Source of the DNA: Candidatus Magnetocorallium paracelense | Lineage (GTDB): Bacteria > Nitrospirota > Thermodesulfovibrionia > Thermodesulfovibrionales > Magnetobacteriaceae | Reading direction: 5' to 3' | NCBI GenBank assembly: GCA_029001845.1 | Contig: JAREWP010000070.1 | Coordinates: forward strand, 1 to 64,000 | Length of the DNA: 64,000 bases | Shown here: one piece after another, positions 1 through 64,000 of the stretch | Numbering within the stretch: the stretch's first letter is position 1 | How the letters are laid out: each line of letters starts with the position of its first letter | Notes under the pieces: generated by a model | Database searches by the model: none | What the model saw: the letters and a program-made list of their open reading frames with translations, nothing else | Told to the model about the DNA's origin: nothing | Made by a program: the position numbers and the translations under genes

Positions 1-198
1 GCCTCGCCTCTTTTGCTGTAATGCTTTTGATCCTCCTCTCTCATATGATTTACACCATCTGCATACGGTGTCTATATGGACTCCTGTTATTTCTGATATC
101 TCCCTGTATTTTCTCTTCTGTTTTCTCAGGCGTACTGCCTGCTTTCTTAATTCCTGTTGGACTTCTTGTGTATGCTTGCGGGCATCTGTTTTTTCCAT
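1..198 (-). CDS. IS630-type transposase, N-terminal fragment cut by the window edge
   Basis: An open frame of 66 codons runs on the minus strand from an ATG at 198 off the left end of the window. The product begins MEKTDARKHTQEVQQELRKQ and continues with a helix-turn-helix stretch containing REISEITGVHIDTVCRW and then GGSKALQQKRRG. This layout (basic N-terminus, winged-helix HTH with the TVxRW recognition helix, then a GG.KAL..K.RG linker) is typical of IS630-family transposases, whose DDE domain would follow outside the window. No good ribosome binding site is visible. Whether the element is complete cannot be judged here. Confidence 0.75.
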   Translation of the reverse strand, partial: MEKTDARKHTQEVQQELRKQAVRLRKQKRKYREISEITGVHIDTVCRWCKSYERGGSKALQQKRRG

Positions 199-253
199 CA
201 AATATTATAACATTTCTTTACTTCTTTTCGATATGTTTATTCGCCAGGTTAAT

Positions 254-277
254 AGCCGCAGGCTAAAGCCTGTGGCT
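254..277. repeat. Short palindromic repeat (REP-like)
   Basis: An imperfect inverted repeat with arms GCCGCAGGCT and AGCCTGTGGC lies 56 bp upstream of the transposase start. Palindromes of the type GTAGCCACAGGC/GCCTGTGGC are common as dispersed intergenic repeats. It could also belong to the end of the IS630-like element. The rest of 199-374 shows nothing recognisable. Confidence 0.5.
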
Positions 278-374
278 ACATTTTTTCATATTCTCATAAT
301 CCCCGCAAACCTGCATAAAAAAAGTGAACATCCCGTGCATTCAGGATATGATGAAGCAGTAATAACAGAGAGCC

Positions 375-1118
375 CTACTCCCTTCCTCTTAACTTTGACA
401 ACAAAATAAGTATCTCCACATAAAGCCATATAAGGGTTACAATCAGGCCAAATGCCGAGTACCACTCCATGAATTTAGGGGCTCCGCTGTATGCTCCGTT
501 TTCTATAAAATCGAAATCCAGCACCAGATTGAGAGCTGCTATAACGACAACAAAGAGACTGAAGCCTATACCTATGATTCCGCTTTCATGGATGTAGGGA
601 ATATGAACACCAAATATTCCAAGCACAAAGTTAACAAGATATATCAATGCGATTCCGCCTGTCGCGGCAACTACCCCCAGTTTAAAATTTTCCGTGGCCC
701 TGATAAGTCCTGACCTGTATGCAATAAGCAGGCACAGCATGGTTCCGAATGTCAGCACAACGGCCTGAATGACTATTCCCGGAAACATATTCTCGAAAAT
801 AGCCGAAAAACCGCCAATAAAAAATCCTTCCATAAGGGCGTATAGAGGAGCTGTAACAGGGGCCCACTCTTTCTTAAACACTGTCACCAGAGCAACAATG
901 AAGCCCGCAATGGCGCCGCCAAATGTCCATACCTGTAAAGAAGGATTGCCGGTAAAAGCCATTTTCCATGTCCACATGGCAGCGAGAACCAAAACAAGAA
1001 GCATAATTGCTGTCTTGTTCACGGCGCCCTGGATAGTCATTGCTTCGTCCGAGAAAGTTACCCTTCCATACCCCTTAAAAGTCTCGGCATTTAAAGCCGG
1101 ATTAGATGTCCTCATCAT
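375..1118 (-). CDS. Bax inhibitor-1/YccA family membrane protein
   Basis: Integral membrane protein of 247 aa with about seven hydrophobic helices after a ~30-residue cytoplasmic N-terminus. The arrangement and the run TFGGAIAGFIVALVTVFKKE, EGFFIGGFSAIFE and a C-terminal YSAFGLIVTLIWLYVEIL fit the YccA/Bax-inhibitor family (COG4760-like). E. coli YccA is a substrate and modulator of the FtsH protease; whether this protein does the same is inference. AGGAGG sits six bases before the first of two adjacent ATG codons, so the start is well supported. The next upstream gene on the strand encodes a prohibitin-like SPFH protein, another family linked to FtsH. Confidence 0.8.
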   Translation of the reverse strand: MMRTSNPALNAETFKGYGRVTFSDEAMTIQGAVNKTAIMLLVLVLAAMWTWKMAFTGNPSLQVWTFGGAIAGFIVALVTVFKKEWAPVTAPLYALMEGFFIGGFSAIFENMFPGIVIQAVVLTFGTMLCLLIAYRSGLIRATENFKLGVVAATGGIALIYLVNFVLGIFGVHIPYIHESGIIGIGFSLFVVVIAALNLVLDFDFIENGAYSGAPKFMEWYSAFGLIVTLIWLYVEILILLSKLRGRE

Positions 1119-1191
1119 ATGTTACCTCCTATTAATTAAGGTTGAGTTATATAGTGTTGCTTGCATCAGCTTTTTATATAAGTAATTACAG

Positions 1192-1351
1192 AGTAAACGT
1201 CCATGAACCTCCGGTTCACCACAAAGCATGAAAAAGTAAAGAAAGAGGATAATATTTTATACCACGAAGATCACTAAGTACACGAAGTTTTTTTAGTTTT
1301 TTCTTCGTGCCCGTGGTTATTTAAATGAAGTTCTTTTTAGCTTATTTTCGG
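1192..1351 (+). repeat. Repeat family 3, copy 1 (CTTCGTGGT hairpin element)
   Basis: Begins AGTAAACGTCCATG and ends CTTATTTTCGG, like the copy at 60370-60556. The core has an imperfect hairpin: ACCACGAAG... at 1261 pairs with CTTCGTGCCCGTGGT at 1303-1317. A third, altered relative lies at 44021-44170. No coding capacity. It occupies the gap between the BI-1 and prohibitin genes; the remaining gap sequence (1352-1513) shows nothing else. Confidence 0.7.
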
Positions 1352-1513
1352 TACGCAGTTAGTCTGAAGTGTATAGTAGCACATAAAACAGTGTCTGAGC
1401 AATATCAGGAATAAAGGTGCAAAAGAGGTGAAAACATAATCAAAAAACAGTTTTGCCTGACAGTTTATTCGATTATTGCAGAGGAGTTTGTCGGAAAGGT
1501 TTCAGGTTTTAAG

Positions 1514-1536
1514 CCGCGGCCTTTAACAGGCCGCGG
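1514..1536 (-). terminator. Strong GC hairpin just after the prohibitin-like gene
   Basis: Perfect 9-bp inverted repeat CCGCGGCCT/AGGCCGCGG with a 5-nt loop, 11 bp past the stop of the SPFH gene. In the minus direction it is followed by CTTAAAACC, not by a uridine run, so it may be a weak terminator or an mRNA 3'-end stabiliser. Confidence 0.5.
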
Positions 1537-1547
1537 TCATGGGAATG

Positions 1548-2390
1548 CTATTCAAAGCTCTTAACATCTATAAAGGGGACGGCGCCGGAAGTAACCTTCG
1601 GGAGCACTCCGTTCCACTTGTCAATTGCCATAATGGCAGCCTCTATTTGGCGGAGCTTAACAAGGTCTCCCGATATATTTTCCTTTTGCAGACGCAATGC
1701 TTCGGCCTCGGCCTTTGCAGATGTGATTTTTTGTTCGGCTTCGATCTTAATTCTATCGAGGTCCCTTTTCGCCTTTAGAGCAAGCTGCTCAGCTGTCTGT
1801 TTGGATTCGATCGCCTCCATAAATAACTTTGTAAAAGAAAAACTGACGATGGAAAACTCATCAACAGCGATATTGTGGGCAATCAGTCTTTCCGTGAGAT
1901 TACTCTTCATCTCGGAGCTCACGGCAGGGCGTTTTGTTATCAGTTCCTCGGCCGTGTAGTTGGCAGTGACTGCCTTCGATACTTCCTGGACCGCCGGATC
2001 GATAATCCTGTCTTTAAAGTATACGCCTATTTGCTGATAAACCAAATTCGCCTTATCAGGCACAATATGGTAGTTTAAGGCGATAGTCGAACTGACCTCC
2101 TGAAGATCTCTTGAGGAGGCGTCAGCGTCTGTCTGGGATTTCTGTACTTTGACATCCACCTTTACGACTTTCTGAACAAAGGGAATTATAAAATGAAGGC
2201 CCTCGTCCAATACAACGGGTTGCACCGCACCGAAGTTCATTACCACGCCCCTCTCACCTGCTCCGATCGTAACAAAAGGATTCAGTGCAATAATGGCAAT
2301 TATTGCAATAAGTGCTATTATCATGACTAAAGCGCCTTTTTGTCCTTTTGCAGACTTTGTTTTAAATTCATCGAAGAAATCTCTTTCCAT
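1548..2390 (-). CDS. Prohibitin-like SPFH-domain membrane protein
   Basis: 280 aa. A short charged N-terminus is followed by one membrane anchor (about residues 20-40, rich in Ile/Ala), an SPFH/band-7 domain (GERGVVMNFGAVQPVVLDEG...) and a long Ala/Glu/Lys coiled coil (about 190-245). The segments AVQEVSKAVTANYTAEELIT and VDEFSIVSFSFTKLFMEAIE are typical of prohibitins. Such proteins form large membrane-bound rings that organise membrane microdomains and, in the HflK/HflC branch, restrain FtsH. Start: AAGGAGG four bases before ATG. Separated from zapA by only 19 bp, so probably co-transcribed with it. Confidence 0.88.
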   Translation of the reverse strand: MERDFFDEFKTKSAKGQKGALVMIIALIAIIAIIALNPFVTIGAGERGVVMNFGAVQPVVLDEGLHFIIPFVQKVVKVDVKVQKSQTDADASSRDLQEVSSTIALNYHIVPDKANLVYQQIGVYFKDRIIDPAVQEVSKAVTANYTAEELITKRPAVSSEMKSNLTERLIAHNIAVDEFSIVSFSFTKLFMEAIESKQTAEQLALKAKRDLDRIKIEAEQKITSAKAEAEALRLQKENISGDLVKLRQIEAAIMAIDKWNGVLPKVTSGAVPFIDVKSFE

Positions 2391-2409
2391 GATACCTCCT
2401 TAATTAAAT

Positions 2410-2679
2410 CTACTTCATGATATTGTTTAATTCATCGGCCCGTGACTCTATTTTTTCAGTTGCAGATTCATAATCATCTTTTAATTTATGCAGTTCGTCC
2501 GCTATATTTATTGCAGCCAGTATGGCTGCCTTGACAGGGTTCATATCTGCATAACGGTTGTTGATTTCCTGTATTTTCCCGTCTACAAACTCGGTAATTC
2601 TTATCAGATACTCATTTGACTCTTCGCCCTTTATATTGTATTTCTGCCCGGCGATCTCTACTTCTACATTATTTTTCAT
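2410..2679 (-). CDS. zapA: Cell division protein ZapA
   Basis: 89 aa, the usual short ZapA length. The N-terminal half is the conserved globular head (VEIAGQKYNIKGEESNEYLI, then VDGKIQEINNRYADMNPVKA and AILAAINIADELHKL), followed by a C-terminal coiled coil. ZapA binds FtsZ and cross-links protofilaments in the Z-ring. Its start codon overlaps the stop of the upstream coiled-coil gene by 4 bp (ATGA), implying translational coupling. The downstream neighbour is the prohibitin-like gene, not the 6S RNA gene found beside zapA in many gammaproteobacteria. Confidence 0.88.
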   Translation of the reverse strand: MKNNVEVEIAGQKYNIKGEESNEYLIRITEFVDGKIQEINNRYADMNPVKAAILAAINIADELHKLKDDYESATEKIESRADELNNIMK

Positions 2680-2960
2680 CCTTCCAAAGCCTCTAGTTCA
2701 TTTATTATTTCTTCGATTTGGCCCGTAACGCTTGACCTCTCGTCAAGAAGGCGGGATATTTTCTCTTCTTTTTCCGTAAGCTCTGCCTCAAGAGCCTCGA
2801 CTTTCTCCCTGAGACTTCTATTTTCAAATTTTACAATCCTGATTTTCTCTGTTAAAGCGGCAAGAGTCTCGTCAATAAGCTTTAAACGTTGTAGAGGAAC
2901 TCTCCCGCTCTCCTCTGCTCTTTCTTCATCTTTTTCGTTTAGCTCGACGAATTCGGCCAT
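2676..2960 (-). CDS. ZapB-like coiled-coil protein
   Basis: 94 aa, almost entirely predicted coiled coil: heptad-like leucines in LQRLKLIDETLAALTEKI and LREKVEALEAELTEKEEKIS. No enzymatic motif. Position directly upstream of and overlapping zapA, together with its size, suggests a ZapB-type partner that links ZapA to other division or chromosome factors. This assignment rests on context and coiled-coil character; sequence identity with gammaproteobacterial ZapB cannot be judged here. A GGGAG motif precedes the ATG. Confidence 0.65.
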   Translation of the reverse strand: MAEFVELNEKDEERAEESGRVPLQRLKLIDETLAALTEKIRIVKFENRSLREKVEALEAELTEKEEKISRLLDERSSVTGQIEEIINELEALEG

Positions 2961-3084
2961 ACTCCCGCTCTCTGTCTCTCAAAAAAACATGAATTGGTGA
3001 AATATCATTACACAGGGGGATTAAGCCGGGCAATAAAAAGTGTTTTTTGCTTCATCCCGGATGCCTGAGTATCTACATAAAAAT

Positions 3085-3218
3085 CAATGTCATTCACTTA
3101 AGGAGCAAAGCACCATCCGCCTTCAGCGGCTAAACTCGAAGGCTCCGCTTCGCTGCGCCTTCTCAAACATGACCCGCTTCCGTCGGAAGGTGCTTCACCC
3201 CTTAAGTTGATGGTATTG
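3085..3218 (-). mobile_element. MITE family 1, copy A
   Basis: 134-bp element with ends CAATGTCATT.../...ATGGTATTG, inverted relative to the other copies. Its terminal inverted repeats share CTTAAGG and AAGCACC(A/T)TCCG. It is flanked by TACATAAAAAT (3074-3084) and TACATAAAAT (3219-3228), a target duplication of about 10 bp with one A-run difference. It lies 16 bp past the stop of the lytic transglycosylase gene, between that gene and the zapB-zapA pair. The remainder of 2961-3243 shows nothing else. Confidence 0.88.
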
Positions 3219-3243
3219 TACATAAAATAACAAATGTAAGGGG

Positions 3244-5175
3244 TCAATGTCCACTTTGAATATTCATAAGAGTATAAAAACTCAAATCCCTGTCATAATC
3301 ATATATTCTTTTATATTGAAAATACGTTTTCAGCACTCTTTTTACATACTTCCTGGTCTCATAGTAAGGGATATCCTCAATAAACTCATCATCAGAGGTG
3401 TAATTCCCGGAGGCGAGCCACTTTTCCACCTTATGTTCTCCGGCGTTGTACGAAGCAAGAGAGGCAGGTATAGAGTTAAACCGGCCAAGCAGTTCCTTCA
3501 TATAAAAGCCTCCTATGAGAATATTATTTTTTACGTTTATAATATCAAAAATATTGTCAATTTTAATACCTGTTTTTCCTCCGAACGTCCTGGCTGTGGG
3601 AGGGATCAACTGCATAAGACCGGCGGCGCCGGCAGGGGAATATGCATCCTCGTCATAACGGCTCTCTTCACGCATTATTGACAATACCAAAAGCGGGTCT
3701 ACAGAGAATCTGTCATAAACCTCTTTGACCAGGTCTTTGTAAGCATAAGGATAGAGGAGGGTCTTATCTCTCTTGGCAGGAGGTATTCTTTTCAACAGCA
3801 CAATGGATTCATTATAAAGGCCTGCTCTGTTGAGCAACCGACAGGCGCTGAGTATAAGTTCATGATTTCTTTTGCTCAGTTGCCTCATTATATGTCTGCT
3901 CTCGATGGCTACAGCGTCTTTCATATCCAGCCTTAATAATATTGACAGTCTCTTGAGCTTATCGGAGTCCTTATTGTTTTTCATCTCCCTTTGAATAATC
4001 GGAGGAATATGCCTTCCCGACTTTGTTAATGCGAGAAGTGAATAGTAGTTATCCGGGTCAGTAAACCTCTCATACAATGATGAAGCGTCTTGATCGAGTC
4101 TTTCCGATGTTCTGGCGAACCAGTACAAATATCGATTATCACCGTACTTTTTATACAAAGAGTTGAATATTGGAAGCGCCTTTTTGTAGTTCTTGTCGAG
4201 ATAAAAAGCCCAGCCAAGATTCCACATGGCATCTTCTCTTATGGAAGGATCGCTCTTAATTTCCTCCAATATGGTGATTGCAGCTTCCACATTGCCGCTA
4301 CGTCTTAAAAAAAGAGCTTTTTTCAATCTTAAAAACGAGGCTTTAGGATCTTTCTTTTTTATAAGCAAGCCCAGTTTCTCCTCAAATTTCTCTTTTGTTT
4401 CAGGGTAAAGAGACCAGCTCGCTCTGTAAAGGGAGTATGTTTCATAATAGAGGTCTCCCAGTTTATTGTAATGATCGGCTGCTTCATTGTACTTCTTTTG
4501 CTTGAAGAGTGATTTGGCAAGATTCTCCTCGATACTGCGCTTTATTTCGCCCCGAGTCTCTGCAATGATCTCTTTCAGTTCCTTTTCGGCCTTGCTGAAG
4601 AAGTACTGTTTCATCAGATTATTCGATCTTTTATAAATATCGGATACTGTCAGCCCGGCGGGATCGATCTTTTGAAGAGCTTCATCGGAGAATTCCTTCG
4701 CGGAAATATAAATTTTTTTGTATTCCTTAAAAGCACCGGCGCTGTCTCCGGTATCATGAAGAAGATCGGCAAGTATGAGTCGGACGCCGTTGTCATGAGG
4801 ATATTTTGTAAGATATTTTCTGCAAGATTTTATACCCCGCCCGGAATCTATCCTGGAAGCAGTCTCGGCCTCAAGCTTAATGGCTTTGCGTAAAATAGGG
4901 GAGGCAGGATATTCGGCTTTTATTTTTCCAATGTCTGTAAATACATTTTCATGCCGGTCCATGTTACTGAAAGACAGAGCCCTCCAGTACAGAGCATAGT
5001 CACGAAGCAAATGGGAGCCTTTGTTAAAAATATCCAGATTTGAGACAGCATCCTCATAGTTTCCTCTGTCAATGGATTCCTTAGCCCTTTTAAGTAAAAT
5101 ATACGGATCGTCAGATGAAAAAGCAGGAAGCACAGGCAGGAAAAATAAAATCGATATGAAGGCCAGGGTTTTCAT
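3244..5175 (-). CDS. slt: Soluble lytic murein transglycosylase (Slt-type)
   Basis: 643 aa with an N-terminal signal sequence (MKTLAFISILFFLPVLPAFS). A long alpha-helical, TPR-like solenoid (about 25-460) is followed by a C-terminal lysozyme-like catalytic domain. There, SIMREESRYDEDAYSPAGAA holds the catalytic Glu, followed by GLMQLIPPTA and the ASYNAGEHKVEKWL motif. Such enzymes cleave the glycan strand of peptidoglycan, forming 1,6-anhydro-MurNAc ends, in the periplasm. Its ATG immediately follows the mqnD stop codon, so it is co-transcribed with mqnD, hinT and purD. MITE copy A lies 16 bp downstream of its stop. Confidence 0.9.
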   Translation of the reverse strand: MKTLAFISILFFLPVLPAFSSDDPYILLKRAKESIDRGNYEDAVSNLDIFNKGSHLLRDYALYWRALSFSNMDRHENVFTDIGKIKAEYPASPILRKAIKLEAETASRIDSGRGIKSCRKYLTKYPHDNGVRLILADLLHDTGDSAGAFKEYKKIYISAKEFSDEALQKIDPAGLTVSDIYKRSNNLMKQYFFSKAEKELKEIIAETRGEIKRSIEENLAKSLFKQKKYNEAADHYNKLGDLYYETYSLYRASWSLYPETKEKFEEKLGLLIKKKDPKASFLRLKKALFLRRSGNVEAAITILEEIKSDPSIREDAMWNLGWAFYLDKNYKKALPIFNSLYKKYGDNRYLYWFARTSERLDQDASSLYERFTDPDNYYSLLALTKSGRHIPPIIQREMKNNKDSDKLKRLSILLRLDMKDAVAIESRHIMRQLSKRNHELILSACRLLNRAGLYNESIVLLKRIPPAKRDKTLLYPYAYKDLVKEVYDRFSVDPLLVLSIMREESRYDEDAYSPAGAAGLMQLIPPTARTFGGKTGIKIDNIFDIINVKNNILIGGFYMKELLGRFNSIPASLASYNAGEHKVEKWLASGNYTSDDEFIEDIPYYETRKYVKRVLKTYFQYKRIYDYDRDLSFYTLMNIQSGH

Positions 5176-6012
5176 TTATTGAAAAAGCTCTCTTTCTTTT
5201 GCCATTTCAAAAAGCCTGTCAATGGCATTGCTCCCCTCCTCTCCGTAATCGAAGGTGAAGTCGTTTACATAAAGGTTTATATGACTGTCTATTACGCCAT
5301 TATTTAATTCTCTGGCGTATTCTTTAATGTATTTCTTTGTCTCATCTCTGTTTTTATAGGCAAAGTCAATGGATTCTCTCAGGAGATTTTCAACAAAGTC
5401 GGAAAGTTCCTCTCCAAGTTCATTTTTCATAATTATGCATCCAAGGGGTATGGGCAAACCTGTCTTACTCTCCCACCATGCACCGAGATCGATGACCTCT
5501 TTAAGACCATATTCATGATAAGTAAACCGGCTCTCGTGTATAATCACGCCGGCGTCGACTTCTCCTTTTTGTACGGAAGTCATTATTTTGTAAAAAGGCA
5601 TACTAACGATATTGCTCTTTCTCTTTAATGCCGGTTCGAAGAGCCGAAGCAGCAGGCATGCCGTTGTGTAAAAGCCTGGAACGGCAATTTTTATGCTCTT
5701 CAGGTCTTCCGGTTCCAATCCCTTGGAAGTTATGATAAGAGGGCCGCAACCTCTGCCAAGAGCGCCGCCGCTTTTTAGCAGCCGATATCGATCTCTGAGA
5801 TACCCGAACGTATGAAAAGAAACCTTTGTTATGTCGGGAATTCCTTTTAAGGCAAGGTTGTTCAGCTCTTCGACATCCCTGATCGTCGGCTCAAACTCAA
5901 GAGGGCCTGTATCGATCCTTTTATTAATCAGAGCATAAAATATAAAAGTGTCATTCGGACAGGGCGAGAATCCCAGGGTGAGTTTATGCGTTGGCTTTAT
6001 CCCGGAGGCCAT
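5176..6012 (-). CDS. mqnD: 1,4-dihydroxy-6-naphthoate synthase MqnD (futalosine pathway)
   Basis: 278 aa with a periplasmic-binding-protein-like fold. The N-terminal signature LGFSPCPNDTFIFYALINKR is characteristic of MqnD and distinguishes it from MqnA. GALGRGCGPLIIT and the later VIIHESRFTYHEYGL are also family-like. MqnD converts cyclic dehypoxanthine futalosine to 1,4-dihydroxy-6-naphthoate, a late step in the futalosine route to menaquinone, which implies menaquinone-based respiration. The assigned ATG lies inside the 3' end of hinT (16-bp overlap in another frame). No other mqn genes are in the window. Confidence 0.9.
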   Translation of the reverse strand: MASGIKPTHKLTLGFSPCPNDTFIFYALINKRIDTGPLEFEPTIRDVEELNNLALKGIPDITKVSFHTFGYLRDRYRLLKSGGALGRGCGPLIITSKGLEPEDLKSIKIAVPGFYTTACLLLRLFEPALKRKSNIVSMPFYKIMTSVQKGEVDAGVIIHESRFTYHEYGLKEVIDLGAWWESKTGLPIPLGCIIMKNELGEELSDFVENLLRESIDFAYKNRDETKKYIKEYARELNNGVIDSHINLYVNDFTFDYGEEGSNAIDRLFEMAKERELFQ

Positions 6013-6338
6013 CTCATCGGTCTGCCGCCCAATATGTGGAGATGGATATGGAAAACTGTCTGGCCGGCTTCTTTGTTGCAGTTCATAACAAGCCTGAAAC
6101 CCCTTTCGGCAATATTATTTTCCAGGGCGATCTTGTTCGCCGCAGCATAGAGACTGCCGATAAGCCGAAAATCTTCTTCTTTTATATCCAAGGAAGTTGA
6201 TATGTGCTTTTTAGGTATCACCAGGACATGAAGCGGAGCCTGAGGATTGATGTCTTCAAAGGCAAGAATCATATCATCTTCATAAACTATCTTTGAGGCG
6301 ATCTGCTTATTAACAATTTTACAAAAAAGACAATCCAT
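5997..6338 (-). CDS. HIT-family nucleotide phosphoramidase (HinT-like)
   Basis: 113 aa, complete for the family. The histidine-triad motif is visible at the C-terminus as HIHLHILGGRPM, and the N-terminus CLFCKIVNKQIASKIVYED is classical for HinT/PKCI proteins. Members hydrolyse nucleoside 5'-phosphoramidates such as AMP-lysine. It starts 12 bp after purD and overlaps mqnD, so it is part of one transcription unit. The C-terminus (RWPPG) is short, as is usual in bacterial HinT. Confidence 0.9.
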   Translation of the reverse strand: MDCLFCKIVNKQIASKIVYEDDMILAFEDINPQAPLHVLVIPKKHISTSLDIKEEDFRLIGSLYAAANKIALENNIAERGFRLVMNCNKEAGQTVFHIHLHILGGRPMRWPPG

Positions 6339-6350
6339 AACAACCTCTCT

Positions 6351-7619
6351 TTACAATGCTCTGTGAGCGATATCTTTTCTATAATACATACCATCAAAAC
6401 GGATATTGTTTATGACTTCGTAAACCTTATCCCTGGCTTCTCTCACACTTTCTCCCAGGGCCGTTACTCCCATAACCCTTCCCCCCGATGAAGTGACATT
6501 GCCGCTGTCGCCAAAGGACGTTCCCGAATGAAAGACATAAACGTCATCATCTGATTTGAAAGAATCGAGTCCACTTATCTCCTTTCCTTTTTCATAATCT
6601 CCCGGGTACCCCTCGGAAGCCAGGACAACACAAACAGAAGCATTTTTTTTCCACTTTATCTCGATCCTGTCAAGTTTTTCTTCCTCAATAGCCAATAGAA
6701 TATCCATAAAATCGCTGTCCAGTCTCATTAATACAGGTTGTGTCTCAGGATCTCCGAATCTGCAGTTATACTCCAGCACGTAAGGTTTGCCATCGCTTAT
6801 CATTAGGCCTGCGTATAAAAATCCTTTATATTTGATCCCCTCTTTTTTCAGTCCCCTGACAGTAGGTTCGATTATAGTCTCCATGATTACATTTTCAAGT
6901 TCGGTAGTGACTATCGGCGCAGGGCTGTATGCCCCCATTCCCCCTGTATTGGGCCCTTTGTCACCGTCGTAAACTCTCTTGTGATCCTGAGAACTTACCA
7001 TCGGGAGAATCGTTGTTCCGTCCGTAAAGGCCATAAACGAAGCCTCTTCCCCGACGAGACACTCTTCTATGATAACCCTGTCTCCGGCGCTTCCAAAAGC
7101 CTTTTTCTTCATAATAAGATCAATAGCATCCATAGCCTCTTTAACGTCGACTGCAACGATAACGCCCTTTCCCGCAGCCAGACCGTCCGCCTTGATTACA
7201 ACGGGTGCGCCTTTTAAACGTACATGTTCCTCAGCATGAATGGGAGAGGTGAAAGTTCTGTACTCGGCAGTAGGTATGCCGTGTCTTTTCATGAATTCCT
7301 TGGCAAAGACCTTGCTCGCCTCCAGTTGAGCGGCTTTTTTCAAAGGTCCTGTAATCTTGAGTCCCTCCTTTTCAAAGGCGTCTGCAATGCCCTTTGCAAG
7401 AGGAGCTTCAGGGCCGACGACAGTGACATCGATCCACTCATATTTTACGAGATTAATGATCGATTCGAAATCGTCCGGTGCTATATCGATACACTCGGCA
7501 AGCTCGGCAATGCCTGCGTTACCGGGGCAACAGTATACCTTGTCTGCCTTTTTGCTCATTGCAATCGCCCGAACAAGGGCATGCTCTCTCCCGCCACTGC
7601 CTATGACAAGTACTTTCAT
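6351..7619 (-). CDS. purD: Phosphoribosylamine-glycine ligase PurD
   Basis: 422 aa, the standard length for GAR synthetase. N-terminal domain MKVLVIGSGGREHALVRAIA; ATP-grasp core with VIKADGLAAGKGVIVA, EECLVGEEASFMAFTDG and the signature HKRVYDGDKGPNTGGMGAYS; and a metal/ATP site YVLEYNCRFGDPETQ. It catalyses ATP-dependent joining of phosphoribosylamine and glycine, the second step of de novo purine synthesis. First gene of the purD-hinT-mqnD-slt unit. No Shine-Dalgarno is evident; a possible -10 lies only 7 bp upstream of the ATG. Confidence 0.95.
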   Translation of the reverse strand: MKVLVIGSGGREHALVRAIAMSKKADKVYCCPGNAGIAELAECIDIAPDDFESIINLVKYEWIDVTVVGPEAPLAKGIADAFEKEGLKITGPLKKAAQLEASKVFAKEFMKRHGIPTAEYRTFTSPIHAEEHVRLKGAPVVIKADGLAAGKGVIVAVDVKEAMDAIDLIMKKKAFGSAGDRVIIEECLVGEEASFMAFTDGTTILPMVSSQDHKRVYDGDKGPNTGGMGAYSPAPIVTTELENVIMETIIEPTVRGLKKEGIKYKGFLYAGLMISDGKPYVLEYNCRFGDPETQPVLMRLDSDFMDILLAIEEEKLDRIEIKWKKNASVCVVLASEGYPGDYEKGKEISGLDSFKSDDDVYVFHSGTSFGDSGNVTSSGGRVMGVTALGESVREARDKVYEVINNIRFDGMYYRKDIAHRAL

Positions 7620-7626
7620 GGCAAAT

Positions 7627-7657
7627 AGTATAAACTAAAGAATGACTATTTTTCCAA
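7627..7657 (-). promoter_or_regulatory. Possible promoter of purD placing the start at or near the ATG
   Basis: On the minus strand TTGGAA (7652-7657) and TATACT (7627-7632) are separated by 19 bp. The -10 ends 7 bp before the purD ATG and no ribosome binding site intervenes, so transcripts may be leaderless. The spacer is longer than ideal, so support is modest. Confidence 0.35.
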
Positions 7658-7704
7658 TCACCTGAAAAATCTCGCTATTCTTCTTCTACATCACAGTTGA
7701 TTTC

Positions 7705-7713
7705 TGCTATAAT
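7705..7713 (+). promoter_or_regulatory. Extended -10 promoter for the sulfotransferase-HDOD pair
   Basis: TGCTATAAT is a perfect extended -10 element (TG at 7705-7706, TATAAT 7708-7713), with a weak TCTACA -35 about 17 bp upstream. It lies 43 bp before the assigned start of the plus-strand gene at 7757. Confidence 0.55.
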
Positions 7714-7756
7714 TTACAGAATCTGTCGCTGCTAATCGGGCAAAGGAAAAGGATTC

Positions 7757-8389
7757 TTGATTTTAAGTAAATACTTTGTTTTCATTCACCTGCCTAAAAC
7801 AGGCGGTACTTTTATAAAAAAAATACTTATCGATTATGCGCCCGATGAGTGGAAGGTAAGAAAACCGGGCGCCCGGGAAAGAAAGTACTGCACAGACCCG
7901 AATCATCCGACAATTCGAGACATACCTGCGGAATATATCGGACTGCCGATCTTCGGTTTTATCAGAAATCCATGGGACTGGTATGTGTCGTGGTATGAAT
8001 TTCTAAAACTTGACGGTGAAAATCCGCTTTTTAATGCAGCATCGAATTTTGGTAAAAGAGACTTCAGGGAAACACTTTTAAATCTTTACGACAACAACGA
8101 AATCAAAAATGCAGATTCGGGAATTTACAGCTGGTACTTCTCTGAAAGCTTTGGCAATGATCCCTCTCAAGTCAAATTCTTAAAATTCGAGCAATTACGA
8201 GAGGACTTAATCGAAGCGCTGACCGATATTCTCTCTGTCCCTCTCTCAATGTCCGGGGCTATTAACAACCTCCCTCCCATGAATGTTGGAAGTCGGACCT
8301 GCTACAGGGATTACTATGATAAACTGCTTATGGAACTGATCGAAAAAAAAGACAAGGAGATTATTGACCGTTTCGGGTACACCTATTAA
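7757..8389 (+). CDS. Sulfotransferase-family protein
   Basis: 210 aa. The N-terminus FVFIHLPKTGGTFIKKIL matches the 5'-phosphosulfate-binding loop of PAPS-dependent sulfotransferases, and FGFIRNPWDWYVSWYEF matches the 3'-phosphate-binding RNPxxxxxS-like strand and helix. Such enzymes move a sulfuryl group from PAPS to a carbohydrate or other acceptor; the acceptor here is unknown. It starts with TTG preceded by AAAGGAAAAGGA; no ATG lies nearby in frame. Only three bases separate its stop from the next gene, so the two are likely co-transcribed. It could modify surface glycans, given the polysaccharide genes near 40-48 kb, but that is inference. Confidence 0.75.
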   Translation: MILSKYFVFIHLPKTGGTFIKKILIDYAPDEWKVRKPGARERKYCTDPNHPTIRDIPAEYIGLPIFGFIRNPWDWYVSWYEFLKLDGENPLFNAASNFGKRDFRETLLNLYDNNEIKNADSGIYSWYFSESFGNDPSQVKFLKFEQLREDLIEALTDILSVPLSMSGAINNLPPMNVGSRTCYRDYYDKLLMELIEKKDKEIIDRFGYTY

Positions 8390-8392
8390 AAA

Positions 8393-9970
8393 ATGGACAA
8401 AAGCGATCAGAAAACAATCAGGCGTTTGCAGAACCTCATACAAAAAACAAATGATTTTCCCATATTATCCCATACCATCGATATTGTAACCAAACTGACC
8501 TCTTCAACGAATTTCGATTATCTCTCAATAACCGAAATAACCAACTCTATTCTTAATGATTTCGCATTAACCAATAAAATACTGAAACTGGTCAACACAG
8601 TCTATTACAGGCAGTATGACGGTAAGATCAACACCATATCCAGAGCCGTCATGCTCATAGGCTTCAAGCAATTAAGAAATATTGCGATTTCACTTATGTT
8701 GTTTGAACATTTAAAGGACAAGTCTACTGCCGTCGAACTGAAAGAAAACATTGTACTTTCCTTTATGAGCGCCATTTTTGCTCGCGAGCTTTCCAAAAAC
8801 ATAGATTTTAAAGAATATGAAGAGGCCTACATATGCGCAATGTTTCATAATCTGGGCAAACTTCTTGTCGCATTTTACATCCCCCTGGAAAATAAAAAAA
8901 TCAAAGGTGTAATAACAAACAAAAAGATGAATGAAGAATCGGCAGCCAGAAAAGTACTTGATATTTCTTATCAGGATATTGGTGTCACATTTGCAAATGA
9001 CTGGGGTTTCCCCCCTAAAATAATTAAAAGCATCTATAAACTCCCTCTCACACATGTGCCAAAACCTTTTTCAACCGATGACATTCTCCACAGCATGACA
9101 TGCTTTTCCAATGAACTCTGCCTGCTCATTGCAAACAAAGAATTAAAACCGTCAGAAAGAAACGACGCCATAGACAAGCTGCTGATTCGCTATAAGGACT
9201 GCTTCGATGTATCCGACGATATGGTGACGGATATAATAAAAAAAGTAATGGAAGAGGCCAAAAGATATGAAGAGAGCTTTAATTTGAATTTCTTCGACGC
9301 ATCCGTAAAAAAGCAGGTTTCCAAATTCATGAACGACAAACAATCGGAAAAAAGTAAAAAACAACTCCGCCCGAAGCCTCTCAGGGATGCAGTGCTGAAT
9401 TCGGAGATTGTACAGGTCCTCGACTATCAAAGCACAACACGGGAAAACGGGACCGCCTCATCGCCTGAATCCATACTTGACAGGGGCATACAGGAAGTAA
9501 CGAATATATTAATAGAGGATTATTCCATAAATGAAATACTACGTGTAATTCTTGAAATTATGTACACAGGCATGGGATTTTCCAGAGTACTTATCTGCTT
9601 TAAAAACACAAAGGAGCCCGTTGTGGAGGGGCGTTTCGGATTTGGAAATGAGATACAGGATGTTAAAAAGGTCTTCCTTTTCTATTTAGATAAACCTTCG
9701 GACATATTCAGTCTCTCCCTCTCTAAAGCCGCAGACATTCTTGTGAAAGATATCAATGACGAAAAAGTAAAAAATTACATTCCTGCCTGGTATCGAGAAA
9801 AGGTAAAGGCAGAGACATTTATCGTGTTCCCACTAATGATTGGCAAAAAACCTATAGGCATTATCTATGCCGACAAACCCAAGGCCGGGGAGATAGACCT
9901 CTCTCCAAAATTATTGAGTTACCTGAAAACCCTGCGCAATCAGGCAATCATGGCCCTTAAGAGGGCGTAA
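8393..9970 (+). CDS. HDOD-domain regulator with C-terminal GAF domain
   Basis: 525 aa. Residues about 15-210 form an HDOD domain: SRAVMLIGFKQLRNIAISLM is typical, and the metal site reads MFHNLGK with Asn replacing Asp of the HD pair, so phosphohydrolase activity is unlikely. A helical linker follows. Residues about 360-520 form a GAF domain (NEILRVILEIMYTGMGFSRV ... FIVFPLMIGKKPIGIIYADK). HDOD proteins usually act as scaffolds in signalling and stress control; the GAF part may bind a small ligand. A second, HD-intact HDOD protein is encoded at 60578-61423. Confidence 0.82.
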   Translation: MDKSDQKTIRRLQNLIQKTNDFPILSHTIDIVTKLTSSTNFDYLSITEITNSILNDFALTNKILKLVNTVYYRQYDGKINTISRAVMLIGFKQLRNIAISLMLFEHLKDKSTAVELKENIVLSFMSAIFARELSKNIDFKEYEEAYICAMFHNLGKLLVAFYIPLENKKIKGVITNKKMNEESAARKVLDISYQDIGVTFANDWGFPPKIIKSIYKLPLTHVPKPFSTDDILHSMTCFSNELCLLIANKELKPSERNDAIDKLLIRYKDCFDVSDDMVTDIIKKVMEEAKRYEESFNLNFFDASVKKQVSKFMNDKQSEKSKKQLRPKPLRDAVLNSEIVQVLDYQSTTRENGTASSPESILDRGIQEVTNILIEDYSINEILRVILEIMYTGMGFSRVLICFKNTKEPVVEGRFGFGNEIQDVKKVFLFYLDKPSDIFSLSLSKAADILVKDINDEKVKNYIPAWYREKVKAETFIVFPLMIGKKPIGIIYADKPKAGEIDLSPKLLSYLKTLRNQAIMALKRA

Positions 9971-10316
9971 AAAAGTGGCTTGTAACAGTGGCCGGCGATC
10001 AGTTGCACAGCTTCTCTTCCAACAATTTTCTCTATACTATTTTCCGACCTCTCTTTGCTTTTATCACGAAAACAGATGACTTCTTAATGTCCCTTCTTAT
10101 GCCTTGTGCCTGTTGCCTGAATAGTGATTAATATAAAGAGTCGCTGTAGTATTAAAGTAGTATAGTAATATTATAAGCACTGTTTGATCGTTCGTATTTA
10201 CAACTATCATTAAAATTCACTAAACTATAGACGTATCTCTCCTGTTATTTTAATAAATGTAAGAGTAAGAAACTCTCTTTTACTATTTTCATGCTTTGTG
10301 GTGACTCGGAGATTCT
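9971..10316. other. Intergenic region with repeat family 4 copy
   Basis: Between the HDOD-GAF and radical SAM genes. It holds TCTTATGCCTTGTGCCTG at 10095-10112 and GTCGCTGTAGTATTA at 10140-10154, both shared in the same order with 63119-63174. No open frame or RNA gene was recognised in the rest. Confidence 0.55.
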
Positions 10317-11612
10317 ATGATTCGCAGAATTCAACGCTTTTTGTCCGAATCCAATAAGGCGGCAAAGATAAACTCAAGAGTAAATGCTTATGAGTGGTGG
10401 CGTCAAAGTTATCGCCTGCACAGTTATCCCTCCACTCTTCGCCTCGATCCGGCAAATATATGTAATCTTAAATGTCCTTTCTGCCCTACAGGTAATGCAA
10501 CCTCCAAGCTCAGGTTTCGAGGAATCATGCAGCCCGAAGTGTTTTATAAGATTGTATCCCATATTCCTGTCAAATATTTGGTAGATGTTCATCTTTATAT
10601 TTGGGGCGAACCCCTTTTGAATCCCCATATTGTAGATTATATCGATTACTTTGCCGAACAGGGGAAAAGAGTCTTTGTGAGCACCAACTTTTCTACCAAA
10701 GAGTATGACAACGATTTTCTTGAACAATTGGTAAAAAGCGGCCTTTTTCAGTTAATATTATCCATTGACGGCGCTTCACAAAGAACCTATGAGCGTTATC
10801 GTCGCAATGGCGATTTTGAAAGGGTGATAAAGAATGCTCAACGTCTTTCGGAAATCGTTAAAGGTTCAGGCTCGAATACTCCACGAATTGTCTACCGAAT
10901 GTTATTAAATCGATTCAATGAGATGGAAGTCGATAAGGCCGCTCATATTGCTAATGAGATTGGAGCGTATTTTCTCGCTGATAGCAGCTTTGGCATTCCT
11001 TCGGAACATGTGGACGAGTGGGCGCCGCAATTTGGTAACAGAGCGCATTCAGAGGAGTTCCTCAACACAGGGCCCGGCATCTGTAGACAACTTTGGGACA
11101 CCCTGACCGTAGATGCAAACGGCGATGTTTTCCCTTGCTGCATTGTTTGCGACTCCTCATCCGCTCTGGGCAACCTGACGGAACAACATCTGGATGAAAT
11201 CCGGAACGGGCAAAAAATGACTACACTGCGGCGCTTTATTGCACACTCAGGGAATGCTCAGGAACCCGATTTTTATAATAGTTGTACGAAATGCATGTTG
11301 AGACATAAATATCGAATCTATTTCTCTTTAAAAAAGTCGAAAAAAGCGATAAAAGATGTTTTTGTGGAATTTAATGTTCAGGATAAAGAAACAGAGCAAC
11401 CCATATCGGAATCGCTGATTATTCACCCCCAAACAGGATTTCAGTTCAAAACCGATTCTCGTGGTAAAATGTCCTTTAAGATTTTTGCAGGTCAATATTC
11501 AATGAATGTTTACGCGGAAGGTTATTTGCCCGGAGAAAATAAAATAGCAAATATTACCGGTATTGAACCGACACAGAAAATCTTTTTTACTCTTATGAAA
11601 TCCGTTCCTTAG
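10317..11612 (+). CDS. Radical SAM/SPASM protein with C-terminal beta-sandwich-like domain
   Basis: 431 aa. The radical SAM cluster motif CNLKCPFC (CxxxCxxC) lies near residue 44, in DPANICNLKCPFCPTGNA. GGxE-like and strand motifs follow (YIWGEPLLNPH; LILSIDGASQRTYERYRRNG). A SPASM-type auxiliary cluster region has GICRQLWDTLTVDANGDVFP, then CC, and a late CTKCMLRHK. Residues about 345-430 resemble a carboxypeptidase-regulatory/Ig-like sandwich (VEFNVQDKETEQPISESLII, TDSRGKMSFKIFAGQYSMNV). SPASM enzymes modify peptides, proteins or carbohydrates; no precursor peptide gene was found beside it, so the substrate is unknown. A GTG/TTG start slightly upstream cannot be excluded. Confidence 0.85.
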   Translation: MIRRIQRFLSESNKAAKINSRVNAYEWWRQSYRLHSYPSTLRLDPANICNLKCPFCPTGNATSKLRFRGIMQPEVFYKIVSHIPVKYLVDVHLYIWGEPLLNPHIVDYIDYFAEQGKRVFVSTNFSTKEYDNDFLEQLVKSGLFQLILSIDGASQRTYERYRRNGDFERVIKNAQRLSEIVKGSGSNTPRIVYRMLLNRFNEMEVDKAAHIANEIGAYFLADSSFGIPSEHVDEWAPQFGNRAHSEEFLNTGPGICRQLWDTLTVDANGDVFPCCIVCDSSSALGNLTEQHLDEIRNGQKMTTLRRFIAHSGNAQEPDFYNSCTKCMLRHKYRIYFSLKKSKKAIKDVFVEFNVQDKETEQPISESLIIHPQTGFQFKTDSRGKMSFKIFAGQYSMNVYAEGYLPGENKIANITGIEPTQKIFFTLMKSVP

Positions 11613-12031
11613 AAGCAGACTCTATGGATGTGAAATCAAAAAGAATCGCACGATATGGCTAATATGATCACCAATGTTTCTATTTATGGCGCGCTGTTAA
11701 CGATTATTTCTTCGTACCCAACAAAATATCTCTGATCGTATCCGTTGCCACATAGACATCTCCCTAAAACTTTTTAAAAAATAGCTGTTTTAAACTACTA
11801 TTTTTTCACTAATTTTACTAATATTTATATCATTTCAAATTCTGATATACTATCTTCTATCAAAAAGAGGGCCTTGTATAGGTTATTTAAAGAAAAAATA
11901 GGATAAACTATAATAGTAGAAGTCCTTTTTTTCAGGCGCAATTCCTGATATGCTGACTCATGAATGGCCTGATTGCTTGTATTTAACTGTAACATTTTGG
12001 TGACAAGCTACACCTTCGGTACGTTATCATA
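11613..12031. other. Gene-free stretch before the symporter operon
   Basis: AT-rich, 419 bp, no supported gene. A stop-bounded minus-strand frame of 19 codons (about 11716-11772) ends VATDTIRDILLGTKK and might be the tail of a lost gene, but this is weak. It presumably carries the promoter for the two-gene unit at 12032; no convincing -35/-10 pair was identified. Confidence 0.4.
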
Positions 12032-12256
12032 ATGAGTAATGTAATAAAACTTAAACAGATTTTATTATTTATCGCAGGCATACTTATTTTTAACTATCCC
12101 CTGCTCTCTGTATTCAACCGGGATATTACAATTTCAGGCATACCTCTACTCTTTGTTTCGGTTTATCTGTTATGGATACTCCTCATTGTTTTAAGTATAT
12201 TCCTCTGTTTTTCTATTCAATCCTCTCCAAAACAGGATAACAGACAGGAGAAGTAA
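12032..12256 (+). CDS. Small two-helix membrane protein, probable symporter partner
   Basis: 74 aa with two hydrophobic helices (about 8-26 and 37-63) and a short charged tail (SPKQDNRQEK). Its stop codon is directly adjacent to the start of the large symporter-signalling protein. The AGGAG in its last codons serves that gene, so the two are translationally linked. Small membrane proteins (DUF485, DUF3311, DUF4212 types) commonly precede SLC5-family sodium/solute symporters; this one resembles them in size, topology and position but was not matched to a specific family. Likely role: an accessory subunit of the transporter-sensor. Confidence 0.65.
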   Translation: MSNVIKLKQILLFIAGILIFNYPLLSVFNRDITISGIPLLFVSVYLLWILLIVLSIFLCFSIQSSPKQDNRQEK

Positions 12257-15200
12257 TTGTTACAGGGACATTACGTAATAATTACGGGGTTTTTTTACTT
12301 GTTACTACTGTTTTTCGTCGCTTTTTATGCCGAAAAAAGGGCTAAAAGAGGTCGGAGCCTCATAAAGAACCCCTATATTTACTCCCTCTCAATAGCAGTA
12401 TACTGCACAGCCTGGACATTCTACGGGAGTGTGGAAAGAGCGGCAACTTCAGGGCTTAATTTTCTTTCCGTATATATCGGCCCTACAATTATGGCTTTTT
12501 TATGGACCATTGTACTGCGCAAAATAATTCGAATCAGCAAAAACCAAAGAATCACATCTATTGCAGACTTTATTTCATCCCGTTACGGAAAAAGCCTGCT
12601 CTTGGGCGGACTGGTTACTATTATTTCGCTGGTAGGAATAATGCCTTACATCTCTTTGCAACTGAAAGCGGTAGCAGTCAGTCTGAATGTGCTCATGCAG
12701 TATCCTGACATAAAAACGATTACGACAGCAGCCCCTATTCTGTCTGACTCGGCCTTTTATGTTGCAGGCGTCATGGCCCTGTTTACGATACTATTCGGCA
12801 CACGTTATCTGGACGCTTTTGAAAGACATGAAGGAATGGTAGCGGCTGTTGCTTTTGAATCTCTGGTGAAACTTGTCGCATTTCTGCTTGTAGGCTTATC
12901 TGTCACTTACGGAATATACAACGGTTTTGGCGATATTTTTAACAAGGCGAAATCTGTCCCTCATTTGCAACAACTTTTCACCTTTAAGAGTGGTGATTTC
13001 AACGACTGGTTCTGGATAATTTTTATGTCCTCTATGGCGATTATGTTTCTTCCGAGACAATTTCAGGTGATGGTTGTCGAAAATACAGATGAGAACCATG
13101 TGGAAAAGGCGACGTGGATATTTCCATTTTATATACTTCTAATCAACTTATTTGTTTTACCCATAGCATTTGGGGGCATGCTTCATTTCTCCGACGGCAG
13201 CGTCCGGCCGGACACATTTGTACTCACCCTGCCGATGTCTCGTCAGTGGGAGTTCATAACCCTTGTCGCCTTTATCGGTGGTCTTTCTGCCGCGACAAGC
13301 ATGGTTATGGTAACGACAATATCCATTAGTACGATGATAAGCAACAATCTGATCTTACCTTTTTTAATGCAGGTCCCTTTTATCGATATAAAGGGTAAAA
13401 AGGAGATGAACAGGTTTACCCTGAGAATCAGACGCATTTCAATTATCGCAATTATGCTTTTAGGTTATCTGAGTTTTCGTCTGATAGGAGAATCGTATGC
13501 ACTTGTTACAATCGGACTCATGTCCTTTGCCGCGGCTGCTCAGTTTGCACCATCCATTATCGGCGGAATATTCTGGAAACAGGGAAACAAGCTTGGCGCA
13601 CTGGTCGGGCTGGCAGGCGGATTCGCGCTCTGGCTTTACACAATGTTTCTTCCTGCATTGGCCAAATCCGGTTGGCTGCCTGCAAGTTTTATCGAATCAG
13701 GCCCTTTCGGAATCACCCTGCTGAATCCCTACAGCTTATTCGGGGTCAAAGGAATGAGCTGGATATCTCACGGCATGTTCTGGAGTATATTAGTCAATCT
13801 TGGCGCCTATATAACAATTTCCGTGTTTACACGGCATGGAAGTACTTTGGAACAAACACAGGCCGCCCTCTTTACAGGAGGTTTTCAACATGAAACCAAA
13901 GAAGCGTCCTGGAGCGGTGATTACTCGCTGAACGATCTGCAAAAACTTTTGACTCGTTTTATGGGCCAAAGGGAAATGGAAAAAGCCTTTGCAGAGTATA
14001 CAAATATAAATAATATTCCCTTGCATGCCGACCCGGAACTTGCCGGTTACATGGAAAAACGTCTGGCAGGCGCCATAGGCACATCATCGGCGAGAATCAT
14101 GATTTCATCCATAGTGAGCGAATCCGTCGTGGGAATGGAAGAGATCATAAAAGCGCTTGATGACGAGTTAATGGAGAGCCGTCGTTTAAAAGAAGAGATA
14201 CATAAACGCAAAGCCGCCGAAGAACAACTGCTTAGTCAGACCAATAAGCTTACCAGATTGAAGCTCCGCCATGAATTAATTTTAAACTCAGCCGGCGACG
14301 GCATTTACGGAGTGGATTTGGAAGGACGCACAACCTTTATAAATCCCGCAGCCGTTAAACTGATAGGGTGGGGTTCCGAAGATATGATCGGTAAATTGCA
14401 GCACGATGTAATACATCACACGCGACCTGACGGTTCTGTCTATCCTGCTGAGGAGTGTCCTGTTTACAGGACTTTTAAAGAAGATAAGGCCTTTCATGTA
14501 GATGACGAAGTGTTCTGGAGAAAGGACAGAACGAGTTTTCCCGTTGAATATGTAAGCACCCCCATGCATGACGATAAGGAGCAATTAGTCGGAGCAGTTG
14601 TCGTATTTAAAGATATAAGCGAACGAAAAGAGATGGAGCAGCGTCTTTGCGAGCTGGCCCATTATGACATCCTGACGGGACTCCCCAACAGAATGCTTTT
14701 TTATGAAATGCTCGATCAGGCAATTGAGATGGCCGGGAGGAACGGTCTTATTTTAGGGATCATGTTTATAGACCTGGACAGATTTAAATATATAAACGAC
14801 ACGCTGGGTCATGATACAGGGGATTTGCTGTTAAAAGAAGTGGGGGCAAGATTTGAAGAAATCCTGCGTCAATCCGATACAGTCGCAAGAAATTCATTGG
14901 CCCGTATCGGAGGCGATGAGTTCCTGATACTTCTCCACAATCTGGTTAAAGCGCAAAACGCAGCTGTCGTAGCAAAGAAAATCATTTCCTCCTTAATAAA
15001 ACCTTTTAATATAAAGGGCAATGAGTGCTTTATCGGCGCCAGCGTGGGAGTCAGCATATATCCTTTTGACGGTGAAACCCCGGAGGTTCTTATAAAACAT
15101 GCCGATTCCGCCATGTATCAGGCAAAATATGCATCAGGCAACTCCTATCAATTCTATTCAGAGGAAATAGAAACAGCAGCATGTGAGCGTTTAGCGATTG

Positions 15201-15982
15201 AAAACGATTTACGGCACGCCATAGACAAAAATGAATTCATACTCTATTACCAACCTGTTGTAGATGTCATGACCGGCAAAACAATAAGCGCTGAGGCTCT
15301 GATCCGTTGGAAAAGAAATGGAGAAATCGTCCCACCCGATGTATTCATCCCTGTGGCAGAGGAGACAGGACTAATCCTTTACATAGGAGAGTGGGTGCTG
15401 AAACAGGCATGTCATGATATCAGGAAGTGGCGCGAAGAGGGGTTTCTTGAAATACATGTTGCAGTAAATATGTCTATGTGTCAGTTTGGCAGGCAGAAAA
15501 ACCTTGTGGAAGGAATAGCTCAAATCATATTCGAGGCCGACATAAAACCTGAATACCTTGAACTGGAAATCACCGAGTCAGCCTGTATGGAAAATATAAC
15601 ATCCCTCATTCCCATACTGAGAGAATTAAATTCTACGGGAATAAAACTATCGATAGACGATTTCGGAACAGGTTACTCATCTCTGAGCTACCTCAAATAT
15701 CTTCCCATAGGTAAATTAAAAATTGACCGATCTTTCATAAAAGATATCATTGAAGGCGAAGACGATCAGGCCATAGTAAAGGCAATGACCGGTATGGCGC
15801 ATACACTTGGGCTAAAAGCTGTGGCCGAAGGAGTCGAGACATTGGATCACTTGGAAATTTCACGTTCTCTGGGTTGTGATTATGTGCAGGGTTACTTATT
15901 CAGCAAACCTGTACCTGAGGCAGAATTTTTAACATATCTCAGAGATGAAGTAGGGGCTGTTAATTCAATACCATTAACTTAA
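12257..15982 (+). CDS. Na+/solute symporter (SLC5)-STAC-PAS-GGDEF-EAL fusion
   Basis: 1241 aa. Residues 1-~520 are a multi-helix sodium/solute symporter domain (SIAVYCTAWTFYGSVERA; FLPRQFQVMVVENTD; ALVTIGLMSFAAAAQFAPSI). About 550-635 resembles the STAC linker domain of CbrA-type sensors (LNDLQKLLTRFMGQREMEKA, MEKRLAGAIGTSSARIMISS). PAS is about 675-800, GGDEF about 805-975 with an intact GGDEF motif near 885, and EAL about 985-1235. EAL catalytic motifs look intact: AEALIRW, LEITESA, IDDFGTGYSSLSYL, KIDRSFI, AEGVET. It may both make and degrade cyclic-di-GMP in response to a transported or sensed solute. TTG start with AGGAG six bases upstream. The last residues, SIPLT, come from MITE copy B. 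Confidence 0.9.
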   Translation: MLQGHYVIITGFFYLLLLFFVAFYAEKRAKRGRSLIKNPYIYSLSIAVYCTAWTFYGSVERAATSGLNFLSVYIGPTIMAFLWTIVLRKIIRISKNQRITSIADFISSRYGKSLLLGGLVTIISLVGIMPYISLQLKAVAVSLNVLMQYPDIKTITTAAPILSDSAFYVAGVMALFTILFGTRYLDAFERHEGMVAAVAFESLVKLVAFLLVGLSVTYGIYNGFGDIFNKAKSVPHLQQLFTFKSGDFNDWFWIIFMSSMAIMFLPRQFQVMVVENTDENHVEKATWIFPFYILLINLFVLPIAFGGMLHFSDGSVRPDTFVLTLPMSRQWEFITLVAFIGGLSAATSMVMVTTISISTMISNNLILPFLMQVPFIDIKGKKEMNRFTLRIRRISIIAIMLLGYLSFRLIGESYALVTIGLMSFAAAAQFAPSIIGGIFWKQGNKLGALVGLAGGFALWLYTMFLPALAKSGWLPASFIESGPFGITLLNPYSLFGVKGMSWISHGMFWSILVNLGAYITISVFTRHGSTLEQTQAALFTGGFQHETKEASWSGDYSLNDLQKLLTRFMGQREMEKAFAEYTNINNIPLHADPELAGYMEKRLAGAIGTSSARIMISSIVSESVVGMEEIIKALDDELMESRRLKEEIHKRKAAEEQLLSQTNKLTRLKLRHELILNSAGDGIYGVDLEGRTTFINPAAVKLIGWGSEDMIGKLQHDVIHHTRPDGSVYPAEECPVYRTFKEDKAFHVDDEVFWRKDRTSFPVEYVSTPMHDDKEQLVGAVVVFKDISERKEMEQRLCELAHYDILTGLPNRMLFYEMLDQAIEMAGRNGLILGIMFIDLDRFKYINDTLGHDTGDLLLKEVGARFEEILRQSDTVARNSLARIGGDEFLILLHNLVKAQNAAVVAKKIISSLIKPFNIKGNECFIGASVGVSIYPFDGETPEVLIKHADSAMYQAKYASGNSYQFYSEEIETAACERLAIENDLRHAIDKNEFILYYQPVVDVMTGKTISAEALIRWKRNGEIVPPDVFIPVAEETGLILYIGEWVLKQACHDIRKWREEGFLEIHVAVNMSMCQFGRQKNLVEGIAQIIFEADIKPEYLELEITESACMENITSLIPILRELNSTGIKLSIDDFGTGYSSLSYLKYLPIGKLKIDRSFIKDIIEGEDDQAIVKAMTGMAHTLGLKAVAEGVETLDHLEISRSLGCDYVQGYLFSKPVPEAEFLTYLRDEVGAVNSIPLT

Positions 15983-16099
15983 GGGGTGAAGCACCTTCCG
16001 ACGTAAGCGGGTCATGTTTGAGAAGGCGCAGCGAAGCGAAGCCTTCGAGTTTAGCCGGTGAAGGCGGAAGGTGCTTTGCTCCTTAAGTTAATGACATTG
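15967..16099 (+). mobile_element. MITE family 1, copy B (overlaps the end of the GGDEF-EAL gene)
   Basis: 133 bp, from CAATACC to GACATTG. Both ends carry CATTAACTTAAGG and AAGCACCTTCCG in inverted orientation. It is flanked by the perfect 10-bp direct repeat GCTGTTAATT (15957-15966 and 16100-16109). Removing the element and one repeat restores a reading GTT AAT TGA, i.e. an ancestral stop codon, so the insertion replaced the natural end of the upstream protein. Confidence 0.93.
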
Positions 16100-16152
16100 G
16101 CTGTTAATTGACGAGTAATATGTTTGGTTTACCTGTGGCTCAACCCGGAAAA

Positions 16153-17445
16153 TTATGAAAATACTCTCTTAAACAAAAGGTCGATATTTTTCAGATAATC
16201 GTTTATATCAAAAATGACGTCAATCTCATCGGAAGTCAGATGTTTCGTAACATCTGGGTCAGACATTAATAATGACTTAAAAGCCACTCCCCTTTCCCAA
16301 CTCTCCATTGCATTCCTTTGTGTAATCGCATAGGCGTCCTCTCTTGACAATCCTTTTTCGGTGAGTCCGGTAAGGACTTTTTGAGAATAAAAGAGTCCGT
16401 GACTTCTTTCCAAATTCACTTTCATATTCTCCGGATAAACTCGAAGCGACGCCAGTATCCCTTTCAATCTGTTGAGCATATAATCTGTTAATATGGTGCT
16501 GTCAGGCACAATGACCCTCTCCACAGAGGAATGGCTGATATCTCTCTCATGCCAGAGAGCAATATTTTCCAGCGCGGCCAGGGAATTCGATCTTACGACT
16601 CTGGCCAGACCGGACAAATTTTCGCAACCGATGGGATTTCTTTTATGAGGCATTGCAGAGGAGCCTTTCTGACCTTTGGAAAAAGGTTCTTCCGCTTCAC
16701 GCACTTCCGTCCTCTGTAAATGTCTGATCTCCACAGAAATACGCTCAATAGAGCCGCCCAGTACGGCCAGAGCAGTCATATATTCGGCATGTCTGTCTCG
16801 TTGGACAATTTGAGTTGAAACCGGCTCCGCCTTTAAACCGAGTTTTTCACAAACCTTATCTTCCATTTCAGGGGGAACGATGGAAAAGGTCCCCACTGCA
16901 CCGGAAAGCTTGCCTACATTTATAGTCTCCCTGGCCCGCTGTACTCTGTCAAGATTCCTCTTCATCTCTTCATACCAAAGAGCGAATTTCAAACCAAAAG
17001 TCATCGGCTCGGCATGAACACCGTGACTCCTCCCGATGCAGGGAACATCTTTGTATTTGAAGGCCTGCTTCTTTAAAACATCCATAAGTTCCTGAATATC
17101 CCCGATAATGATATCGGCAGCGTCTCTCATAAGAAGGGCCATGGCTGTATCTGTTACATCGGAAGAGGTAAGCCCTTTATGGATATATCTCGATTCACTG
17201 CCGGTAAATTCGGCGACTGACGTTAAAAACGCGATCACATCATGTTTTACGGTTGCCTCTATTTCGTCTATCCTTTTCACATCAAAAGAGGCCCTCTCTT
17301 TTATAATATTCAGAGCGTCCAAAGGAATTTCCCCAAGCTCCGCCCATGCTTCACAGGCAGCGATTTCCACATCGAGCCATTTACGAAATTTCGCTTCAAG
17401 ACTCCAAAGTGCGCCCATCTCTTTTCTTGTATATCTCTCTATCAT
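16153..17445 (-). CDS. purB: Adenylosuccinate lyase PurB
   Basis: 430 aa, standard for the bacterial short PurB. Family signature SSAMPHKRNPIGCENLSGLA is present, as are SRYIHKGLTSSDVTDTAMAL (catalytic TSSD region) and GRSHGVHAEPMTFGLKFALW. The enzyme acts twice in purine synthesis, splitting SAICAR and adenylosuccinate with fumarate release. TAAGGAG lies a few bases before the ATG. It is not linked to purD (9 kb away). Confidence 0.95.
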   Translation of the reverse strand: MIERYTRKEMGALWSLEAKFRKWLDVEIAACEAWAELGEIPLDALNIIKERASFDVKRIDEIEATVKHDVIAFLTSVAEFTGSESRYIHKGLTSSDVTDTAMALLMRDAADIIIGDIQELMDVLKKQAFKYKDVPCIGRSHGVHAEPMTFGLKFALWYEEMKRNLDRVQRARETINVGKLSGAVGTFSIVPPEMEDKVCEKLGLKAEPVSTQIVQRDRHAEYMTALAVLGGSIERISVEIRHLQRTEVREAEEPFSKGQKGSSAMPHKRNPIGCENLSGLARVVRSNSLAALENIALWHERDISHSSVERVIVPDSTILTDYMLNRLKGILASLRVYPENMKVNLERSHGLFYSQKVLTGLTEKGLSREDAYAITQRNAMESWERGVAFKSLLMSDPDVTKHLTSDEIDVIFDINDYLKNIDLLFKRVFS

Positions 17446-17507
17446 GGTAACTCCTTATTTATAAGTATTGGTCAAATGTAATTTCTGTGGTAATTATATA
17501 TTCTTAT

Positions 17508-17687
17508 CTATAGATGGTTTGTAACTACTTCGGTGTATATACCTTCCTCTTTTAAGACACTTCTGATAAAGTCAATTTTTACCTCCAAGACATTGGTGAT
17601 GTTTTCAGGCTGCATTTTGGCTTTTTTGTACAACTTTATTATCGACTCTCTCATTGTTTTATTTACACCTTCCTCCATCCCTCTTTC
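17508..17687 (-). pseudogene. C-terminal remnant of an Rpn/PD-(D/E)XK-type transposase-like protein
   Basis: About 59 codons remain, reading ERGMEEGVNKTMRESIIKLY and ending GIYTEVVTNHL. The GMEEG.. helix followed by a short LKEEG(I) tail is characteristic of the C-termini of Rpn-family (PD-(D/E)XK nuclease) proteins. The reading frame breaks off exactly where MITE copy C begins, and no matching N-terminal part is seen beyond it. A still shorter echo of the same tail (YTKVVTK) occurs at about 28090-28113. Confidence 0.5.
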
Positions 17688-17815
17688 CAATCACTTAAGG
17701 GGTAAAGCACCTCCCGACGGAAGCAGGTCATGTTTGAGAAGGCGCAGCGAAGCGGAGCCTTCGAGTTTAGCAGGTGAAGGCGGATAGTGCTTTGCTCCTT
17801 GAGTGAATGACAGTG
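17688..17815 (+). mobile_element. MITE family 1, copy C (degenerate ends)
   Basis: 128 bp. The core (GTCATGTTTGAGAAGGCGCA and following) is near identical to other copies, but the left end lacks about six bases (CAATCACTT instead of CAATACCATTAACTT). The right end reads GAATGACAGTG. No clear target duplication is visible, consistent with an older insertion. It truncates the adjoining Rpn-like remnant. Confidence 0.8.
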
Positions 17816-17908
17816 TCTTATGAACTATGCAGTTCCTGAGAAACCTGATGATAGTCACTGCTAAAAAGGTACTATGCAAACCTTTTCTTAGGACAGGGCG
17901 CATTATCT

Positions 17909-18046
17909 AAAAAAAGCATTTAGCTGTCAGCTATCAGCTTTTAAATTGCAACACTTTACAGTTCAAAGCACATTCACCCATAAGGTGAAGCTTATTATTG
18001 GCAGAATATCAATACTTTCCCTGGCTGAAGGCTGACGGCTGTTTTT
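17909..18046 (+). repeat. Repeat family 2, copy a
   Basis: 138 bp. Begins AAAAAAAGCATTTAGCTGTC and ends GGCTGACGGCTGTTTTT, with an internal TTCACCCATAAGGTGAA hairpin followed by GCTTATTATTGGCA. Full-length relatives are at 28178, 43840 and 62914. Ends form approximate inverted repeats (AAAACAGC / GCTGTTTT type). The rest of 17816-18252 has no recognised gene. Confidence 0.8.
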
Positions 18047-18252
18047 ATGATTATTCATTTAAGTTCATTATACATGAAAGCTTTGCAGGACGGCAATTGG
18101 TTTTTGCATTGCAGGTCTCATAAATTCATGCTGGTCCATAGTATGTTGACTACTTGAAAACAAAGAATGTTTTGCTGAAGTAACTACTGTTTTTAAGGAC
18201 AAATGGACTTGTTTTTAAATCCAGGTCGGTATACTCAAAACAAAAGGTACAC

Positions 18253-19428
18253 TTAAAATTTCACCCGCTGCCCTGCCCGCAGTTCCTCAATTCCGTAATG
18301 AGTATCGCGCCATGATATCCCTTTGTTTAGCCGACATTTGATCCACGATCTCAATAAAATATAGGAGATTAGCAGGACACCGAAAGGGGAAAGAAGAGAA
18401 GGCAGAAAATCGTATTTCACCTTCATTTTACTAACTATCCCTGTGATTGCCAAAAGCAGAAACACTGTAAGAGCGGCAGTCCACAGGTAGGGTATGTTAA
18501 AACAAACAGATGCAGCTAATGGCGCCGCTCCATAGGAGGTCAACAGGAGAGTTGAAAGGAATAATTTTTTAAAGCCATACTCTGTAATGGCGACGGCATT
18601 TTTTTCCAGTCCCCGAATCATGGCTCCTAAAGAGGGATACCAGGTAACGTTAATATCCCCCTTTGAAAGAAGAAACCGGGGTTTCGCCCCTTTGCGACTC
18701 ATCATCAACCCCAGCCCCACATCGTCGATAACTTCCATCCTGAGCCATGGAAAGCCCTCGGTTTTATCGAAAAAGGATTTCCTGACCAGATTAAATCCCC
18801 CTGCGCCGATATAGGCATTAGAGTTCTTTCTACCTATTTCTCCTGCCTTTAATCCCTGTAAAAAAAAGACGCCAAATGTTTGGGCTGCTACTTTCAACCA
18901 GAAGGAAGGAAGATTGATAAAAGGGAGAATCACAAGATGATCCGCCTGTTCATCGGTAGCAATGGAAAGGGCCTTCTTAAAGGAATCCTTTTTAAAATGA
19001 ACATCGGCGTCTGTATACAAGATCCATTCGCCTCCGGCCTTTTGCGTACCTCTGTGCAGAGCATTGACCTTACCGAGCCATCCTTCAGGAAGAGTTTCTA
19101 TATGAAAAACTTTTAAGCGTAAGTCTTTGAGTGCGAGTTGATCGATAATCTTTCCTGTATCGTCATCAGAGCGATCATTAACAGCGATTATCTCCAGGTT
19201 CGGATAATCCAGATGAAGAAGTGTAGTCATCGCCTTTTCGATAGTGTCCGCTTCGTTTCTGGCGGCGACGATAACACTTACAGGCGGAAAGTTTTCAAGA
19301 GAGGCAGGCGATTGATTTTCAAATAATTTAAGGGCGAGAAATACACGGACGACCTGAAAAAGGTGAATGCTCCATATAAAGCAGTTCAATATCACATAGA
19401 TCGCTATAAGCCGGTCATAAATACTCAC
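18253..19428 (-). CDS. Membrane-associated family 2 glycosyltransferase
   Basis: 391 aa. One N-terminal membrane helix (about 5-32), then a GT-A catalytic domain: VSVIVAARNEADTIEKAMTT, IIAVNDRSDDDTG, LPEGWLGKVNALHRG, and the DxD motif in LYTDADVHF. About three C-terminal helices follow (about 295-375). The layout resembles HpnB/CrtQ-like transferases acting on lipid acceptors, but the acceptor is unknown. GTG start. It is the last gene of the ROK-lepA-lepB-ribE-ribBA run, 14 bp after ribBA. Confidence 0.85.
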   Translation of the reverse strand: MSIYDRLIAIYVILNCFIWSIHLFQVVRVFLALKLFENQSPASLENFPPVSVIVAARNEADTIEKAMTTLLHLDYPNLEIIAVNDRSDDDTGKIIDQLALKDLRLKVFHIETLPEGWLGKVNALHRGTQKAGGEWILYTDADVHFKKDSFKKALSIATDEQADHLVILPFINLPSFWLKVAAQTFGVFFLQGLKAGEIGRKNSNAYIGAGGFNLVRKSFFDKTEGFPWLRMEVIDDVGLGLMMSRKGAKPRFLLSKGDINVTWYPSLGAMIRGLEKNAVAITEYGFKKLFLSTLLLTSYGAAPLAASVCFNIPYLWTAALTVFLLLAITGIVSKMKVKYDFLPSLLSPFGVLLISYILLRSWIKCRLNKGISWRDTHYGIEELRAGQRVKF

Positions 19429-19442
19429 GATTTATTTATATC

Positions 19443-20663
19443 TTACTCCACCTCTTCCAATATATGTCCCAGTTTTTTCTTTTTTGTTTTCAAATAAACG
19501 ATATTTTTATCATGAGGCTTTGCTTCGATAGATACTCTTTCTACGACTTTCAGACCATATCCCTCAAGGCCGACAATTTTTCTGGGATTGTTGGTCATTA
19601 AGCGTATCTTTTTAATCCCCAACTCTACAAGAATTTGAGCGCCTATGCCGTAATCCCTCAAATCGTCCTTAAAACCGAGTTTCAGGTTTGCTTCTACGGT
19701 ATCCATACCCTGATCCTGGAGTTCATAAGCTTTAAACTTATTCTCAAGCCCGATCCCCCTGCCCTCCTGTCTCATATAGAGAATGACTCCGTTTCCTTCC
19801 TGCTCCATAAAGGCCATGGCGCTTTTAAGCTGATCACCGCAGTCACAGCGTTTCGATCCGAAAACGTCGCCTGTAAGGCATTCGGAATGGACCCGTACAA
19901 GGACCGGTTTGTCAGGTGAAAGCTCTCCTTTGACAAGAGCCAGATGGATATTATCGTCTACAGCATTATTATAGGAAATGGCCTTAAAATCGCCTCCATA
20001 TCTTGTCGGCATCCTGACCTCGGCAGTCTTTTTAACAAGCAGCTCATTTCTCATTCTGTATTCGATAAGGTCTTTTACTGTGATAATTTTCATGGCGTGA
20101 GTCTTGGCGAATTCAACTAATTCAGGGACACGGGACATGGTGCCATCGTCGTTCATAATTTCACAAATAACACCTGCCGGCTGTAAACCGGCGAGCCTTG
20201 CAATATCGACCGATCCTTCGGTCTGCCCCGCCCTTTGCAATACGCCCCCCGGTTTGGACTTTAAGGGGAAAACATGACCGGGCCTGGCAATTTCTTCGGG
20301 GCCGACTTTCGGGTCTATCGCCGTCAAGATCGTCTTCGCCCTGTCATGGGCGGAAATACCTGTAGTTACGCCATGTCTCGCTTCGATGGAAACCGTAAAG
20401 GCAGTTCCGAAAGAAGAGGTGTTGTCGCTGGTCATTAATGGCAGTTTCAGCGCCTCTACTCTTTCCGGGGTCAGACTGAGGCATATGAGACCTCTTCCGA
20501 ACTTCGCCATGAAATTTATAGACTCAGGTGTAATCTTTTCGGCGGCGATACAAAGATCGCCTTCGTTTTCCCTGTCTTCGTCATCGACGAGTATCACCAT
20601 GCGCCCTTCTCTGATTTCCTCTATGGCTTGTTCTATTGTATTAAATTTATATTTACTTCTCAT
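19443..20663 (-). CDS. ribBA: Bifunctional DHBP synthase/GTP cyclohydrolase II RibBA
   Basis: 406 aa. N-terminal DHBP synthase domain (1-~200): [20 protein letters not shown] and [21 protein letters not shown]-terminal GTP cyclohydrolase II domain (~205-400): [20 protein letters not shown], with the zinc cysteines C..C.C, and [15 protein letters not shown]. It supplies both precursors of riboflavin, from ribulose 5-phosphate and GTP. It overlaps ribE by 4 bp (ATGA). No FMN riboswitch was noticed; expression probably follows the upstream lep genes. Confidence 0.95.
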
Positions 20664-21319
20664 TTAAAATATCCCCCGTCTCTGAGTTTATTCAACAATT
20701 GCATATCATTGTTTTTTTTTGCGCCATTACTGTATATTGATACAAATTTTTCCACATACTTACCGATTATATCTGCTTCCAGGTTCACTCTGTCTCCCTT
20801 ACCCTTCACGGCAAGAGTCGTAATCAGAAGAGTATGGGGGATTATAACCAGGGAAAATCCTTCTTCACTCAGCTCTGCAACGGTCAGGCTGATTCCGTCC
20901 ACTGCTATGGATCCCTTTTTTACGAGATATTTCATAACACTATCGGGAGCTTTAATCTCGTAAGTAACAGCACCCCCGGTTTGGGTTTTCGATACAATTT
21001 CACCGACTCCGTCCACATGTCCGGTTACAATATGACCTCCGAACCTGCTATCGTGCCCCATGGCTCGTTCCAAATTGACCGGCGATCCGGCGGAGAGTTC
21101 GTCTATGTTCGTATTTCTTCTGGTCTCTTCGGAGACTTCGAAATACATAATCCCTGTCTCCATTTTCGAAATTGTAAGACAGACTCCGTTAATGGCTATG
21201 CTGTCACCAAGGGAAGAGGTCGACGAGATATCGGGATGTCTTATTCCCAGTTCGTTAATGTTTCTGATTCTTTTTACTGATGCTGTCTCGCCTTTCGATT
21301 CTATAATACCTGTAAACAT
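20660..21319 (-). CDS. ribE: Riboflavin synthase, alpha chain
   Basis: 219 aa with the two tandem lumazine-binding domains of the family. Domain 1 starts [11 protein letters not shown] and contains [12 protein letters not shown]; domain 2 contains [17 protein letters not shown] and [12 protein letters not shown]. The enzyme dismutates two 6,7-dimethyl-8-ribityllumazine molecules to riboflavin. It lies between the small membrane protein gene and ribBA; ribD and ribH are not in the window. Confidence 0.95.
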
Positions 21320-21325
21320 CCCGAC

Positions 21326-21673
21326 CTAATTTGTTACGTCTATATCGAAGTAAAGCGTTTTCTTATAGCGTCCGAATAAATTGACTGTCTCGTACCAAGA
21401 CATCTGTATTCTTAACATGTCGTCCTTCAACTCTACAAAAATGTCTTTTTTATCTATAACGATACCGTTATTAATGGCTGTGTCGAAGACCATTTTAGCG
21501 GGGCGCTTCTTGTTTGTAAATGTAAGTCTCGATATCTCTTTTACCTCTATGTTCATCATGGTATATCTGTAATAGGGAACTGAAAATTTGAAAGCTGCGT
21601 ATAAGAAAACAGCAATGAGGGAGATTTTAAATACCGGCCCCACCCACCCTTTATTATTGTGTATATGTTTCAT
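21326..21673 (-). CDS. DUF4845-like single-pass membrane protein
   Basis: 115 aa with one N-terminal membrane helix (about 13-30, WVGPVFKISLIAVFLYAAFK) and a small extracytoplasmic domain ending in WYETVNLFGRYKKTLYFDID. Proteins of this size and topology, with a similar W-Y-E...F motif, are often encoded beside lepB (DUF4845 in gammaproteobacteria). Start overlaps the lepB stop by 4 bp. Function unknown; position suggests a link with membrane protein processing. Confidence 0.6.
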   Translation of the reverse strand: MKHIHNNKGWVGPVFKISLIAVFLYAAFKFSVPYYRYTMMNIEVKEISRLTFTNKKRPAKMVFDTAINNGIVIDKKDIFVELKDDMLRIQMSWYETVNLFGRYKKTLYFDIDVTN

Positions 21674-22317
21674 TTAATCAATTTACCCATTCTGCCAAAA
21701 CGGGGCCAACTTTTTTCTTTATTCCAGGACCAGTAAATAATAAAGGCCTCTCCTTTTACCAGCTTAAGGTCTACAAATCCCCAGAAGCGGCTGTCGTAAC
21801 TTTGCTCCCGATTATCCCCCATTACGAAAAGTTTGCCCTTAGGTACAATGCGGGGGCCATAATTATCTCTCCTGTTTCCCGAAATATCCGATCCTTTGTC
21901 AGTGTGTTGAACATAAGGTTCTTTTACAGGTTCACCGTTTACAAATACAACTTTATTTTCTATCTTTATGGTATCGCCTTCTTTGGCAATGACTCTTTTG
22001 ATAAAATCTCGTTTAGGATCTTTAGGGAACTTAAATACAACGGGATCGCCTCTGTCGGGGTTTTTAAAGACCAGTATTTTTTTGTCGGTAAAAGGTATGC
22101 GGAGCCCGTAAATAAATTTATTGACCAATATATGGTCTCCTATCAGCAGAGTAGGGATCATAGATCCTGAGGGTATTTTAAATGCCTGTACTACGAAAGC
22201 TCTGATTATCAACGCCAAAATCAGAGCTGTTATTATCGCCTCTGCATACTCTCTAAAAAGGCTTTTCTTTTTCTCATGCAGTCCTGCACTCCTCTTTCCA
22301 CTGATTGAGAGGACCAT
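21670..22317 (-). CDS. lepB: Signal peptidase I LepB
   Basis: 215 aa. Membrane helix at about 25-45, then the catalytic Ser region FKIPSGSMIPTLLIGDHILV, the Lys region DPKRDFIKRVIAKEGDTI, and the conserved late box FVMGDNREQSYDSRFWGFV. It cleaves signal peptides of exported proteins on the outer face of the cytoplasmic membrane. Its ATG shares one base with the lepA stop, indicating translational coupling within the lepA-lepB-rib run. Confidence 0.95.
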   Translation of the reverse strand: MVLSISGKRSAGLHEKKKSLFREYAEAIITALILALIIRAFVVQAFKIPSGSMIPTLLIGDHILVNKFIYGLRIPFTDKKILVFKNPDRGDPVVFKFPKDPKRDFIKRVIAKEGDTIKIENKVVFVNGEPVKEPYVQHTDKGSDISGNRRDNYGPRIVPKGKLFVMGDNREQSYDSRFWGFVDLKLVKGEAFIIYWSWNKEKSWPRFGRMGKLIK

Positions 22318-24107
22318 TATTCCACCCCCACAACAGTCAGAAACGCCTCTTGGGGAATCTCGATTCTGCCAACCTGTCTCATCCTTTTTTTCCCTTCCTT
22401 CTGTTTTTCAAGCAATTTCCTCTTTCTGGTTATATCGCCTCCATAACATTTTGCTATTACGTCTTTTCTCATGGCCTTAACTGTCTCTCTGGCGATCACT
22501 TTTTTTCCTATAGCCGCCTGAATGGCGATTTCAAACATCTGCCTGGGTATGACCTTTCTCAAACTCTCCACAACATGCCTCCCCTTATAGTAAGCCTTAT
22601 CGTTATGTACGATTAATGAGAGCGCGTCTATGGATTCGCCGTTTATCAGTATGTCCAGTTTCACGAGTTTAGCCTCTCTGTAACCTATGAATTCATAGTC
22701 CAGCGAAGCATATCCCTTTGAGGACGATTTTAGTTTATCGTAAAAATCCCATAAAATTTCATTCATCGGAAACTCATATACAATCATAATTCTCTCTTTG
22801 CCGAAATAGGAAAAATCCTTCTGCTCTCCTCTTCTTGACTGGCACAGATCCAGGAGATTTCCCAGAAACGCCTCAGGTACGAATATCGTGGCCTTGATGT
22901 ACGGTTCTTCCAGGAGCAGATAATTTTCCGGAAGTTGAGAGGGATTGTCGATATGGATGACGGCGCCATCCTGTCCGGTGACCCTGTATATTACAGTCGG
23001 GGCTGTACTTATCAATTCGAGATTGAACTCGCGCTCAAGTCTCTCTTTTATAATTTCCATGTGTAAAAGTCCTAAAAAGCCGCATCTGTAACCGAACCCC
23101 AGGGCGCTCGAGCTTTCGGCCTCGAACACAAAGGATGCATCGTTGAGTCTGAGTTTAAGGAGTGCGTCCTTTAAATCGTTATACCGCTGCGTCTCTGTAG
23201 GATACAGGCCGCAAAAGACCATTGGTTTTATATCTTTATAACCCGGCAACGGATTGGCGGCCGGATTTTTTGCTTCCGTTATCGTGTCGCCGATATGGGA
23301 ATCGCTGACATTTTTAATGTTCGCCGAGATAAAACCTACTTCTCCGCTCGTCAAAGCCTTAACGTTAAAGGGTTTAGGGGTAAATATACCTGTCTCCATT
23401 ACCTCGAACTCCTTACCGGTTGACATCATCTTAATTTTCATACCCGGTTTTATAATACCGTCAAAGACCCTGATAAGAATGATTACGCCCTTGTAATTAT
23501 CGAACCAGGAGTCGAAGATCAGAGCAGTCAGAGGTTTATTGTCGTCCCCTTTGGGAGGGGGAACGAGCCTGATAATGGATTCCAGTATTTCCTTAATTCC
23601 CGTTCCTTTTTTTGCGGATGTAAGAACGGCCTCGGAGCTGTCGATTCCAAGGGCGTCTTCAATCTGCTCTCTTATTCTTTCCGGTTCGGCCTGGGGCAGG
23701 TCGATCTTGTTAATAACAGGGATTAATTCCAGATCGTGGTCAACGGCCAGATAGGCGTTTGCAACGGTTTGGGCCTCGACGCCCTGTGTGGAATCGACTA
23801 CAAGCAAAGCGCCTTCACAAGATGCGAGGCTCCGCGACACCTCATATGAAAAGTCCACATGACCGGGCGTGTCGAGCAGGTTTAAAGTATACTCCACACC
23901 GTCCTCTGCCTTATACAGTATCCTGACGGCATGGGCCTTGATCGTGATGCCCCTTTCCTGCTCCAGATCCATAGAGTCCAGCACCTGCTTTTTCATCTCT
24001 TTAACGCTAAGGGCGCCGGTCATCTCAAGGAATCTGTCAGCGAGAGTGGATTTCCCGTGATCTATATGTGCGATAATCGAGAAGTTTCTAATATTTCTAT
24101 TCGCCAT
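22317..24107 (-). CDS. lepA: Elongation factor 4 (LepA)
   Basis: 596 aa, standard LepA length. GTPase motifs: [20 protein letters not shown] (P-loop), [16 protein letters not shown] (G3) and [11 protein letters not shown] (G4). The LepA-specific C-terminal domain ends with the [20 protein letters not shown] box. LepA is a ribosome-associated GTPase that acts on translation. It overlaps the ROK gene upstream by 11 bp and lepB downstream by one base. Confidence 0.96.
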
Positions 24108-25026
24108 TTACGAAAGACATACAAGCGGCGCCGGTCAGACCTGCATCGTCGCCGAGAGCGGAAGCCATAATCCTGGTTTTATCGAAAAGCCCCTTAAAAG
24201 CTCTGCCTGAAGCCTCTTCTATAGCTTCTTTGACATAAATATCCCAGGCGCCGGTAAGCCCGCCTGTAAGAATTACGGCTTCGGGACTAAATATATTGAC
24301 TGCGTTTGCTATTCCGATGCCCAGATATCGCCCTGCGTTTTTTAATTCCCCCAGCGCCAGTGCATCGCCTTCAAGAGCTTGTTTGAAAATCTCTTTGGGA
24401 GTAATTGAAGAACCTTCTCCCTTCCAATCCCTGCTTAAAGATGTAACTGTACCCGATGTGATCTCTTTTAGAACCGAATTACTTATGGCCCTGGCGCCTG
24501 CATAGGCTTCCAGGCAACCCTTTCCGCCGCAGGGGCAGCTTCTCCCATCCGGTTCGACCGTCATATGGCCAAGCTCCGCGGCGATATCGAGCAATGAATT
24601 ATCATATATTACTCCACAGCCGATGCCGGTGCCCAAGGTAAGCATTACGAAAGATTTCAATCCCTTTCCCGCACCGGCAAAACTCTCTCCCAAGGCGGCA
24701 AGGGCGGCGTCGTTGTCGAGATATACGGGTACGCCAAATTTGTCTTTCAAAATTCTGACAATGTCTATTCCTTCGATACCTGGTATATTCGGCGAAGACG
24801 TTATCGTTCCCCTCTCTTTGTCAACGGTGCCTGCAATAGCCAACCCGATGCCTTTTAGTCCGCTCTCGTACAGTTCTTCGAGCAGACCGAAAAGATTATT
24901 TAAAAAGTCTCCGGAACAGCGGGTCTTCTGTTTTCTTCGTACAACCCCGTTGATGTCCACCAGCGCCGCACGGATGTTGGTTCCACCAAGGTCTACGCCA
25001 ATGGCGGGGCCGCTTGTATTATTCAT
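24097..25026 (-). CDS. ROK-family sugar kinase (glucokinase-like)
   Basis: 309 aa. N-terminal phosphate loop [20 protein letters not shown], a [13 protein letters not shown] motif, and the ROK zinc site [20 protein letters not shown], then CLEAYAG. No N-terminal HTH, so this is a kinase, not a ROK repressor. Likely phosphorylates glucose or a related hexose; substrate not determinable by sight. First gene of the lepA-lepB-rib-glycosyltransferase run, whose 3' end overlaps lepA. Confidence 0.88.
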
Positions 25027-25400
25027 AATATTCTATAAACATGTAAGAATTTAAAAGCTGGGATTCAAAATTATTTTTATTTTAATTCCCCCCTGAACTA
25101 AAAAATCTTTGAAACTGTAAACCTTTCAATGGATTCTATAATACAAAAAAACAAATTACTAACACTGATAAACTGATTATTATACACTCCTGTGATTCAT
25201 TTTAGCCACATAATAGATTTAAGCTCTTGAAAAAACCGATTTTAGGGTTGGTGGGGCGGAATCGCCGGTTATGAACTTTTTGATACTTTTCCTTTATTTT
25301 TCGCTTGTAAAATGGCGGTAAATTAGTTTAGACTATGATTAATTTGCTGTATATTGCGATTGTAGGGAGCATTAATTTTAATCGTAAATTCGGAACCTTT
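25027..25400. other. Divergent intergenic region
   Basis: Lies between the ROK gene (minus) and the acidic surface protein (plus). No gene recognised. A short in-frame extension upstream of 25401 starting at 25335 was not used, because it would bury the signal peptide. Confidence 0.5.
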
Positions 25401-26402
25401 ATGAAAAAGAAAATTATAACATTAATACTTCTTCTAATACCACTCATGGCCGTTGCCGGTGACGACGCAAAGATTATGCCTGAAAAATGGGCGCCCTTTC
25501 AGTTTTCTATCTGGGCTCCGGGGCAGGTCTTTGACAAAGAGTACGATATCCTCGGTATGCGGTTAAGCATGATTTACGGCTCTAACAGAGACATCTGGGG
25601 CTTTGACGTCGGTTTCGGAGTTAATGCCACACGCGACATGTACGGAATACAAATGGCTATGCTCGTAAATAAGGTAAGAGACGTCTTTGGCATCCAAATG
25701 TCCAGTCTTTTAAATGACGCCAAGGGTGCGATCTATGGCATGCAGTTCTCAATGATTAATTTCGCTACAAATGCGGGAGGCATTCAGGTAGGAATGTTTA
25801 ATTACGCAAAAAATATGGCCGGAATGCAGTTCGGATTAATAAATGTGATACACAACGGCTGGCTTCCGGTCTTTCCAATGATGAATATCGGATTTTCAAT
25901 GGGAGAGTCGCATGACGAAACCGGCGCCGGTGAGGATGCAGATGAAGAGGAAGAGATGGAAGACGATGAGGATGCAGACGAAGACGAGGGTGAGGATGAA
26001 GATGTAGAAGATGAAGAGAGTGATGACAGTGATAGCGAGGAAGCAGATGAGAACGATGACACCGATACTGAGGAAGCAGAAGATGAAGAGAGTGATGACG
26101 GTGATAGCGAGGAAGCAGATGAGAACGATGACACCGATACCGGGGAAGCAGAAGATGAAGAGAGTGATGATACTGAAAGCGCACAGGCAGCAGACGAAGA
26201 TGTAGAGAATGCCGACAGCGAGGAAACAGAAAAGGAAGATACGGAAGCAGTCGAGATGGAAGAATCGCAGGAATCAGAAGATAGAAGTATTGAGGAAACG
26301 GAGAATGACGAAGTAACAGAGGAAGAGGAAGTCGATGAAATTGAGGAAGAAGAGACAGAGAATGAGGAACCGGAAGAGGAGCTGTCAGAATCGGAGCTAT
26401 AA
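25401..26402 (+). CDS. Exported LA_2272-like repeat protein with hyperacidic C-terminal tail
   Basis: 333 aa from the ATG at 25401, which gives a clear signal peptide (MKKKIITLILLLIPLMAVAG). Residues about 45-170 are a series of short related units built on GxQ(M/F/V): MYGIQMAMLVN, VFGIQMSSLLN, IYGMQFSMINF, AGGIQVGMFNY, MAGMQFGLINV. This is like LA_2272 surface-repeat proteins and suggests a beta-rich surface or outer-membrane structure. From about residue 172 to the end the protein is almost purely Asp/Glu/Ser/Thr (about 160 residues), probably disordered and strongly anionic; metal (e.g. Ca2+) binding is possible but is inference. The tail includes a DNA tandem repeat at 26010. Confidence 0.7.
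   Translation: MKKKIITLILLLIPLMAVAGDDAKIMPEKWAPFQFSIWAPGQVFDKEYDILGMRLSMIYGSNRDIWGFDVGFGVNATRDMYGIQMAMLVNKVRDVFGIQMSSLLNDAKGAIYGMQFSMINFATNAGGIQVGMFNYAKNMAGMQFGLINVIHNGWLPVFPMMNIGFSMGESHDETGAGEDADEEEEMEDDEDADEDEGEDEDVEDEESDDSDSEEADENDDTDTEEAEDEESDDGDSEEADENDDTDTGEAEDEESDDTESAQAADEDVENADSEETEKEDTEAVEMEESQESEDRSIEETENDEVTEEEEVDEIEEEETENEEPEEELSESEL
26010..26171 (+). repeat. 72-bp tandem repeat in the acidic tail
   Basis: Two full units (26010-26081, 26082-26153) and a quarter unit beginning at 26154. Units are nearly identical, starting GATGAAGAGAGTGATGA, and encode 24 residues each, so length changes keep the frame. Confidence 0.9.
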
Positions 26403-26614
26403 GAGCTCACAAGTTACTTTCAGAAATCGGATTATTAATCCATACCACGAACCTCCATTTTAGTATGAAGCAAATGTTGACAACAGGTGCTCCATCACTA
26501 TCAACCAAGCACTCTTTTTACCGTTATTTATGAGTTACTTCAACTCTAATGTAATAAAGATTCTTCCTTCCGGTGACTTCATACTTAGTATAATTACCTT
26601 AAGGAGTTAATTGT

Positions 26615-27187
26615 ATGAGGTTAATTATGAGAATTGTTTTAAAAGTAACATCACTGTCTATATTGTTTGGACTCTCTTTTCTGATTTTTTTTGCTCCATC
26701 GAAAGTCCTTAGCACAGAGAGATTAAAGGTCGGAGAGCCTGCACCGGAGTGGGTCATTTCGGAGTGGATTAACAGTAATCCCCTTACTTTGAGAGAATTA
26801 CGAGGGAAAGTGGTGGTGATCGATTTTTTTCAACTCTGGTGTCCCGGCTGCAATAACTTTTCCATACCCCTGATGTTCAAGTGGGAGAAGAAGTTTAAGG
26901 ATTATCCCGATATCAGATTTATAAGCATTCATACGGTCTTTGAAGGCCATGATTATCAAAGTCCAAAGAGATTAAAGGCGTTCGTTAAGGAAAAGGGAAT
27001 AAATCATCCCGTGGGTATAGACAGTTATGTAAGTGACCGTAGGTTACCGGAAACAATGATCCGTTATCAAACTCGAGGGACACCGGAAATGGCTGTTATT
27101 GACAAGAACGGGATATTAAGATTTAAGCGTTTCGGAGGTTTCGATACCAAAGAAGCGGAGAGCCTTATCAAAAGCTTACTCAAATAA
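26615..27187 (+). CDS. Exported thioredoxin-like (TlpA-type) protein
   Basis: 190 aa. N-terminal hydrophobic signal or anchor (about 5-29), then a thioredoxin fold: EPAPEWVISEWINS, LRGKVVVIDFFQLWCPGCNN with redox motif CPGC, and the cis-Pro region RGTPEMAVIDKNGILRFKRF. Likely a periplasmic disulfide reductase or a peroxiredoxin-like oxidoreductase. AAGGAG lies 8 bases before the ATG. Monocistronic, convergent with dapB. Confidence 0.82.
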   Translation: MRLIMRIVLKVTSLSILFGLSFLIFFAPSKVLSTERLKVGEPAPEWVISEWINSNPLTLRELRGKVVVIDFFQLWCPGCNNFSIPLMFKWEKKFKDYPDIRFISIHTVFEGHDYQSPKRLKAFVKEKGINHPVGIDSYVSDRRLPETMIRYQTRGTPEMAVIDKNGILRFKRFGGFDTKEAESLIKSLLK

Positions 27188-27209
27188 TAATAGACGTTAC
27201 TTTTTTTCA

Positions 27210-27230
27210 GGGCGGACGAAAGGCCCGCCC
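27210..27230. terminator. GC hairpin between convergent genes
   Basis: GGGCGG (27210-27215) pairs with CCGCCC (27225-27230) in the 54-bp space between the thioredoxin-like gene and dapB. No uridine run follows in either direction, so it may be only a weak bidirectional terminator. Confidence 0.4.
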
Positions 27231-27241
27231 CGGTGGAAAAA

Positions 27242-28048
27242 TTAATCCTTCAAACCAAGCACATCCTGCATGTCATACAAACCGGGCGCCTTATTTTTAA
27301 GCCAAATGGCAGCTCTCAGAGCACCCTTTGAAAAAGTGTCCCTGCTCGATACTTTATGTGTAAGTTCGATCCTCTCTCCGGTACCGCAAAACATTACAGT
27401 ATGCTCACCTACAATGTCTCCGGCGCGTATCGTCTGAATACCTATTTCTTTGCTTTTTCTCTCTCCGATCATCCCCTTACGAGCGTAAACGGCAACATCA
27501 CCAAGATTTCTGTTTACAGCATCGGCTGCGACATGAGCCATTTTCATTGCTGTACCGCTGGGGGCGTCTTTTTTGTGCTTGTGATGGGCTTCAACAATTT
27601 CGATATCATAATCGTCTCCAAGCGTAGAGGCCACATCTCTTATGACTTTTAAGAGGAGGTTGACGCCTACCGACATGTTTGGTGCAAAAACAATGGGGAT
27701 AGTAGCGGCGTATCCCTTGATTTCTTCTATCATACTTTCGGAAAGGCCCGTGGTGCCAATGACAATCGAAGTCTTATTTTCTGCGCAAACCCTGATATTA
27801 TAAAGCGTGGATTCAACAGTAGTAAAATCGATGACAACATCGGCCTCTTTTATGATTTCTTCAATTGACTGAGAGAGCAATACGCCGCATTTTTCGAGCC
27901 CTGCAATCTCCCCTATGTCCCTGCCCGCAAATTCGTGACCTTCTCTTTCGAATGCGCCGGAAAGCATTATTTCGCTATCGTCAATGGACAGTGCGCTGAT
28001 CCTGGTTCCCATCCTGCCCGCCGCTCCTGCAACTGCAACTTTTATCAT
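27242..28048 (-). CDS. dapB: 4-hydroxy-tetrahydrodipicolinate reductase DapB
   Basis: 268 aa. Nucleotide-binding start VAVAGAAGRMGTRI, the TTGLSE/APNMSVGVNLL region, the catalytic signature EAHHKHKKDAPSGTAMKMA, and IQTIRAGDIVGEHTVMFCG. It reduces hydroxytetrahydrodipicolinate in lysine and diaminopimelate synthesis, hence peptidoglycan. Start confirmed by AAAGGAGG ahead of ATG. Isolated from other dap genes. Confidence 0.96.
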   Translation of the reverse strand: MIKVAVAGAAGRMGTRISALSIDDSEIMLSGAFEREGHEFAGRDIGEIAGLEKCGVLLSQSIEEIIKEADVVIDFTTVESTLYNIRVCAENKTSIVIGTTGLSESMIEEIKGYAATIPIVFAPNMSVGVNLLLKVIRDVASTLGDDYDIEIVEAHHKHKKDAPSGTAMKMAHVAADAVNRNLGDVAVYARKGMIGERKSKEIGIQTIRAGDIVGEHTVMFCGTGERIELTHKVSSRDTFSKGALRAAIWLKNKAPGLYDMQDVLGLKD

Positions 28049-28177
28049 ATAGTTACCTCCTTTTGTCTTGGGATATCAAAAATATTTACTATTTTGTAAC
28101 TACTTTGGTGTATAGACTGAAGGCTAAAGACTGTTAGGTTAAACATAAGTAATCGATAAAACTTAAGCTTTTTATCC

Positions 28178-28329
28178 AAAAAACAGCATTTAGCAGTCAG
28201 CCATCAGCTGTCAGCTCTTTAATCGCAACACTTTATGGTTCAAAGCAGCTTCACCTGTAAGGTGAAGCTTATTATTGGCATAACATCTATTCTTTCCTTA
28301 GCTGAAGGCTGATAGCTGACTGCTGTTTT
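28178..28329 (+). repeat. Repeat family 2, copy b
   Basis: 152 bp, AAAAAACAGCATTTAGCAGT to GCTGACTGCTGTTTT, with the internal TTCACCTGTAAGGTGAA hairpin and GCTTATTATTGGCATAACAT. The terminal inverted repeat is clearest here (AAAACAGCA...AGCAGTCAGC against GCTGACTGCTGTTTT). The rest of 28049-28512 has no supported gene; a tiny Rpn-like tail echo is at 28090-28113. Confidence 0.8.
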
Positions 28330-28512
28330 CAGGTTTATTGGTCAGCGCACCGAATTCATTTGTTACTTTGCTTCAGTCTTCAGCCTAATTTTCTGAGTAG
28401 GTAGGCTATTATAATAAAAAAGAGCATTATAGGTCAGCCTGGCTCGGATATTTGACTTTTTAAGAATGATTCCATTAAATTGGTATGTAATTTAAAGAGA
28501 GGGAAGGTAGTT

Positions 28513-29142
28513 ATGCAAAACACAGCATTACAATTGGTTTTACAGGCAGGATACATAGTAAAACTTGTACTCCTGGTGCTGGTATTCTTTTCGGTCATGT
28601 CATGGGCGATCATTCTGTACAAATGGAGTTATTTCTCAAAGGCCAGGAGAGAGAACGAAGAGTTTATCAGGTTGTTGGCGGGAAGCAAAGATGTTCTTGC
28701 TCTCAAAAAGGCATCGAGATCTCTACGAATTAGTCCTATAGCAAATACCTTTAATCTCGTCAGCTCAGAGAGATTTCTGACCGATATAGACGCCGTGAAA
28801 AGAAGTATAAAAAGACACTCAGGAACGGAAATAAACAGACTGGAGAGCTATCTTGGCTTTCTCGCCACAACCGGCTCGACGACTCCTTTTATCGGATTGT
28901 TCGGTACGGTGTGGGGAATAATGAACGCCTTCAGAGGTATAGGCGCCGCCGGCTCGGCATCGCTGGCAATTGTTGCTCCCGGTATAGCAGAGGCGTTAAT
29001 CGCAACTGCCGTGGGGCTTGCAGCCGCCATTCCTGCCGTTATAGCTTATAATTTTTTTCTTTCCTCTACAAGACGAATGACCATGGAACTTGACGATTAC
29101 TCGGAGGAATTAATCGTTGTCTTTTCAAGGGGCGGCGAATGA
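28513..29142 (+). CDS. tolQ: TolQ/ExbB-family proton channel subunit
   Basis: 209 aa from the ATG at 28513; an in-frame start 33 bp upstream would add an implausible basic leader. Three membrane helices: VKLVLLVLVFFSVMSWAIIL, the region GFLATTGSTTPFIGLFGTVW followed by GIMNAF, and IAEALIATAVGLAAAIPAVI. These are typical of TolQ/ExbB. It forms a proton-driven stator with TolR/ExbD that energises the outer membrane via TolA/TonB. Overlaps tolR by 4 bp. Confidence 0.92.
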   Translation: MQNTALQLVLQAGYIVKLVLLVLVFFSVMSWAIILYKWSYFSKARRENEEFIRLLAGSKDVLALKKASRSLRISPIANTFNLVSSERFLTDIDAVKRSIKRHSGTEINRLESYLGFLATTGSTTPFIGLFGTVWGIMNAFRGIGAAGSASLAIVAPGIAEALIATAVGLAAAIPAVIAYNFFLSSTRRMTMELDDYSEELIVVFSRGGE

Positions 29143-29540
29143 AAGCGGAAAGAGGCAGATCAGCGCTATCCGAAATCAATGTGACTCCCCTTGTTGACGT
29201 TATGCTTGTGCTGCTGATAATTTTTATGGTTACGGCGCCCCTTATAAAGCAGGGAATAGATGTGGACCTGCCAAAAGCGAAAGGCGGCTCCATTTCTAAA
29301 GATGAAAGATTTACAATTGTCATAAAAAGGGACGGCAGCCTCTTTTTAAACAATAAGGGCATCTCTCTCTCCGAGCTGACAAAAAAGCTGAACAGCATAA
29401 GCAAGATTAATCCCGATGTCTTTTTAAAGGCCGACAAAGACGTACCCTACGGCAGAGTCGTTGAGGTGATGGGAGAAATCAAAGCCGTCGGAATAGAGAA
29501 GCTGGGAATGATTACGGAACCAAAACAGACCCCTTTATGA
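29139..29540 (+). CDS. tolR: TolR/ExbD-family protein
   Basis: 133 aa. Cytoplasmic N-terminus ALSEINVTPLVDVMLVLLII includes the membrane helix with the proton-relaying Asp in VDVMLVLLIIFMV. A periplasmic domain follows (ADKDVPYGRVVEVMGEIKAV). Partner of the TolQ homologue upstream. ATGA overlaps on both sides indicate a coupled three-gene unit. Confidence 0.92.
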   Translation: MKAERGRSALSEINVTPLVDVMLVLLIIFMVTAPLIKQGIDVDLPKAKGGSISKDERFTIVIKRDGSLFLNNKGISLSELTKKLNSISKINPDVFLKADKDVPYGRVVEVMGEIKAVGIEKLGMITEPKQTPL

Positions 29541-30316
29541 TTAATCCCACGATTCGGAAGACAACTGTCCTGTCTCTCATTTTGCACTCATTTTTTATTA
29601 CACTCCTTTTTACTTCAATAAAAAAGCAGTCCTCTTTTGTTATGCCTTCCCCTTATACCGTAAATCTGGTCAGCGTTAATGAATCTCCTAAAAACGGCAA
29701 TATAACGACAAATATAAAAAAAGCGCAAATTCCGTCTAAAAAAAGAGTTTTTAAAAAAAAGGCGCCTACTCCTGTCGAGAAAAAAAAGATAGACAAGCCC
29801 GTGACAGAAAAACCGAAGGAGGAGCCTTCTGCCATGGAGAAGAAGATCAAAAAGGAGACGCCTCCTGATGAGGAAAACGTTGTGGAGACTAAAGAGAGGG
29901 AGGATTTAATCAGAAACAGGATTGCTGCATTAAAAGCCAAAAAAGAGATTGAAAAGACAGTTGAAGAGCGTTCTTCTATCGATATGGCCGGCAGTCAAAA
30001 TAAAGAGAAAAATCGGACTAAGATTATAAAATCAAAGCTCCCTCAGGGAAGGGACAGCTCGATTTTGGATGAATATTATTTAAAGATACAAAATCACGTT
30101 AAAAAGCAGTGGGCATTGCCTAATCTCGTAAATGACGATCTCATAGCGGTTGTAAGCTTCAGGATCAAGAGAAACGGGCAGATCGATTCGTTAAAAATAG
30201 AGAAAAGTTCGGGTGATCATTTTTTTGACCGATCGACTCTGAAGGCCGTTTCTAAAGCAGTACCTCTTCCTCCTCCGCCTTTTGAAATGGAAATAGGAAT
30301 CCGATTTTTTCCATAA
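29537..30316 (+). CDS. TonB/TolA-like energy-transducing protein
   Basis: 259 aa. One N-terminal membrane anchor (about 8-28), a long Lys/Glu/Pro-rich spacer (about 55-160, containing TPVEKKKIDKPVTEKPKEE) and a C-terminal TonB-type domain (about 170-255) with ILDEYYLKIQNHVKKQWALP and the SSGDHFFDRSTLKAV motif. It transmits TolQ/TolR-derived force to outer-membrane partners. TolB and Pal are not encoded next to it, so TonB-like versus TolA-like function is undecided. Confidence 0.85.
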   Translation: MINPTIRKTTVLSLILHSFFITLLFTSIKKQSSFVMPSPYTVNLVSVNESPKNGNITTNIKKAQIPSKKRVFKKKAPTPVEKKKIDKPVTEKPKEEPSAMEKKIKKETPPDEENVVETKEREDLIRNRIAALKAKKEIEKTVEERSSIDMAGSQNKEKNRTKIIKSKLPQGRDSSILDEYYLKIQNHVKKQWALPNLVNDDLIAVVSFRIKRNGQIDSLKIEKSSGDHFFDRSTLKAVSKAVPLPPPPFEMEIGIRFFP

Positions 30317-30345
30317 CTAAATTCTTTGCAGGCTTGGTGTTAAAA

Positions 30346-30798
30346 ATGAAAGTACAAGAGACAGCAGCAGGATTCAAAAATTTTATAAAGAATTTCATCA
30401 GATTCATTGCCTCGGAAATCCTTCCCGTGACTCCCGATGTTAGAGACGGGATATTACCTCCATGCAGGATTTGGCCAAATTGTGTTTCAAGTATGGCTTC
30501 CGGCCGGCTACATTATATAGAACCGACCTATTACAACATATCTTTATCTGAAGCTGTTAAAAAGGTAAAGGATGTCCTTACATCGATTGACAGGGCCGAA
30601 ATAATAGCTGAAAGGGATGATTATCTCCACTTTGAAATAAGAAGTTTCGTTGCCGGCTTTATCGACAATCTCGAGTTTTATTTCGATGACACAAAAAAGG
30701 TGCTTCACTACAGATCGGCTGCCCGTAGCGGGTTCTATGACTTTGGCGTTAACAGGAGGCGATTGAAAAGGATAAAAGCCGATCTGATTGGATGGTGA
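30346..30798 (+). CDS. DUF1499-family protein
   Basis: About 150 aa from the ATG at 30346; TTG at 30334 is an alternative. The family core is visible: LPPCRIWPNCVSSMA (the PNCVSS motif), a middle VKDVLTSIDRAEIIAERDDY, and the C-terminal block YHYRSAARSG-like LHYRSAARSGFYDFGVNRRR. Function unknown; no signal peptide is evident. It follows the TonB-like gene by about 30 bp and may be co-transcribed. Its stop codon lies inside the 10-bp target duplicated by MITE copy D. Confidence 0.8.
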   Translation: MKVQETAAGFKNFIKNFIRFIASEILPVTPDVRDGILPPCRIWPNCVSSMASGRLHYIEPTYYNISLSEAVKKVKDVLTSIDRAEIIAERDDYLHFEIRSFVAGFIDNLEFYFDDTKKVLHYRSAARSGFYDFGVNRRRLKRIKADLIGW

Positions 30799-30800
30799 CT

Positions 30801-30934
30801 CAATACCATAAACTTAAGGGGTAAAGCACCTTCCGACGGAAGCGGGTCATGTTTGAGAAGGCGCAGCGAAGCGGAGCCTTCGAGTTTAGCCGCTGAAGGC
30901 GGAAGGTGCTTTGCTCCTTAAGTTAATGACATTG
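30801..30934 (+). mobile_element. MITE family 1, copy D
   Basis: 134 bp, CAATACC to GACATTG, near identical to copies B and E. It is flanked by the perfect direct repeat GATGGTGACT (30791-30800 and 30935-30944), which contains the stop codon of the DUF1499 gene. A 4-bp ATTG shared by the element end extends the apparent identity to 14 bp. Confidence 0.93.
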
Positions 30935-31056
30935 GATGGTGACTTACAGAGTGTCGTTGCCGGAAGTAATTTTTTTTTAAAAAAAACTAAAGTTTTAAAA
31001 AAAAGAGCCGATAAGGAATTAGTTACCTTTTCTCATGTGGTGACAGGGAGGTAAAA

Positions 31057-31380
31057 ATGCCGGAAGAAGTGTTACATGTCAATCAAGGTGCAAGTATCAC
31101 CGCTTACAATGTCAATGATGCAAAGCGCCGGGATCAAGGCAACGACTCTGGCGCGGAACGTACATCCATAGAGAGCAGAGACGTTATTGTCAATCTCTCT
31201 ATCGGTGATTCAGGAAGTGAAAACAATAATAGAGCACAAAAATCTGACTCCCGCAGCATCGAAAATGAGCCGGGAGCCGTAGTTAACATATCGAACGAAG
31301 CCAGGGCTGTGAACGAAGGTCATGATCGATTCAGCGCCGCAGCAGAAAGAGCGGCTTCCGAGGTGGATGAGAGTGTCTAA
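31057..31380 (+). CDS. Small unknown hydrophilic protein
   Basis: 107 aa, preceded by a strong GGGAGG site six to seven bases before the ATG, so it is probably real. Highly polar, rich in Asn/Ser/Glu/Arg, no membrane segment or signal peptide. Two related motifs, RDVIVNLSIGD and GAVVNISNEAR, hint at an internal repeat. No family recognised. It is convergent with the next gene (4 bp between the stops), so no terminator lies between them. Confidence 0.6.
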   Translation: MPEEVLHVNQGASITAYNVNDAKRRDQGNDSGAERTSIESRDVIVNLSIGDSGSENNNRAQKSDSRSIENEPGAVVNISNEARAVNEGHDRFSAAAERAASEVDESV

Positions 31381-31384
31381 GAGA

Positions 31385-32728
31385 TCAGACTGTAAGGTCG
31401 ATATTTGTTCCGGAGAGAGGTTCTCTTTTGATAAATCCTGACAAAAAGGCATTCATCGTGTTGTTTGTTTTGTAAAGAAGATTTTCTTTTACGTTGGCAT
31501 TACTTTTATCGTTGATAAATCGCTCGATTTCCGATCTGTCTTCTATCAAAGAGTCGGCGAGTGTGGGAGACAGGTTTATAACATATGAGAGGTTAAAATT
31601 TTTTTCCAGGAAAGAACTGTCCAGGGGAAAGTCAACAGGGAATTTGTCCCTTGCGATTCTCGCCTGATAGGAGACGTATATCCTTTCGGTGTTTATGGCG
31701 TCAAAGGGGGATACCAAGTCCCTGTTTTCATTGACAAACTGAAAAATACTGGTTCCCTCTGTGGATAAGTTGTTTCCCGCTGAGAGAGCCGTAAATTCCA
31801 TATATTCACTGAGAAAATTTTTTGACAGCCCAGGCCAGGAGCCAAACTTGTTATAGGCATAGTCGACCAGTTTTTCGGCGAATTGAGATTCGATTATATC
31901 AATTTTTTCCGTAAACTGATCCTCCCCGTCTTGTCCGTCGTTTTTAATCTTATTCACCTCATCCTGATTATCGAGCAGGAAAACAGCTCCCAGAAGATGT
32001 GTCTCAAAAAAATCTCTTGTCAAATCATTGCTTTCCGGGAAAAGGGCTTCGACTTTATCGAGTATCTGATTTTTAATTAATTCCTTTGCATGGTCCTTAC
32101 CGGCGCCAAAGGCCTCTTCTATTTCACTGTCGCTTTTAATAACATCACTTATTCCTCCCAAATCCAGAGCAACTATTTTCGAAAGATCGAAATTTGCTAT
32201 CAAGTACTCCTTACGTTCTTCTGTTTTGTTATTCAATTTATCTACAGCGAAATTGGTCACTATCTCCTTGATGTCCCTCTGACTTTTTATTTCTCCACCG
32301 ATCAACGACGTTAAAAGTGCGGGATTGTTATTAAAAAAATCGACGAGTTCACTATTGTCCTGTAAAAAAAGGGCTGTGTCGTTGTCTAAAACGGTATTGC
32401 CGAGAGGGAATCGATCTGCATTGGAAAATAAGTCAGAAAATTTATTATTAAAATAGGAGAGCTTTTCCTTTGGAAATTTTGTAAAAATATTGGAATACGA
32501 TTCATCGGAAGAAAAAAAACTGTCCTTTTTCTCTTTTTTAGCTTCTTTATCGATAAGGGAGTCTTTTGTAAGAGAGGTGTTTTTTATCGTAATGATGTCT
32601 AAGAAATCTCTTTCCCCTATTGAGGATTCTCCGAGCTCTTTGCTGAAAGAAAAATTTTGTGAAAGAAAATCTGTCGTTTTTTTGTTGTCAATCAGAAAAT
32701 TAGGAGTTATGCTGTTTATTGTAGCCAT
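31385..32728 (-). CDS. Unknown 447-residue alpha-helical protein
   Basis: No family recognised. Hydrophilic, Asp/Asn/Ser/Phe-rich, no signal peptide or membrane helix. Three loosely similar stretches recur: LQDNSELVDFFNNNPALLTS, LGGISDVIKSDSEIEEAFGA and LSPTLADSLIEDRSEIERFI, suggesting a repeated helical unit in which a leucine-rich helix is followed by an acidic helix. The N-terminus MATINSITPNFLIDNKKTTD is typical of cytoplasmic proteins. Convergent with the small plus-strand gene; upstream is the rpoD promoter region. Confidence 0.65.
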   Translation of the reverse strand: MATINSITPNFLIDNKKTTDFLSQNFSFSKELGESSIGERDFLDIITIKNTSLTKDSLIDKEAKKEKKDSFFSSDESYSNIFTKFPKEKLSYFNNKFSDLFSNADRFPLGNTVLDNDTALFLQDNSELVDFFNNNPALLTSLIGGEIKSQRDIKEIVTNFAVDKLNNKTEERKEYLIANFDLSKIVALDLGGISDVIKSDSEIEEAFGAGKDHAKELIKNQILDKVEALFPESNDLTRDFFETHLLGAVFLLDNQDEVNKIKNDGQDGEDQFTEKIDIIESQFAEKLVDYAYNKFGSWPGLSKNFLSEYMEFTALSAGNNLSTEGTSIFQFVNENRDLVSPFDAINTERIYVSYQARIARDKFPVDFPLDSSFLEKNFNLSYVINLSPTLADSLIEDRSEIERFINDKSNANVKENLLYKTNNTMNAFLSGFIKREPLSGTNIDLTV

Positions 32729-32913
32729 ACTGAAACCTTAGCTGTCGTGAAATTTAGGCTCAATCAGAATCAGTGTGGTAATATTAAATGCCTTTCTTTT
32801 AGTATGTCTTTATATTTTATATTACTTGAAACACCACACCAAAGGCTGCTGAACCGAAATTAATTCCCGAAAATACAATACCATTGCCCGAAAAATATTC
32901 AAACTGAAAATTG

Positions 32914-32943
32914 TTGACATGGCAATTAAAAAACAGTTATAGT
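32914..32943 (+). promoter_or_regulatory. Sigma-70 promoter upstream of rpoD
   Basis: Perfect -35 TTGACA (32914-32919) and good -10 TATAGT (32938-32943) with an 18-bp spacer. It would give rpoD a leader of about 190 nt. The rest of 32729-33139 holds no gene. Confidence 0.65.
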
Positions 32944-33139
32944 AATGATTGCTTTCGTTTTGCTATTTCCTCAATTGCTCTGTCTTATCAGGTAATGTAT
33001 TATACTAATCATAACAAACCCCGAAGGTTTTATAAAGGATGAAAACTGAAATTTATAAAACCACACGATTATTCCGTCGCCGGCCCTCATGTATAACATT
33101 TAAGACTATACCCCATTATACACTTTTAGGAGATATTGA

Positions 33140-34561
33140 ATGAAGGAAAAAGACATTTTCGAAGAGATTATAAATATCGGAAAAAATAGAGGGACCCTCA
33201 CTTACGACGAGATAAACGATGCTCTTCCATCGGAGTTTTTTTCACCTGACGAAATTGAAGATCTGATGGATTTGCTTCAGGATATGGGTGTGAAAGTTGT
33301 CGATCAAGAGAGGATTGCACCCATTATGGAAGTAGAAGAGGAGATCGACGGCTATGAGAAGACCGAGGACCTCGTCCAAACATACTTTCATTCCATGGGA
33401 GATATCTCGATACTGAGTAAAGACGAAGAAACGGAACTGGCTAAAAATCTGGAAGAGGGACGTGAAATCATAAAGGAGATAATAACCACTTTACCTCTCT
33501 ATTCAAAGCTTGAGGACGGCCTCGATCATAACGACGACAGCATGATCGAGGAAGAGAGAGCTGAGGAGGCTTTAAGGCTCACGATGGGACGTCTTGAGGA
33601 ACTTATGGTTAACATCTTCAGGCTGGATAAACAATTAAAGGACCATGGAGGGCTTGAAGGACTAAGGAGGCTTATTGACAAAGCCGGAGACGGTGATGTC
33701 GACTATAATCCCTATGAAGATATATATTCCGACATCATGTCAGAATATAAGAGAATTGAAGTAGAAGTGGGAGTCGCTATCGATGAGCTGCGAGTTCTTT
33801 GGGACAGGGCTTCTAAGGCTAAAGAACTGGTCAGCAAAGCAAAAAACGAGCTTATTACAAGAAACCTCAGGCTTGTCGTAAATATTGCAAAGAATTATGT
33901 CGGCAGAGGGCTTCCCTTACTCGACCTTATTCAGGAAGGCAATATAGGCCTCATGAAAGCAGTCGATAAGTTTAAGTATGAAAAGGGCTTTAAATTCAGC
34001 ACATACGCTACATGGTGGATCAGGCAGGCAATTACGCGAGCTCTAATAGACCAGACAAAGACGATTCGTGTTCCCGTGCATATGATGGAGTTTTATAACA
34101 GGGTGACTAAAGCGTCCAGAGAAATTACACAAGTATTGGGCAGAGAGCCGACAAATGAAGAAATCGCCGAGATGCTTGATGTGCCGGCCAAAAAAGTCGA
34201 GGAGGTCTTCAGAGCCATCCAGGACCCCATAGCGCTTCAGACCCCTATAGGAGACGAGGATTCTGAACTTGAAGATTTTATAGGCGATAAAAACAGCCCT
34301 TCTCCATTCTCCGACGCCGAAAGGAGCGAGACCTCCCAATACATTCAAAGAGTCTTAAGAACTTTATCCAGTAAAGAGGAAAAAGTAATAAGGATGAGAT
34401 TCGGGATCGGTGTTGACAGGGATCATACACTTGAAGAGGTTGGCAGGCATCTCTCAATAACCAGAGAGAGGGTGCGTCAAATAGAAGCGAAAGCATTACG
34501 AAAATTAAAGCACCCTAGCAGATTAAGAGCTTTGAAAATTCTGACTGCTTCTATCGATTAA
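33140..34561 (+). CDS. rpoD: Primary sigma factor RpoD (sigma-70)
   Basis: 473 aa. Region 1.1 (about 1-70), region 1.2 ([20 protein letters not shown]), a short non-conserved region, region 2 (about 230-300: [54 protein letters not shown]), region 3 ([20 protein letters not shown]) and region 4.2 ([34 protein letters not shown]). Complete housekeeping sigma. AGGAG precedes the ATG. Its stop overlaps the end of the convergent LysM gene by 4 bp. It is separated from rpsU-dnaG by nearly 15 kb. Confidence 0.96.
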
Positions 34562-35541
34562 AAAGTATCGCCCCTTCCTATTTCCTGAAAGCTTTCAGTT
34601 ACATAGCCTGTGGAGACTCCCTTCTGAGCGGCGATAACTTTAAATTGTCCCAACGGTATCTTGGGAGACTTTGACCTGTAGATATTAAAAACATCGCCCG
34701 GTACGATACCATCGGCAGTTCCCTTATCGAGGAATACGATATCATATTCGCCATTTAAAACGGTCAGACGACTTGTCTCTAAAATCATACCGTTTACTGT
34801 CGGTTTTACCGATAAAACACCCAGAGGCGGCTCTATTTCAAAATAGGGAACAAGAATATCTTCATCTGTAATTTCTCTATAGCTGTTCAGAATTAACGCC
34901 TTCTTAAGTCCCACTTCATCCCCGACAATCTGCGCAATTCCCTGAAACCTTACATGACGACCAAGATTTTCTCCGGTTATGGGATGTTTTAAAATGTTAT
35001 CGGCATTAACGATATAGAATTTATTGTATAAATCGGAATTTAACTTTAAATAGATATAATCGTTTCGACCAAATATATTTCTTTCCGATGGAGAGCCTGC
35101 AATAACAGCGGAGGGATGAACCTCCTGCTTGATAAATCCGCCTTTTAAAAGGATAGTTTTTTCAATAACTTTTTGTAAATTCACGGATTCTATATCTTTT
35201 TTTTCGGAAGACTTGGCGGTTGTCGACTCTATGGCCTCATGAGAACGGGGCAGGTAGATAACTTTTTGTACAAAATTATCAGGTATAATTAGTTTTTGGT
35301 TGGGATAGATTTTGTCGGGATCTTTAATTGACGGGTTTTTGTCCCAAATGTTGGGCCACCTGAAGGGGTCTCCCAGTTCCTGCATAGAGATATCCCAGAG
35401 AGTATCTCCCTCTTGTATTTCATAAAAGTGGGACTCTTTTTTTTCCTCGGCTCTCAGTATGTCCGAACATGGGAGCAAAATTCCACATAGGATTAAAAAA
35501 GCTCCTAAACATGTGACAAAAGATTGTCTCATATTAAGCAT
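34558..35541 (-). CDS. LysM-domain exported protein
   Basis: 327 aa. N-terminal signal peptide (hydrophobic [19 protein letters not shown]; the Cys after it could suit lipid modification, but no clean lipobox is seen). A LysM domain at about 38-92 reads [20 protein letters not shown] and [10 protein letters not shown], binding peptidoglycan. The C-terminal part (about 140-327) has beta-rich repeats with [13 protein letters not shown] and [20 protein letters not shown], as in other LysM proteins whose tail resembles flagellar FlgT/SH3-like folds. Alternative ATG three codons downstream. Confidence 0.82.
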
Positions 35542-35640
35542 ATCTGTCAGGCCCTCCTCCGGGGTCGACAGGAATTCGGACTTACCCCGAACAAAATGCA
35601 GAAATCGTTAATATACATAGAAGAAATTCTTCTGTTCGAT

Positions 35641-35919
35641 TTATTTTTCATTAATGAGATCTTTAAATACCCGGCCTGCAACAAATTTAGGCGTCTTCGA
35701 TGCAGGGATGTCTATCTTTTCTCCGGTCTGAGGGTTTCTCCCTTTCCTGGCTTTTCTCTCGGTAAGAGTAAAGGTTCCAAAACCTATCAATGTTACTTTT
35801 TGCTCATTCTTTGTTGCCTTCATTATGGCGTTAATGGTAGATTCAAGCACCCTGGAGGCGTCGGCTTTCGTAAGGTTTGCATCTTTGGAGATAAGTTCTA
35901 TCAGTTCGGATTTTGTCAC
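35641..35919 (-). CDS. HU/IHF-family DNA-binding protein
   Basis: 92 aa. Typical HU: MTKSELIELISKDANLTKAD, VTLIGFGTFTLTERKARKGR (the arm with GFGTF), NPQTGEKIDIPASKTPKFVA, and GRVFKDLIN. GTG start, with GGAGG ten bases upstream. It bends and compacts DNA. HU and IHF-alpha/beta cannot be separated here with certainty. Confidence 0.93.
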   Translation of the reverse strand: MTKSELIELISKDANLTKADASRVLESTINAIMKATKNEQKVTLIGFGTFTLTERKARKGRNPQTGEKIDIPASKTPKFVAGRVFKDLINEK

Positions 35920-36118
35920 CGGATATGATCCTCCTTTCCTGCACAGGTGATTTAAAATTTCTCACTGCCTTTTACAACGACGATCGGGTTAATATATAAT
36001 TGTATTAAAGTACCAAGCCGTACTTATTTTGTCAAGTAAAAAATCTTCAAGAGCGCGTGAAAACTCCTCTACTCTTGCAAAATATAATGTTGTTATAATA
36101 TATTACACAAAAACAGCT

Positions 36119-36712
36119 ATGGAAAAGAAGCAAAAGAAACTCTATGCAATTGCTTTCGGTGACAGCCTTACAGCGGGCTTTCAGTCTCCTTCTATCGGTA
36201 ACCCTAGGTATATCGAAACGCCTTACGCCGATTTTTTAAGTACAAAGCTGGCAGACAAAGTCAGGTTCGCAGTCAAAGGAGTAAACGGTGAAACTACCGA
36301 TGAAATGGCGCGCCGTTTTCACAGAGATGTCGTTCAGGACAATCCTGACTATGTTCTTATACTTGGAGGCGCAAACGATATCGGCTGGGGAGGAGACGTC
36401 AACGAGACTGTCGAAAATCTTACGGTTATGTACAGAAATGCATTAGAATCGGATATAATTCCCGTGGCGATTACCATTCCTTCCATCAGAGGTTTCGACT
36501 CTTTAATTCCTCCAAGGCAATATCTGAATGACATGATACAGAAGATCGCTTCAAATTTTAAAATACCCTGCATCGATATGTTTTCCGCTTCTTCTGAAAG
36601 TAAAACGTTGAGACTTGAAGGAAAATACTCTAATGACGGGCTTCACCTCTCTACGGCAGGTTACAGGCTGCTGGCGGATATTATTTATGATGGGGTTTTT
36701 AGTAAAATATAG
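36119..36712 (+). CDS. SGNH/GDSL-family hydrolase
   Basis: 197 aa from the ATG at 36119; a 30-residue upstream extension in frame is unlike the family. Block I AFGDSLTAG carries the nucleophilic Ser, block III GGANDIGWGG carries GxND, and block V DGLHLSTAGYRLLAD carries the catalytic Asp and His. No signal peptide, so probably a cytoplasmic esterase or lysophospholipase of the TesA type. No strong ribosome binding site. Confidence 0.85.
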   Translation: MEKKQKKLYAIAFGDSLTAGFQSPSIGNPRYIETPYADFLSTKLADKVRFAVKGVNGETTDEMARRFHRDVVQDNPDYVLILGGANDIGWGGDVNETVENLTVMYRNALESDIIPVAITIPSIRGFDSLIPPRQYLNDMIQKIASNFKIPCIDMFSASSESKTLRLEGKYSNDGLHLSTAGYRLLADIIYDGVFSKI

Positions 36713-36754
36713 ACAAAGAGTTCGGGGAAGTCTTACGAAAGAAGAGACAGATTT

Positions 36755-37930
36755 ATGATAAAAGGAATTAAAAATCAAATACTTGTTGCTTTCCTGGTGA
36801 TTGCAATTGTCCCGTTACTGACAATGGGTGTTTTAAATCATCTTTCTTCAAGCGCTGCTTTAAAGGATGGCATAGAGATAAAATTTTCGACAAGGGTAAA
36901 GATCGAGAAAAACAACCTGGATTCTTTCCTAAAGGGAGTGAAAGATGACATACATTTTCTCAAAGATTCTCCAACCCTCCACAGGATGCTGGCGGCAGAT
37001 AGTAAAAAGTCTGTACCGGAGAGAGAACTCCTTGAGAAGGAATTTCTCGCTCTTGCTGTCAATAAGGATATCTACTGTCAGATAAGATATATCGATAACA
37101 GCGGCAAGGAAGTCGTCAGGGTTGACACTGACGGGGAAAAAACCGTAGTAATTCCACAGAATAAACTGCAAGACAAAAGCGACAGGTATTACTTTAAGGA
37201 GTCTGTCAGCTTAAACAGGGGTAAGTTATATGTTTCACCACTTGATTTAAACAGAGAGAGAGGAACAATAGAGAAACCTCTAAAGCCTGTCATCAGGTAT
37301 GCAACCCCTGTTTTTCATGAAGGCCAAAAAAGGGGAATTGTCATTGTTAATGTCCTTGCCGACAAATTCCTGGATCCGGTAAAGAAACAAAACAGTAAAA
37401 CAATGTATTACCTGTTGATTTCCAATAATGGTTATTACTTCAGTCATCCCGATTCATTAAAAGAGTGGGGCAGCCGGGTCGATCTGGATACAAAAGAGAA
37501 CCTGTCAAAAGATTTCCCAGAAGATATCGCCTCAAAATTAACAAGTCGTAATACCGATATAATTGAAGTCCATAATGAAATCCTGGCGCAGAGCATTTAC
37601 TATCCTGATGATAAAAACAATGACCTCTATTGGAAACTTATTGGGGTTGGAAATAAAAACTACCTTTTTGCTCCCTTGTCCCGGTTATTAAATATTTTTC
37701 TCGCTGTTCTTGCCGGCTCGGTTTTATTTACATTTATCTTTGCACTTCTTGTAAGCAAGACCATTACGGAGCCTCTGATCGATCTTACAAAAGCAGGAGA
37801 GTCCATTAGCCAGGGAAAACTTGACACCCCTGTAAAAGTTTACGGAAGCAATGAAATCAGAAAACTTGCTCAGACAATTCAGCGTATGAAAGAAAGTCTT
37901 GAAATAGCAATGAAACATCTAATGAAATAA
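36755..37930 (+). CDS. Cache-HAMP membrane sensor lacking an output domain
   Basis: 391 aa. Helix 1 (about 8-28), a periplasmic double-Cache-like sensor (about 35-305: ICYQIRYIDNSGKEVVRVDT-like region, RYATPVFHEGQKRGIVIVNV, YLLISNNGYYFSHPDSLKEW), helix 2 (about 312-332) and a HAMP domain with KTITEPLIDLTKAGESISQG. The protein stops about 35 residues after the HAMP proline motif, so no methyl-accepting, kinase or cyclase domain follows. The bases after the stop show no continuing frame. A hemerythrin gene starts 71 bp downstream; they may form a sensing pair. Confidence 0.85.
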   Translation: MIKGIKNQILVAFLVIAIVPLLTMGVLNHLSSSAALKDGIEIKFSTRVKIEKNNLDSFLKGVKDDIHFLKDSPTLHRMLAADSKKSVPERELLEKEFLALAVNKDIYCQIRYIDNSGKEVVRVDTDGEKTVVIPQNKLQDKSDRYYFKESVSLNRGKLYVSPLDLNRERGTIEKPLKPVIRYATPVFHEGQKRGIVIVNVLADKFLDPVKKQNSKTMYYLLISNNGYYFSHPDSLKEWGSRVDLDTKENLSKDFPEDIASKLTSRNTDIIEVHNEILAQSIYYPDDKNNDLYWKLIGVGNKNYLFAPLSRLLNIFLAVLAGSVLFTFIFALLVSKTITEPLIDLTKAGESISQGKLDTPVKVYGSNEIRKLAQTIQRMKESLEIAMKHLMK

Positions 37931-38001
37931 GGTTAAACCCTTACAAAAAGGGGAAATGCTTATTTAAAAACTCAAACTGTTTTTGAAGAAAGGAGTCAGA
38001 A

Positions 38002-38406
38002 ATGCCTATAGAGTGGAATGAAGAATTGGCGACAGGGATAAAAGAGATCGACGATCAGCATAAAGAGATAATTAAAAGGATGCAAATTATCGACAACTCA
38101 TCTGAGCAGATGGTAAGTGAAGAAGAGATCGATAAAATGGTGAGATTTTTCGGTGGTTACATGATTGAGCATTTTGATACGGAAGATAAATACATGATCG
38201 ATTACAAATATCCGAAATATGACTTGCATAAGTCGGAACATATGAAATTTTTAAAGAATTTTGCCGTATTAAAAAGGCTTTGCGAGGAAGAAGACTCAAC
38301 ATCTCTTATTATTTTAGCCATTCAAAACCAATTCCTTGACTGGCTTGTACACCACATACTGCATACAGACAAAGAGATGGCGGCTTATTTAAGGACAAGA
38401 ATCTGA
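38002..38406 (+). CDS. Bacteriohemerythrin
   Basis: 134 aa single-domain hemerythrin. Di-iron ligand motifs all appear: IDDQHKEII (His), HFDTEDKYM (HxxxE), HKSEHMKFL (HxxxH) and HHILHTDKEM (HxxxxD). Binds O2 reversibly; in anaerobes such proteins deliver, scavenge or sense oxygen. AAAGGAG lies seven bases before ATG. Its gene follows the Cache-HAMP sensor. Confidence 0.93.
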   Translation: MPIEWNEELATGIKEIDDQHKEIIKRMQIIDNSSEQMVSEEEIDKMVRFFGGYMIEHFDTEDKYMIDYKYPKYDLHKSEHMKFLKNFAVLKRLCEEEDSTSLIILAIQNQFLDWLVHHILHTDKEMAAYLRTRI

Positions 38407-38480
38407 TTTTCTCCCACACTACACATCAAATGGATTTAAATTATTAGAGATACATGAAATAAAGAGGGCATTCTATTTAT

Positions 38481-38648
38481 ATGAAAAATGATGTGAGCAA
38501 AGCAAAAAAGAGGTGCAACGAAAAAGACAATTGTAAGGTTCTTTTTGAACATCTCGAATCACTGGTGCAAAATTTTAGCGCCGCCAAGGGGAGAATAAAT
38601 GAAATTCAGGCAGGAAAGCGTAAAACAGATCCTAAATTGAAAAACTAA
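38481..38648 (+). CDS. Possible small basic protein (55 aa)
   Basis: ATG at 38481 to TAA at 38648. Product begins MKNDVSKAKKRCNEKDNCKV and is Lys-rich with two cysteines eight residues apart and a short amphipathic helix (FEHLESLVQNF). Weak ribosome binding site (GAGGG at a long spacing). It follows the hemerythrin on the same strand and might be co-transcribed. No family recognised. Confidence 0.4.
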   Translation: MKNDVSKAKKRCNEKDNCKVLFEHLESLVQNFSAAKGRINEIQAGKRKTDPKLKN

Positions 38649-38656
38649 GGATTTCG

Positions 38657-39820
38657 TTATTCAGGAATATTCCTGAACTTCATTATCGAGATGATGCAGA
38701 AAATAAAAGGCATGATCCACGGCGCTATATATGGGGAAACGATACCAACATTTCCCAGAGAAAGAGACAATATATACCCCACCCAGTAAACAATACTGAA
38801 AACCAGGCCAAGCCCGGCAGCGGCAAGACCTGCCTTTCTATTCATTTTTAAAGGAATCGATGCCCCAATAATAAGCATGAAGAGGTTTATTAAGGGATAG
38901 GAAATCCTGGTATTGAGATCCATAATCAGCTTTTTGTTTGTATATCCTGACTTCCTTAATCGTAAGATATACTCAAAGAGTTCTCCTATGCGCATTTCCT
39001 TGGTCTTTTTTATGCTTTCTTTAAAGTAATCGATAGATGTGATCCCGTAATAAGGCATTTTTATTATCTCTTCTGTTTCGCCTTTTCTCAGTAAATGTTT
39101 TTTTACTCCCTTAAGCGTCCAGGCGCCGTTTATCCAAAGCGCCTTTTCGGCGGAAATCAGCTCCTCCATACCTTGGTTATCCATTACAAATATCTTAATA
39201 TCCTCTCCAATCCCGCTGCTGATATCGTATAGTCCGATCCTGATAATTGAATTGTCTTTACTTTTCAGCCACAACGTACCCCCTCTGAAAACAGACTTTT
39301 TTACTTTCAAAGGAGAGTTTTTCCGCCCCTGTCGGAAGGAACCTTTTATGTCGGCCTTAAGGTCCTTGGCTTCGGAAAGTGCGACAGGGACTATAAATTC
39401 ACTTAGAAAAAAAGCGAAAAGACTCAACAGCACACCTATCAGCACAAAGGGTTTTAACAAATGGGTAAGCCTGCCTCCTGCCGCCTTTAATGCTACAATC
39501 TCATTTCTTTTTATTGCTTTGGTAAATATGAAAATGCTGCATATCAGAGAGCCTATAGGTAAAGCATAGAACATATTCAAAGGTACATGCAAGGCAGTGA
39601 AGTACATGATTGTGAAAAAAGAAGGATCGAAACGAAGCAGGTTATCGAATTTATCCAAAAGGCTGAAAAGACTAAAAATTAAAGAAAGGCCGGTCACTGT
39701 AATCGTTATGACAGCCAGAAACTCCCTAATATATAGATTTCTTACAATTTTCAAAGATAAAAAACCTTCAGAATAAATAGATGTCGAGAGAGGAAAAGAT
39801 AATATTGTAACAAATGTCAA
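38657..39820 (-). CDS. LptF/LptG-family LPS export permease
   Basis: 387 aa as drawn; a TTG start about 22 codons in (LKIVRNLYIREFL) would match the family N-terminus better. Six helices in the 3+3 pattern around a large periplasmic domain. LKAAGGRLTHLLKPFVLIGV, FRGGTLWLKSKDNSIIRIGL and DLNTRISYPLINLFMLIIGA are typical YjgP/YjgQ motifs. With LptB it extracts lipopolysaccharide from the inner membrane. Only one of the two usual paralogues is in the window. Confidence 0.88.
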   Translation of the reverse strand: MTFVTILSFPLSTSIYSEGFLSLKIVRNLYIREFLAVITITVTGLSLIFSLFSLLDKFDNLLRFDPSFFTIMYFTALHVPLNMFYALPIGSLICSIFIFTKAIKRNEIVALKAAGGRLTHLLKPFVLIGVLLSLFAFFLSEFIVPVALSEAKDLKADIKGSFRQGRKNSPLKVKKSVFRGGTLWLKSKDNSIIRIGLYDISSGIGEDIKIFVMDNQGMEELISAEKALWINGAWTLKGVKKHLLRKGETEEIIKMPYYGITSIDYFKESIKKTKEMRIGELFEYILRLRKSGYTNKKLIMDLNTRISYPLINLFMLIIGASIPLKMNRKAGLAAAGLGLVFSIVYWVGYILSLSLGNVGIVSPYIAPWIMPFIFCIISIMKFRNIPE

Positions 39821-39851
39821 CCGGGGTTGAAGTGATTAAAAATTATAACCC

Positions 39852-39900
39852 AAAAAAAGCATTTAGCTGTCGGCTCTTTAATTGCAACACTTTATGTTCA
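39852..39900 (+). repeat. Repeat family 2, truncated copy c
   Basis: Only the left ~49 bp remain (AAAAAAAGCATTTAGCTGTC ... GCAACACTTTATG). The sequence then diverges. Confidence 0.65.
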
Positions 39901-40009
39901 CCGGAATGGCGACTGTTAGACATCCATAAGCCAGGTTATCAAAAATTGTGCCTGAAAAAATGGAATCCTATTATTATACTTCTTCAGGTTCTTTTGGAGC
40001 CGCTCAACT

Positions 40010-40672
40010 TCATAATAATCGTACGACGCCTATACCGTATTGCACCGGAAAATCTTTGCAAATGAGGTCCAGCGTCTCATATTTGCTGTCAGCTTTTAAT
40101 TCGTCCCAGAACCTGGCGATTTCATTGTGAGCCGATGAATGTATATCGTGGAGAGCAATAATTCCTCCCGGGTGAAGGAACTCCTTATAATTGTAAAAAT
40201 CCTTTTTAACATAGTCGTAGTTATGATTTCCGTCAATAAAAATGAAATCGTACCCGCCAAGGGACTTTACTGTTTTCAAAATTTGTTCAGAGGTTGAATC
40301 ACCACAAATAAGAGTCAGGTTTTTACGCATCAGGTTTGCTTTAAGGGTATTTCCGTTAATTTCAGCGCTGAAATTATCGACTGCTACAATTACATCGAAG
40401 TTAAAAAAATTGTTTAAAACCGTATTGGTAATACCTGCGGAAAATCCGATTTCCAGAAATGCCGACAACTCTTTTCCTTTCTCCCGCTCTACCCTTTTAA
40501 GGGTAAAAATCAATTCAGAAAGTTCGGCGGGGCTTTGCATCATATGAGTTCTTGTTCCGTCAAAGAGACGGTATCCGCCGGCATCGACATTTGTATTGTG
40601 TCTGAAAAGCTCAGTGAGTTGCTCTTTATATTCATCGGTGAAACGAAAATCACTATATATCGATTTTTTCAT
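40010..40672 (-). CDS. Class I SAM-dependent methyltransferase (Methyltransf_24-like)
   Basis: 220 aa. Motif I FLEIGFSAGITNTV (ExGxxxG), motif II IVAVDNFSAE, then DFIFIDGNHNYDYVKKDFYN and the LHPGGIIALHDIHSS motif typical of cephalosporin-hydroxylase-like/Methyltransf_24 enzymes found in polysaccharide and nodulation-type clusters. It overlaps the propeller gene upstream by 20 bp. Likely methylates a sugar or small acceptor; substrate unknown. Confidence 0.82.
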   Translation of the reverse strand: MKKSIYSDFRFTDEYKEQLTELFRHNTNVDAGGYRLFDGTRTHMMQSPAELSELIFTLKRVEREKGKELSAFLEIGFSAGITNTVLNNFFNFDVIVAVDNFSAEINGNTLKANLMRKNLTLICGDSTSEQILKTVKSLGGYDFIFIDGNHNYDYVKKDFYNYKEFLHPGGIIALHDIHSSAHNEIARFWDELKADSKYETLDLICKDFPVQYGIGVVRLL

Positions 40673-41648
40673 AAGCCAGCTTTATAAAAGGTTCTCCTCC
40701 TTCATTACCGAGATAATAAAAAATTAAGAGAAAATTGTCGATAATTCCGATATCGCTATATCCTCCGTCATAGGGACTGCCTCTGTATGTGTCAATTATA
40801 TGAATATCCGATTTTGTATTGTCATTTATCCTCAAAGCAATGCCGCTTTCTTCTTTTGTAATCAGTTTACGATAGGCAAGATAAACTTTTTCCTTCAGGT
40901 AAAGCGCCATAGGCGCATGGGCTGCTGAAAGCAATTTTTCGGGAAAAGTCCACTTTCTGAGGTCCTGAGAAGTCGAGCACCATATACCATAAGGTTCTGA
41001 GTCCTCTCTAATGAAAATCCTGTATGATTCCCCGTCACAGAGGATCGAACTTTCATTAAGTACAGCCCCCGCCTTATGAATGGTTATGTAAGAAAAGAGC
41101 TCCCATTTCACAAAATTTTCAGTATACAATATCAGAGGTTTTGTGTCTTTTTCTCCATTGAGAACACCGTAAGCGGAAAAGATATATCCGTTGTTGTGCT
41201 TAAAACACTTCCCGTATAAGACCAGCCATAAAACACCGCTAACGACCACCTCTCTCCTTTCGCTAAATTCAGGTATGTCGGAAACGGAGATATAGGTACT
41301 GCCCTTTTTACCCTTTACATAGGATCTCGTTGCAAGGGTGTAGAGATTCTTTTCCGGTCTCGATACAATTGCATCGAGTTCGTTTTCACCTTCAAACAGG
41401 ACAAACTCTTTACCAAATCGATAAACAGCGTCTTCCTCCTCACTGTTTAATAAGTTTCTCACAACACTCTTTTCAACAATGAAACACTTTACTTTTCCAT
41501 AAAGCCCGTGACACTGAAAATCGCTCTTAATTCCCTCTCTGTAAAAAATATAAATCTTATTATCGAATTCCGTAAATGTCGGAAAAGCGGCGTACCTGTC
41601 TTTACCTCTCGGGATTACTGTCATAAATTTCATAGAAAACCCCATCAA
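40653..41648 (-). CDS. Sialidase-like beta-propeller protein
   Basis: 331 aa without signal peptide. Repeated blade-like segments: YAAFPTFTEFDNKIYIFYRE, ESSILCDGESYRIFIRED, SQDLRKWTFPEKLLSAAHAP, SDIGIIDNFLLIFYYLGNEG. Arrangement and an early FYREG arginine resemble the sialidase/neuraminidase or GH43-like propeller fold, but Asp-box repeats are not convincing, so catalytic function is uncertain. Between the methyltransferase and acetyltransferase-aminopeptidase genes with overlaps on both sides, implying one operon. Confidence 0.6.
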   Translation of the reverse strand: MMGFSMKFMTVIPRGKDRYAAFPTFTEFDNKIYIFYREGIKSDFQCHGLYGKVKCFIVEKSVVRNLLNSEEEDAVYRFGKEFVLFEGENELDAIVSRPEKNLYTLATRSYVKGKKGSTYISVSDIPEFSERREVVVSGVLWLVLYGKCFKHNNGYIFSAYGVLNGEKDTKPLILYTENFVKWELFSYITIHKAGAVLNESSILCDGESYRIFIREDSEPYGIWCSTSQDLRKWTFPEKLLSAAHAPMALYLKEKVYLAYRKLITKEESGIALRINDNTKSDIHIIDTYRGSPYDGGYSDIGIIDNFLLIFYYLGNEGGEPFIKLAYEKIDI

Positions 41649-43780
41649 TCCTTACTGACGACCTCTTTTAACAACCCCTGCTCTTTCAAATTGTCACAAG
41701 CCTGCTTTACGGAGCTGAATTTCAACCCGGACTTTATGGCTATATCGAGAATGGAATTCCCGCCGTCGGACATACTTAATACCCAGCGGTAAGCGGTCTC
41801 AACCTGATTGTACCCCTTTTTACTGCCTATCGTAGGATATAAACCTCTCCTTCCGAGTTGAGGTTCGCATTTGGGATTAAGATTAATATAACTGACGTTA
41901 TTCTCTAATATATAAATCACCTTTACATATTTTCCGAATGAGTCGGCAAGATATTCGCTTCCCACAAAATCGAGATTATCCGCAGAGGTGTGATACTCCG
42001 GATATCTGCCATAGGGAGTCCGCATGAGGGAGCCTACAGGGAGATTGAATCCCGGGGAACAAAACTGTCTCTCGTCGCCGCCCATAGGGAAAAAATCTAT
42101 GATTTCAAAAGGCTCTCCCGAGTCTGCCAATACTTTTTCCACGACCCTGTCGATTTCAGCGTCACCTCTTCTACTTCTCTTGTATACGGATTTACCGGAA
42201 TCCCCCACACAAGTAATGACAAGACCGTGTTTAATCGCGGAGACTCTCCCTTCGTTAAGGCAGAGCCATGTAATCGCTCCTATGGTTTCAGGACTGAAAA
42301 GAAACCTGTAAGAGTATTTCAGCTTTTTATCCATTAAGTATTTAATAAGAAAGGTCATTAGCGAAATCCCGCTTAAATTATCATTACACAAAGAGGGATG
42401 GCAGGTATAACTGGAGAAAAGCACCTCCTCTTCGGTTTCGCCCTTTAATAACAGCTCTCCATAGGTGAGAAAACCATCCTTTATCTCGGAATCTATAAAG
42501 ACCTCATATTCATCTCTATCATCAAGGGACTCAAATACTCTGTGCGGCATACTGAACCCCCACTCTTCCTTGTAGTAAGATGTTACATAGCGAATCCAGT
42601 CAGGATAATCGGGGAGAGTGTAGAGATGCTTTTTTAACTCCCGGGAAGTAACTTTTTTGCATACAGGGGTGCTGTAATTGAGTACATATAGGTTGTTCTT
42701 CTTAAAATCGACTATTCTGTTTCCCTTCGAATCTGCGATATAGGCATCCTTAATATTCCACTCTTTGGGGACGACCCAGTCAAAAACCATTGTCCCCGAT
42801 TTTATTTCATGCACTTCCAGCGGAATATGCTCCCCTATGACTCTCAAAGTCTCTCTGACACCATCGCCTGTTATGCTCCTGTAAATCGGATAAAGCCGTT
42901 TAATCAGCTCATATATCTCAACACCATATCTTTCGAAGTTGAAGTCTCCGAAAGTTTCATCCGGTCTGTTTTCAAGAAAACAGTAGATATCCTCATCAAG
43001 GAGTCTGAAACCTTCATTGTACAACGCCTCGGCATCAGCCATCATGATCCTGGCGCCGCCTAAGGGTCTGACTTTAAATATCCCGCTGTCCAGGAGGAGC
43101 CTCTCTGTTTTATGCTTGTCAAAGATGACGTCTCCGCCCGGATATCTCACAAAAAAGCTGCACTCATCTTCATAATCGTGGCCATCTTTTCTTACTTTAC
43201 CTTTAAAAGTTTTACTATATCTGTAAGGTACGCAATACATCTGTTCTACATAATGTAGATAAGTGCAAGAGGTGTCAAAGGGCGAACCAAAGATCAGGAG
43301 CTTGCCCTTTTGTTTGTGGAGTTTTCCGAATATGGAGTTTTCGTCAAATGAATCTTTTCCTGTATTTACAAACTCTTCCTTCCGTTTGCCCCATATAGCG
43401 GATGAAAAAATCGGATGCTCCGTTCTGACGACATCCGGCATTTGTCTGAAAAATTCTGTAAGCGTTCCTGCTTCGGATTTTGTATTTTCAAGATCGAAAA
43501 CCTCATCCCTGGTGAAGCTGTATGTGAAGGCGGGCATTATTATCGTCCCCTCATCTCCAACGCTCTCTTTAAGCACATTGACAAGGGAGTTTAATAGAGC
43601 TTCCCTGTCAAAAAGACAGAGCTTTCCGAATACCGAGATATCGGAGTGCATAAAAAGAACATCTCCCTTTTCCACGCCAATATCCATAAGGACATCGAGA
43701 AAAACACCATAGGAGATATCTCTGTCATTGAATGAAAACAGTACTTGAGATTTCTCTTTATTATTGTTCCGGCTTTTCAT
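41645..43780 (-). CDS. Fusion of AAC(3)-family acetyltransferase and DUF4910 aminopeptidase-like domain
   Basis: 711 aa. Residues 1-~265 match the aminoglycoside 3-N-acetyltransferase fold (GDVLFMHSDISVFGKL; GTIIMPAFTYSFTRDEVFD; RTEHPIFSSAIWGKRKEEFV; FGSPFDTSCTYLHYVEQM). Residues ~280-630 match the DUF4910/DUF2172 aminopeptidase-like unit (LYPIYRSITGDGVRETLRVI; FSSYTCHPSLCNDNLSGISL with metal ligands; FLFSPETIGAITWL; GGDERQFCSPGFNLPVGSL; EYHTSADN). A C-terminal winged helix follows (~665-705: NSILDIAIKSGLKFSSVKQA). Each unit is usual in surface-carbohydrate clusters; together they may N-acylate and trim an amino sugar or peptide, which is inference. Overlaps the next gene by 4 bp. Confidence 0.85.
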   Translation of the reverse strand: MKSRNNNKEKSQVLFSFNDRDISYGVFLDVLMDIGVEKGDVLFMHSDISVFGKLCLFDREALLNSLVNVLKESVGDEGTIIMPAFTYSFTRDEVFDLENTKSEAGTLTEFFRQMPDVVRTEHPIFSSAIWGKRKEEFVNTGKDSFDENSIFGKLHKQKGKLLIFGSPFDTSCTYLHYVEQMYCVPYRYSKTFKGKVRKDGHDYEDECSFFVRYPGGDVIFDKHKTERLLLDSGIFKVRPLGGARIMMADAEALYNEGFRLLDEDIYCFLENRPDETFGDFNFERYGVEIYELIKRLYPIYRSITGDGVRETLRVIGEHIPLEVHEIKSGTMVFDWVVPKEWNIKDAYIADSKGNRIVDFKKNNLYVLNYSTPVCKKVTSRELKKHLYTLPDYPDWIRYVTSYYKEEWGFSMPHRVFESLDDRDEYEVFIDSEIKDGFLTYGELLLKGETEEEVLFSSYTCHPSLCNDNLSGISLMTFLIKYLMDKKLKYSYRFLFSPETIGAITWLCLNEGRVSAIKHGLVITCVGDSGKSVYKRSRRGDAEIDRVVEKVLADSGEPFEIIDFFPMGGDERQFCSPGFNLPVGSLMRTPYGRYPEYHTSADNLDFVGSEYLADSFGKYVKVIYILENNVSYINLNPKCEPQLGRRGLYPTIGSKKGYNQVETAYRWVLSMSDGGNSILDIAIKSGLKFSSVKQACDNLKEQGLLKEVVSKD

Positions 43781-43839
43781 AAAAAATAGTTGTAACAGTT
43801 TGCCAGCAAAGGAGATTTAGACGGGATTAACATTCATCT

Positions 43840-43998
43840 AAAAAAAGCATTTAGCTGTCAGCCTTCAGCTATCAGCCTTTTAATTACAAAGCTTTGCCGT
43901 TTAAAACTCTTTCACCCTTAAGGTGACGCTTATTATTAGCGCAATATCGGTATTTTCCTTAGCTGAAGGCTGATCGCTGATAGCTGACTGCTGTTTTT
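43840..43998 (+). repeat. Repeat family 2, copy d
   Basis: 159 bp, AAAAAAAGCATTTAGCTGTC to GCTGACTGCTGTTTTT, with TTCACCCTTAAGGTGACGCT in the middle. Upstream of the AAC(3)-aminopeptidase gene. Confidence 0.8.
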
Positions 43999-44020
43999 AG
44001 TTCATAACTTTTCGAGTCAA

Positions 44021-44170
44021 AACAAAGCATGAAAAATTAACGGTACAAACCACTGTGAGAGTCACCTGCCCACAGGTGACCTCAACGGTTCGTTTACAGG
44101 TTGCCGCCGGTGGTCACCCCTAGGCGGGTAACTCCCACATGTAGCGGCCAAAGACTTGTTTTCGGGATAA
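44021..44170 (+). repeat. Family 3-like element with a different core
   Basis: Left edge ACAAAGCATGAAAAATTAA and right edge TTTTCGGGATAAAA resemble family 3, but the core is GC-rich with hairpins GTCACCTG/CAGGTGAC (44058-44077) and shows no CTTCGTGGT arms. No convincing gene overlaps it. Confidence 0.45.
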
Positions 44171-44293
44171 AAAAGGGCTCCATTCACAAGTAATGATAAT
44201 TTTATTATTACGGTAAATGCAGCCGGGGAGTATAGAGAACAGTGGTTATTCAACTTGTCTTTATCAGGTAAGAGGTCATTCAGGTGACAATCT

Positions 44294-44671
44294 CTACATA
44301 GATGTGAATTGAATAATTCTATTAATCATTTCTATATGATTTACTTCCAGTTCCAAAAACTCAAAACCTATTCGGGTCATGGTAATGCTCATGGTCTGAT
44401 TGTTTTTAGCGATAGCTTTTAAACTCAGGCATCCATTACTTTCCAAGCCGTTTATTAAATTTAAATCGACAACTATCTCTACTTCTTTTAAAACGGAAAT
44501 GGAAAATCTGCTTTTAATTCCACAACCCTTTTCGCTGAGATCTATCAACATACCCGGGAGACCTTCGGCAGTATTGTATAAACCCGATATGTTTACGGAA
44601 TCTTTGGTTTTTATTGTTACAGGTATATTTATCGGACATCTTTCAGCATTTCTAACAACCCATCTGCTCAT
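44294..44671 (-). CDS. PilZ-domain protein (cyclic-di-GMP receptor)
   Basis: 125 aa single PilZ domain. Both binding motifs are present: RxxxR in VVRNAERCPINIPV and (D/N)xSxxG in MLIDLSEKGCGI. Thus it probably binds cyclic-di-GMP, made or degraded by proteins such as the GGDEF-EAL fusion at 12257. AAAGGAG precedes the ATG. Target process is unknown; pili and exopolysaccharide genes are encoded in the same window. Confidence 0.85.
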   Translation of the reverse strand: MSRWVVRNAERCPINIPVTIKTKDSVNISGLYNTAEGLPGMLIDLSEKGCGIKSRFSISVLKEVEIVVDLNLINGLESNGCLSLKAIAKNNQTMSITMTRIGFEFLELEVNHIEMINRIIQFTSM

Positions 44672-44712
44672 TTTACACTCCTTTTACAAGTTATGTAAAT
44701 CGGTTTAACGAA

Positions 44713-44810
44713 CCTGAGTCGGCGAAACCGCCAAAAAATCGTAATATGCGAATCTGATTTTAACTTTGTACAGCCGGCGATGCATAACCTTTTACGGAAG
44801 CTGACTCAGA
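44713..44810 (-). ncRNA. Candidate structured 5' leader of the PilZ gene
   Basis: On the minus strand CTGAGTC (44803-44809) can pair with GACTCAG (44714-44720), closing a ~96-nt unit that contains a GGCGGTTTCGCC hairpin (44721-44732) next to the closing stem. It ends 42 nt before the PilZ start codon. No known riboswitch consensus was recognised (not a clear GEMM motif). Structure by eye only. Confidence 0.3.
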
Positions 44811-45000
44811 TACGGACACAACTTGGGAGATATTACTATATAAAAAAACTATTCTCCCCGCGCCTGAGGATGAAAAAGAGTATAAATGATACATAAAACA
44901 GCACCTTAAAGTCAATAGAATCAATGCAGGTAATGGGGGAATGGCCTTTGCGTTATCAATATCATTAAGGCAAACGAAGTAAAGTTTCTATAAAAAACAA

Positions 45001-45594
45001 TCACATGGAGATAAGAAAAAGTTGAAAACAGCCTATTATGAAACCCAGCATAGCTCCCCAAAGCTCTATAGCCTTGAGTTCCCTTGATGCGATGGAGAGG
45101 ATTATCTCCTCGAGTTTGATAAAATCAAAATCCGATATCTTTTGATAGACGATCTCTTTAATATTCAGGCCCTTTTCAATAATCTCTTCGATCCGGTTAC
45201 TGATAGACGGTATCATCGAGAGTATTTCATTGACAAGAACCTCCTTGATGGACTCCTTAATCTCCCCATTAACGAATGAAGCGATCATCGGGTTAAACGA
45301 AAACAGTCGTTTTTCAATAAAGTCATCGATTTTTCGTGAAATCAAACTCCTGAAATCATCTCCGGCCCCGCCGCCAAAGGCTTTTGTAATGTCTTCTGCA
45401 TTAAACAGATGGACCTCTACGGTTTCGGCTATTCTCATGGCAAGCTTATCTTTTCTTTTAGGAATGAGCCCCTGAATGGAAACAGGGCCCAACCTGAATT
45501 CCTTGTGAGGTCTGAACAACATTCTTATAGCAATGTAATTGGTGAGCCACCCGATAAGGGAGCTTATAATTGGAATAAACCAGATAATTTCCAT
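45001..45594 (-). CDS. DUF445-family membrane protein
   Basis: 197 aa. The N-terminus IPIISSLIGWLTNYIAIRML followed by FRPHKEFRLGPVSIQGLIPK is the hallmark of DUF445 (YheB/YqgA-like) proteins. A helical middle and a C-terminal membrane helix (WGAMLGFIIGCFQLFLIS) follow. Topology places most of the chain on one side between two terminal helices. Function unknown. The 329-bp gap to the PilZ gene holds the candidate leader above. Confidence 0.85.
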   Translation of the reverse strand: MEIIWFIPIISSLIGWLTNYIAIRMLFRPHKEFRLGPVSIQGLIPKRKDKLAMRIAETVEVHLFNAEDITKAFGGGAGDDFRSLISRKIDDFIEKRLFSFNPMIASFVNGEIKESIKEVLVNEILSMIPSISNRIEEIIEKGLNIKEIVYQKISDFDFIKLEEIILSIASRELKAIELWGAMLGFIIGCFQLFLISM

Positions 45595-45961
45595 AATTCT
45601 CCTTGTAAGAAAAAAATTGTGCGTAAATAGTGGAATATTACATTTAAATCTTGTTAACTGACTATTGAGTCAGGTCAGGGGATGAACAGCAAACATCTTT
45701 TTAACATCACGATTCATGATTTCAATGAAAATCATAAAAACGGAGTTGGAAACTTACAAACAGGATATATTACTTAATCACAGGTAAAGTAATCAATATG
45801 GGATGAAAAAAACTCGTCCGGGATTTTGGAATGATATAAATAAGCTCACCTAAAAGTGATATGCCGGTTATTATGCGAAACGTTGAAAACAGAGGGCTAA
45901 CAGCTGATAGCTGTTTTAGGGTTATAAGTTTAACATTACTCACAGAATGCTAATCCATCTA
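45595..45961. other. Intergenic region with a decayed family 2 fragment
   Basis: No gene. Around 45838-45925 an inverted, decayed family 2 relic is suggested by AATAAGCTCACCT (compare AATAAGCTTCACCT on the minus strand of intact copies) and GCTGATAGCTGTTTTAG. Confidence 0.35.
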
Positions 45962-47128
45962 CTATTTCATGAAAACTCTTACTTCCGGATCTTGTTTTAA
46001 AATCTCCCTTTCCTGTTTAGAAGCGACGCGTTCGATGTAATGACCTTTTAACCATTTATTAATCAGTCCGCCGTTCGATACAGCTCTTTCGTATAAGTTT
46101 GTTACCACGTTAGGTCGAACAATTCCTGTATCGGGATTGTCAACGATAATGGCAACAGAACGATCCATCTTTTCCTTGGAATCGCTTAAATAAAAAAAAT
46201 TACTCAACTTAAGCTCTTTTGCCATCAACTCCGTTTTTAACTCGCGAACCAACGGGAGACAAGGAATACCGGCCATTGCACAAAAAATCAGCATATGCAT
46301 ACGCATAGTAATAATGATTTTGCATTTTTGTAACTCCTCGATCAACAAAAAAGGATTTACATAATTACAAAAGGTGATTCCATTTAACTGTGTGTTTATA
46401 ACCTTGGACGTTAGAGCGTAATCGAATACCGGATCTTTTCTCACTTCGTTACAAATACCTTTAAAACTGTATTCATTACTGTATTCCAAAAGCGTGGAGG
46501 CGACTTTATCGGGATAATCGAATTTTTTTTCCTGATTTTCGCTTACAAGATTAAGTCCGATAGTAGAACTATCGCCGGTCTTTCCTTTTTTCCCTATTAA
46601 CTTATAAATGGCAAAAGCTCCGTCTGCTGTGACTACAATCTGTTCAGGATCGAATCCCAAAGCAATACACTTATCGTAATCCCGTTTTGAACGTAACGAT
46701 ACGATCTCCAAATAACGGATAAAGTTGTTTCTTATTAAAGCGACAGCCTCATTCGAAACGATGTCGCTAACACCCACGCCCACCGCGGCAACCGGTTTTT
46801 TATGCAACTTAGCAAGTTTAATAATTGTACAACAATACTTTATTGGATAATCAAGAACCGGCCGTTCCGAAATAAGGCTTGCTCCGCCAAGCACCACATG
46901 GGTAGCCCACTTAATTCCTTTGATAAGACCCTCGTTATCGAACTGCCAAAATTCATTCATATCCACCATACTCCTCGTAAATGATGGAGAAAAAGAGACA
47001 ACTCCTGTTTCGCAGTCAACACTATTCAGTCTTAAAGACTCATGCAATCCCAAAAGAATTGCATCATCTCCAATGTTGCCGGCTCCGTATCCTGTAGCAC
47101 AAAATAAAATTCTTGGTTTATCGGACAT
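45962..47128 (-). CDS. Polysaccharide pyruvyl transferase-family protein
   Basis: 388 aa. N-terminal ILFCATGYGAGNIGDDAILL is the classical start of WcaK/CsaB-type pyruvyl transferases, with VVLGGASLISERPVLDYPIK and C-terminal CKIIITMRMHMLIFCAMAGI followed by PCLPL. The family adds ketal pyruvate to sugars of capsules, exopolysaccharides or cell-wall polymers. AAAGGAG lies a few bases before ATG. Adjacent to a propeller protein on the same strand. Confidence 0.87.
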   Translation of the reverse strand: MSDKPRILFCATGYGAGNIGDDAILLGLHESLRLNSVDCETGVVSFSPSFTRSMVDMNEFWQFDNEGLIKGIKWATHVVLGGASLISERPVLDYPIKYCCTIIKLAKLHKKPVAAVGVGVSDIVSNEAVALIRNNFIRYLEIVSLRSKRDYDKCIALGFDPEQIVVTADGAFAIYKLIGKKGKTGDSSTIGLNLVSENQEKKFDYPDKVASTLLEYSNEYSFKGICNEVRKDPVFDYALTSKVINTQLNGITFCNYVNPFLLIEELQKCKIIITMRMHMLIFCAMAGIPCLPLVRELKTELMAKELKLSNFFYLSDSKEKMDRSVAIIVDNPDTGIVRPNVVTNLYERAVSNGGLINKWLKGHYIERVASKQEREILKQDPEVRVFMK

Positions 47129-47202
47129 TCTTCTCCTTTCAGACGACTACTCAAGTGAATAGCATGGAAACTGCGGACTATAAGATAAAACAGATAATCC
47201 CG

Positions 47203-47228
47203 AAAAAGCATTTAGATGACTGCTGTTT
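47203..47228 (+). repeat. Repeat family 2, deletion relic f
   Basis: AAAAAGCATTTAG joined directly to ATGACTGCTGTTT: the two ends of family 2 without the centre, as left by an internal deletion. Confidence 0.55.
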
Positions 47229-47237
47229 GAAAGATAA

Positions 47238-48215
47238 CTACTCTGCAATAATTGAAAACACAGAAGAACAAAGATTATTATTTAACATAAAGCACTTCTC
47301 CACTTGTCGAGTTTTTATGTTGACCCGGAGAATAGAGGCAGGTGAAATACCCAAAAGCACATGACTGTCATCAAGAACGCACAGGCCGCGTAACCAATTT
47401 AGACGGCAGCTTCGTTCGGCAATCAACTTATTTAGAAACGGTAATTTATGTAGCCTGTTAGAAATCTTTTGAGTAAAAGGAACTCTAATTGATTTCTGCT
47501 CGTCAGCGGACAAATGGTCCAGTATATCTACCTTAACAACGGATAGCAAGTCAGTATTTTTGTTAAACACCTTTAATTCACAATTTCCCGTGTCGTTTAT
47601 AAAATATAAATTATTCGCTAAACAAGCGTCATGTATTTCTCTGCCTTTAGAATGGACAACAGGTTTATCTTCACTGATATTCCAGAGTACACCCTGTTTA
47701 TGTAACGAAAGAAAGACACCGGCTTCCGTTTCCTGGACATAATTTACATGAAAAATCTGTTCTTCAATGGGTATCATTGTTCTTCTAAAGTCATAATCCT
47801 TATTAACTCTTCTTATCGGTTTTTTGACAAATTCCATTAATGCCGGGTTTTCACTTAGGAATATTTCCTCAATTAACTCTCCATTTTTCGTAAAACATAA
47901 AATACAGTCATTACTACAAGAGCTAACCCACAGCCTGTCCCCATAAACGCTTAAACCATGAACACCGCATAGATGAGGATGTGAAAATCGACTTATCTCT
48001 TTAAGGGATTTATCGAAAAAACGAATTTCGCTAAAAGTACCTGTAACTATACGTTCTCCCCAAAAATCCATTCCCAACGGTCCGCCGTGTACAGCTGTAT
48101 CGTTATTGCTGTACACTTTTACCTGCTTTTCAATTAACCATTTATCTAAACGAAGCTTATAAATCCAGCCGTAAGGTTTATATCTGATTATCGAAGTTAT
48201 ATATGCAGTGGTCAT
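47238..48215 (-). CDS. Cytoplasmic beta-propeller-like protein
   Basis: 325 aa, no signal peptide. Blade-like repeats: GGPLGMDFWGERIVTGTFSE, HLCGVHGLSVYGDRLWVSSC, EIHDACLANNLYFINDTGNC, NWLRGLCVLDDSHVLLGISP followed by ASILRVN. Such spacing of W/H-G-L..D/W...S fits a six-bladed propeller of the NHL/DUF4915 kind sometimes seen with glycan or sulfation genes. No catalytic residues can be assigned. Downstream partner in the same direction is the pyruvyl transferase gene; the gap between them holds the family 2 relic. Confidence 0.6.
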   Translation of the reverse strand: MTTAYITSIIRYKPYGWIYKLRLDKWLIEKQVKVYSNNDTAVHGGPLGMDFWGERIVTGTFSEIRFFDKSLKEISRFSHPHLCGVHGLSVYGDRLWVSSCSNDCILCFTKNGELIEEIFLSENPALMEFVKKPIRRVNKDYDFRRTMIPIEEQIFHVNYVQETEAGVFLSLHKQGVLWNISEDKPVVHSKGREIHDACLANNLYFINDTGNCELKVFNKNTDLLSVVKVDILDHLSADEQKSIRVPFTQKISNRLHKLPFLNKLIAERSCRLNWLRGLCVLDDSHVLLGISPASILRVNIKTRQVEKCFMLNNNLCSSVFSIIAE

Positions 48216-48266
48216 TCTACTATTAAGCCATCATTACTCAAAAGGGTAAATCTACAGGTTAACAAT

Positions 48267-48400
48267 CAATACCATTAACTTAAGGTGTGAAGCACCTTCC
48301 GACGTAAGCGGGTCGTGTTTGAGAAGGCGCAGCGAAGCGGAGCCTTCGAGTTTAGCCGCTGAAGGCGGATGGTGCTTTGCTCCTTAAGTTAATGACATTG
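48267..48400 (+). mobile_element. MITE family 1, copy E
   Basis: 134 bp, CAATACC to GACATTG. Flanks GGTTAACAAT (48257-48266) and GGTTATAAAT (48401-48410) match at 8 of 10 positions, a slightly decayed target duplication. Lies upstream of the propeller gene start. Confidence 0.9.
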
Positions 48401-48822
48401 GGTTATAAATTATAAAAAAATTTTTGACCTTTTTGCATCAGATTAAAACAAAAGCAGTGGAAACAGAGTTTTAAAACAATTTTCTCCCTTTAACAGGTGA
48501 CTCATATTTTGACTTTGCAGCACCCTCAATACCATTATGTTATAATGAATGTATCCACTCAATTGGATAGGCTGAAGGCCTTTAGACAAAAATCAAAGAA
48601 TCTACAAAAATTCCACTTTTAACTTTATCAATAAACCAAAATTATACGTTTTTGTTTTAGCCAACAGTCTTCAGTCCTAATACCGAACCCGGCAAGCCGG
48701 AACCAAACAGGTTTGATGTAACACTTTGGAGTTTCGAAGAAATTCCTTCAGGTCTCCTCTCCCCCTTCAAGGTGGAGAGGGAGTAAAAGAATATTTGCAG
48801 GATATAAAGAAAGGAGTTTGAA
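48401..48822. other. Gene-free stretch with a small hairpin repeat
   Basis: No gene found. A hairpin CTCTCCCCC TTCAA GGTGGAGAG lies at about 48754-48783, of the CCTCTCC..GGAGAGG type common as a dispersed repeat. An 11-bp CAATACCATTA at 48527 matches the MITE end but nothing more of it follows. Confidence 0.45.
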
Positions 48823-49125
48823 ATGCATTGCCCCGAATGCGACGAGAAATACGACAAGGAAGTATGTGAGTGCCCGAAATGCGGTGTTTCTTTTGGACAG
48901 GAACTGAACGCACAGGACTACAAGGAGATTATCACCCTGATTAATCCCATGGAAATCTCATTAATCAAAAGCATTCTGGACGGTGAGGGGATTGATTACT
49001 ATATAAAAGGCGAGCAAATTACTTTTCTGGCGCCTCTCCCTGAACCTGCAAGGCTGATGGTGGCCGAAGATCAGGCTGTGGATGCACTGGAAATTATGAA
49101 GGACTTAAAAATCGTCCTTCCATAA
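48823..49125 (+). CDS. Zinc-ribbon plus DUF2007-like protein
   Basis: 100 aa. An N-terminal four-cysteine zinc ribbon (MHCPECDEKY, VCECPKCGVSF) is followed by a DUF2007-type domain (TLINPMEISLIKSILDGEGI, DYYIKGEQ, ARLMVAEDQAVDALEIMKDL). DUF2007 proteins are called putative signal-transducing proteins; real function unknown. AAAGGAG before ATG. Stands alone upstream of rpsU. Confidence 0.75.
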   Translation: MHCPECDEKYDKEVCECPKCGVSFGQELNAQDYKEIITLINPMEISLIKSILDGEGIDYYIKGEQITFLAPLPEPARLMVAEDQAVDALEIMKDLKIVLP

Positions 49126-49197
49126 ACAGCGTCACCTCTGCCGTCAACAAGATATCGGGAATTTGCAAGTACCTCCCTTTTGCACGATGCCGGCCTG

Positions 49198-49227
49198 TTG
49201 ACAATTTTTTATCTTCGTTGTTAAACT
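49198..49227 (+). promoter_or_regulatory. Sigma-70 promoter of rpsU
   Basis: TTGACA (49198-49203) is a perfect -35; TAAACT (49222-49227) at 18 bp spacing is a moderate -10. It lies about 60 bp before the S21 start. Confidence 0.55.
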
Positions 49228-49288
49228 AAGTAATTATTTTTTATCTTTCGAAAAAGAATTATTTCATAACCGGAAGGGGGGAGAATGG

Positions 49289-49486
49289 ATGCCCTCGGTG
49301 AACGTAAGAGAGAATAATTCCTTTGAAGTCGCTCTCAAGAGGTTTAAAAAACAGTGCGAGAAAGAAGGAATAATGTCAGAGATAAAAAAAAGAGAATATT
49401 ACGACAAACCAAGCGTTAAAAGGAAAAAGAAGCTTATCGCCGCACGTAAAAAGATGTCACGCCGCATGACATACAGCGTGAATTAA
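49289..49486 (+). CDS. rpsU: Ribosomal protein S21
   Basis: 65 aa. [20 protein letters not shown] is the standard S21 start, with a strongly basic middle ([20 protein letters not shown]). The GGGGGAG site precedes the ATG. S21 binds the 30S platform and aids initiation. Followed by a terminator hairpin and dnaG, the conserved rpsU-dnaG part of the macromolecular synthesis operon. Confidence 0.95.
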
Positions 49487-49570
49487 TTTTTTTGTGTCGG
49501 CCTGTGTTATTGTTATAAAAAAATCTACATTTTATAGTTTTTTCAACACCTGAAATAATCGACATTATTA

Positions 49571-49600
49571 CCCCTCCTCATTTCGAGGAGGGGTTTTTTT
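49571..49600 (+). terminator. Rho-independent terminator between rpsU and dnaG
   Basis: CCCCTCCTC and GAGGAGGGG form a perfect 9-bp stem with a 5-nt loop, followed by seven T. It ends three bases before dnaG. Its right arm (AGGAGGGG) is the only Shine-Dalgarno-like sequence for dnaG. Confidence 0.88.
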
Positions 49601-49603
49601 ATT

Positions 49604-51289
49604 ATGGACTACCAGACGGTTATTGAAGAAATAAAATCGAGGATAGATATTGTAGACTTCATCTCCGATTTTATTGACTTGAAAAAAAAAGGAAACAGCT
49701 ATAAAGCCCTATGTCCCTTTCATGCCGAGAAGACCCCTTCCTTTGTAGTCAATCCCGATAAACAGATATTTCACTGTTTTGGCTGCGGCGCCGGCGGCGA
49801 TATTATAGGCTTTGTCATGAAGGAGGAGGGAAGCGGATTTGTAGAAGCGGTTCGCTTCCTGGCGGAACGATGCGGAATAAACATTGCCGGTTCGGCGCCT
49901 CGTGACAAAGGCGCCCTTCAAAGGAGAGAGAGGCTCTTTGAGATACAGAAGAGAGGTATGTCTTTTTTTGTCGATACCTTAAGGAAAACCTCCCATGCGA
50001 TGGAGTACCTTTTGAAAAGGGGATTGAGCAGGGAGATAATCGAGCGATTTTCCATCGGCTTCTCCCTGGAAAGATGGGACGGTTTAATGAAATATTTAGC
50101 GGGCAAGGGGTTTACAAATTCGGAAATATCTCAATCCGGCTTAGTTGTTGTAAAAGATAATAAGAACGCCTATGATGTCTTCAGAGGCAGGATCATTTTT
50201 CCCATAATAGAGATGAACGGAAAAACAGTAGGATTCGGTGGCAGAGTGATGGATACAGGTATGCCCAAATATCTCAACTCTCCTGAAACGGATATTTTTA
50301 AAAAAGGAAGGCTCCTGTTCGGGTTGAATATGGCAAAAGAGAGTATACAAAAAAGAGGATATATAATGGTAGTCGAAGGTTATTTTGACGTTGTCGTTTG
50401 TCATCAATACGGCTTTGAAAATACAGTCGCTCCACTGGGTACATCTCTTACGGAACAACATGTAAGGCTCATAAAGCGCTACACAAACAATATGCTTATA
50501 TTGTTCGATGGAGATCAGGCCGGAATATCAGCTGCAAGAAGAGCAATGGACATGTCATGCAGGCAGGGAATGTCGGCAAAGGCTTTGCTTCTTCCCAAGG
50601 ACTCGGACCCGGACAGTTTTCTAAACGCCTATGGGGCGGAAAAGTTCGAGAGACTTTTCTCCGGAGCTCTCGATTATATTGATTTTATGTTAAAAACAGG
50701 TGGAGAGGGGATAGACAACATTCGTGAAATCTACAGAGTGCTGCAGGGGGTAGGAGACTCTGTTGCAAAGAGTAAAATGGTGTCCGAGCTGGCAGACAGG
50801 ACTTCCATGTCAGAGACAATTCTCAGAGAAGATATGAGCAGGGGTAAGAAGGGTGGAGAGATTCGATCCTCAGTCCCGAATATCAGGAAAATCAAGGGAC
50901 CCGAAGAGATACTTCTCGGCATTTACATAAGCAGACCGGAAATGGTTAAAATAATAAACGATCTGTTTTCTGAGACGGAACCTGAGCATCCGTTTGTGAA
51001 AAAACTATTTCGCACCTTTAAAACTCAGAATATCAAGCCATCCTTCGACAGCCTCCCCTCTTTTTGCAGCGAAGAGGAGATATCGTCTATATCACGCCTG
51101 CTAATCGATTCCGAAGCCGACGACGAGACGATCGAAAAAACAGTTAATGACTGCATAAGAAAAGTCAGGAAAGAGAGACTCGAAAAAAAAATTAAGCTGG
51201 CCGAGTCTCAACAGAATATCGAGGAGCTTCAAAAGCTTCTTATGGAAAAGCGAGAGTTTATCGCCAAAGATAATATTTTACTTAATTAG
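49604..51289 (+). CDS. dnaG: DNA primase DnaG
   Basis: 561 aa. N-terminal CHC2 zinc finger (CPFHAEKTPSFVVNPDKQIF, HCFGCGAGGD), RNAP-like basic region (GRIIFPIIEMNGKTVGFGGR), Toprim domain (VEGYFDVVVCHQYG, LFDGDQAGISAARRAM) and a helical C-terminal helicase-binding part. Makes RNA primers for replication. The ATG falls ten to twelve bases after the GGAGGGG within the upstream terminator stem, so its translation may depend on that stem being open. Confidence 0.95.
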   Translation: MDYQTVIEEIKSRIDIVDFISDFIDLKKKGNSYKALCPFHAEKTPSFVVNPDKQIFHCFGCGAGGDIIGFVMKEEGSGFVEAVRFLAERCGINIAGSAPRDKGALQRRERLFEIQKRGMSFFVDTLRKTSHAMEYLLKRGLSREIIERFSIGFSLERWDGLMKYLAGKGFTNSEISQSGLVVVKDNKNAYDVFRGRIIFPIIEMNGKTVGFGGRVMDTGMPKYLNSPETDIFKKGRLLFGLNMAKESIQKRGYIMVVEGYFDVVVCHQYGFENTVAPLGTSLTEQHVRLIKRYTNNMLILFDGDQAGISAARRAMDMSCRQGMSAKALLLPKDSDPDSFLNAYGAEKFERLFSGALDYIDFMLKTGGEGIDNIREIYRVLQGVGDSVAKSKMVSELADRTSMSETILREDMSRGKKGGEIRSSVPNIRKIKGPEEILLGIYISRPEMVKIINDLFSETEPEHPFVKKLFRTFKTQNIKPSFDSLPSFCSEEEISSISRLLIDSEADDETIEKTVNDCIRKVRKERLEKKIKLAESQQNIEELQKLLMEKREFIAKDNILLN

Positions 51290-51446
51290 CTCCGCCATGT
51301 AGGTTGTGAATTTGGCGCTTTGCTCTACTATCTCTTTAACTTGGTCAATATCAAAGCTGACCATAGGCGAGTAGTCTGCTTGTGCTTTTTCGATCCAGTA
51401 GTTAATAACGATGCTTTTATTATCGCTCAAACTATAGATACACCAT
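51278..51446 (-). pseudogene. Stop-bounded remnant frame
   Basis: A minus-strand frame without start codon reads YWIEKAQADYSPMVSFDIDQ and ends TTYMAELIK before TAA, overlapping the dnaG end by 12 bp. The YWIEKA..DY stretch is reminiscent of HEPN-type proteins but too short to assign. Probably a gene fragment. Confidence 0.25.
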
Positions 51447-51496
51447 CTTTGATAATTTCTTTATTTCTTTATATATAGGCAATAACGAATTTCCTC

Positions 51497-51913
51497 TTAA
51501 CGTCTTTTCTTGCTAAAATCAACTTTTACAACTTTTGAATTCTCAATGTCTTCGGTGTCGACTTCGTTATCGTCAGGTTCGCCTGTGCTCATGCCTTGAT
51601 AGGCGCAGGTAAACTGAGACTGCAATTCAGGAGAATAAATCGTTACAATGTTGCTCACCGGTATTCTGCACTTTTGCGGAGCATTATTGAAGCTTAGTTT
51701 TGCCTCTATCACTCCGTTATCCCAGGAAAATCTCATTTTATCGTTAAAAACAAGGATCAGCCCTTTTTCCGGCTCGTCTCCGATAAAACCTCTGGTGCCG
51801 ATACGTACATCTTCCGAATATTGGATAAGAATAAACACCCTGCCCGCCATTGCCAGCATATCGAAGAATATCTTTTTTTTCAGTTCGTTTAAACCATCAA
51901 TAAACTCTTCCAT
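51497..51913 (-). CDS. sspB: SspB-like ClpXP adaptor
   Basis: 138 aa. The central sequence GLILVFNDKMRFSWDNGVIE, AKLSFNNAPQKCRIPVSNIV and TIYSPELQSQF matches the SspB fold, where similar strands bind ssrA-tagged peptides. The acidic linker (STGEPDDNEVDTEDIENSKV) and short basic tail (VVKVDFSKKRR) resemble SspB's disordered tail with its ClpX-binding end. It probably delivers ssrA-tagged proteins to ClpXP. Monocistronic between dnaG and gpmI. Confidence 0.7.
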   Translation of the reverse strand: MEEFIDGLNELKKKIFFDMLAMAGRVFILIQYSEDVRIGTRGFIGDEPEKGLILVFNDKMRFSWDNGVIEAKLSFNNAPQKCRIPVSNIVTIYSPELQSQFTCAYQGMSTGEPDDNEVDTEDIENSKVVKVDFSKKRR

Positions 51914-52017
51914 AATTAATACATAATCCTTATGTAAGCCTGACCGGTTCGGACCAGAGATCCGAACCGGTTCATAATTAACTTTTTCCTTATACCTTAT
52001 GTATGTTCCCTAATCCC

Positions 52018-53640
52018 TTACCCAAAAGATATAAGAGAGGAATCGTAATCTTCCGGTTTTTCCAGACCAAGGAGATTGCAGACCGTGGCGGCCACATTGC
52101 TGAGTCCTCTGTTTTCGATTTCCGCCATCTTATATTCCGAATTATAACCATAATCCATGATTACAAAGGGCACCCTGTTGAGAGTGTGAGATGTTTTAAT
52201 GGATTTCTTGTCGCCTTTCATGGAAAACATCTCGTCGGAGTTGCCGTGATCCGCCGTAACAACGGCAATACCATCGAGCTCTTCAACTGTTTTCAGGAGG
52301 CTGTCTACACATGAGTCCACCGTTTCGACTGCCTCTATGGCCGCCTCCATCACGCCGGTATGTCCCACCATATCACCGTTGGCAAGATTTAAGCGCCCGA
52401 ATTTATATTCGCCTGTCTTGAGAAGTTCGATTGTCTTATCCGTGATCTCGACGGCTTTCATCTTGGGGGCCTGATCAAAGGGCACTTTATCGGAGGGGAT
52501 TTCGATATAGGTTTCCAGTTCTTCGTTTATATACCCCGATTTATTGCCGTTCCAAAAATAGGTGACATGTCCGTATTTTTGAGTCTCCGAGATAGCAAAC
52601 ATCTTTATATTTTCCAGGGCCAGATATTCGCCGATTGTATTACTGATTTGAGGCGGTTCTACGAGGAAATTTTTCGGAATTTTTGCTTCCGAGTCATACT
52701 CCATTATGCCGGCGTAGAGGACTTCAGGTATCCGGCCTCTGTCGAACTTGTCGAACTCCGGTCCTCCGTCAAAGGCTTTGGATATCTCAATCGCTCTGTC
52801 TCCCCGGAAGTTAAAAAACACAACCGAATCTCCGTCTTCCATTTTCCCTACCGGATTATCGTCATTGTCCACAATTACAAAAGAGCCCATATACTGGTCC
52901 TCAAAACCCTCGTCATAGTGAGTCTGAACGGCCTCTTCACAGGATTTGAACTTCCTTCCTATTCCGTTTACATGGGCGTCCCAGCCTCTTTTAACGATCT
53001 GCCAGTCCGCCTCATATCTGTCCATGGTAACGTTCATCCTTCCGCCGCCTGAAGCGATTACATAGTGATAGCCCTTTTCGTCTCTCACTTTTTTCAATAC
53101 ATCCTCAGTTGGCCCGACAAATTCCATCGCTGTCTTTGGTCCAACATCTCTTCCGTCCAACAGAGGATGGACCCTGACTTTTTCTATCCCCGACTCGGCG
53201 AGTTTGTTTATCATTTTATTGAGATGGTCGGTGTTGGAGTGTACATTCGCATTCGACAGTAAGCCGATAAAATGAACGGCGCCGCCCTTCTTACCTCTTT
53301 CTACGATTTGATTCCAAAGACGACCGCCAAACACGGCCCCTGTATCAAAATCCTGGTTGACTCTCTTTGCGCCCTGAAAAAAGACACGACCCGCGCCGAG
53401 AGCGTTGTGTCCTACCTCACTGTTACCCATATCCTTATTCGACGGAAGACCTACGTCCTCTCCATGGGCTGATATGGAAGTTGAAAGTTCGGTGGCGAAA
53501 AGCCTGTCAAGAGTCGGAGTCTTTGCCAGATGCACGGCATTGCTGTCGTCTTGCCTGCCAAAACCGACTCCGTCCATAATAATCAATAAAACCGGCCCCT
53601 TTCTGCCGGTAAATTTCTCCAGTTTTTCAAGTCTCTTCAT
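52018..53640 (-). CDS. gpmI: 2,3-bisphosphoglycerate-independent phosphoglycerate mutase
   Basis: 540 aa, the usual iPGM length or slightly longer. Catalytic Ser region NKDMGNSEVGHNALGAGRVF, LLSNANVHSNTDHLNKMINK, HPLLDGRDVGPKTA, and the metal ligands in VVTADHGNSDEMFSM and KTSHTLNRVPFVIMD. It interconverts 3- and 2-phosphoglycerate in glycolysis with two Mn2+ ions. GGAGG precedes the ATG. Confidence 0.95.
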   Translation of the reverse strand: MKRLEKLEKFTGRKGPVLLIIMDGVGFGRQDDSNAVHLAKTPTLDRLFATELSTSISAHGEDVGLPSNKDMGNSEVGHNALGAGRVFFQGAKRVNQDFDTGAVFGGRLWNQIVERGKKGGAVHFIGLLSNANVHSNTDHLNKMINKLAESGIEKVRVHPLLDGRDVGPKTAMEFVGPTEDVLKKVRDEKGYHYVIASGGGRMNVTMDRYEADWQIVKRGWDAHVNGIGRKFKSCEEAVQTHYDEGFEDQYMGSFVIVDNDDNPVGKMEDGDSVVFFNFRGDRAIEISKAFDGGPEFDKFDRGRIPEVLYAGIMEYDSEAKIPKNFLVEPPQISNTIGEYLALENIKMFAISETQKYGHVTYFWNGNKSGYINEELETYIEIPSDKVPFDQAPKMKAVEITDKTIELLKTGEYKFGRLNLANGDMVGHTGVMEAAIEAVETVDSCVDSLLKTVEELDGIAVVTADHGNSDEMFSMKGDKKSIKTSHTLNRVPFVIMDYGYNSEYKMAEIENRGLSNVAATVCNLLGLEKPEDYDSSLISFG

Positions 53641-54053
53641 TGGATTCCTCCTTAATTAGTGTCTGTTCACAATGATTGGTTGTGTATATTCTATATGCAA
53701 ACCCATGAAATTGTAAAACAAAAAATATAGCAAAAGGTTTATTCTGCATAATCTACCGATAGCTGTGATTCAGACACTATTTTTTAGTAAGCGAAGTTCA
53801 TCAGCGGAAACCGCATAACTTTCGTCCCTGTTGCCCGGCAGAGAGATAGTTAAGAAGATAAAATTTACATTTTTTGTTCTTTGAGACGACAAGGAGTTAC
53901 CTGTGAATGAAGATAGAATCATGTAGAATCATGCCGGTTATCCATGAAGAGAACAGGATTAAAGTGGTGTTTGAGTTTACAAGTTTCAGCTTGTTTTGGC
54001 AGGACATTGCTGCTCATCCAGGCTCGGGATAAAGTCAGAAGATTGGATTATCT
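53641..54053. other. Gene-free stretch between gpmI and the HAD gene
   Basis: 413 bp without a supported gene or recognised repeat. It must contain the gpmI promoter; no clear hexamer pair was assigned. Confidence 0.4.
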
Positions 54054-54653
54054 TTACAGCATCCCTCTCTCTCTTAAACCGTTGATAAGGCTTTCTACGT
54101 TTGTCAGATAAATGGTATCAAGTGCTTTTGACGAGGCTCGTTCAATATTACCCATGTTATCGTCTATGAATAGTATTTCCTCCTTTTTTACCTGAAGTTT
54201 TAGCGCCGTATCGTCGAATATGGAGGGGTCTTTTTTACTTTTGCCGATTCTGTAAGAGTTGTAGACATAATCGAACTCATGGAAAAAGGGAGTATTTTCT
54301 TCTATCTCCTCCAGCCAGTTCGTCTGATCACTGAGAATTGCGGTAGTATAACCACTCTTTTTAAGCTGTCTTGCAATTTCAATTACTTCACTGCGTACAA
54401 GAAATCTGCTCAGTATCTCATTTCTCAACTCTTCGTTGCTGCCCTTTATCCCGGTGTGTACTTTAAGATATTCCCAAAATTCGGATTCACTACCCTCTCC
54501 CGTTAAATAACCTGTAACGAACATAGCTTCAACGGAACAGAGAAAAAAAGAGTCGGGATCGACATTGTTTTTTCCGGCGATTTCCATTAAGCCTTCTCTA
54601 AAGCCTTCCTCTGCGATCACACCGCCAAAATCAAAAAGTACTACTTTAATCAT
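54054..54653 (-). CDS. HAD-family hydrolase (YihX-like)
   Basis: 199 aa. Motif I VLFDFGGVIAEEGF has the nucleophilic Asp and Gly in the third position as in YihX/epoxide-hydrolase N-terminal phosphatases. Motif II TAILSDQTNWLEEI, motif III lysine in NSYRIGKSKKDPSIF, motif IV EILFIDDNMGNIERA. Alpha-helical cap from about 15 to 90. Probably a small-metabolite (sugar) phosphatase. No obvious operon partner; 69 bp downstream of the cold-shock-domain gene on the same strand. Confidence 0.85.
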   Translation of the reverse strand: MIKVVLFDFGGVIAEEGFREGLMEIAGKNNVDPDSFFLCSVEAMFVTGYLTGEGSESEFWEYLKVHTGIKGSNEELRNEILSRFLVRSEVIEIARQLKKSGYTTAILSDQTNWLEEIEENTPFFHEFDYVYNSYRIGKSKKDPSIFDDTALKLQVKKEEILFIDDNMGNIERASSKALDTIYLTNVESLINGLRERGML

Positions 54654-54722
54654 CAGATTTATTCCAAAACCGGGATTAACAGTTAAAAAATCTTAAAGGA
54701 ATAAGCACCGGCGCCTTAATAA

Positions 54723-55409
54723 TTATTCCTTGCCCTTTGCAAGCTTGATATTAATTGCCTTGGGAACGCTTTTATCGTTACTTTCGTAACCGGCATCGTC
54801 AAAGTCTACGAAGATCGCTCTGACAAGCCTGTTGTTGTCAGAATTGAGTTGAATATTCGGCAGGAAGTTTTCTATGAGGTTTGAATCGGTTATTCCGTCA
54901 TTGTTGAAATACCATTGACCTTTGTCTTTTGTTTCTATAAAACCGTATTTCCTTTCCGGGAAGTACTTAAAAATCTTTCCATGTATCGCTGAATGTGTTT
55001 GCCTGATTGAATCTTCAAGGCTAAAAAAATCGTAAGTTATGTCGGCATTGATTCTGACCCCGGACACATCAATTTTCTTTAGAGAATTTTTAAAAGTAAA
55101 AGAGACAAGTGCATTATAGATCAATTCGGCTCCCCAATTATTTATATCTACATCGGGATGCACTTCAACATAAATACTTCTGTCAACAAGGGTTTTCTTT
55201 CTTCTTTCTAATAAAAAGACTCTTTGTTTCGGTACATCGTTTAGTCTGGTTGTAATCTGCACGCCGATCGGGATTAGTTTCGCTATACTTTTAAACCTGT
55301 CAACAATAAAATCCAGTTTGTACTGGTGATCGTATGTTGGATCTCTTTTTATATCGCACTTTTGCTCTATTCTTGCGACAATAACATCTTCTGTGAGCAG
55401 TCCTTTCAT
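54723..55409 (-). CDS. Cold-shock-domain protein with novel N-terminal domain
   Basis: 228 aa from the ATG at 55409, which has AAAGGAGG four bases before it; a longer upstream start was rejected. Residues ~135-225 form a cold-shock-like (CSD) domain: IHGKIFKYFPERKYGFIETK followed by DKGQWYFN, matching the GKVKWF..KGYGFI pattern. The N-terminal ~130 residues (RIEQKCDIKRDPTYDHQYKL; QRVFLLERRKKTLVDRSIYV; NNWGAELIYNALVSFTFKN) look like an alpha/beta domain, perhaps HPF-like, but no family was recognised. Likely nucleic-acid binding. Confidence 0.65.
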   Translation of the reverse strand: MKGLLTEDVIVARIEQKCDIKRDPTYDHQYKLDFIVDRFKSIAKLIPIGVQITTRLNDVPKQRVFLLERRKKTLVDRSIYVEVHPDVDINNWGAELIYNALVSFTFKNSLKKIDVSGVRINADITYDFFSLEDSIRQTHSAIHGKIFKYFPERKYGFIETKDKGQWYFNNDGITDSNLIENFLPNIQLNSDNNRLVRAIFVDFDDAGYESNDKSVPKAINIKLAKGKE

Positions 55410-55524
55410 TGAACCTCCTTTTATCAAAGGCGCCGGCCTTATCAAAGAACAAAATCATTTTATTATAACATAAGAGTCTGGAAATAAATAACCGGGCATT
55501 TTGGCGCCCTCTCCTTTTTGCTAC

Positions 55525-55553
55525 TTGAAATATTCACGGCATTTATATACAAT
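55525..55553 (+). promoter_or_regulatory. secA promoter implying a leaderless or near-leaderless transcript
   Basis: TTGAAA (55525-55530), exact 17-bp spacer, TACAAT (55548-55553). The -10 ends seven bases before the secA ATG at 55561, so transcription should begin at or beside the A of ATG. No ribosome binding site is present upstream of that ATG. Confidence 0.65.
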
Positions 55554-55560
55554 TAACCGT

Positions 55561-58245
55561 ATGTTTAGTTCTGTGTTAAAAAAGATATTTGGAACAAAAA
55601 ACGAGCGCGAGCTTAAGAGGCTGGGACCTCTTGTCGAAGAAATCAAAGCCCTTGAAGACTCCCTCTCATCCCTCAGTGACGACAGACTAAAAAACAAAAC
55701 AGAGGAATTCAGAGAGCGACTTCAAAGCAGTGAGACCTATGACGACATCTTAGTCGAGGCATTTGCCGTTGTCAGAGAGGCATCTAAAAGAACAATAGGG
55801 CTTAAACACTTCGACGTTCAGTTGATAGGAGGAATTGTACTGCATGAAGGAACGATTGCGGAGATGAAAACCGGAGAGGGAAAAACTCTTGCCGCAACGT
55901 TGCCTGTATATCTTAACGCCCTTGACGGCAGAGGCGTTCATGTCGTTACCGTTAATGACTATTTGGCAAAAAGAGATGCTCAGTGGATGGGGCCTGTTTA
56001 TCATTTTCTCGGGCTCTCCGTAGGCGCGATTCAACACGATACATCTTTCAGATATAATCCCGATTATCGCTCTGAGGATAAGAGACTCGACTTCCTGATG
56101 GAATGTAGTCGTAAAGATGCTTACATGGCCGATATTACGTACGGTACGAACAACGAGTTCGGTTTCGATTTCCTCAGAGATAACATGAAATACGATTTTA
56201 CCGAATTCGCTCAGAGAGAGCTTAATTACGCGATTGTCGACGAAGTGGACAGCATACTTATAGACGAGGCGAGAACTCCTCTTATTATATCCGGGCCTTC
56301 CGAAGAGTCTACCGATAAATATTACAAAATAAACAGGATAATCCCCAAACTTAAAAACGAGAGCGATTTTACTATAGACGAAAAGGCGAAAAATATAATT
56401 CTTACGGAAGAAGGGGCTTTAGAGGTCGAGAAACTTTTGAATGTGGAGAATCTTTTTGATCCTGTAAATATAGAATTTGTCCATCATGTTCTCCAGGGAC
56501 TTAAGGCTCATAATCTCTTTAAGCTGGACAGGGATTATGTAGTAAAAGACGGGGAGGTCGTGATAGTAGATGAATTTACCGGTCGTCTGATGCCCGGAAG
56601 GCGTTGGTCCGACGGACTGCACCAGGCCATTGAGGCGAAAGAGGGAGTTAAGATAGCAAGCGAGAATCAAACCCTTGCATCGATTACTTTTCAGAACTAT
56701 TTCAGAATGTACAATAAACTGGCCGGAATGACAGGCACCGCTGACACAGAAGCTGAGGAATTCGCCAAAATTTATAATCTCGATGTAATGGTAATACCTA
56801 CGAATCAGATTATGCGCAGACAAGATCATCCTGACGTAATTTATAAGACAAGAGATGCAAAATACAGAGCCGTCATTAACGAGATTGAGGAGTGTAATAA
56901 GAAAAATCAACCCGTACTCGTCGGTACGATATCCATAGAAACCTCTGAGTTTCTTTCAAAGGAATTAAAGAAGAGAAAGATACCTCATTCCGTTCTAAAT
57001 GCGAAATTCCACGAAAAAGAGGCCGAAATCGTGACCCAGGCAGGCAGAAGCGGCGCAGTAACAATAGCGACCAACATGGCTGGCAGAGGCACCGATATCG
57101 TGCTTGGAGGAAATCCGATCGGAGTTGCAAGAGAGATATTAAAAGGCAGGAGCAATTATTCGGAGGAAGAATGGACCGGTGCAATGGAGGAAGCCTTGAA
57201 ATTGTGCTCCCTGGACAGAGAAAAAGTGCTGGAAGCAGGAGGTCTCTTTATACTCGGTACGGAAAGACACGAGGCCAGGAGAATAGACAATCAGCTTCGC
57301 GGACGATCAGGAAGGCAAGGTGACCCCGGCGCATCCAGGTTTTACATCTCCCTTGAAGACGATTTAATGAGAATTTTCGGTTCCGACAAGATTTCCGGTT
57401 TAATGGGAAGGCTCGGTATGGACGAGGACGTGCCGATTGAACATAAGATGGTTTCAAAAGCTCTTGAAAATGCGCAAAAGAGGGTAGAGGCTCACAATTT
57501 CGACATAAGAAAGCATCTGCTCGAGTATGACGATGTGATGAACAAACAGAGGACGGAAATTTATTTATACAGAGCGGATATTCTGAGTCTGGAAAACATG
57601 ACGGACCGCGTGATCGATATGAGCAAAGATGTAGCGGACGATATTTTGGAGAGAACTTGTCCCGATAACGCCTATCCTGAAAACTGGGACTGGGATACGC
57701 TTTATGACTCGTTCTACGGAACATTCGGTATTCAAAAGGAGAGACTGAAAAAGGGAGTTGACCAATCAAAGAGTAAGGATTCTCTAAAAGATTTCTTTTA
57801 CAAACAGGTGGAAGAGGCTTTCAGGGAAAAGGAGAGTGAGACCGGCCATGATATAATGCGGTACCTTGAAAGAAACATTCTCCTTCAGATCGTCGATGTC
57901 CAGTGGAAAGACCATCTGCTGGCCATGGATCATCTAAAAGAGGGCATTGGGCTCAGGGGATACGGTCAAAAAGATCCTCTTGTAGAATATAAGAGAGAAG
58001 CCTTCGATATGTTCGAAGATATGACATACAGAATCTCCACGGAATTCCTCTCCCGCATTTTTAAGGTACAGGTACATACGGACGAGAACGCCTTCAGGAT
58101 GAGGATGCCAAGCAGACCGCTTATTTTTAACCGTGGAGAAGCTTCGTCACAACAACCTCTTAGAAAGGGAAAAAAGACAGGAAGGAACGAGCCCTGCCCT
58201 TGTGGAAGCGGCAAAAAATACAAAAAATGCTGTGAAAGACAATGA
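55561..58245 (+). CDS. secA: Preprotein translocase ATPase SecA
   Basis: 894 aa from [11 protein letters not shown]; a 20-codon upstream extension in frame overlaps the promoter and is rejected. Walker [25 protein letters not shown]-like [20 protein letters not shown], the [20 protein letters not shown] and [20 protein letters not shown] helicase motifs, and the C-terminal zinc motif [16 protein letters not shown]. Drives preproteins through SecYEG. Divergent from the cold-shock-domain gene. Confidence 0.97.
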
Positions 58246-58319
58246 CCTGCCAGATATTAACTTATGCCTTGTGCCTTAATGATGTTCGGTGACCGCTTGT
58301 CGGGTCAGGTGTATACTTG

Positions 58320-60332
58320 TCAGGGGTTCAGGGGAAGGGTAATTGTAAAGGTAGTTCCTTTATTCTCAATACTGTCTAACAAAATGGTTCCGCCATGTTC
58401 CTTTATTATTTCCGCGCTTATCGAAAGACCGAATCCCGTTCCTTTTCCTACAGGCTTTGTCGTAAAAAAGGGCTCGAAAACTTTGCTCTTTATATCCTCG
58501 GGTATTCCTTTTCCCGAATCGCTGATATCTATTCTAACAGACTCCTTTTCTTTTGAAGTTCTAATCTTTATTACTCCCTTACCGTCGATAGCGTGACTTG
58601 CATTTATAAACAAGTTCATAAAAACCTGATTCAATCTTGCCGAATAGCATGAAACGAGCGGCAGATTTCCGTATTCCTTTACAATTTCGACTCTGTTTTT
58701 GAACTCATGAATCAAAAGGCCCAGCGTCGTATCAATGGAACCGTTTATGTCGGTTTCGGTCAGCTCGGAAGCATCGACACGTGAAAATGTCTTTAAGTCC
58801 AAAATAATCTCTTTCATCCTGTTGATTCCTATTTTGGAATTCTCTATAATCTCGCCAACTCTTGTTTTCAGGTAATCGTAATTAATCCTTTCTTTCTCTT
58901 TTTCGATCTCTTTTATGATATCGGGAGGCAGTTGAAAAGTCTCATGTTTTTCTATGAAATCAATGATTCTCTTAAAGAATTTTCCAAGATTCCCCATGCC
59001 GGAGCTGACAAAACCCAAAGGATTATTTATCTCATGCACAATACCTGCCGCCAACTGACCTATCGCTGCCATTTTTTCAGATTGTATCAGTTGTGTTTGA
59101 CTGGCTTTGAGTTCTTCATTTTTGTCCTGTAATTGTTTAATAAGATTTTCTTTTATCAGCTCGGCTTTTTTCAATTCGGTTATGTCATGCGATACATGAA
59201 GGTAACCTATACGTTCTCCGTTACTGTCTATTAAAGAAGAGGCGGAAGTATAAAGAGGCAGAATCTCTCCACTTGAAATTCTGCCTCTGATCTCTTTATT
59301 TACTCTTCCTCTTTCATTTAATTCATGTAACAGGTTTTTGGCTTCCGGAGCTTCATAAAAGATAATTTCAATGTCTTTGCCCACGACATCTTCAATATTA
59401 TAACCAAAAGTTTTCTGAGCCGATTTATTGAATTCGGTTATTCTTCCCTTTAGGTCTGTGGCAACGATTAAATCAAGAGAGCAATCTATAAGACTTTGCG
59501 CATATTTTTGAGCCTTGTTTAATTCGTTTTCAACACGTTTCCTGGCGCTGATATCATGGGCCATACAGGTTATTCCTTCAAAATGTCCTTCACTGTTACG
59601 TACAGTGGAGCTTGAAAAAATCACCGGTACTTTCTCGCCGGATTTTGTCAGATAAGTTCTTTCAACATCTTCTATTGTTTCCATTTTTACTAAATAGCGC
59701 ATCCATTCGTTTCTAAAAAAAAGATCGCTAAGGTCAATGACAGTATCTATATGTTTGCCCAGAAGTTCCTGCTCGTTGTAATGAAGCATTTTACATGTCG
59801 CCTCATTGACTTTCTGAATTGTACCGTCTTTAGAGATAATAATCATACTGTCAGTGAGCGACTTCATTATACTGCACTGGGTAATAAACAGGTTTTTATG
59901 CCTGCAACATTCCTCTTTTAAATCGTCTATCTCGTATTTGAATTGCAAAAGAGTATGGATTCTTAACAGGAATTCCTGCTTGTCGAATGGTTTGTTTATA
60001 TAGTAAGTTCTAAAAGCCCTATCGTTTATTATCATATTGTCCGATCGTTCTTTCAGAAATACAAGAGGAAGGTTTTCGGCTGCAAGATTTTTTTTCAAAA
60101 AGTCGAGAAAAGCAGAGTTCTCCGATTCGTTTAACGTTATATCGAATACAATGAGATCGATATTCGATGCAGATGCATCGGTTTTGAGAGATAGCAGGTT
60201 TTTCTCTTTACAGCTTACATCATAACCTGCCTCGGTCAGCATTGCCGAAAGTAAATAGGGATTTTCCCCCTTTTCCGGTACTATCAGGATATGCCCATTT
60301 TTAAAGACTGTACTTTGTTCGTTCTTTTCCAT
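58320..60332 (-). CDS. REC-PAS-PAS hybrid sensor histidine kinase
   Basis: 670 aa from the ATG at 60332; a longer start would read into a repeat. Residues ~10-125 are a receiver-like domain (LIVPEKGENPYLLSAMLTEA; IDLIVFDITLNESE with a candidate phospho-Asp; TYYINKPFDKQEFLLR). Two PAS domains follow (SMIIISKDGTIQKVNEATCK; DLIVATDLKGRITEFNKSAQ). The kinase core has H-box GIVHEINNPLGFVSSGMGNL, N-box QVFMNLFINASHAIDGKGVI, G1 ISDSGKGIPEDIKSKVFEPF and G2 GKGTGFGLSISAEIIKEHGG. No transmembrane helix: a soluble sensor. Response regulator not adjacent. Confidence 0.9.
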   Translation of the reverse strand: MEKNEQSTVFKNGHILIVPEKGENPYLLSAMLTEAGYDVSCKEKNLLSLKTDASASNIDLIVFDITLNESENSAFLDFLKKNLAAENLPLVFLKERSDNMIINDRAFRTYYINKPFDKQEFLLRIHTLLQFKYEIDDLKEECCRHKNLFITQCSIMKSLTDSMIIISKDGTIQKVNEATCKMLHYNEQELLGKHIDTVIDLSDLFFRNEWMRYLVKMETIEDVERTYLTKSGEKVPVIFSSSTVRNSEGHFEGITCMAHDISARKRVENELNKAQKYAQSLIDCSLDLIVATDLKGRITEFNKSAQKTFGYNIEDVVGKDIEIIFYEAPEAKNLLHELNERGRVNKEIRGRISSGEILPLYTSASSLIDSNGERIGYLHVSHDITELKKAELIKENLIKQLQDKNEELKASQTQLIQSEKMAAIGQLAAGIVHEINNPLGFVSSGMGNLGKFFKRIIDFIEKHETFQLPPDIIKEIEKEKERINYDYLKTRVGEIIENSKIGINRMKEIILDLKTFSRVDASELTETDINGSIDTTLGLLIHEFKNRVEIVKEYGNLPLVSCYSARLNQVFMNLFINASHAIDGKGVIKIRTSKEKESVRIDISDSGKGIPEDIKSKVFEPFFTTKPVGKGTGFGLSISAEIIKEHGGTILLDSIENKGTTFTITLPLNP

Positions 60333-60369
60333 AAAATGTTGGTATAGCAAAATGTTTCGATTTTTTATA

Positions 60370-60556
60370 AGTAAACGTCCATGGCCTTCCGGGCTGCCAC
60401 AAAACATGAAAATATTTTAGTTGTAATAGATGCATATTATATTTTAACTACGAAGGTCGCGAAGAGCACGAAGTTTTTAAAGAAATTCTTTTTTCTTAGT
60501 GCTCTTTGTGACCTTCGTAGTTATTTAAATAAAGTCCTTTTGGGGCTTATTTTCGG
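60370..60556 (+). repeat. Repeat family 3, copy 2, with a 28-bp hairpin stem
   Basis: AGTAAACGTCCATG to CTTATTTTCGG as in copy 1. Near-perfect arms: AACTACGAAGGTCGCGAAGA... (60446-60473) against ...TTTGTGACCTTCGTAGTT (60495-60522). Lies between the HDOD and histidine kinase genes and could end or stabilise the HDOD transcript. Confidence 0.78.
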
Positions 60557-60577
60557 GATAAAACGATTGCCATTGTC

Positions 60578-61423
60578 TCAGCTCATAAAAGAGAGTTTTT
60601 CGTCAATAAATCTCAGTTTGAATTCATCAATAATTTCATCCATGCCCTCATCGGTAATGGCCAGGTCTTTCATCTTTTGAACCTCACTGTCACACAACTC
60701 AGGTAATTGGGTGTTATAACCGACTCCCAGCTTTAAGCACAGGCAGTCAGCAAGGTTGACGATATGGCAAAGGCTTCTGAATGTTTCGTCAGGTTCTATA
60801 TGATGGCATGAATGGTGCCTTGCAGCCAGCTCGATCAACTCATTCGAAAACTTCCACTGTTTAAAAAGTATGGCTCCTACGTCCTGATGCGTGAATCCGA
60901 ACAATTCTCTTTCAATTTCATAAAAGGCTCTTTTTTCGGCATGAACTTTTTGGTCAACTTTTGCATATTCATCGGGGTAAAGATTTATGAGTATTGCTTT
61001 CCCGATATCGTGCAACAATCCTCCGATTATAAAAGTCTCTACCTTTTTGTTGTATACTTTCTGCTTTTGTGCTATCAAACCTGCTGCGATCGAAACACCT
61101 ATCGCATGCTCCCATAGTCTTTCTCCGAGAGGGCCTATATTGTTATATATATCCTTGGTGGCAATAGCAATCGCAATATCCTTTATGGCGCTGAGTCCCA
61201 TTGTAACGATCGCCTCGGAAATCGTGTCGATCCTTCTTGTTTCACCATAACGAGAGGAGGTTGCAACCTTTATGACTCTGGACGTTAATGCCTGATCCCT
61301 TGTAATGACTGCCTGTATGTCGTCTGCACTTGACTTCGGATCGTTTACAAGATTCATAATCTGAATAGCTGCAACAGGCATTGCAGGCAGGGCGCCCTCT
61401 TTTAAAATATCTTCGATATTCAT
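60578..61423 (-). CDS. HDOD-domain regulator
   Basis: 281 aa single HDOD domain (~10-215) plus a helical tail. ALPAMPVAAIQIMNLVNDPK, TISEAIVTMGLSAIKDIAIA, and the metal-site region IGGLLHDIGKAILINL with an intact HD pair, then FGFTHQDVGAILFKQW and ARHHSCHHIEP. Histidines are better preserved than in the HDOD-GAF protein at 8393, so a phosphohydrolase function is conceivable but unproved. 245 bp upstream of the histidine kinase on the same strand. Confidence 0.85.
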   Translation of the reverse strand: MNIEDILKEGALPAMPVAAIQIMNLVNDPKSSADDIQAVITRDQALTSRVIKVATSSRYGETRRIDTISEAIVTMGLSAIKDIAIAIATKDIYNNIGPLGERLWEHAIGVSIAAGLIAQKQKVYNKKVETFIIGGLLHDIGKAILINLYPDEYAKVDQKVHAEKRAFYEIERELFGFTHQDVGAILFKQWKFSNELIELAARHHSCHHIEPDETFRSLCHIVNLADCLCLKLGVGYNTQLPELCDSEVQKMKDLAITDEGMDEIIDEFKLRFIDEKLSFMS

Positions 61424-61648
61424 GACATTAGTACATATATTATAGGAAAATATTTTATTTTTGCAAGCATTGAAGTATGTATATTAAAGAAACAGATGAA
61501 GTTTGATGAGGTAAGTATCCATGGCAATTATCAATCTCATGGCCTTTCAAGGTGATTAAAAGCCTCTCCATTCTGATTCCCCTCTATCAAGCTTGCCGGG
61601 CAACTCGATCTATCAGCTTTAACTATGTAACATCACCTCAACCTGGTG

Positions 61649-62350
61649 TAGTCAGGAGTTGTGTTGACAGTTTGTGACCTGTTTTCGTAGAAAACAGGTC
61701 GCGGCCCTCCGAATTAGTTATAATATTTAACCTAAAAAAAACAAATAACTAAAAGGAGGAATACCGTGACACAATAAAAGCATATCATAGATCGCAAGTT
61801 AAGTATAGTGAAGTTATCGGAGAATTTAGGCAACATAAGTGATGCGTGCCGAAAGTTGGGAGTAAGTCGTCAGCACTATTACGATATAAAGAGGGCACTT
61901 GAAGAGGAAGGAATAGAGGGTCTTTTGGAGAAGGCCCGAAACAAACCGAGAATAAATAACCGTGTGGCGCCTGAGATAGAAGAGACATTACTGAATTACA
62001 GCCTTGAGTATCCGACTTACGGCCAGGTGCGGGTAGCCAATGCAAATGAACCAACGGCTGTACAGAAAGATTCAACCAGACCCTGTTGGATGAGTTTTAT
62101 AAAGTTGCTTTCAGAAAGAAACTCTATTCCTCTTTAGAGGATATTCAGAGAGACCTGGATGAGTTTCTTTATAAATATAATCATGAAAGAACCAATCAGG
62201 GAAAACACTGCAGGGGACGCACTCCCATGGAAACTTTTTCAGAGAGTCTTGACCTCTGCAATCAATATGTTCATAATGATAAGGAGGTGATTAAAGAAGC
62301 TGCTTAGTCGATGGATAGGGAGGGCCTCTTGTCAACGCTTTTAGTGACTA
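61649..62350 (+). mobile_element. Decayed IS481-like insertion sequence
   Basis: Candidate 21-bp ends: TAGTCA-N8-GTTGACA at 61649-61669, inverted as TGTCAAC-N8-TGACTA at 62330-62350. Inside are two remnants of one transposase. The first (from about 61766; codon 4 is already a stop) carries the HTH LGNISDACRKLGVSRQHYYD up to EYPTYGQVRVA. The second, in another frame, has TERFNQTLLDEFYKVAFRKK and DEFLYKYNHERTNQGKHCRG. The whole DDE core between them (about 150 codons) is missing. Dead element. Confidence 0.8.
61766..62307 (+). pseudogene. IS481-type transposase, internally deleted and frameshifted
   Basis: GTG at 61766 is followed at codon 4 by TAA, then an open stretch reads KHIIDRKLSIVKLSENLGNI and so on through the HTH to about 62040. 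The frame shifts to the C-terminal DDE/rve tail (NGCTERFNQTLLDEF... PMETFSESLDLCNQYVHNDK), which ends at 62307. AAAGGAGG at 61751-61758 was its ribosome binding site. Confidence 0.82.
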
Positions 62351-62366
62351 AATAATATGGGGTAGT

Positions 62367-62411
62367 CAGGAAGTTCGCACTCCTCTGAATGCGATTATCG
62401 GCATGTTATGA
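62367..62411 (+). pseudogene. Scar of a histidine-kinase H-box
   Basis: Codons 62367-62408 read QEVRTPLNAIIGML and stop at 62409. This is the H-box consensus (HE(I/V)RTPLNAIIGM) with Gln where the phospho-His should be, immediately right of the dead IS element and overlapping the exosortase start. It looks like a leftover of a kinase gene broken by the IS or a later deletion. Confidence 0.55.
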
Positions 62412-62911
62412 CCGGATTTATTATTAAATACATAGTGATCTCTGCACTTATTTTTTTCGTAATTTCATTTAAACCGGTAACCGATGTTATTGACATCAAC
62501 GGTCTTTACTCTGAGGCGGTTGCTGCATTTTCAACTGCCTTTCTAAAGGCCCTCGATCTGCCCTGTTCTCAAAATGGTACGATCATTCAGCTCCCTGCTT
62601 TGGCATTAAAAGTAGATTTCGGATGTAACGGACTTGAAACAGTACTGATATATTCCGTTGCCGTACTGGCCTTTCCGGCGAGCCGGAGGCTGAAGGCAAT
62701 CGGTCTGATATGCGGATTTTTACTTATTCAGTTACTAAATATTGCAAGAATCGCCCTGCTGGTATTATCGGGTATATATTTTAGAGAGCATTTTGATGTT
62801 CTCCATATATACTTTGCACAGGGAATTATGATAGCGCTTTCGCTCTTCATGTTTATTTATTATCTGGAGTTTGTCCAAAGAACAGACCGCAAGGTGCAAC
62901 CAAATAATTAA
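62408..62911 (+). CDS. Exosortase/archaeosortase-family protein (XrtH-like)
   Basis: 167 aa with about five helices. Catalytic triad of the family is visible: Cys in VDFGCNGLETVLIYSVAVLA, Arg in LLIQLLNIARIALLVLSGIY, and His in FDVLHIYFAQGIMIALSLFM. The short length fits the XrtH group. Exosortases process and attach PEP-CTERM-like surface proteins, often in polysaccharide-producing bacteria. No target protein with a sorting tail was recognised in the window. No good ribosome binding site, and its ATG overlaps the kinase scar, so expression is uncertain. Confidence 0.85.
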   Translation: MTGFIIKYIVISALIFFVISFKPVTDVIDINGLYSEAVAAFSTAFLKALDLPCSQNGTIIQLPALALKVDFGCNGLETVLIYSVAVLAFPASRRLKAIGLICGFLLIQLLNIARIALLVLSGIYFREHFDVLHIYFAQGIMIALSLFMFIYYLEFVQRTDRKVQPNN

Positions 62912-62913
62912 CT

Positions 62914-63072
62914 AAAAAAAGCATTTAGCTGTCAGCCATCAGCTATCAGCCCTTTAATTACAGCACTTTATGGTTTATAACAGATTCACCCATAAGGTTA
63001 AGCTTATTATTGGCATAACATCAATTCTTTCCTTAGCTGAAGGCTTACCGCTGATAGCCGACTGCTGTTTTT
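62914..63072 (+). repeat. Repeat family 2, copy g
   Basis: 159 bp, AAAAAAAGCATTTAGCTGTC to GCCGACTGCTGTTTTT, starting two bases after the exosortase stop codon. Confidence 0.8.
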
Positions 63073-63091
63073 ACAAGGATTAATCGCTATT

Positions 63092-63136
63092 CAGGCACAA
63101 GGCATAAGAAAAATCCAATCTTATGCCTTGTGCCTG
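63092..63136 (+). repeat. Perfect 18-bp hairpin of repeat family 4
   Basis: CAGGCACAAGGCATAAGA (63092-63109) is the exact inverse of TCTTATGCCTTGTGCCTG (63119-63136), loop 9 nt. The right arm recurs at 10095 with the same trailing GTCGCTGTAGTATTA, and in part at 58261. It could terminate the exosortase transcript, though no T-run follows. Confidence 0.7.
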
Positions 63137-63201
63137 TTGCCTTTTGCCATAACTAAAGTGTCGCTGTAGTATTAAGATTTCAGTTAATAAAAAGCCGGGT
63201 G

Positions 63202-63837
63202 CTATTTGAACGCATATTTGTAAATGGCTCCTACACCCACTTTGGCTCCCACAGAAGAATAGAGGTCTCTTGCATAAGAGTTTACGCTATAGAACACTTG
63301 TCCGCTTTTTGCAGAACCTTTACCCAGCCCCTGATAACCTGATGCAAACTCAAGGGCCGCTCCCTCGGAATAGGCAGGCATGATATAATCGATATCGACA
63401 TCTATGGTTACATATTTCATTGAGGGACTATACGTGCCATACATATATGTTTCATAGGATACATCGGCATCCGATGAATCGCTAAGGGGATCGTCGTGAA
63501 ACTCAGTTGCAGGATCGAAACTCTCTAAGGTGTTTAAATCCTTTAATATGTTTTGATCTTTAACAAGCCAACTATAGTTCTGAGAGACACCTGTATTATA
63601 AACGACATGCTCGATAATCGGCCTGCTCAACTCAATGCCGCTTTCCGCTACAGTGCGATTTATGTCTTTATGTTTCTGATGACCTGCCATTAAAATACCT
63701 GTCTTAGATGAGGAGATAGACAACAAACCCGTGGCGCTGAGTACCAGCAAAAGAAGCATAACATACATCAATGTAAAGCCTTCCTGTTTTCTGAATGAAG
63801 TCGTTTTAAAATTATTTATTACTCTATTTTTTTTCAT
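63202..63837 (-). CDS. PilX-like minor pilin or pilus assembly protein
   Basis: 211 aa. After a basic leader, QEGFTLMYVMLLLLVLSATG is a type IV prepilin-like segment (Gly before Phe as peptidase site, Glu preceding rather than at +5), followed by SSSKTGILMAGHQKHKDINR and TVAESGIELS, typical of PilX N-terminal domains. The C-terminal part is beta-rich (YMYGTYSPSMKYVTIDVDID). Probably a minor pseudopilin of a type IV pilus; other pil genes would lie beyond the window's right end. Confidence 0.75.
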   Translation of the reverse strand: MKKNRVINNFKTTSFRKQEGFTLMYVMLLLLVLSATGLLSISSSKTGILMAGHQKHKDINRTVAESGIELSRPIIEHVVYNTGVSQNYSWLVKDQNILKDLNTLESFDPATEFHDDPLSDSSDADVSYETYMYGTYSPSMKYVTIDVDIDYIMPAYSEGAALEFASGYQGLGKGSAKSGQVFYSVNSYARDLYSSVGAKVGVGAIYKYAFK

Positions 63838-63896
63838 AACTCTCTATCAGGTCGATTTTCTTCAACCCGGTCCTCCTTTCAATCTTTATTTAATCT

Positions 63897-63917
63897 GTTA
63901 CTAATGTTATTAGTAAC
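63897..63917. promoter_or_regulatory. Perfect palindrome upstream of the pilin-like gene
   Basis: GTTACTAAT-GTT-ATTAGTAAC, 9-bp arms with a 3-bp centre, 60 bp before the PilX-like ATG. Shape suits a dimeric regulator's operator; no T-run, so not a terminator. Confidence 0.35.
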
Positions 63918-64000
63918 TTGAATGGTCAGCAAAAGCAATATATGTCGGTTGATTCTTAATTTATATATAGCAACTTTCATGCCTGTTATAAATGTAAGAA

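Follow-up and report, generated by a model that had tools for sequence, protein, structure and literature searches.

A 134-bp repeat without coding capacity, five copies of which lie in a 64,000-bp stretch of the genome of Candidatus Magnetocorallium paracelense (the whole stretch analysed, referred to here as the window), is very probably a non-autonomous element (MITE) of the IS4 family that was mobilised in trans, has since aged, and whose helper has been lost or was left unassembled. The family is recognised by its ends, the length of its target duplications, its copy number, its intergenic bias, its target preference and the occurrence of the same ends on IS4-family elements. In the cut-and-paste route that we infer, a DDE transposase of the IS4 family would bind and cleave at the 18-bp ends, acting in trans to cut the 134-bp element out; the element would then be pasted into an AT-rich, roughly palindromic intergenic target with a 10-bp stagger, and repair of this stagger would give rise to the 10-bp duplications. 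After multiplying to at least 185 copies within a single lineage, the element would have aged. The reading as a MITE family of IS4 type is well supported, and elements of this kind are already known.

Copies and insertion sites in the host genome

The five copies had been listed in an earlier note on this DNA, and all are present at the places given there, with one start corrected: the end of copy 2 stands, and its start moves from 15967 to 15966, which gives this copy the same 134 bp as three others.

3085..3218, minus strand: MITE copy 1, 134 bp, flanking duplication with one extra T
15956..15965, plus strand: left target duplication of copy 2, GCTGTTAATT
15966..16099, plus strand: MITE copy 2, 134 bp
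16100..16109, plus strand: right target duplication of copy 2, GCTGTTAATT
17688..17815, plus strand: MITE copy 3, 128 bp, 6 bp missing on the left, without duplication
30791..30800, plus strand: left target duplication of copy 4, GATGGTGACT
30801..30934, plus strand: MITE copy 4, 134 bp
30935..30944, plus strand: right target duplication of copy 4, GATGGTGACT
48267..48400, plus strand: MITE copy 5, 134 bp, duplication 8/10

The two ends of the element are complementary over about 35 bp, and its terminal 18 bp read CAATACCATTAACTTAAG on the left and CAATGTCATTAACTTAAG on the right. The duplications that had been described at four copies, two of them exact, read in the window sequence as claimed: the 10-bp repeat is exact at copies 2 (GCTGTTAATT) and 4 (GATGGTGACT), and the two duplication copies at 3085 (copy 1) are identical except for the one extra T. 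Copy 2 provides the GGDEF/EAL gene at 12257-15982 with a new stop codon and five additional residues, the gene end being predicted as AAT TGA in the empty site, and the insertion point of copy 4 lies 2 bp past the stop codon of the ORF at 30334-30798. An Rfam scan of the window at the gathering threshold gave no match.

The host assembly (6.0 Mb in 103 contigs, 99.6% complete) contains 185 core copies (27-bp core, at most three mismatches; none in the reversed control) and 351 sites of the 18-bp end (at most two mismatches; none in the control), and the repeat makes up roughly 0.4% of the host genome (185 x 134 bp / 6.0 Mb). Target duplications were scored at 158 distinct elements bounded by two ends. 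These elements were taken from regions with a known copy at their centre (775,624 bases including overlaps) and do not sample the genome at random; a few of them (390, 256 and 152 bp) are probably chance pairs. A 10-bp duplication is exact in 74 of these elements and has at most one mismatch in 117, hence in most of them, where the earlier note had expected of a static repeat that most copies would lack it; 200 shuffles of the right flanks gave maxima of 3 and 4, respectively. Duplication lengths of 4-8 bp are at background level, a length of 9 bp gives no exact case and two with one mismatch (shuffled maximum 1), 11 bp gives three exact cases, and 12-15 bp none.

Where at least 8 of 10 duplication bases agree (129 sites), target sequences are symmetric and rich in A and T, with T at -5 (58%) and -4 (67%) upstream, A at position 1 (67%) and T at position 10 (78%) within the duplication, and A at +4 (78%) and +5 (77%) downstream; such symmetry would be the expected choice of two transposase subunits on two strands. 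The copies avoid genes: of 141 joined empty sites, 23 lie within an ORF (at least 100 codons, any frame), whereas random positions drawn from the same loci do so in 1845 of 2284 cases. With non-overlapping ORFs, 140 sites divide into 11 within an ORF, 68 in tandem, 50 in divergent and 9 in convergent gaps, with 2 unplaced; tandem gaps account for 29,910 of the intergenic bases in the window and 20 loci, divergent gaps for 12,592 and convergent gaps for 5,826.

IS4-family elements with the same ends

Another genome of the host's family, G015, carries a 1459-bp IS between two exact 18-bp ends (locus L089, the same as L093). Its open frame of 438 aa is a transposase that matches Pfam DDE_Tnp_1 and scores 183 bits with the NCBIfam model transpos_IS4_1 (cut-off 115). 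This is one of six full-length elements with good ends (L089, L117, L135, L158, L160 and L171), among which the frame is long and intact only in L089, L135 and L171, and short or interrupted in the other three. L171 (146 bits) and L135 (143 bits) also exceed the transpos_IS4_1 cut-off, and the interrupted frames of L158 (113 bits) and L160 (86 bits) score below it. The family criterion applied to the partner transposases was YREK together with D(60-110)D(100-150)E; the YREK motif is present in all three that were examined (L089, L135 and L171), with catalytic residues D128, D203 and E312 in L089, D128, D209 and E320 in L135, and D134, D214 and E327 in L171. The partner transposases are divergent, with an aligned identity of 26-30% to the first sequence. 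Duplications flank four of the six full-length elements (exact 10 bp at L160, 9/10 at L135, exact 9 bp at L117 and L171), and none is visible at L089 or L158. The MITE and the full elements examined have their ends in common and share nothing else. Because full IS4-family elements share the 18-bp ends, and four of six carry 9-10-bp duplications, the family can be named as IS4. The earlier note had proposed movement in trans by a DDE transposase, and the shared ends and duplications support this: the MITE was probably moved by an IS4-family enzyme acting in trans.

The G015 partner resembles the IS4 family of De Palmenaer et al. 2008, in the portion of that survey drawn on here, in its YREK motif, its DDE spacing and its size of 1459 bp (PMC2266710). 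The same portion gives duplications of about 10 bp for the family, and its Table 1 lists ends -AATR--------WTW---- with repeats of 10-13 bp for the IS4 subgroup and ends CA------T with repeats of 8-10 bp for the IS4Sa subgroup (PMC2266710). The ends described here fit the entries of both subgroups in that table, and the 10-bp duplications of the host are in range for both; 9-bp duplications occur at elements outside the host. Unlike an IS of this family, the window element has 134 bp and no transposase.

The exact 18-bp end is present in at least 113 stretches of a species-genome collection, where chance would give about 7-8 in 257 billion random bases; the taxa among the matches listed include Bacillota, Bacteroidota, Desulfobacterales, Pseudomonadota and Nitrospirae. 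An inverted partner (at most four mismatches) lies within 2.2 kb in 44 of the at least 113 stretches, and 45 others are partnerless with the end less than 200 bp from the stretch edge. Among the matches listed, 39 of the 44 pairs span 77-534 bp and 5 span 1.4-1.7 kb; a 10-bp duplication with at most one mismatch is found at 14 (9 exact; shuffled maximum 3) and a 9-bp duplication at 9 (6 exact; shuffled maximum 2). Duplications are less clear among these foreign pairs, as listed, than in the host copies.

The earlier note was correct that no transposase with such ends lies in the window, and the host assembly gave none either; the full IS with the same ends that it had envisaged exists in G015 and in other phyla, and was not found in the host assembly. 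Three matches of the IS4 family model in the host, none above the cut-off, correspond to an IS1380 transposase, a distant 725-aa protein and a broken IS4-like fragment on contig C70 (103 bits) without these ends. All three were rejected as helper; the C70 fragment has no similarity of note to the G015 enzyme (best E-value 0.59). Five DDE_Tnp_1 loci of the host, among them one IS1380 and one interrupted IS1634, were likewise rejected, with none of these ends (at most four mismatches) in 2.9-3.7 kb each. Unpaired host ends were rejected as remnants of a full IS, MITE body being found beside the end in most of the 12 distinct entries listed (L225 and L285 are one sequence and were counted once); L070 and L272 retain a short piece of MITE body, whereas at L223 and L299 the end stands bare. 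In host loci, thirteen pairs of ends are separated by 0.9-2.5 kb. We take them for neighbouring MITEs, and those of the window, L071, L074 and L075 do coincide with known MITE copies.

A helper IS4 that is still present and active, and has collapsed or been left out of the draft assembly, seems rather unlikely to us. The 103 contigs of the assembly would accommodate it, multi-copy IS elements being a frequent cause of breaks in short-read assemblies, and a profile of four transposase sequences at E up to 0.001 (a positive control) has matches in 7 of the 19 genomes of the family, the host being one of the 19 and without a match. Yet in the host assembly not even a fragment was retrieved with the G015 protein or with the profile at E up to 10, each of the three IS4-model matches falls below the cut-off, and the age estimate given below requires no current helper.

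Spread and age of the family

The full 134-bp sequence has no match in the 18 other genomes of the family, several of which are only 56-92% complete, and the interior of the MITE (positions 25-110) has none in 132 loci of other genomes (blastn, E 0.01). With at most one mismatch, the 18-bp end alone is present in 5 of these 18 genomes, each of which has 1 to 13 sites; 41 genomes of the wider order gave no site. Because neither the body nor the interior has a match in the other genomes compared, the burst appears to be private to the host lineage, as far as those genomes go. Recurrence of the same boundaries in distant relatives, by which the earlier note would have known a static repeat, is not what we find, the body being present in 0 of the 18 other family genomes. 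As to the relatives themselves, the LepA protein encoded in the window shares 75% identity with its counterpart in Nitrospirae bacterium nDJH13bin3 (the genome with L158) and at most 63% with those of 24 other named genomes compared; we take the host to belong to Nitrospirota.

Age was estimated from 109 of the 126 134-bp rows (divergence below 12%, duplication at least 7/10), a filter that trims the mismatch tail. In these copies the mean private divergence from the consensus is 2.2%, and 6.2% of positions are mismatched between the left and right duplication copies, or about 3.1% for each. Duplications with 0, 1, 2 and 3 mismatches number 60, 34, 11 and 4, against 57.2, 38.1, 11.4 and 2.0 under a single-rate binomial, and duplication mismatch has no significant correlation with element divergence (rho 0.13, p 0.19). 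Duplication and copy divergence agree, and fit one ageing burst. A single ageing set should still show exact duplications in about half of its members, so that exactness does not indicate recent movement; the recent activity that had been suggested from the two exact duplications in the window is unsupported, the mismatches following a single rate and one age class.

We regard it as very improbable that the family is instead a hairpin repeat of REP or ERIC type, static or under selection for a host function such as termination or mRNA stability. A very stable hairpin (z -9.8), intergenic placement and covariation of the arms would all suit such a repeat, but it would not be expected to have exact 10-bp duplications at many sites, a body missing from all 18 other family genomes, or ends in common with IS4 elements; moreover, the ends are not better conserved than the interior (divergence 2.8% vs 2.1% in the present copies). 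A secondary use of the hairpin element by the host may nevertheless occur.

In the portion of a review of bacterial MITEs drawn on here, Chunjie, QMITE1, QMITE2 and ERIC are, like the present family, short hairpins with terminal repeats and duplications, present in tens to hundreds of copies with size variants and mostly intergenic (PMC10969869). That portion names neither IS4 nor IS231 and so offers no IS4-derived MITE for comparison (PMC10969869). Literature searches for the end sequence in several spellings gave no match, those on IS4-family MITEs gave no title about this element, and titles on small MITEs, Tn5 length limits and quasipalindromes held no direct precedent. The MIC231 cassettes of Bacillus cereus are non-autonomous, have the ends of the IS4-family element IS231 and carry passenger genes; the MITE described here is likewise non-autonomous with IS4-family ends. 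The ends of IS231 start with CAT in Table 1 of PMC2266710, whereas those of the MITE start with CAAT.

Changes probably driven by the hairpin

The most interesting part of the analysis is a set of changes probably driven by the hairpin, the 134-bp strand folding into a single long one (z -9.8). In 123 copies (3 of the 126 134-bp rows, with 40-62 differences from the consensus, were dropped), the 45 paired arm positions hold 28 double changes where 11.75 are expected, and all 28 are complementary. No comparable excess of double changes is seen when the partner is shifted by 1-3 positions, and in 1000 shuffles of the right arms among copies, complementary doubles averaged 8.3 and never exceeded 17. 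Excluding pairs 11/124 and 28/107 leaves 7 complementary doubles against a mean of 2.6, a number reached in 13 of 1000 shuffles.

To account for this covariation we lean towards arm-on-arm correction during replication, that is, quasipalindrome template switching as treated in the portions of PMC7202029 and PMC8604942 drawn on here, over descent combined with recombination. That the covariation stems from a few master copies and inter-copy recombination, and not from correction of the arms in place, is a serious alternative to which we give somewhat less than an even chance. Enrichment of 39T among the 11C/124G copies (47%, against 14% of the 11A/124T copies) points to master copies, as does the modest excess once pairs 11/124 and 28/107 are removed; the many combinations found among the polymorphic sites count on the same side, since they show that recombination or recurrent mutation has taken place. 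Master copies sit less well with the 15 copies of 11C/124G, no two of which share a haplotype at 11 other polymorphic sites, with the common single-sided states (11 and 6 copies), and with the complementarity of every one of the 28 double changes.

Several shorter forms exist. A 105-bp form corresponds to the loss of 29 bp between GAAGCGG repeats (39 and 68) and a 49-bp form to the loss of 85 bp between GGTG repeats (20 and 105). The 47-bp forms correspond to deletions of 87 bp, either between AAGG (16 and 103) or between CCTT (29 and 116) repeats. Because there are two deletion types in addition to the 49-bp form, recurrent slippage in place is the likely source of the short forms. The commonest 47-bp form has seven genome sites at up to three mismatches, three of them identical; 8-10 of 10 duplication bases are found at five of the seven, and 4 and 6 at the remaining two. 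In most 47-bp forms both ends read GTC, in contrast to the ACC on the left of the 134-bp element, and these forms would therefore be either a distinct transposing subfamily or the outcome of slippage followed by arm correction. We propose only tentatively, and with some doubt, that the arms repeatedly cross-correct after insertion and that some copies have become a mobile 47-bp near-perfect palindrome; this palindrome occurs as three identical copies and two one-base variants, and at each of the five sites 8-10 of the 10 duplication bases agree.

The analysis names IS4 as the enzyme family behind the host repeat. One 18-bp end is carried by divergent IS4 transposases (26-30% identity to the reference) and by many MITE-sized elements in several phyla, and can for this reason be used as a probe for this group. 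Quasipalindrome mutation has otherwise been followed mostly with reporter genes; if arm correction is true, the aligned copies would be a natural data set on this process. Should the 47-bp form indeed be mobile, its two 18-bp ends, spaced by about 11 bp, would come near the smallest conceivable cut-and-paste substrate.

Transposase fragment and MITE pair in the host genome

Two features of the host assembly stand out:
G000:C70 2832-3365 (L065), broken IS4-like transposase fragment
Window 16153-17445, minus strand, adenylosuccinate lyase gene, between two MITE copies

The L065 fragment is without the MITE's 18-bp ends, and it and the G015 enzyme, the 438-aa IS4-family transposase from a genome of the host's family, are of different lineages. 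The two MITE copies bracketing the adenylosuccinate lyase gene are like-oriented, and the whole (window 15966-17815) is a composite-like arrangement.

A different set of MITEs in genome G006

In G006, another genome of the host's family, elements of 219-267 bp (L087, L092, L095, L102, L104) share the ends of the host MITE and, on comparison, have interiors unlike its own, with clear 10-bp duplications at two of the five; these elements are a separate MITE set of a related genus.

The 18-bp end across phyla

A scan of named genome contigs met the exact end, CTTAAGTTAATGACATTG, in no fewer than 113 stretches (L105-L217), which belong to several phyla; among these matches, partnered ends mostly enclose MITE-sized elements. 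Two ends outside this set have neither MITE body nor partner end nearby:
L223 1129-1146, bare 18-bp end
L299 1227-1244, bare 18-bp end

The flanks of some elements with the exact end are palindromic too (e.g. L171, L138, L126), which suggests that terminator-like hairpins are insertion sites for some of these elements.

Follow-up and report, generated by a model that had tools for sequence, protein, structure and literature searches.

Within the window (the whole 64,000-nucleotide stretch of Candidatus Magnetocorallium paracelense analyzed here, GCA_029001845.1 JAREWP010000070.1:1-64000), two genes lie on the same strand and in the same reading frame, a small one whose TAA stop abuts the TTG start of a much larger one (Table 1). 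Both frames (74 and 1241 codons) are open throughout, as the initial annotation had reported, and its proposal that a two-helix protein is coupled to the large one is borne out by this layout. A Shine-Dalgarno-like motif close to the junction is predicted to couple translation of the large gene to that of the small one, as has been demonstrated for cbrX-cbrA of Pseudomonas putida (PMC6591292). The pair is preceded by a radical SAM/SPASM gene and followed, on the other strand, by an adenylosuccinate lyase gene. A search of Rfam around the locus returned no match, and promoter and terminator scans there stayed near chance level.

Table 1. Features of the transceptor locus and of a PilZ gene elsewhere in the window
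Feature	Position	Strand	Basis or remark
74-aa two-helix membrane protein, CbrX family, transceptor partner	12032..12256	+	Family profile, model
AGGAG, Shine-Dalgarno-like	12246..12250	+	Within 3' end of 74-aa gene, 6 nt ahead of TTG
1241-aa SLC5-STAC-PAS-GGDEF-EAL protein	12257..15982	+	Open frame
SLC5 domain, 13 transmembrane segments, residues 1-524	12257..13828	+	10ED alignment, model, Foldseek
K205 codon (CbrA K196, Na2 site)	12869..12871	+	Unchanged across all 65 SLC5-STAC rows of the alignment
STAC four-helix bundle, residues about 558-619	13928..14113	+	10ED alignment to residue 619, four model helices
Long signaling helix between STAC and PAS, residues 627-677	14135..14287	+	Models
PAS domain, residues 673-787	14273..14617	+	Pfam 2.5e-14
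GGDEF domain, residues 801-962, motif GGDEF at 885-889	14657..15142	+	Pfam 2.9e-45
I-site RQSD (871-874), 5-residue insertion in TVARNSLARI, then GGDEF	14867..14923	+	Sequence comparisons
EAL domain, residues 983-1218; EAL at 1013, DDFGTG, KID, and EGVE present	15203..15910	+	Pfam 1.1e-75
PilZ-domain protein, possible c-di-GMP receptor, unspecific	44297..44671	-	Pfam PilZ 5.8e-9

The larger protein carries SLC5, STAC, PAS, GGDEF, and EAL domains in one chain, the order originally proposed; Pfam identifies the three domains of the tail strongly, and the front is recognized by alignment to 10ED and by modeling. In a phmmer search of the PDB with residues 1-660, residues 8-619 match chain A of 10ED, the transceptor CbrA (E 1.2e-70), and this is the sole PDB match of the query. 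Pfam itself is weak here, with SSF below threshold (17.1 bits vs. 22.8) and no STAC match in the 1241-residue protein. Modeled together with AlphaFold2, the small protein and the SLC5-STAC front reached a pLDDT of 89 and a pTM of 0.87; for this model the single stop was read through and both proteins were treated as one chain, so that the link between them is artificial. Its helix list comprises a hairpin, 13 segments, four helices, and a long exit helix, which we interpret as the small protein, the transmembrane segments, the STAC bundle, and the connection to the tail, and Foldseek relates the model to SGLT (SGLT2), NIS, SMCT1, and CHT1. The N-terminal half thus falls inside SLC5, and not outside it, on the combined evidence of the 10ED match, the AlphaFold2 model, and Foldseek, which makes the SLC5-STAC assignment secure despite the weak Pfam scores. 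The protein has 13 transmembrane segments in a LeuT fold, STAC after TM13, and the Na2-site lysine, and in place of the DHp and CA kinase domains, which are absent, it has GGDEF and EAL.

The Na2 site of CbrA is occupied by a lysine, K196, as would suit histidine uptake driven by protons (PMC13022988), and since the equivalent lysine is kept, the front end of the window protein is probably proton-coupled. Five pocket residues of CbrA (Y51, W55, F71, Y75, and F406) are also kept, as Y49, W53, F69, Y73, and F424, and three others (S53, A56, and F248) are changed to T51, T54, and I255. The T51 and T54 replacements are common to the whole set of 65 aligned rows, so the c-di-GMP version has no special pocket, and the change is one of output, not of input.

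The tail is homologous to PAS-GGDEF-EAL enzymes of the MorA, RbdA, and DosP type (MorA 4RNH, E 8.5e-117; DosP, 4e-66), which unlike the window protein have other input domains and no transporter. A model of residues 627-1241, built from a shallow alignment, folds into a signaling helix of 50 residues followed by PAS, GGDEF, and EAL domains (pLDDT 83, pTM 0.54); the remaining four models of this region were clearly poorer. Both catalytic domains had been described as intact-looking. For EAL the description stands, as the EAL, DDFGTG, and EGVE motifs and the K residues are conserved relative to MorA 4RNH. For GGDEF it stands in part: the motif is present, as are DLDRFKYIND and GHDTGD upstream of it, which supply the residues for GTP and metal, but the stretch from RQSD through TVARNSLARI to GGDEF exceeds its counterparts in MorA 4RNH and in a paralogue from the same genome by five residues, and none of the genome's other GGDEF domains that we read showed such an insertion. 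The insertion may displace the RxxD inhibitory site and so weaken synthesis or its control by product, and could go as far as crippling the cyclase; given its place beside the I-site, the enzyme is predicted to be perhaps mainly a phosphodiesterase.

Comparison by domain shows that the protein is a mosaic. Its SLC5 and STAC domains are 61% and 42-44% identical to those of SAR324 kinases (L002 and L208), whose PAS domains are only 25-27% identical to that of the window protein. Conversely, its PAS, GGDEF, and EAL domains are 55%, 61%, and 56% identical to those of a PAS-GGDEF-EAL protein of the same genome (C98, of REC-REC-GAF type, with REC and GAF assigned by reading the sequence), and 62%, 54%, and 57% identical to those of a PAS-GGDEF-EAL protein of a family relative. 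These identities place the junction between STAC and PAS, at about residues 640-666. A fusion of this kind could in principle be an artefact of assembly or gene prediction, and the genome is indeed a draft of 103 contigs for which we found no second strain carrying the same gene. We nevertheless consider an artefact scarcely credible, given a single uninterrupted frame within a 122-kb contig, a tail that is only 55-61% identical to the resident paralogue and not near-identical to it, a GC content alike in the two halves (43.9% and 43.3%), and an analogous fusion on a plasmid, pAZKH, whose sequence is recorded as complete.

That second fusion came from a census of SLC5-STAC outputs. Frames were drawn from the 80 best of 585 confirmed relatives in a scan of 84,980 genomes; from 60 and 396 genomes, covering relatives and the phylum of the window; from 369 genomes of a gammaproteobacterial class; from full-length-query scans of 230, 395, and 52 genomes, which in large sets scored two candidates per genome and could therefore miss distant fusions; and from three of 67 plasmid records. 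The histidine kinase had been taken as the normal output of such sensors, and 249 of the 259 distinct frames do end in one; eight are cut or short, and two end in GGDEF-EAL. The architecture is accordingly rare (2/251 classifiable frames), a figure that, with retrieval by similarity to the front and limited sampling, is a rate among these relatives and not a global count. Every classified relative has an enzymatic output.

The second case, AZKH_RS23785 on pAZKH of Azoarcus sp. KH32C, shares the SLC5-STAC-GGDEF-EAL order and has a CbrX-like gene (66 aa) upstream, but unlike the window protein it lacks PAS and has a degenerate GGDEF motif (PGESF); the two GGDEF domains are 35% identical. In a tree of 112 rows, the window protein is sister to two SAR324 kinases (SH-aLRT 99), and the starred branches of the tree force two changes. 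The Azoarcus protein lies elsewhere, so its fusion probably arose independently. An AU test of a single clade for both GGDEF-EAL proteins is borderline (p 0.052); two independent kinase-to-GGDEF-EAL swaps are the better reading of these sequences, favored but not proven.

STAC-linked SLC5 proteins with GGDEF or diguanylate cyclase domains have been stated to exist (PMC5715377, PMC7096432), so the idea of joining STAC to a diguanylate cyclase, and with it the architecture in outline, is already known; our search of the open literature found no SLC5-STAC-GGDEF protein that had been studied. Our analysis adds a concrete example of mosaic origin, a further example of the architecture, an indication of how rare it is in close relatives, and the finding that the CbrX-type partner is both widespread and constrained. 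The nearest well-described system is CbrA-CbrX of P. putida (SLC5-STAC-PAS-DHp-CA; 10ED), which resembles the window pair in its 13-TM SLC5 domain, Na2-site lysine, STAC, and PAS, and in a tightly coupled upstream gene for a small hairpin partner. It differs in ending in a histidine kinase where the window protein has GGDEF-EAL, and the window pair has no adjoining CbrB-like regulator. The hybrid kinases CrbS/MxtR and RpuS (acetate, pyruvate) are likewise SLC5-STAC sensors of carbon sources, and differ in their kinase and REC output; long gammaproteobacterial kinases that we infer to be CrbS-like have no small partner and branch outside the clade of the window protein.

In the AlphaFold2 model the small protein forms a hairpin of two helices, 2-19 and 39-59, at a pLDDT of about 90. 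A single-sequence search of the PDB with the 74-aa protein alone gave no match, so its homology to CbrX is modest by sequence alone. A profile of the family is more telling: its top PDB match is CbrX (10ED_X, E 0.0014, full length), the next match being at 0.09. With a profile built from seven ORFs upstream of SLC5-STAC genes, a partner adjoins 179 of 197 distinct SLC5-STAC frames with upstream DNA, in many phyla and in 147 cases at ≤20 nt; the frames without one are mostly long kinases from the gammaproteobacterial set (L195-L204). Among 10141 control ORFs of the same DNA the profile has one match, a neighbor of a broken SLC5-STAC frame. On this evidence, the 74-aa protein is a member of the CbrX family and is not peculiar to the locus.

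Whether such a peptide matters for its own sake has been disputed. A 2019 study of cbrX, in which an equal-length peptide altered in frame was used to argue the point, held that the identity of the peptide was unlikely to matter (PMC6591292), and growth on histidine does not need CbrX (PMC13022988); by analogy, the 74-aa ORF could be merely a translation coupler for the large gene. We regard this as decidedly unlikely. CbrX is a hairpin that co-purifies with CbrA and packs beside its TM3 and TM8 in 10ED (PMC13022988), the profile matches almost nothing else among the control ORFs, and a P and a W are invariant in an alignment of 34 partner sequences. Conservation across phyla, together with the purifying selection evident in 60 close pairs (not all of them independent) at a median dN/dS of 0.12, argues against a mere coupler as a general rule. 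In a coevolution analysis that covered 172 pairs of partner and SLC5 sequences (effective number 68), the top scores were similar to those of shuffled pairings and lay outside TM3/TM8. The window and Azoarcus proteins have no kinase yet keep the partner, which suggests that it serves the transporter end of the transceptor.

Nothing in the genes flanking the window pair points to a ligand. Loci of the 80 best relatives, where gene clusters were identified by Pfam from one representative each, encode a receiver-domain protein (65), a DUF294 nucleotidyltransferase (54), an acetyl-CoA synthetase (19), and an SSF transporter (9), and CrbS systems serve acetate use (PMC5715377, PMC9100948). These neighbors and the role of CrbS make acetate or a similar carboxylate a tentative first candidate, a hint that derives from kinase relatives of 45-58% identity.

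We therefore favor, at a probability of about 60%, a one-component, ligand-controlled transceptor whose GGDEF-EAL output would result in net breakdown of c-di-GMP and which formed by replacement of a kinase. The SLC5 domain, accompanied by the CbrX-like hairpin bound at the membrane, would bind a small organic solute (acetate or another short-chain carboxylate is possible), which SLC5 might also import, driven by protons. The STAC bundle docked beneath would read the conformation of SLC5, and the long helix would carry the signal to PAS, which could accept a second, cytoplasmic input. The signal would then set the balance of the tandem enzyme, with c-di-GMP breakdown the probable net output and GGDEF acting as a weaker cyclase or a GTP-binding regulator; solute flux might in this manner be relayed to c-di-GMP. 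As to origin, a resident PAS-GGDEF-EAL module would have replaced the kinase of an SLC5-STAC sensor between STAC and PAS.

The step most exposed to challenge is the one from SLC5 to the enzyme. CbrA still signals without SLC5, and L-histidine left its kinase activities unchanged in vitro (PMC7096432), so that the role of the front could be limited to modulation; the PAS domain of CbrA is its suspected input (PMC7096432, PMC7918813). In the window protein PAS arrived together with the GGDEF-EAL module and so may retain its old input. SLC5 could then be mainly an anchor or an independent transporter, with PAS sensing a cytoplasmic signal and GGDEF-EAL working independently of transport. This seems to us somewhat unlikely, as Y49, W53, F69, Y73, F424, and K205 are the same as in kinase relatives, and STAC and the partner gene were kept after the swap, as expected if coupling between front and output matters.

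Information might also run the other way, with GGDEF-EAL as a receptor of c-di-GMP or GTP that gates solute uptake by SLC5. In dedicated receptors such as LapD or FimX, the EAL and GGDEF catalytic motifs are not intact-looking; those of the window protein are, and the outputs of all classified relatives are enzymatic. The unusual GGDEF insertion would suit a receptor, and the STAC domain of CbrA docks below the transporter and contacts its cytoplasmic vestibule (PMC13022988), so that traffic could be two-way; such reverse control nevertheless strikes us as very unlikely. A broader proposal, that SLC5-STAC and an obligate subunit of CbrX type make up an input cassette that can be plugged onto unrelated outputs, and that it here works in both directions with c-di-GMP gating uptake, is improbable as a whole.

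On our preferred reading the enzyme would act on a c-di-GMP pool with many other participants. The initial annotation had drawn attention to a PilZ receptor encoded elsewhere in the window; the gene is there, but a specific link to the transceptor does not hold, as it lies 28 kb away and is one of 15 PilZ matches in a genome that also has 58 GGDEF and 18 EAL matches, which leaves it no special claim as the receptor.

It is an open question how signals pass from a transporter-like domain through STAC, in part because CbrA is unresponsive to histidine in vitro. The window protein is a natural construct in which a CbrA-type front is joined to an enzymatic c-di-GMP output, so that live c-di-GMP biosensors would allow the question to be addressed within a single protein. 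The census is relevant, too, to the disagreement over CbrX, seen as a translation coupler in 2019 and as bound to CbrA in a 2026 preprint: the conservation of the partner across phyla, the purifying selection on it, and its retention when the output changed argue for the CbrX-type partner as a genuine subunit that acts on the transporter end.

At the SLC5-STAC kinase loci of the relatives, a DUF294 nucleotidyltransferase protein is a frequent neighbour, found at L031, L053 and 52 further loci (54 of the best 80 among 585 relatives). One locus, on a Nitrospira sp. contig, carries an additional CbrA-like SLC5-STAC kinase with a CbrX-like partner of its own (beginning MRQIREF), and this partner is the nearest in look to CbrX itself. 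In SLC5-STAC kinases from genomes of the same family as the window (L101 and L102), the stretches matching SLC5 residues 1-148 and 172-618 are spaced about 43 residues wider than in the window, meaning that the SLC5 domain holds additional sequence.

Within the genome of the window, a GGDEF-EAL frame is interrupted by a single TGA, which may be an error in sequencing or the mark of a paralogue in decay. Near the SLC5-STAC-PAS-GGDEF-EAL locus, the HDOD-domain protein, whose C-terminal part appears GAF-like by eye, is possibly another signalling protein.

Additional features in the window, its genome and a relative
Feature	Location	Strand
HDOD-domain protein	window 8393-9970	
Second SLC5-STAC kinase, CbrA-like	L017 (Nitrospira sp. 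contig), about 14300-17500	minus
GGDEF-EAL frame broken by one TGA	G000:C63:6158-6628 (L229), genome of the window
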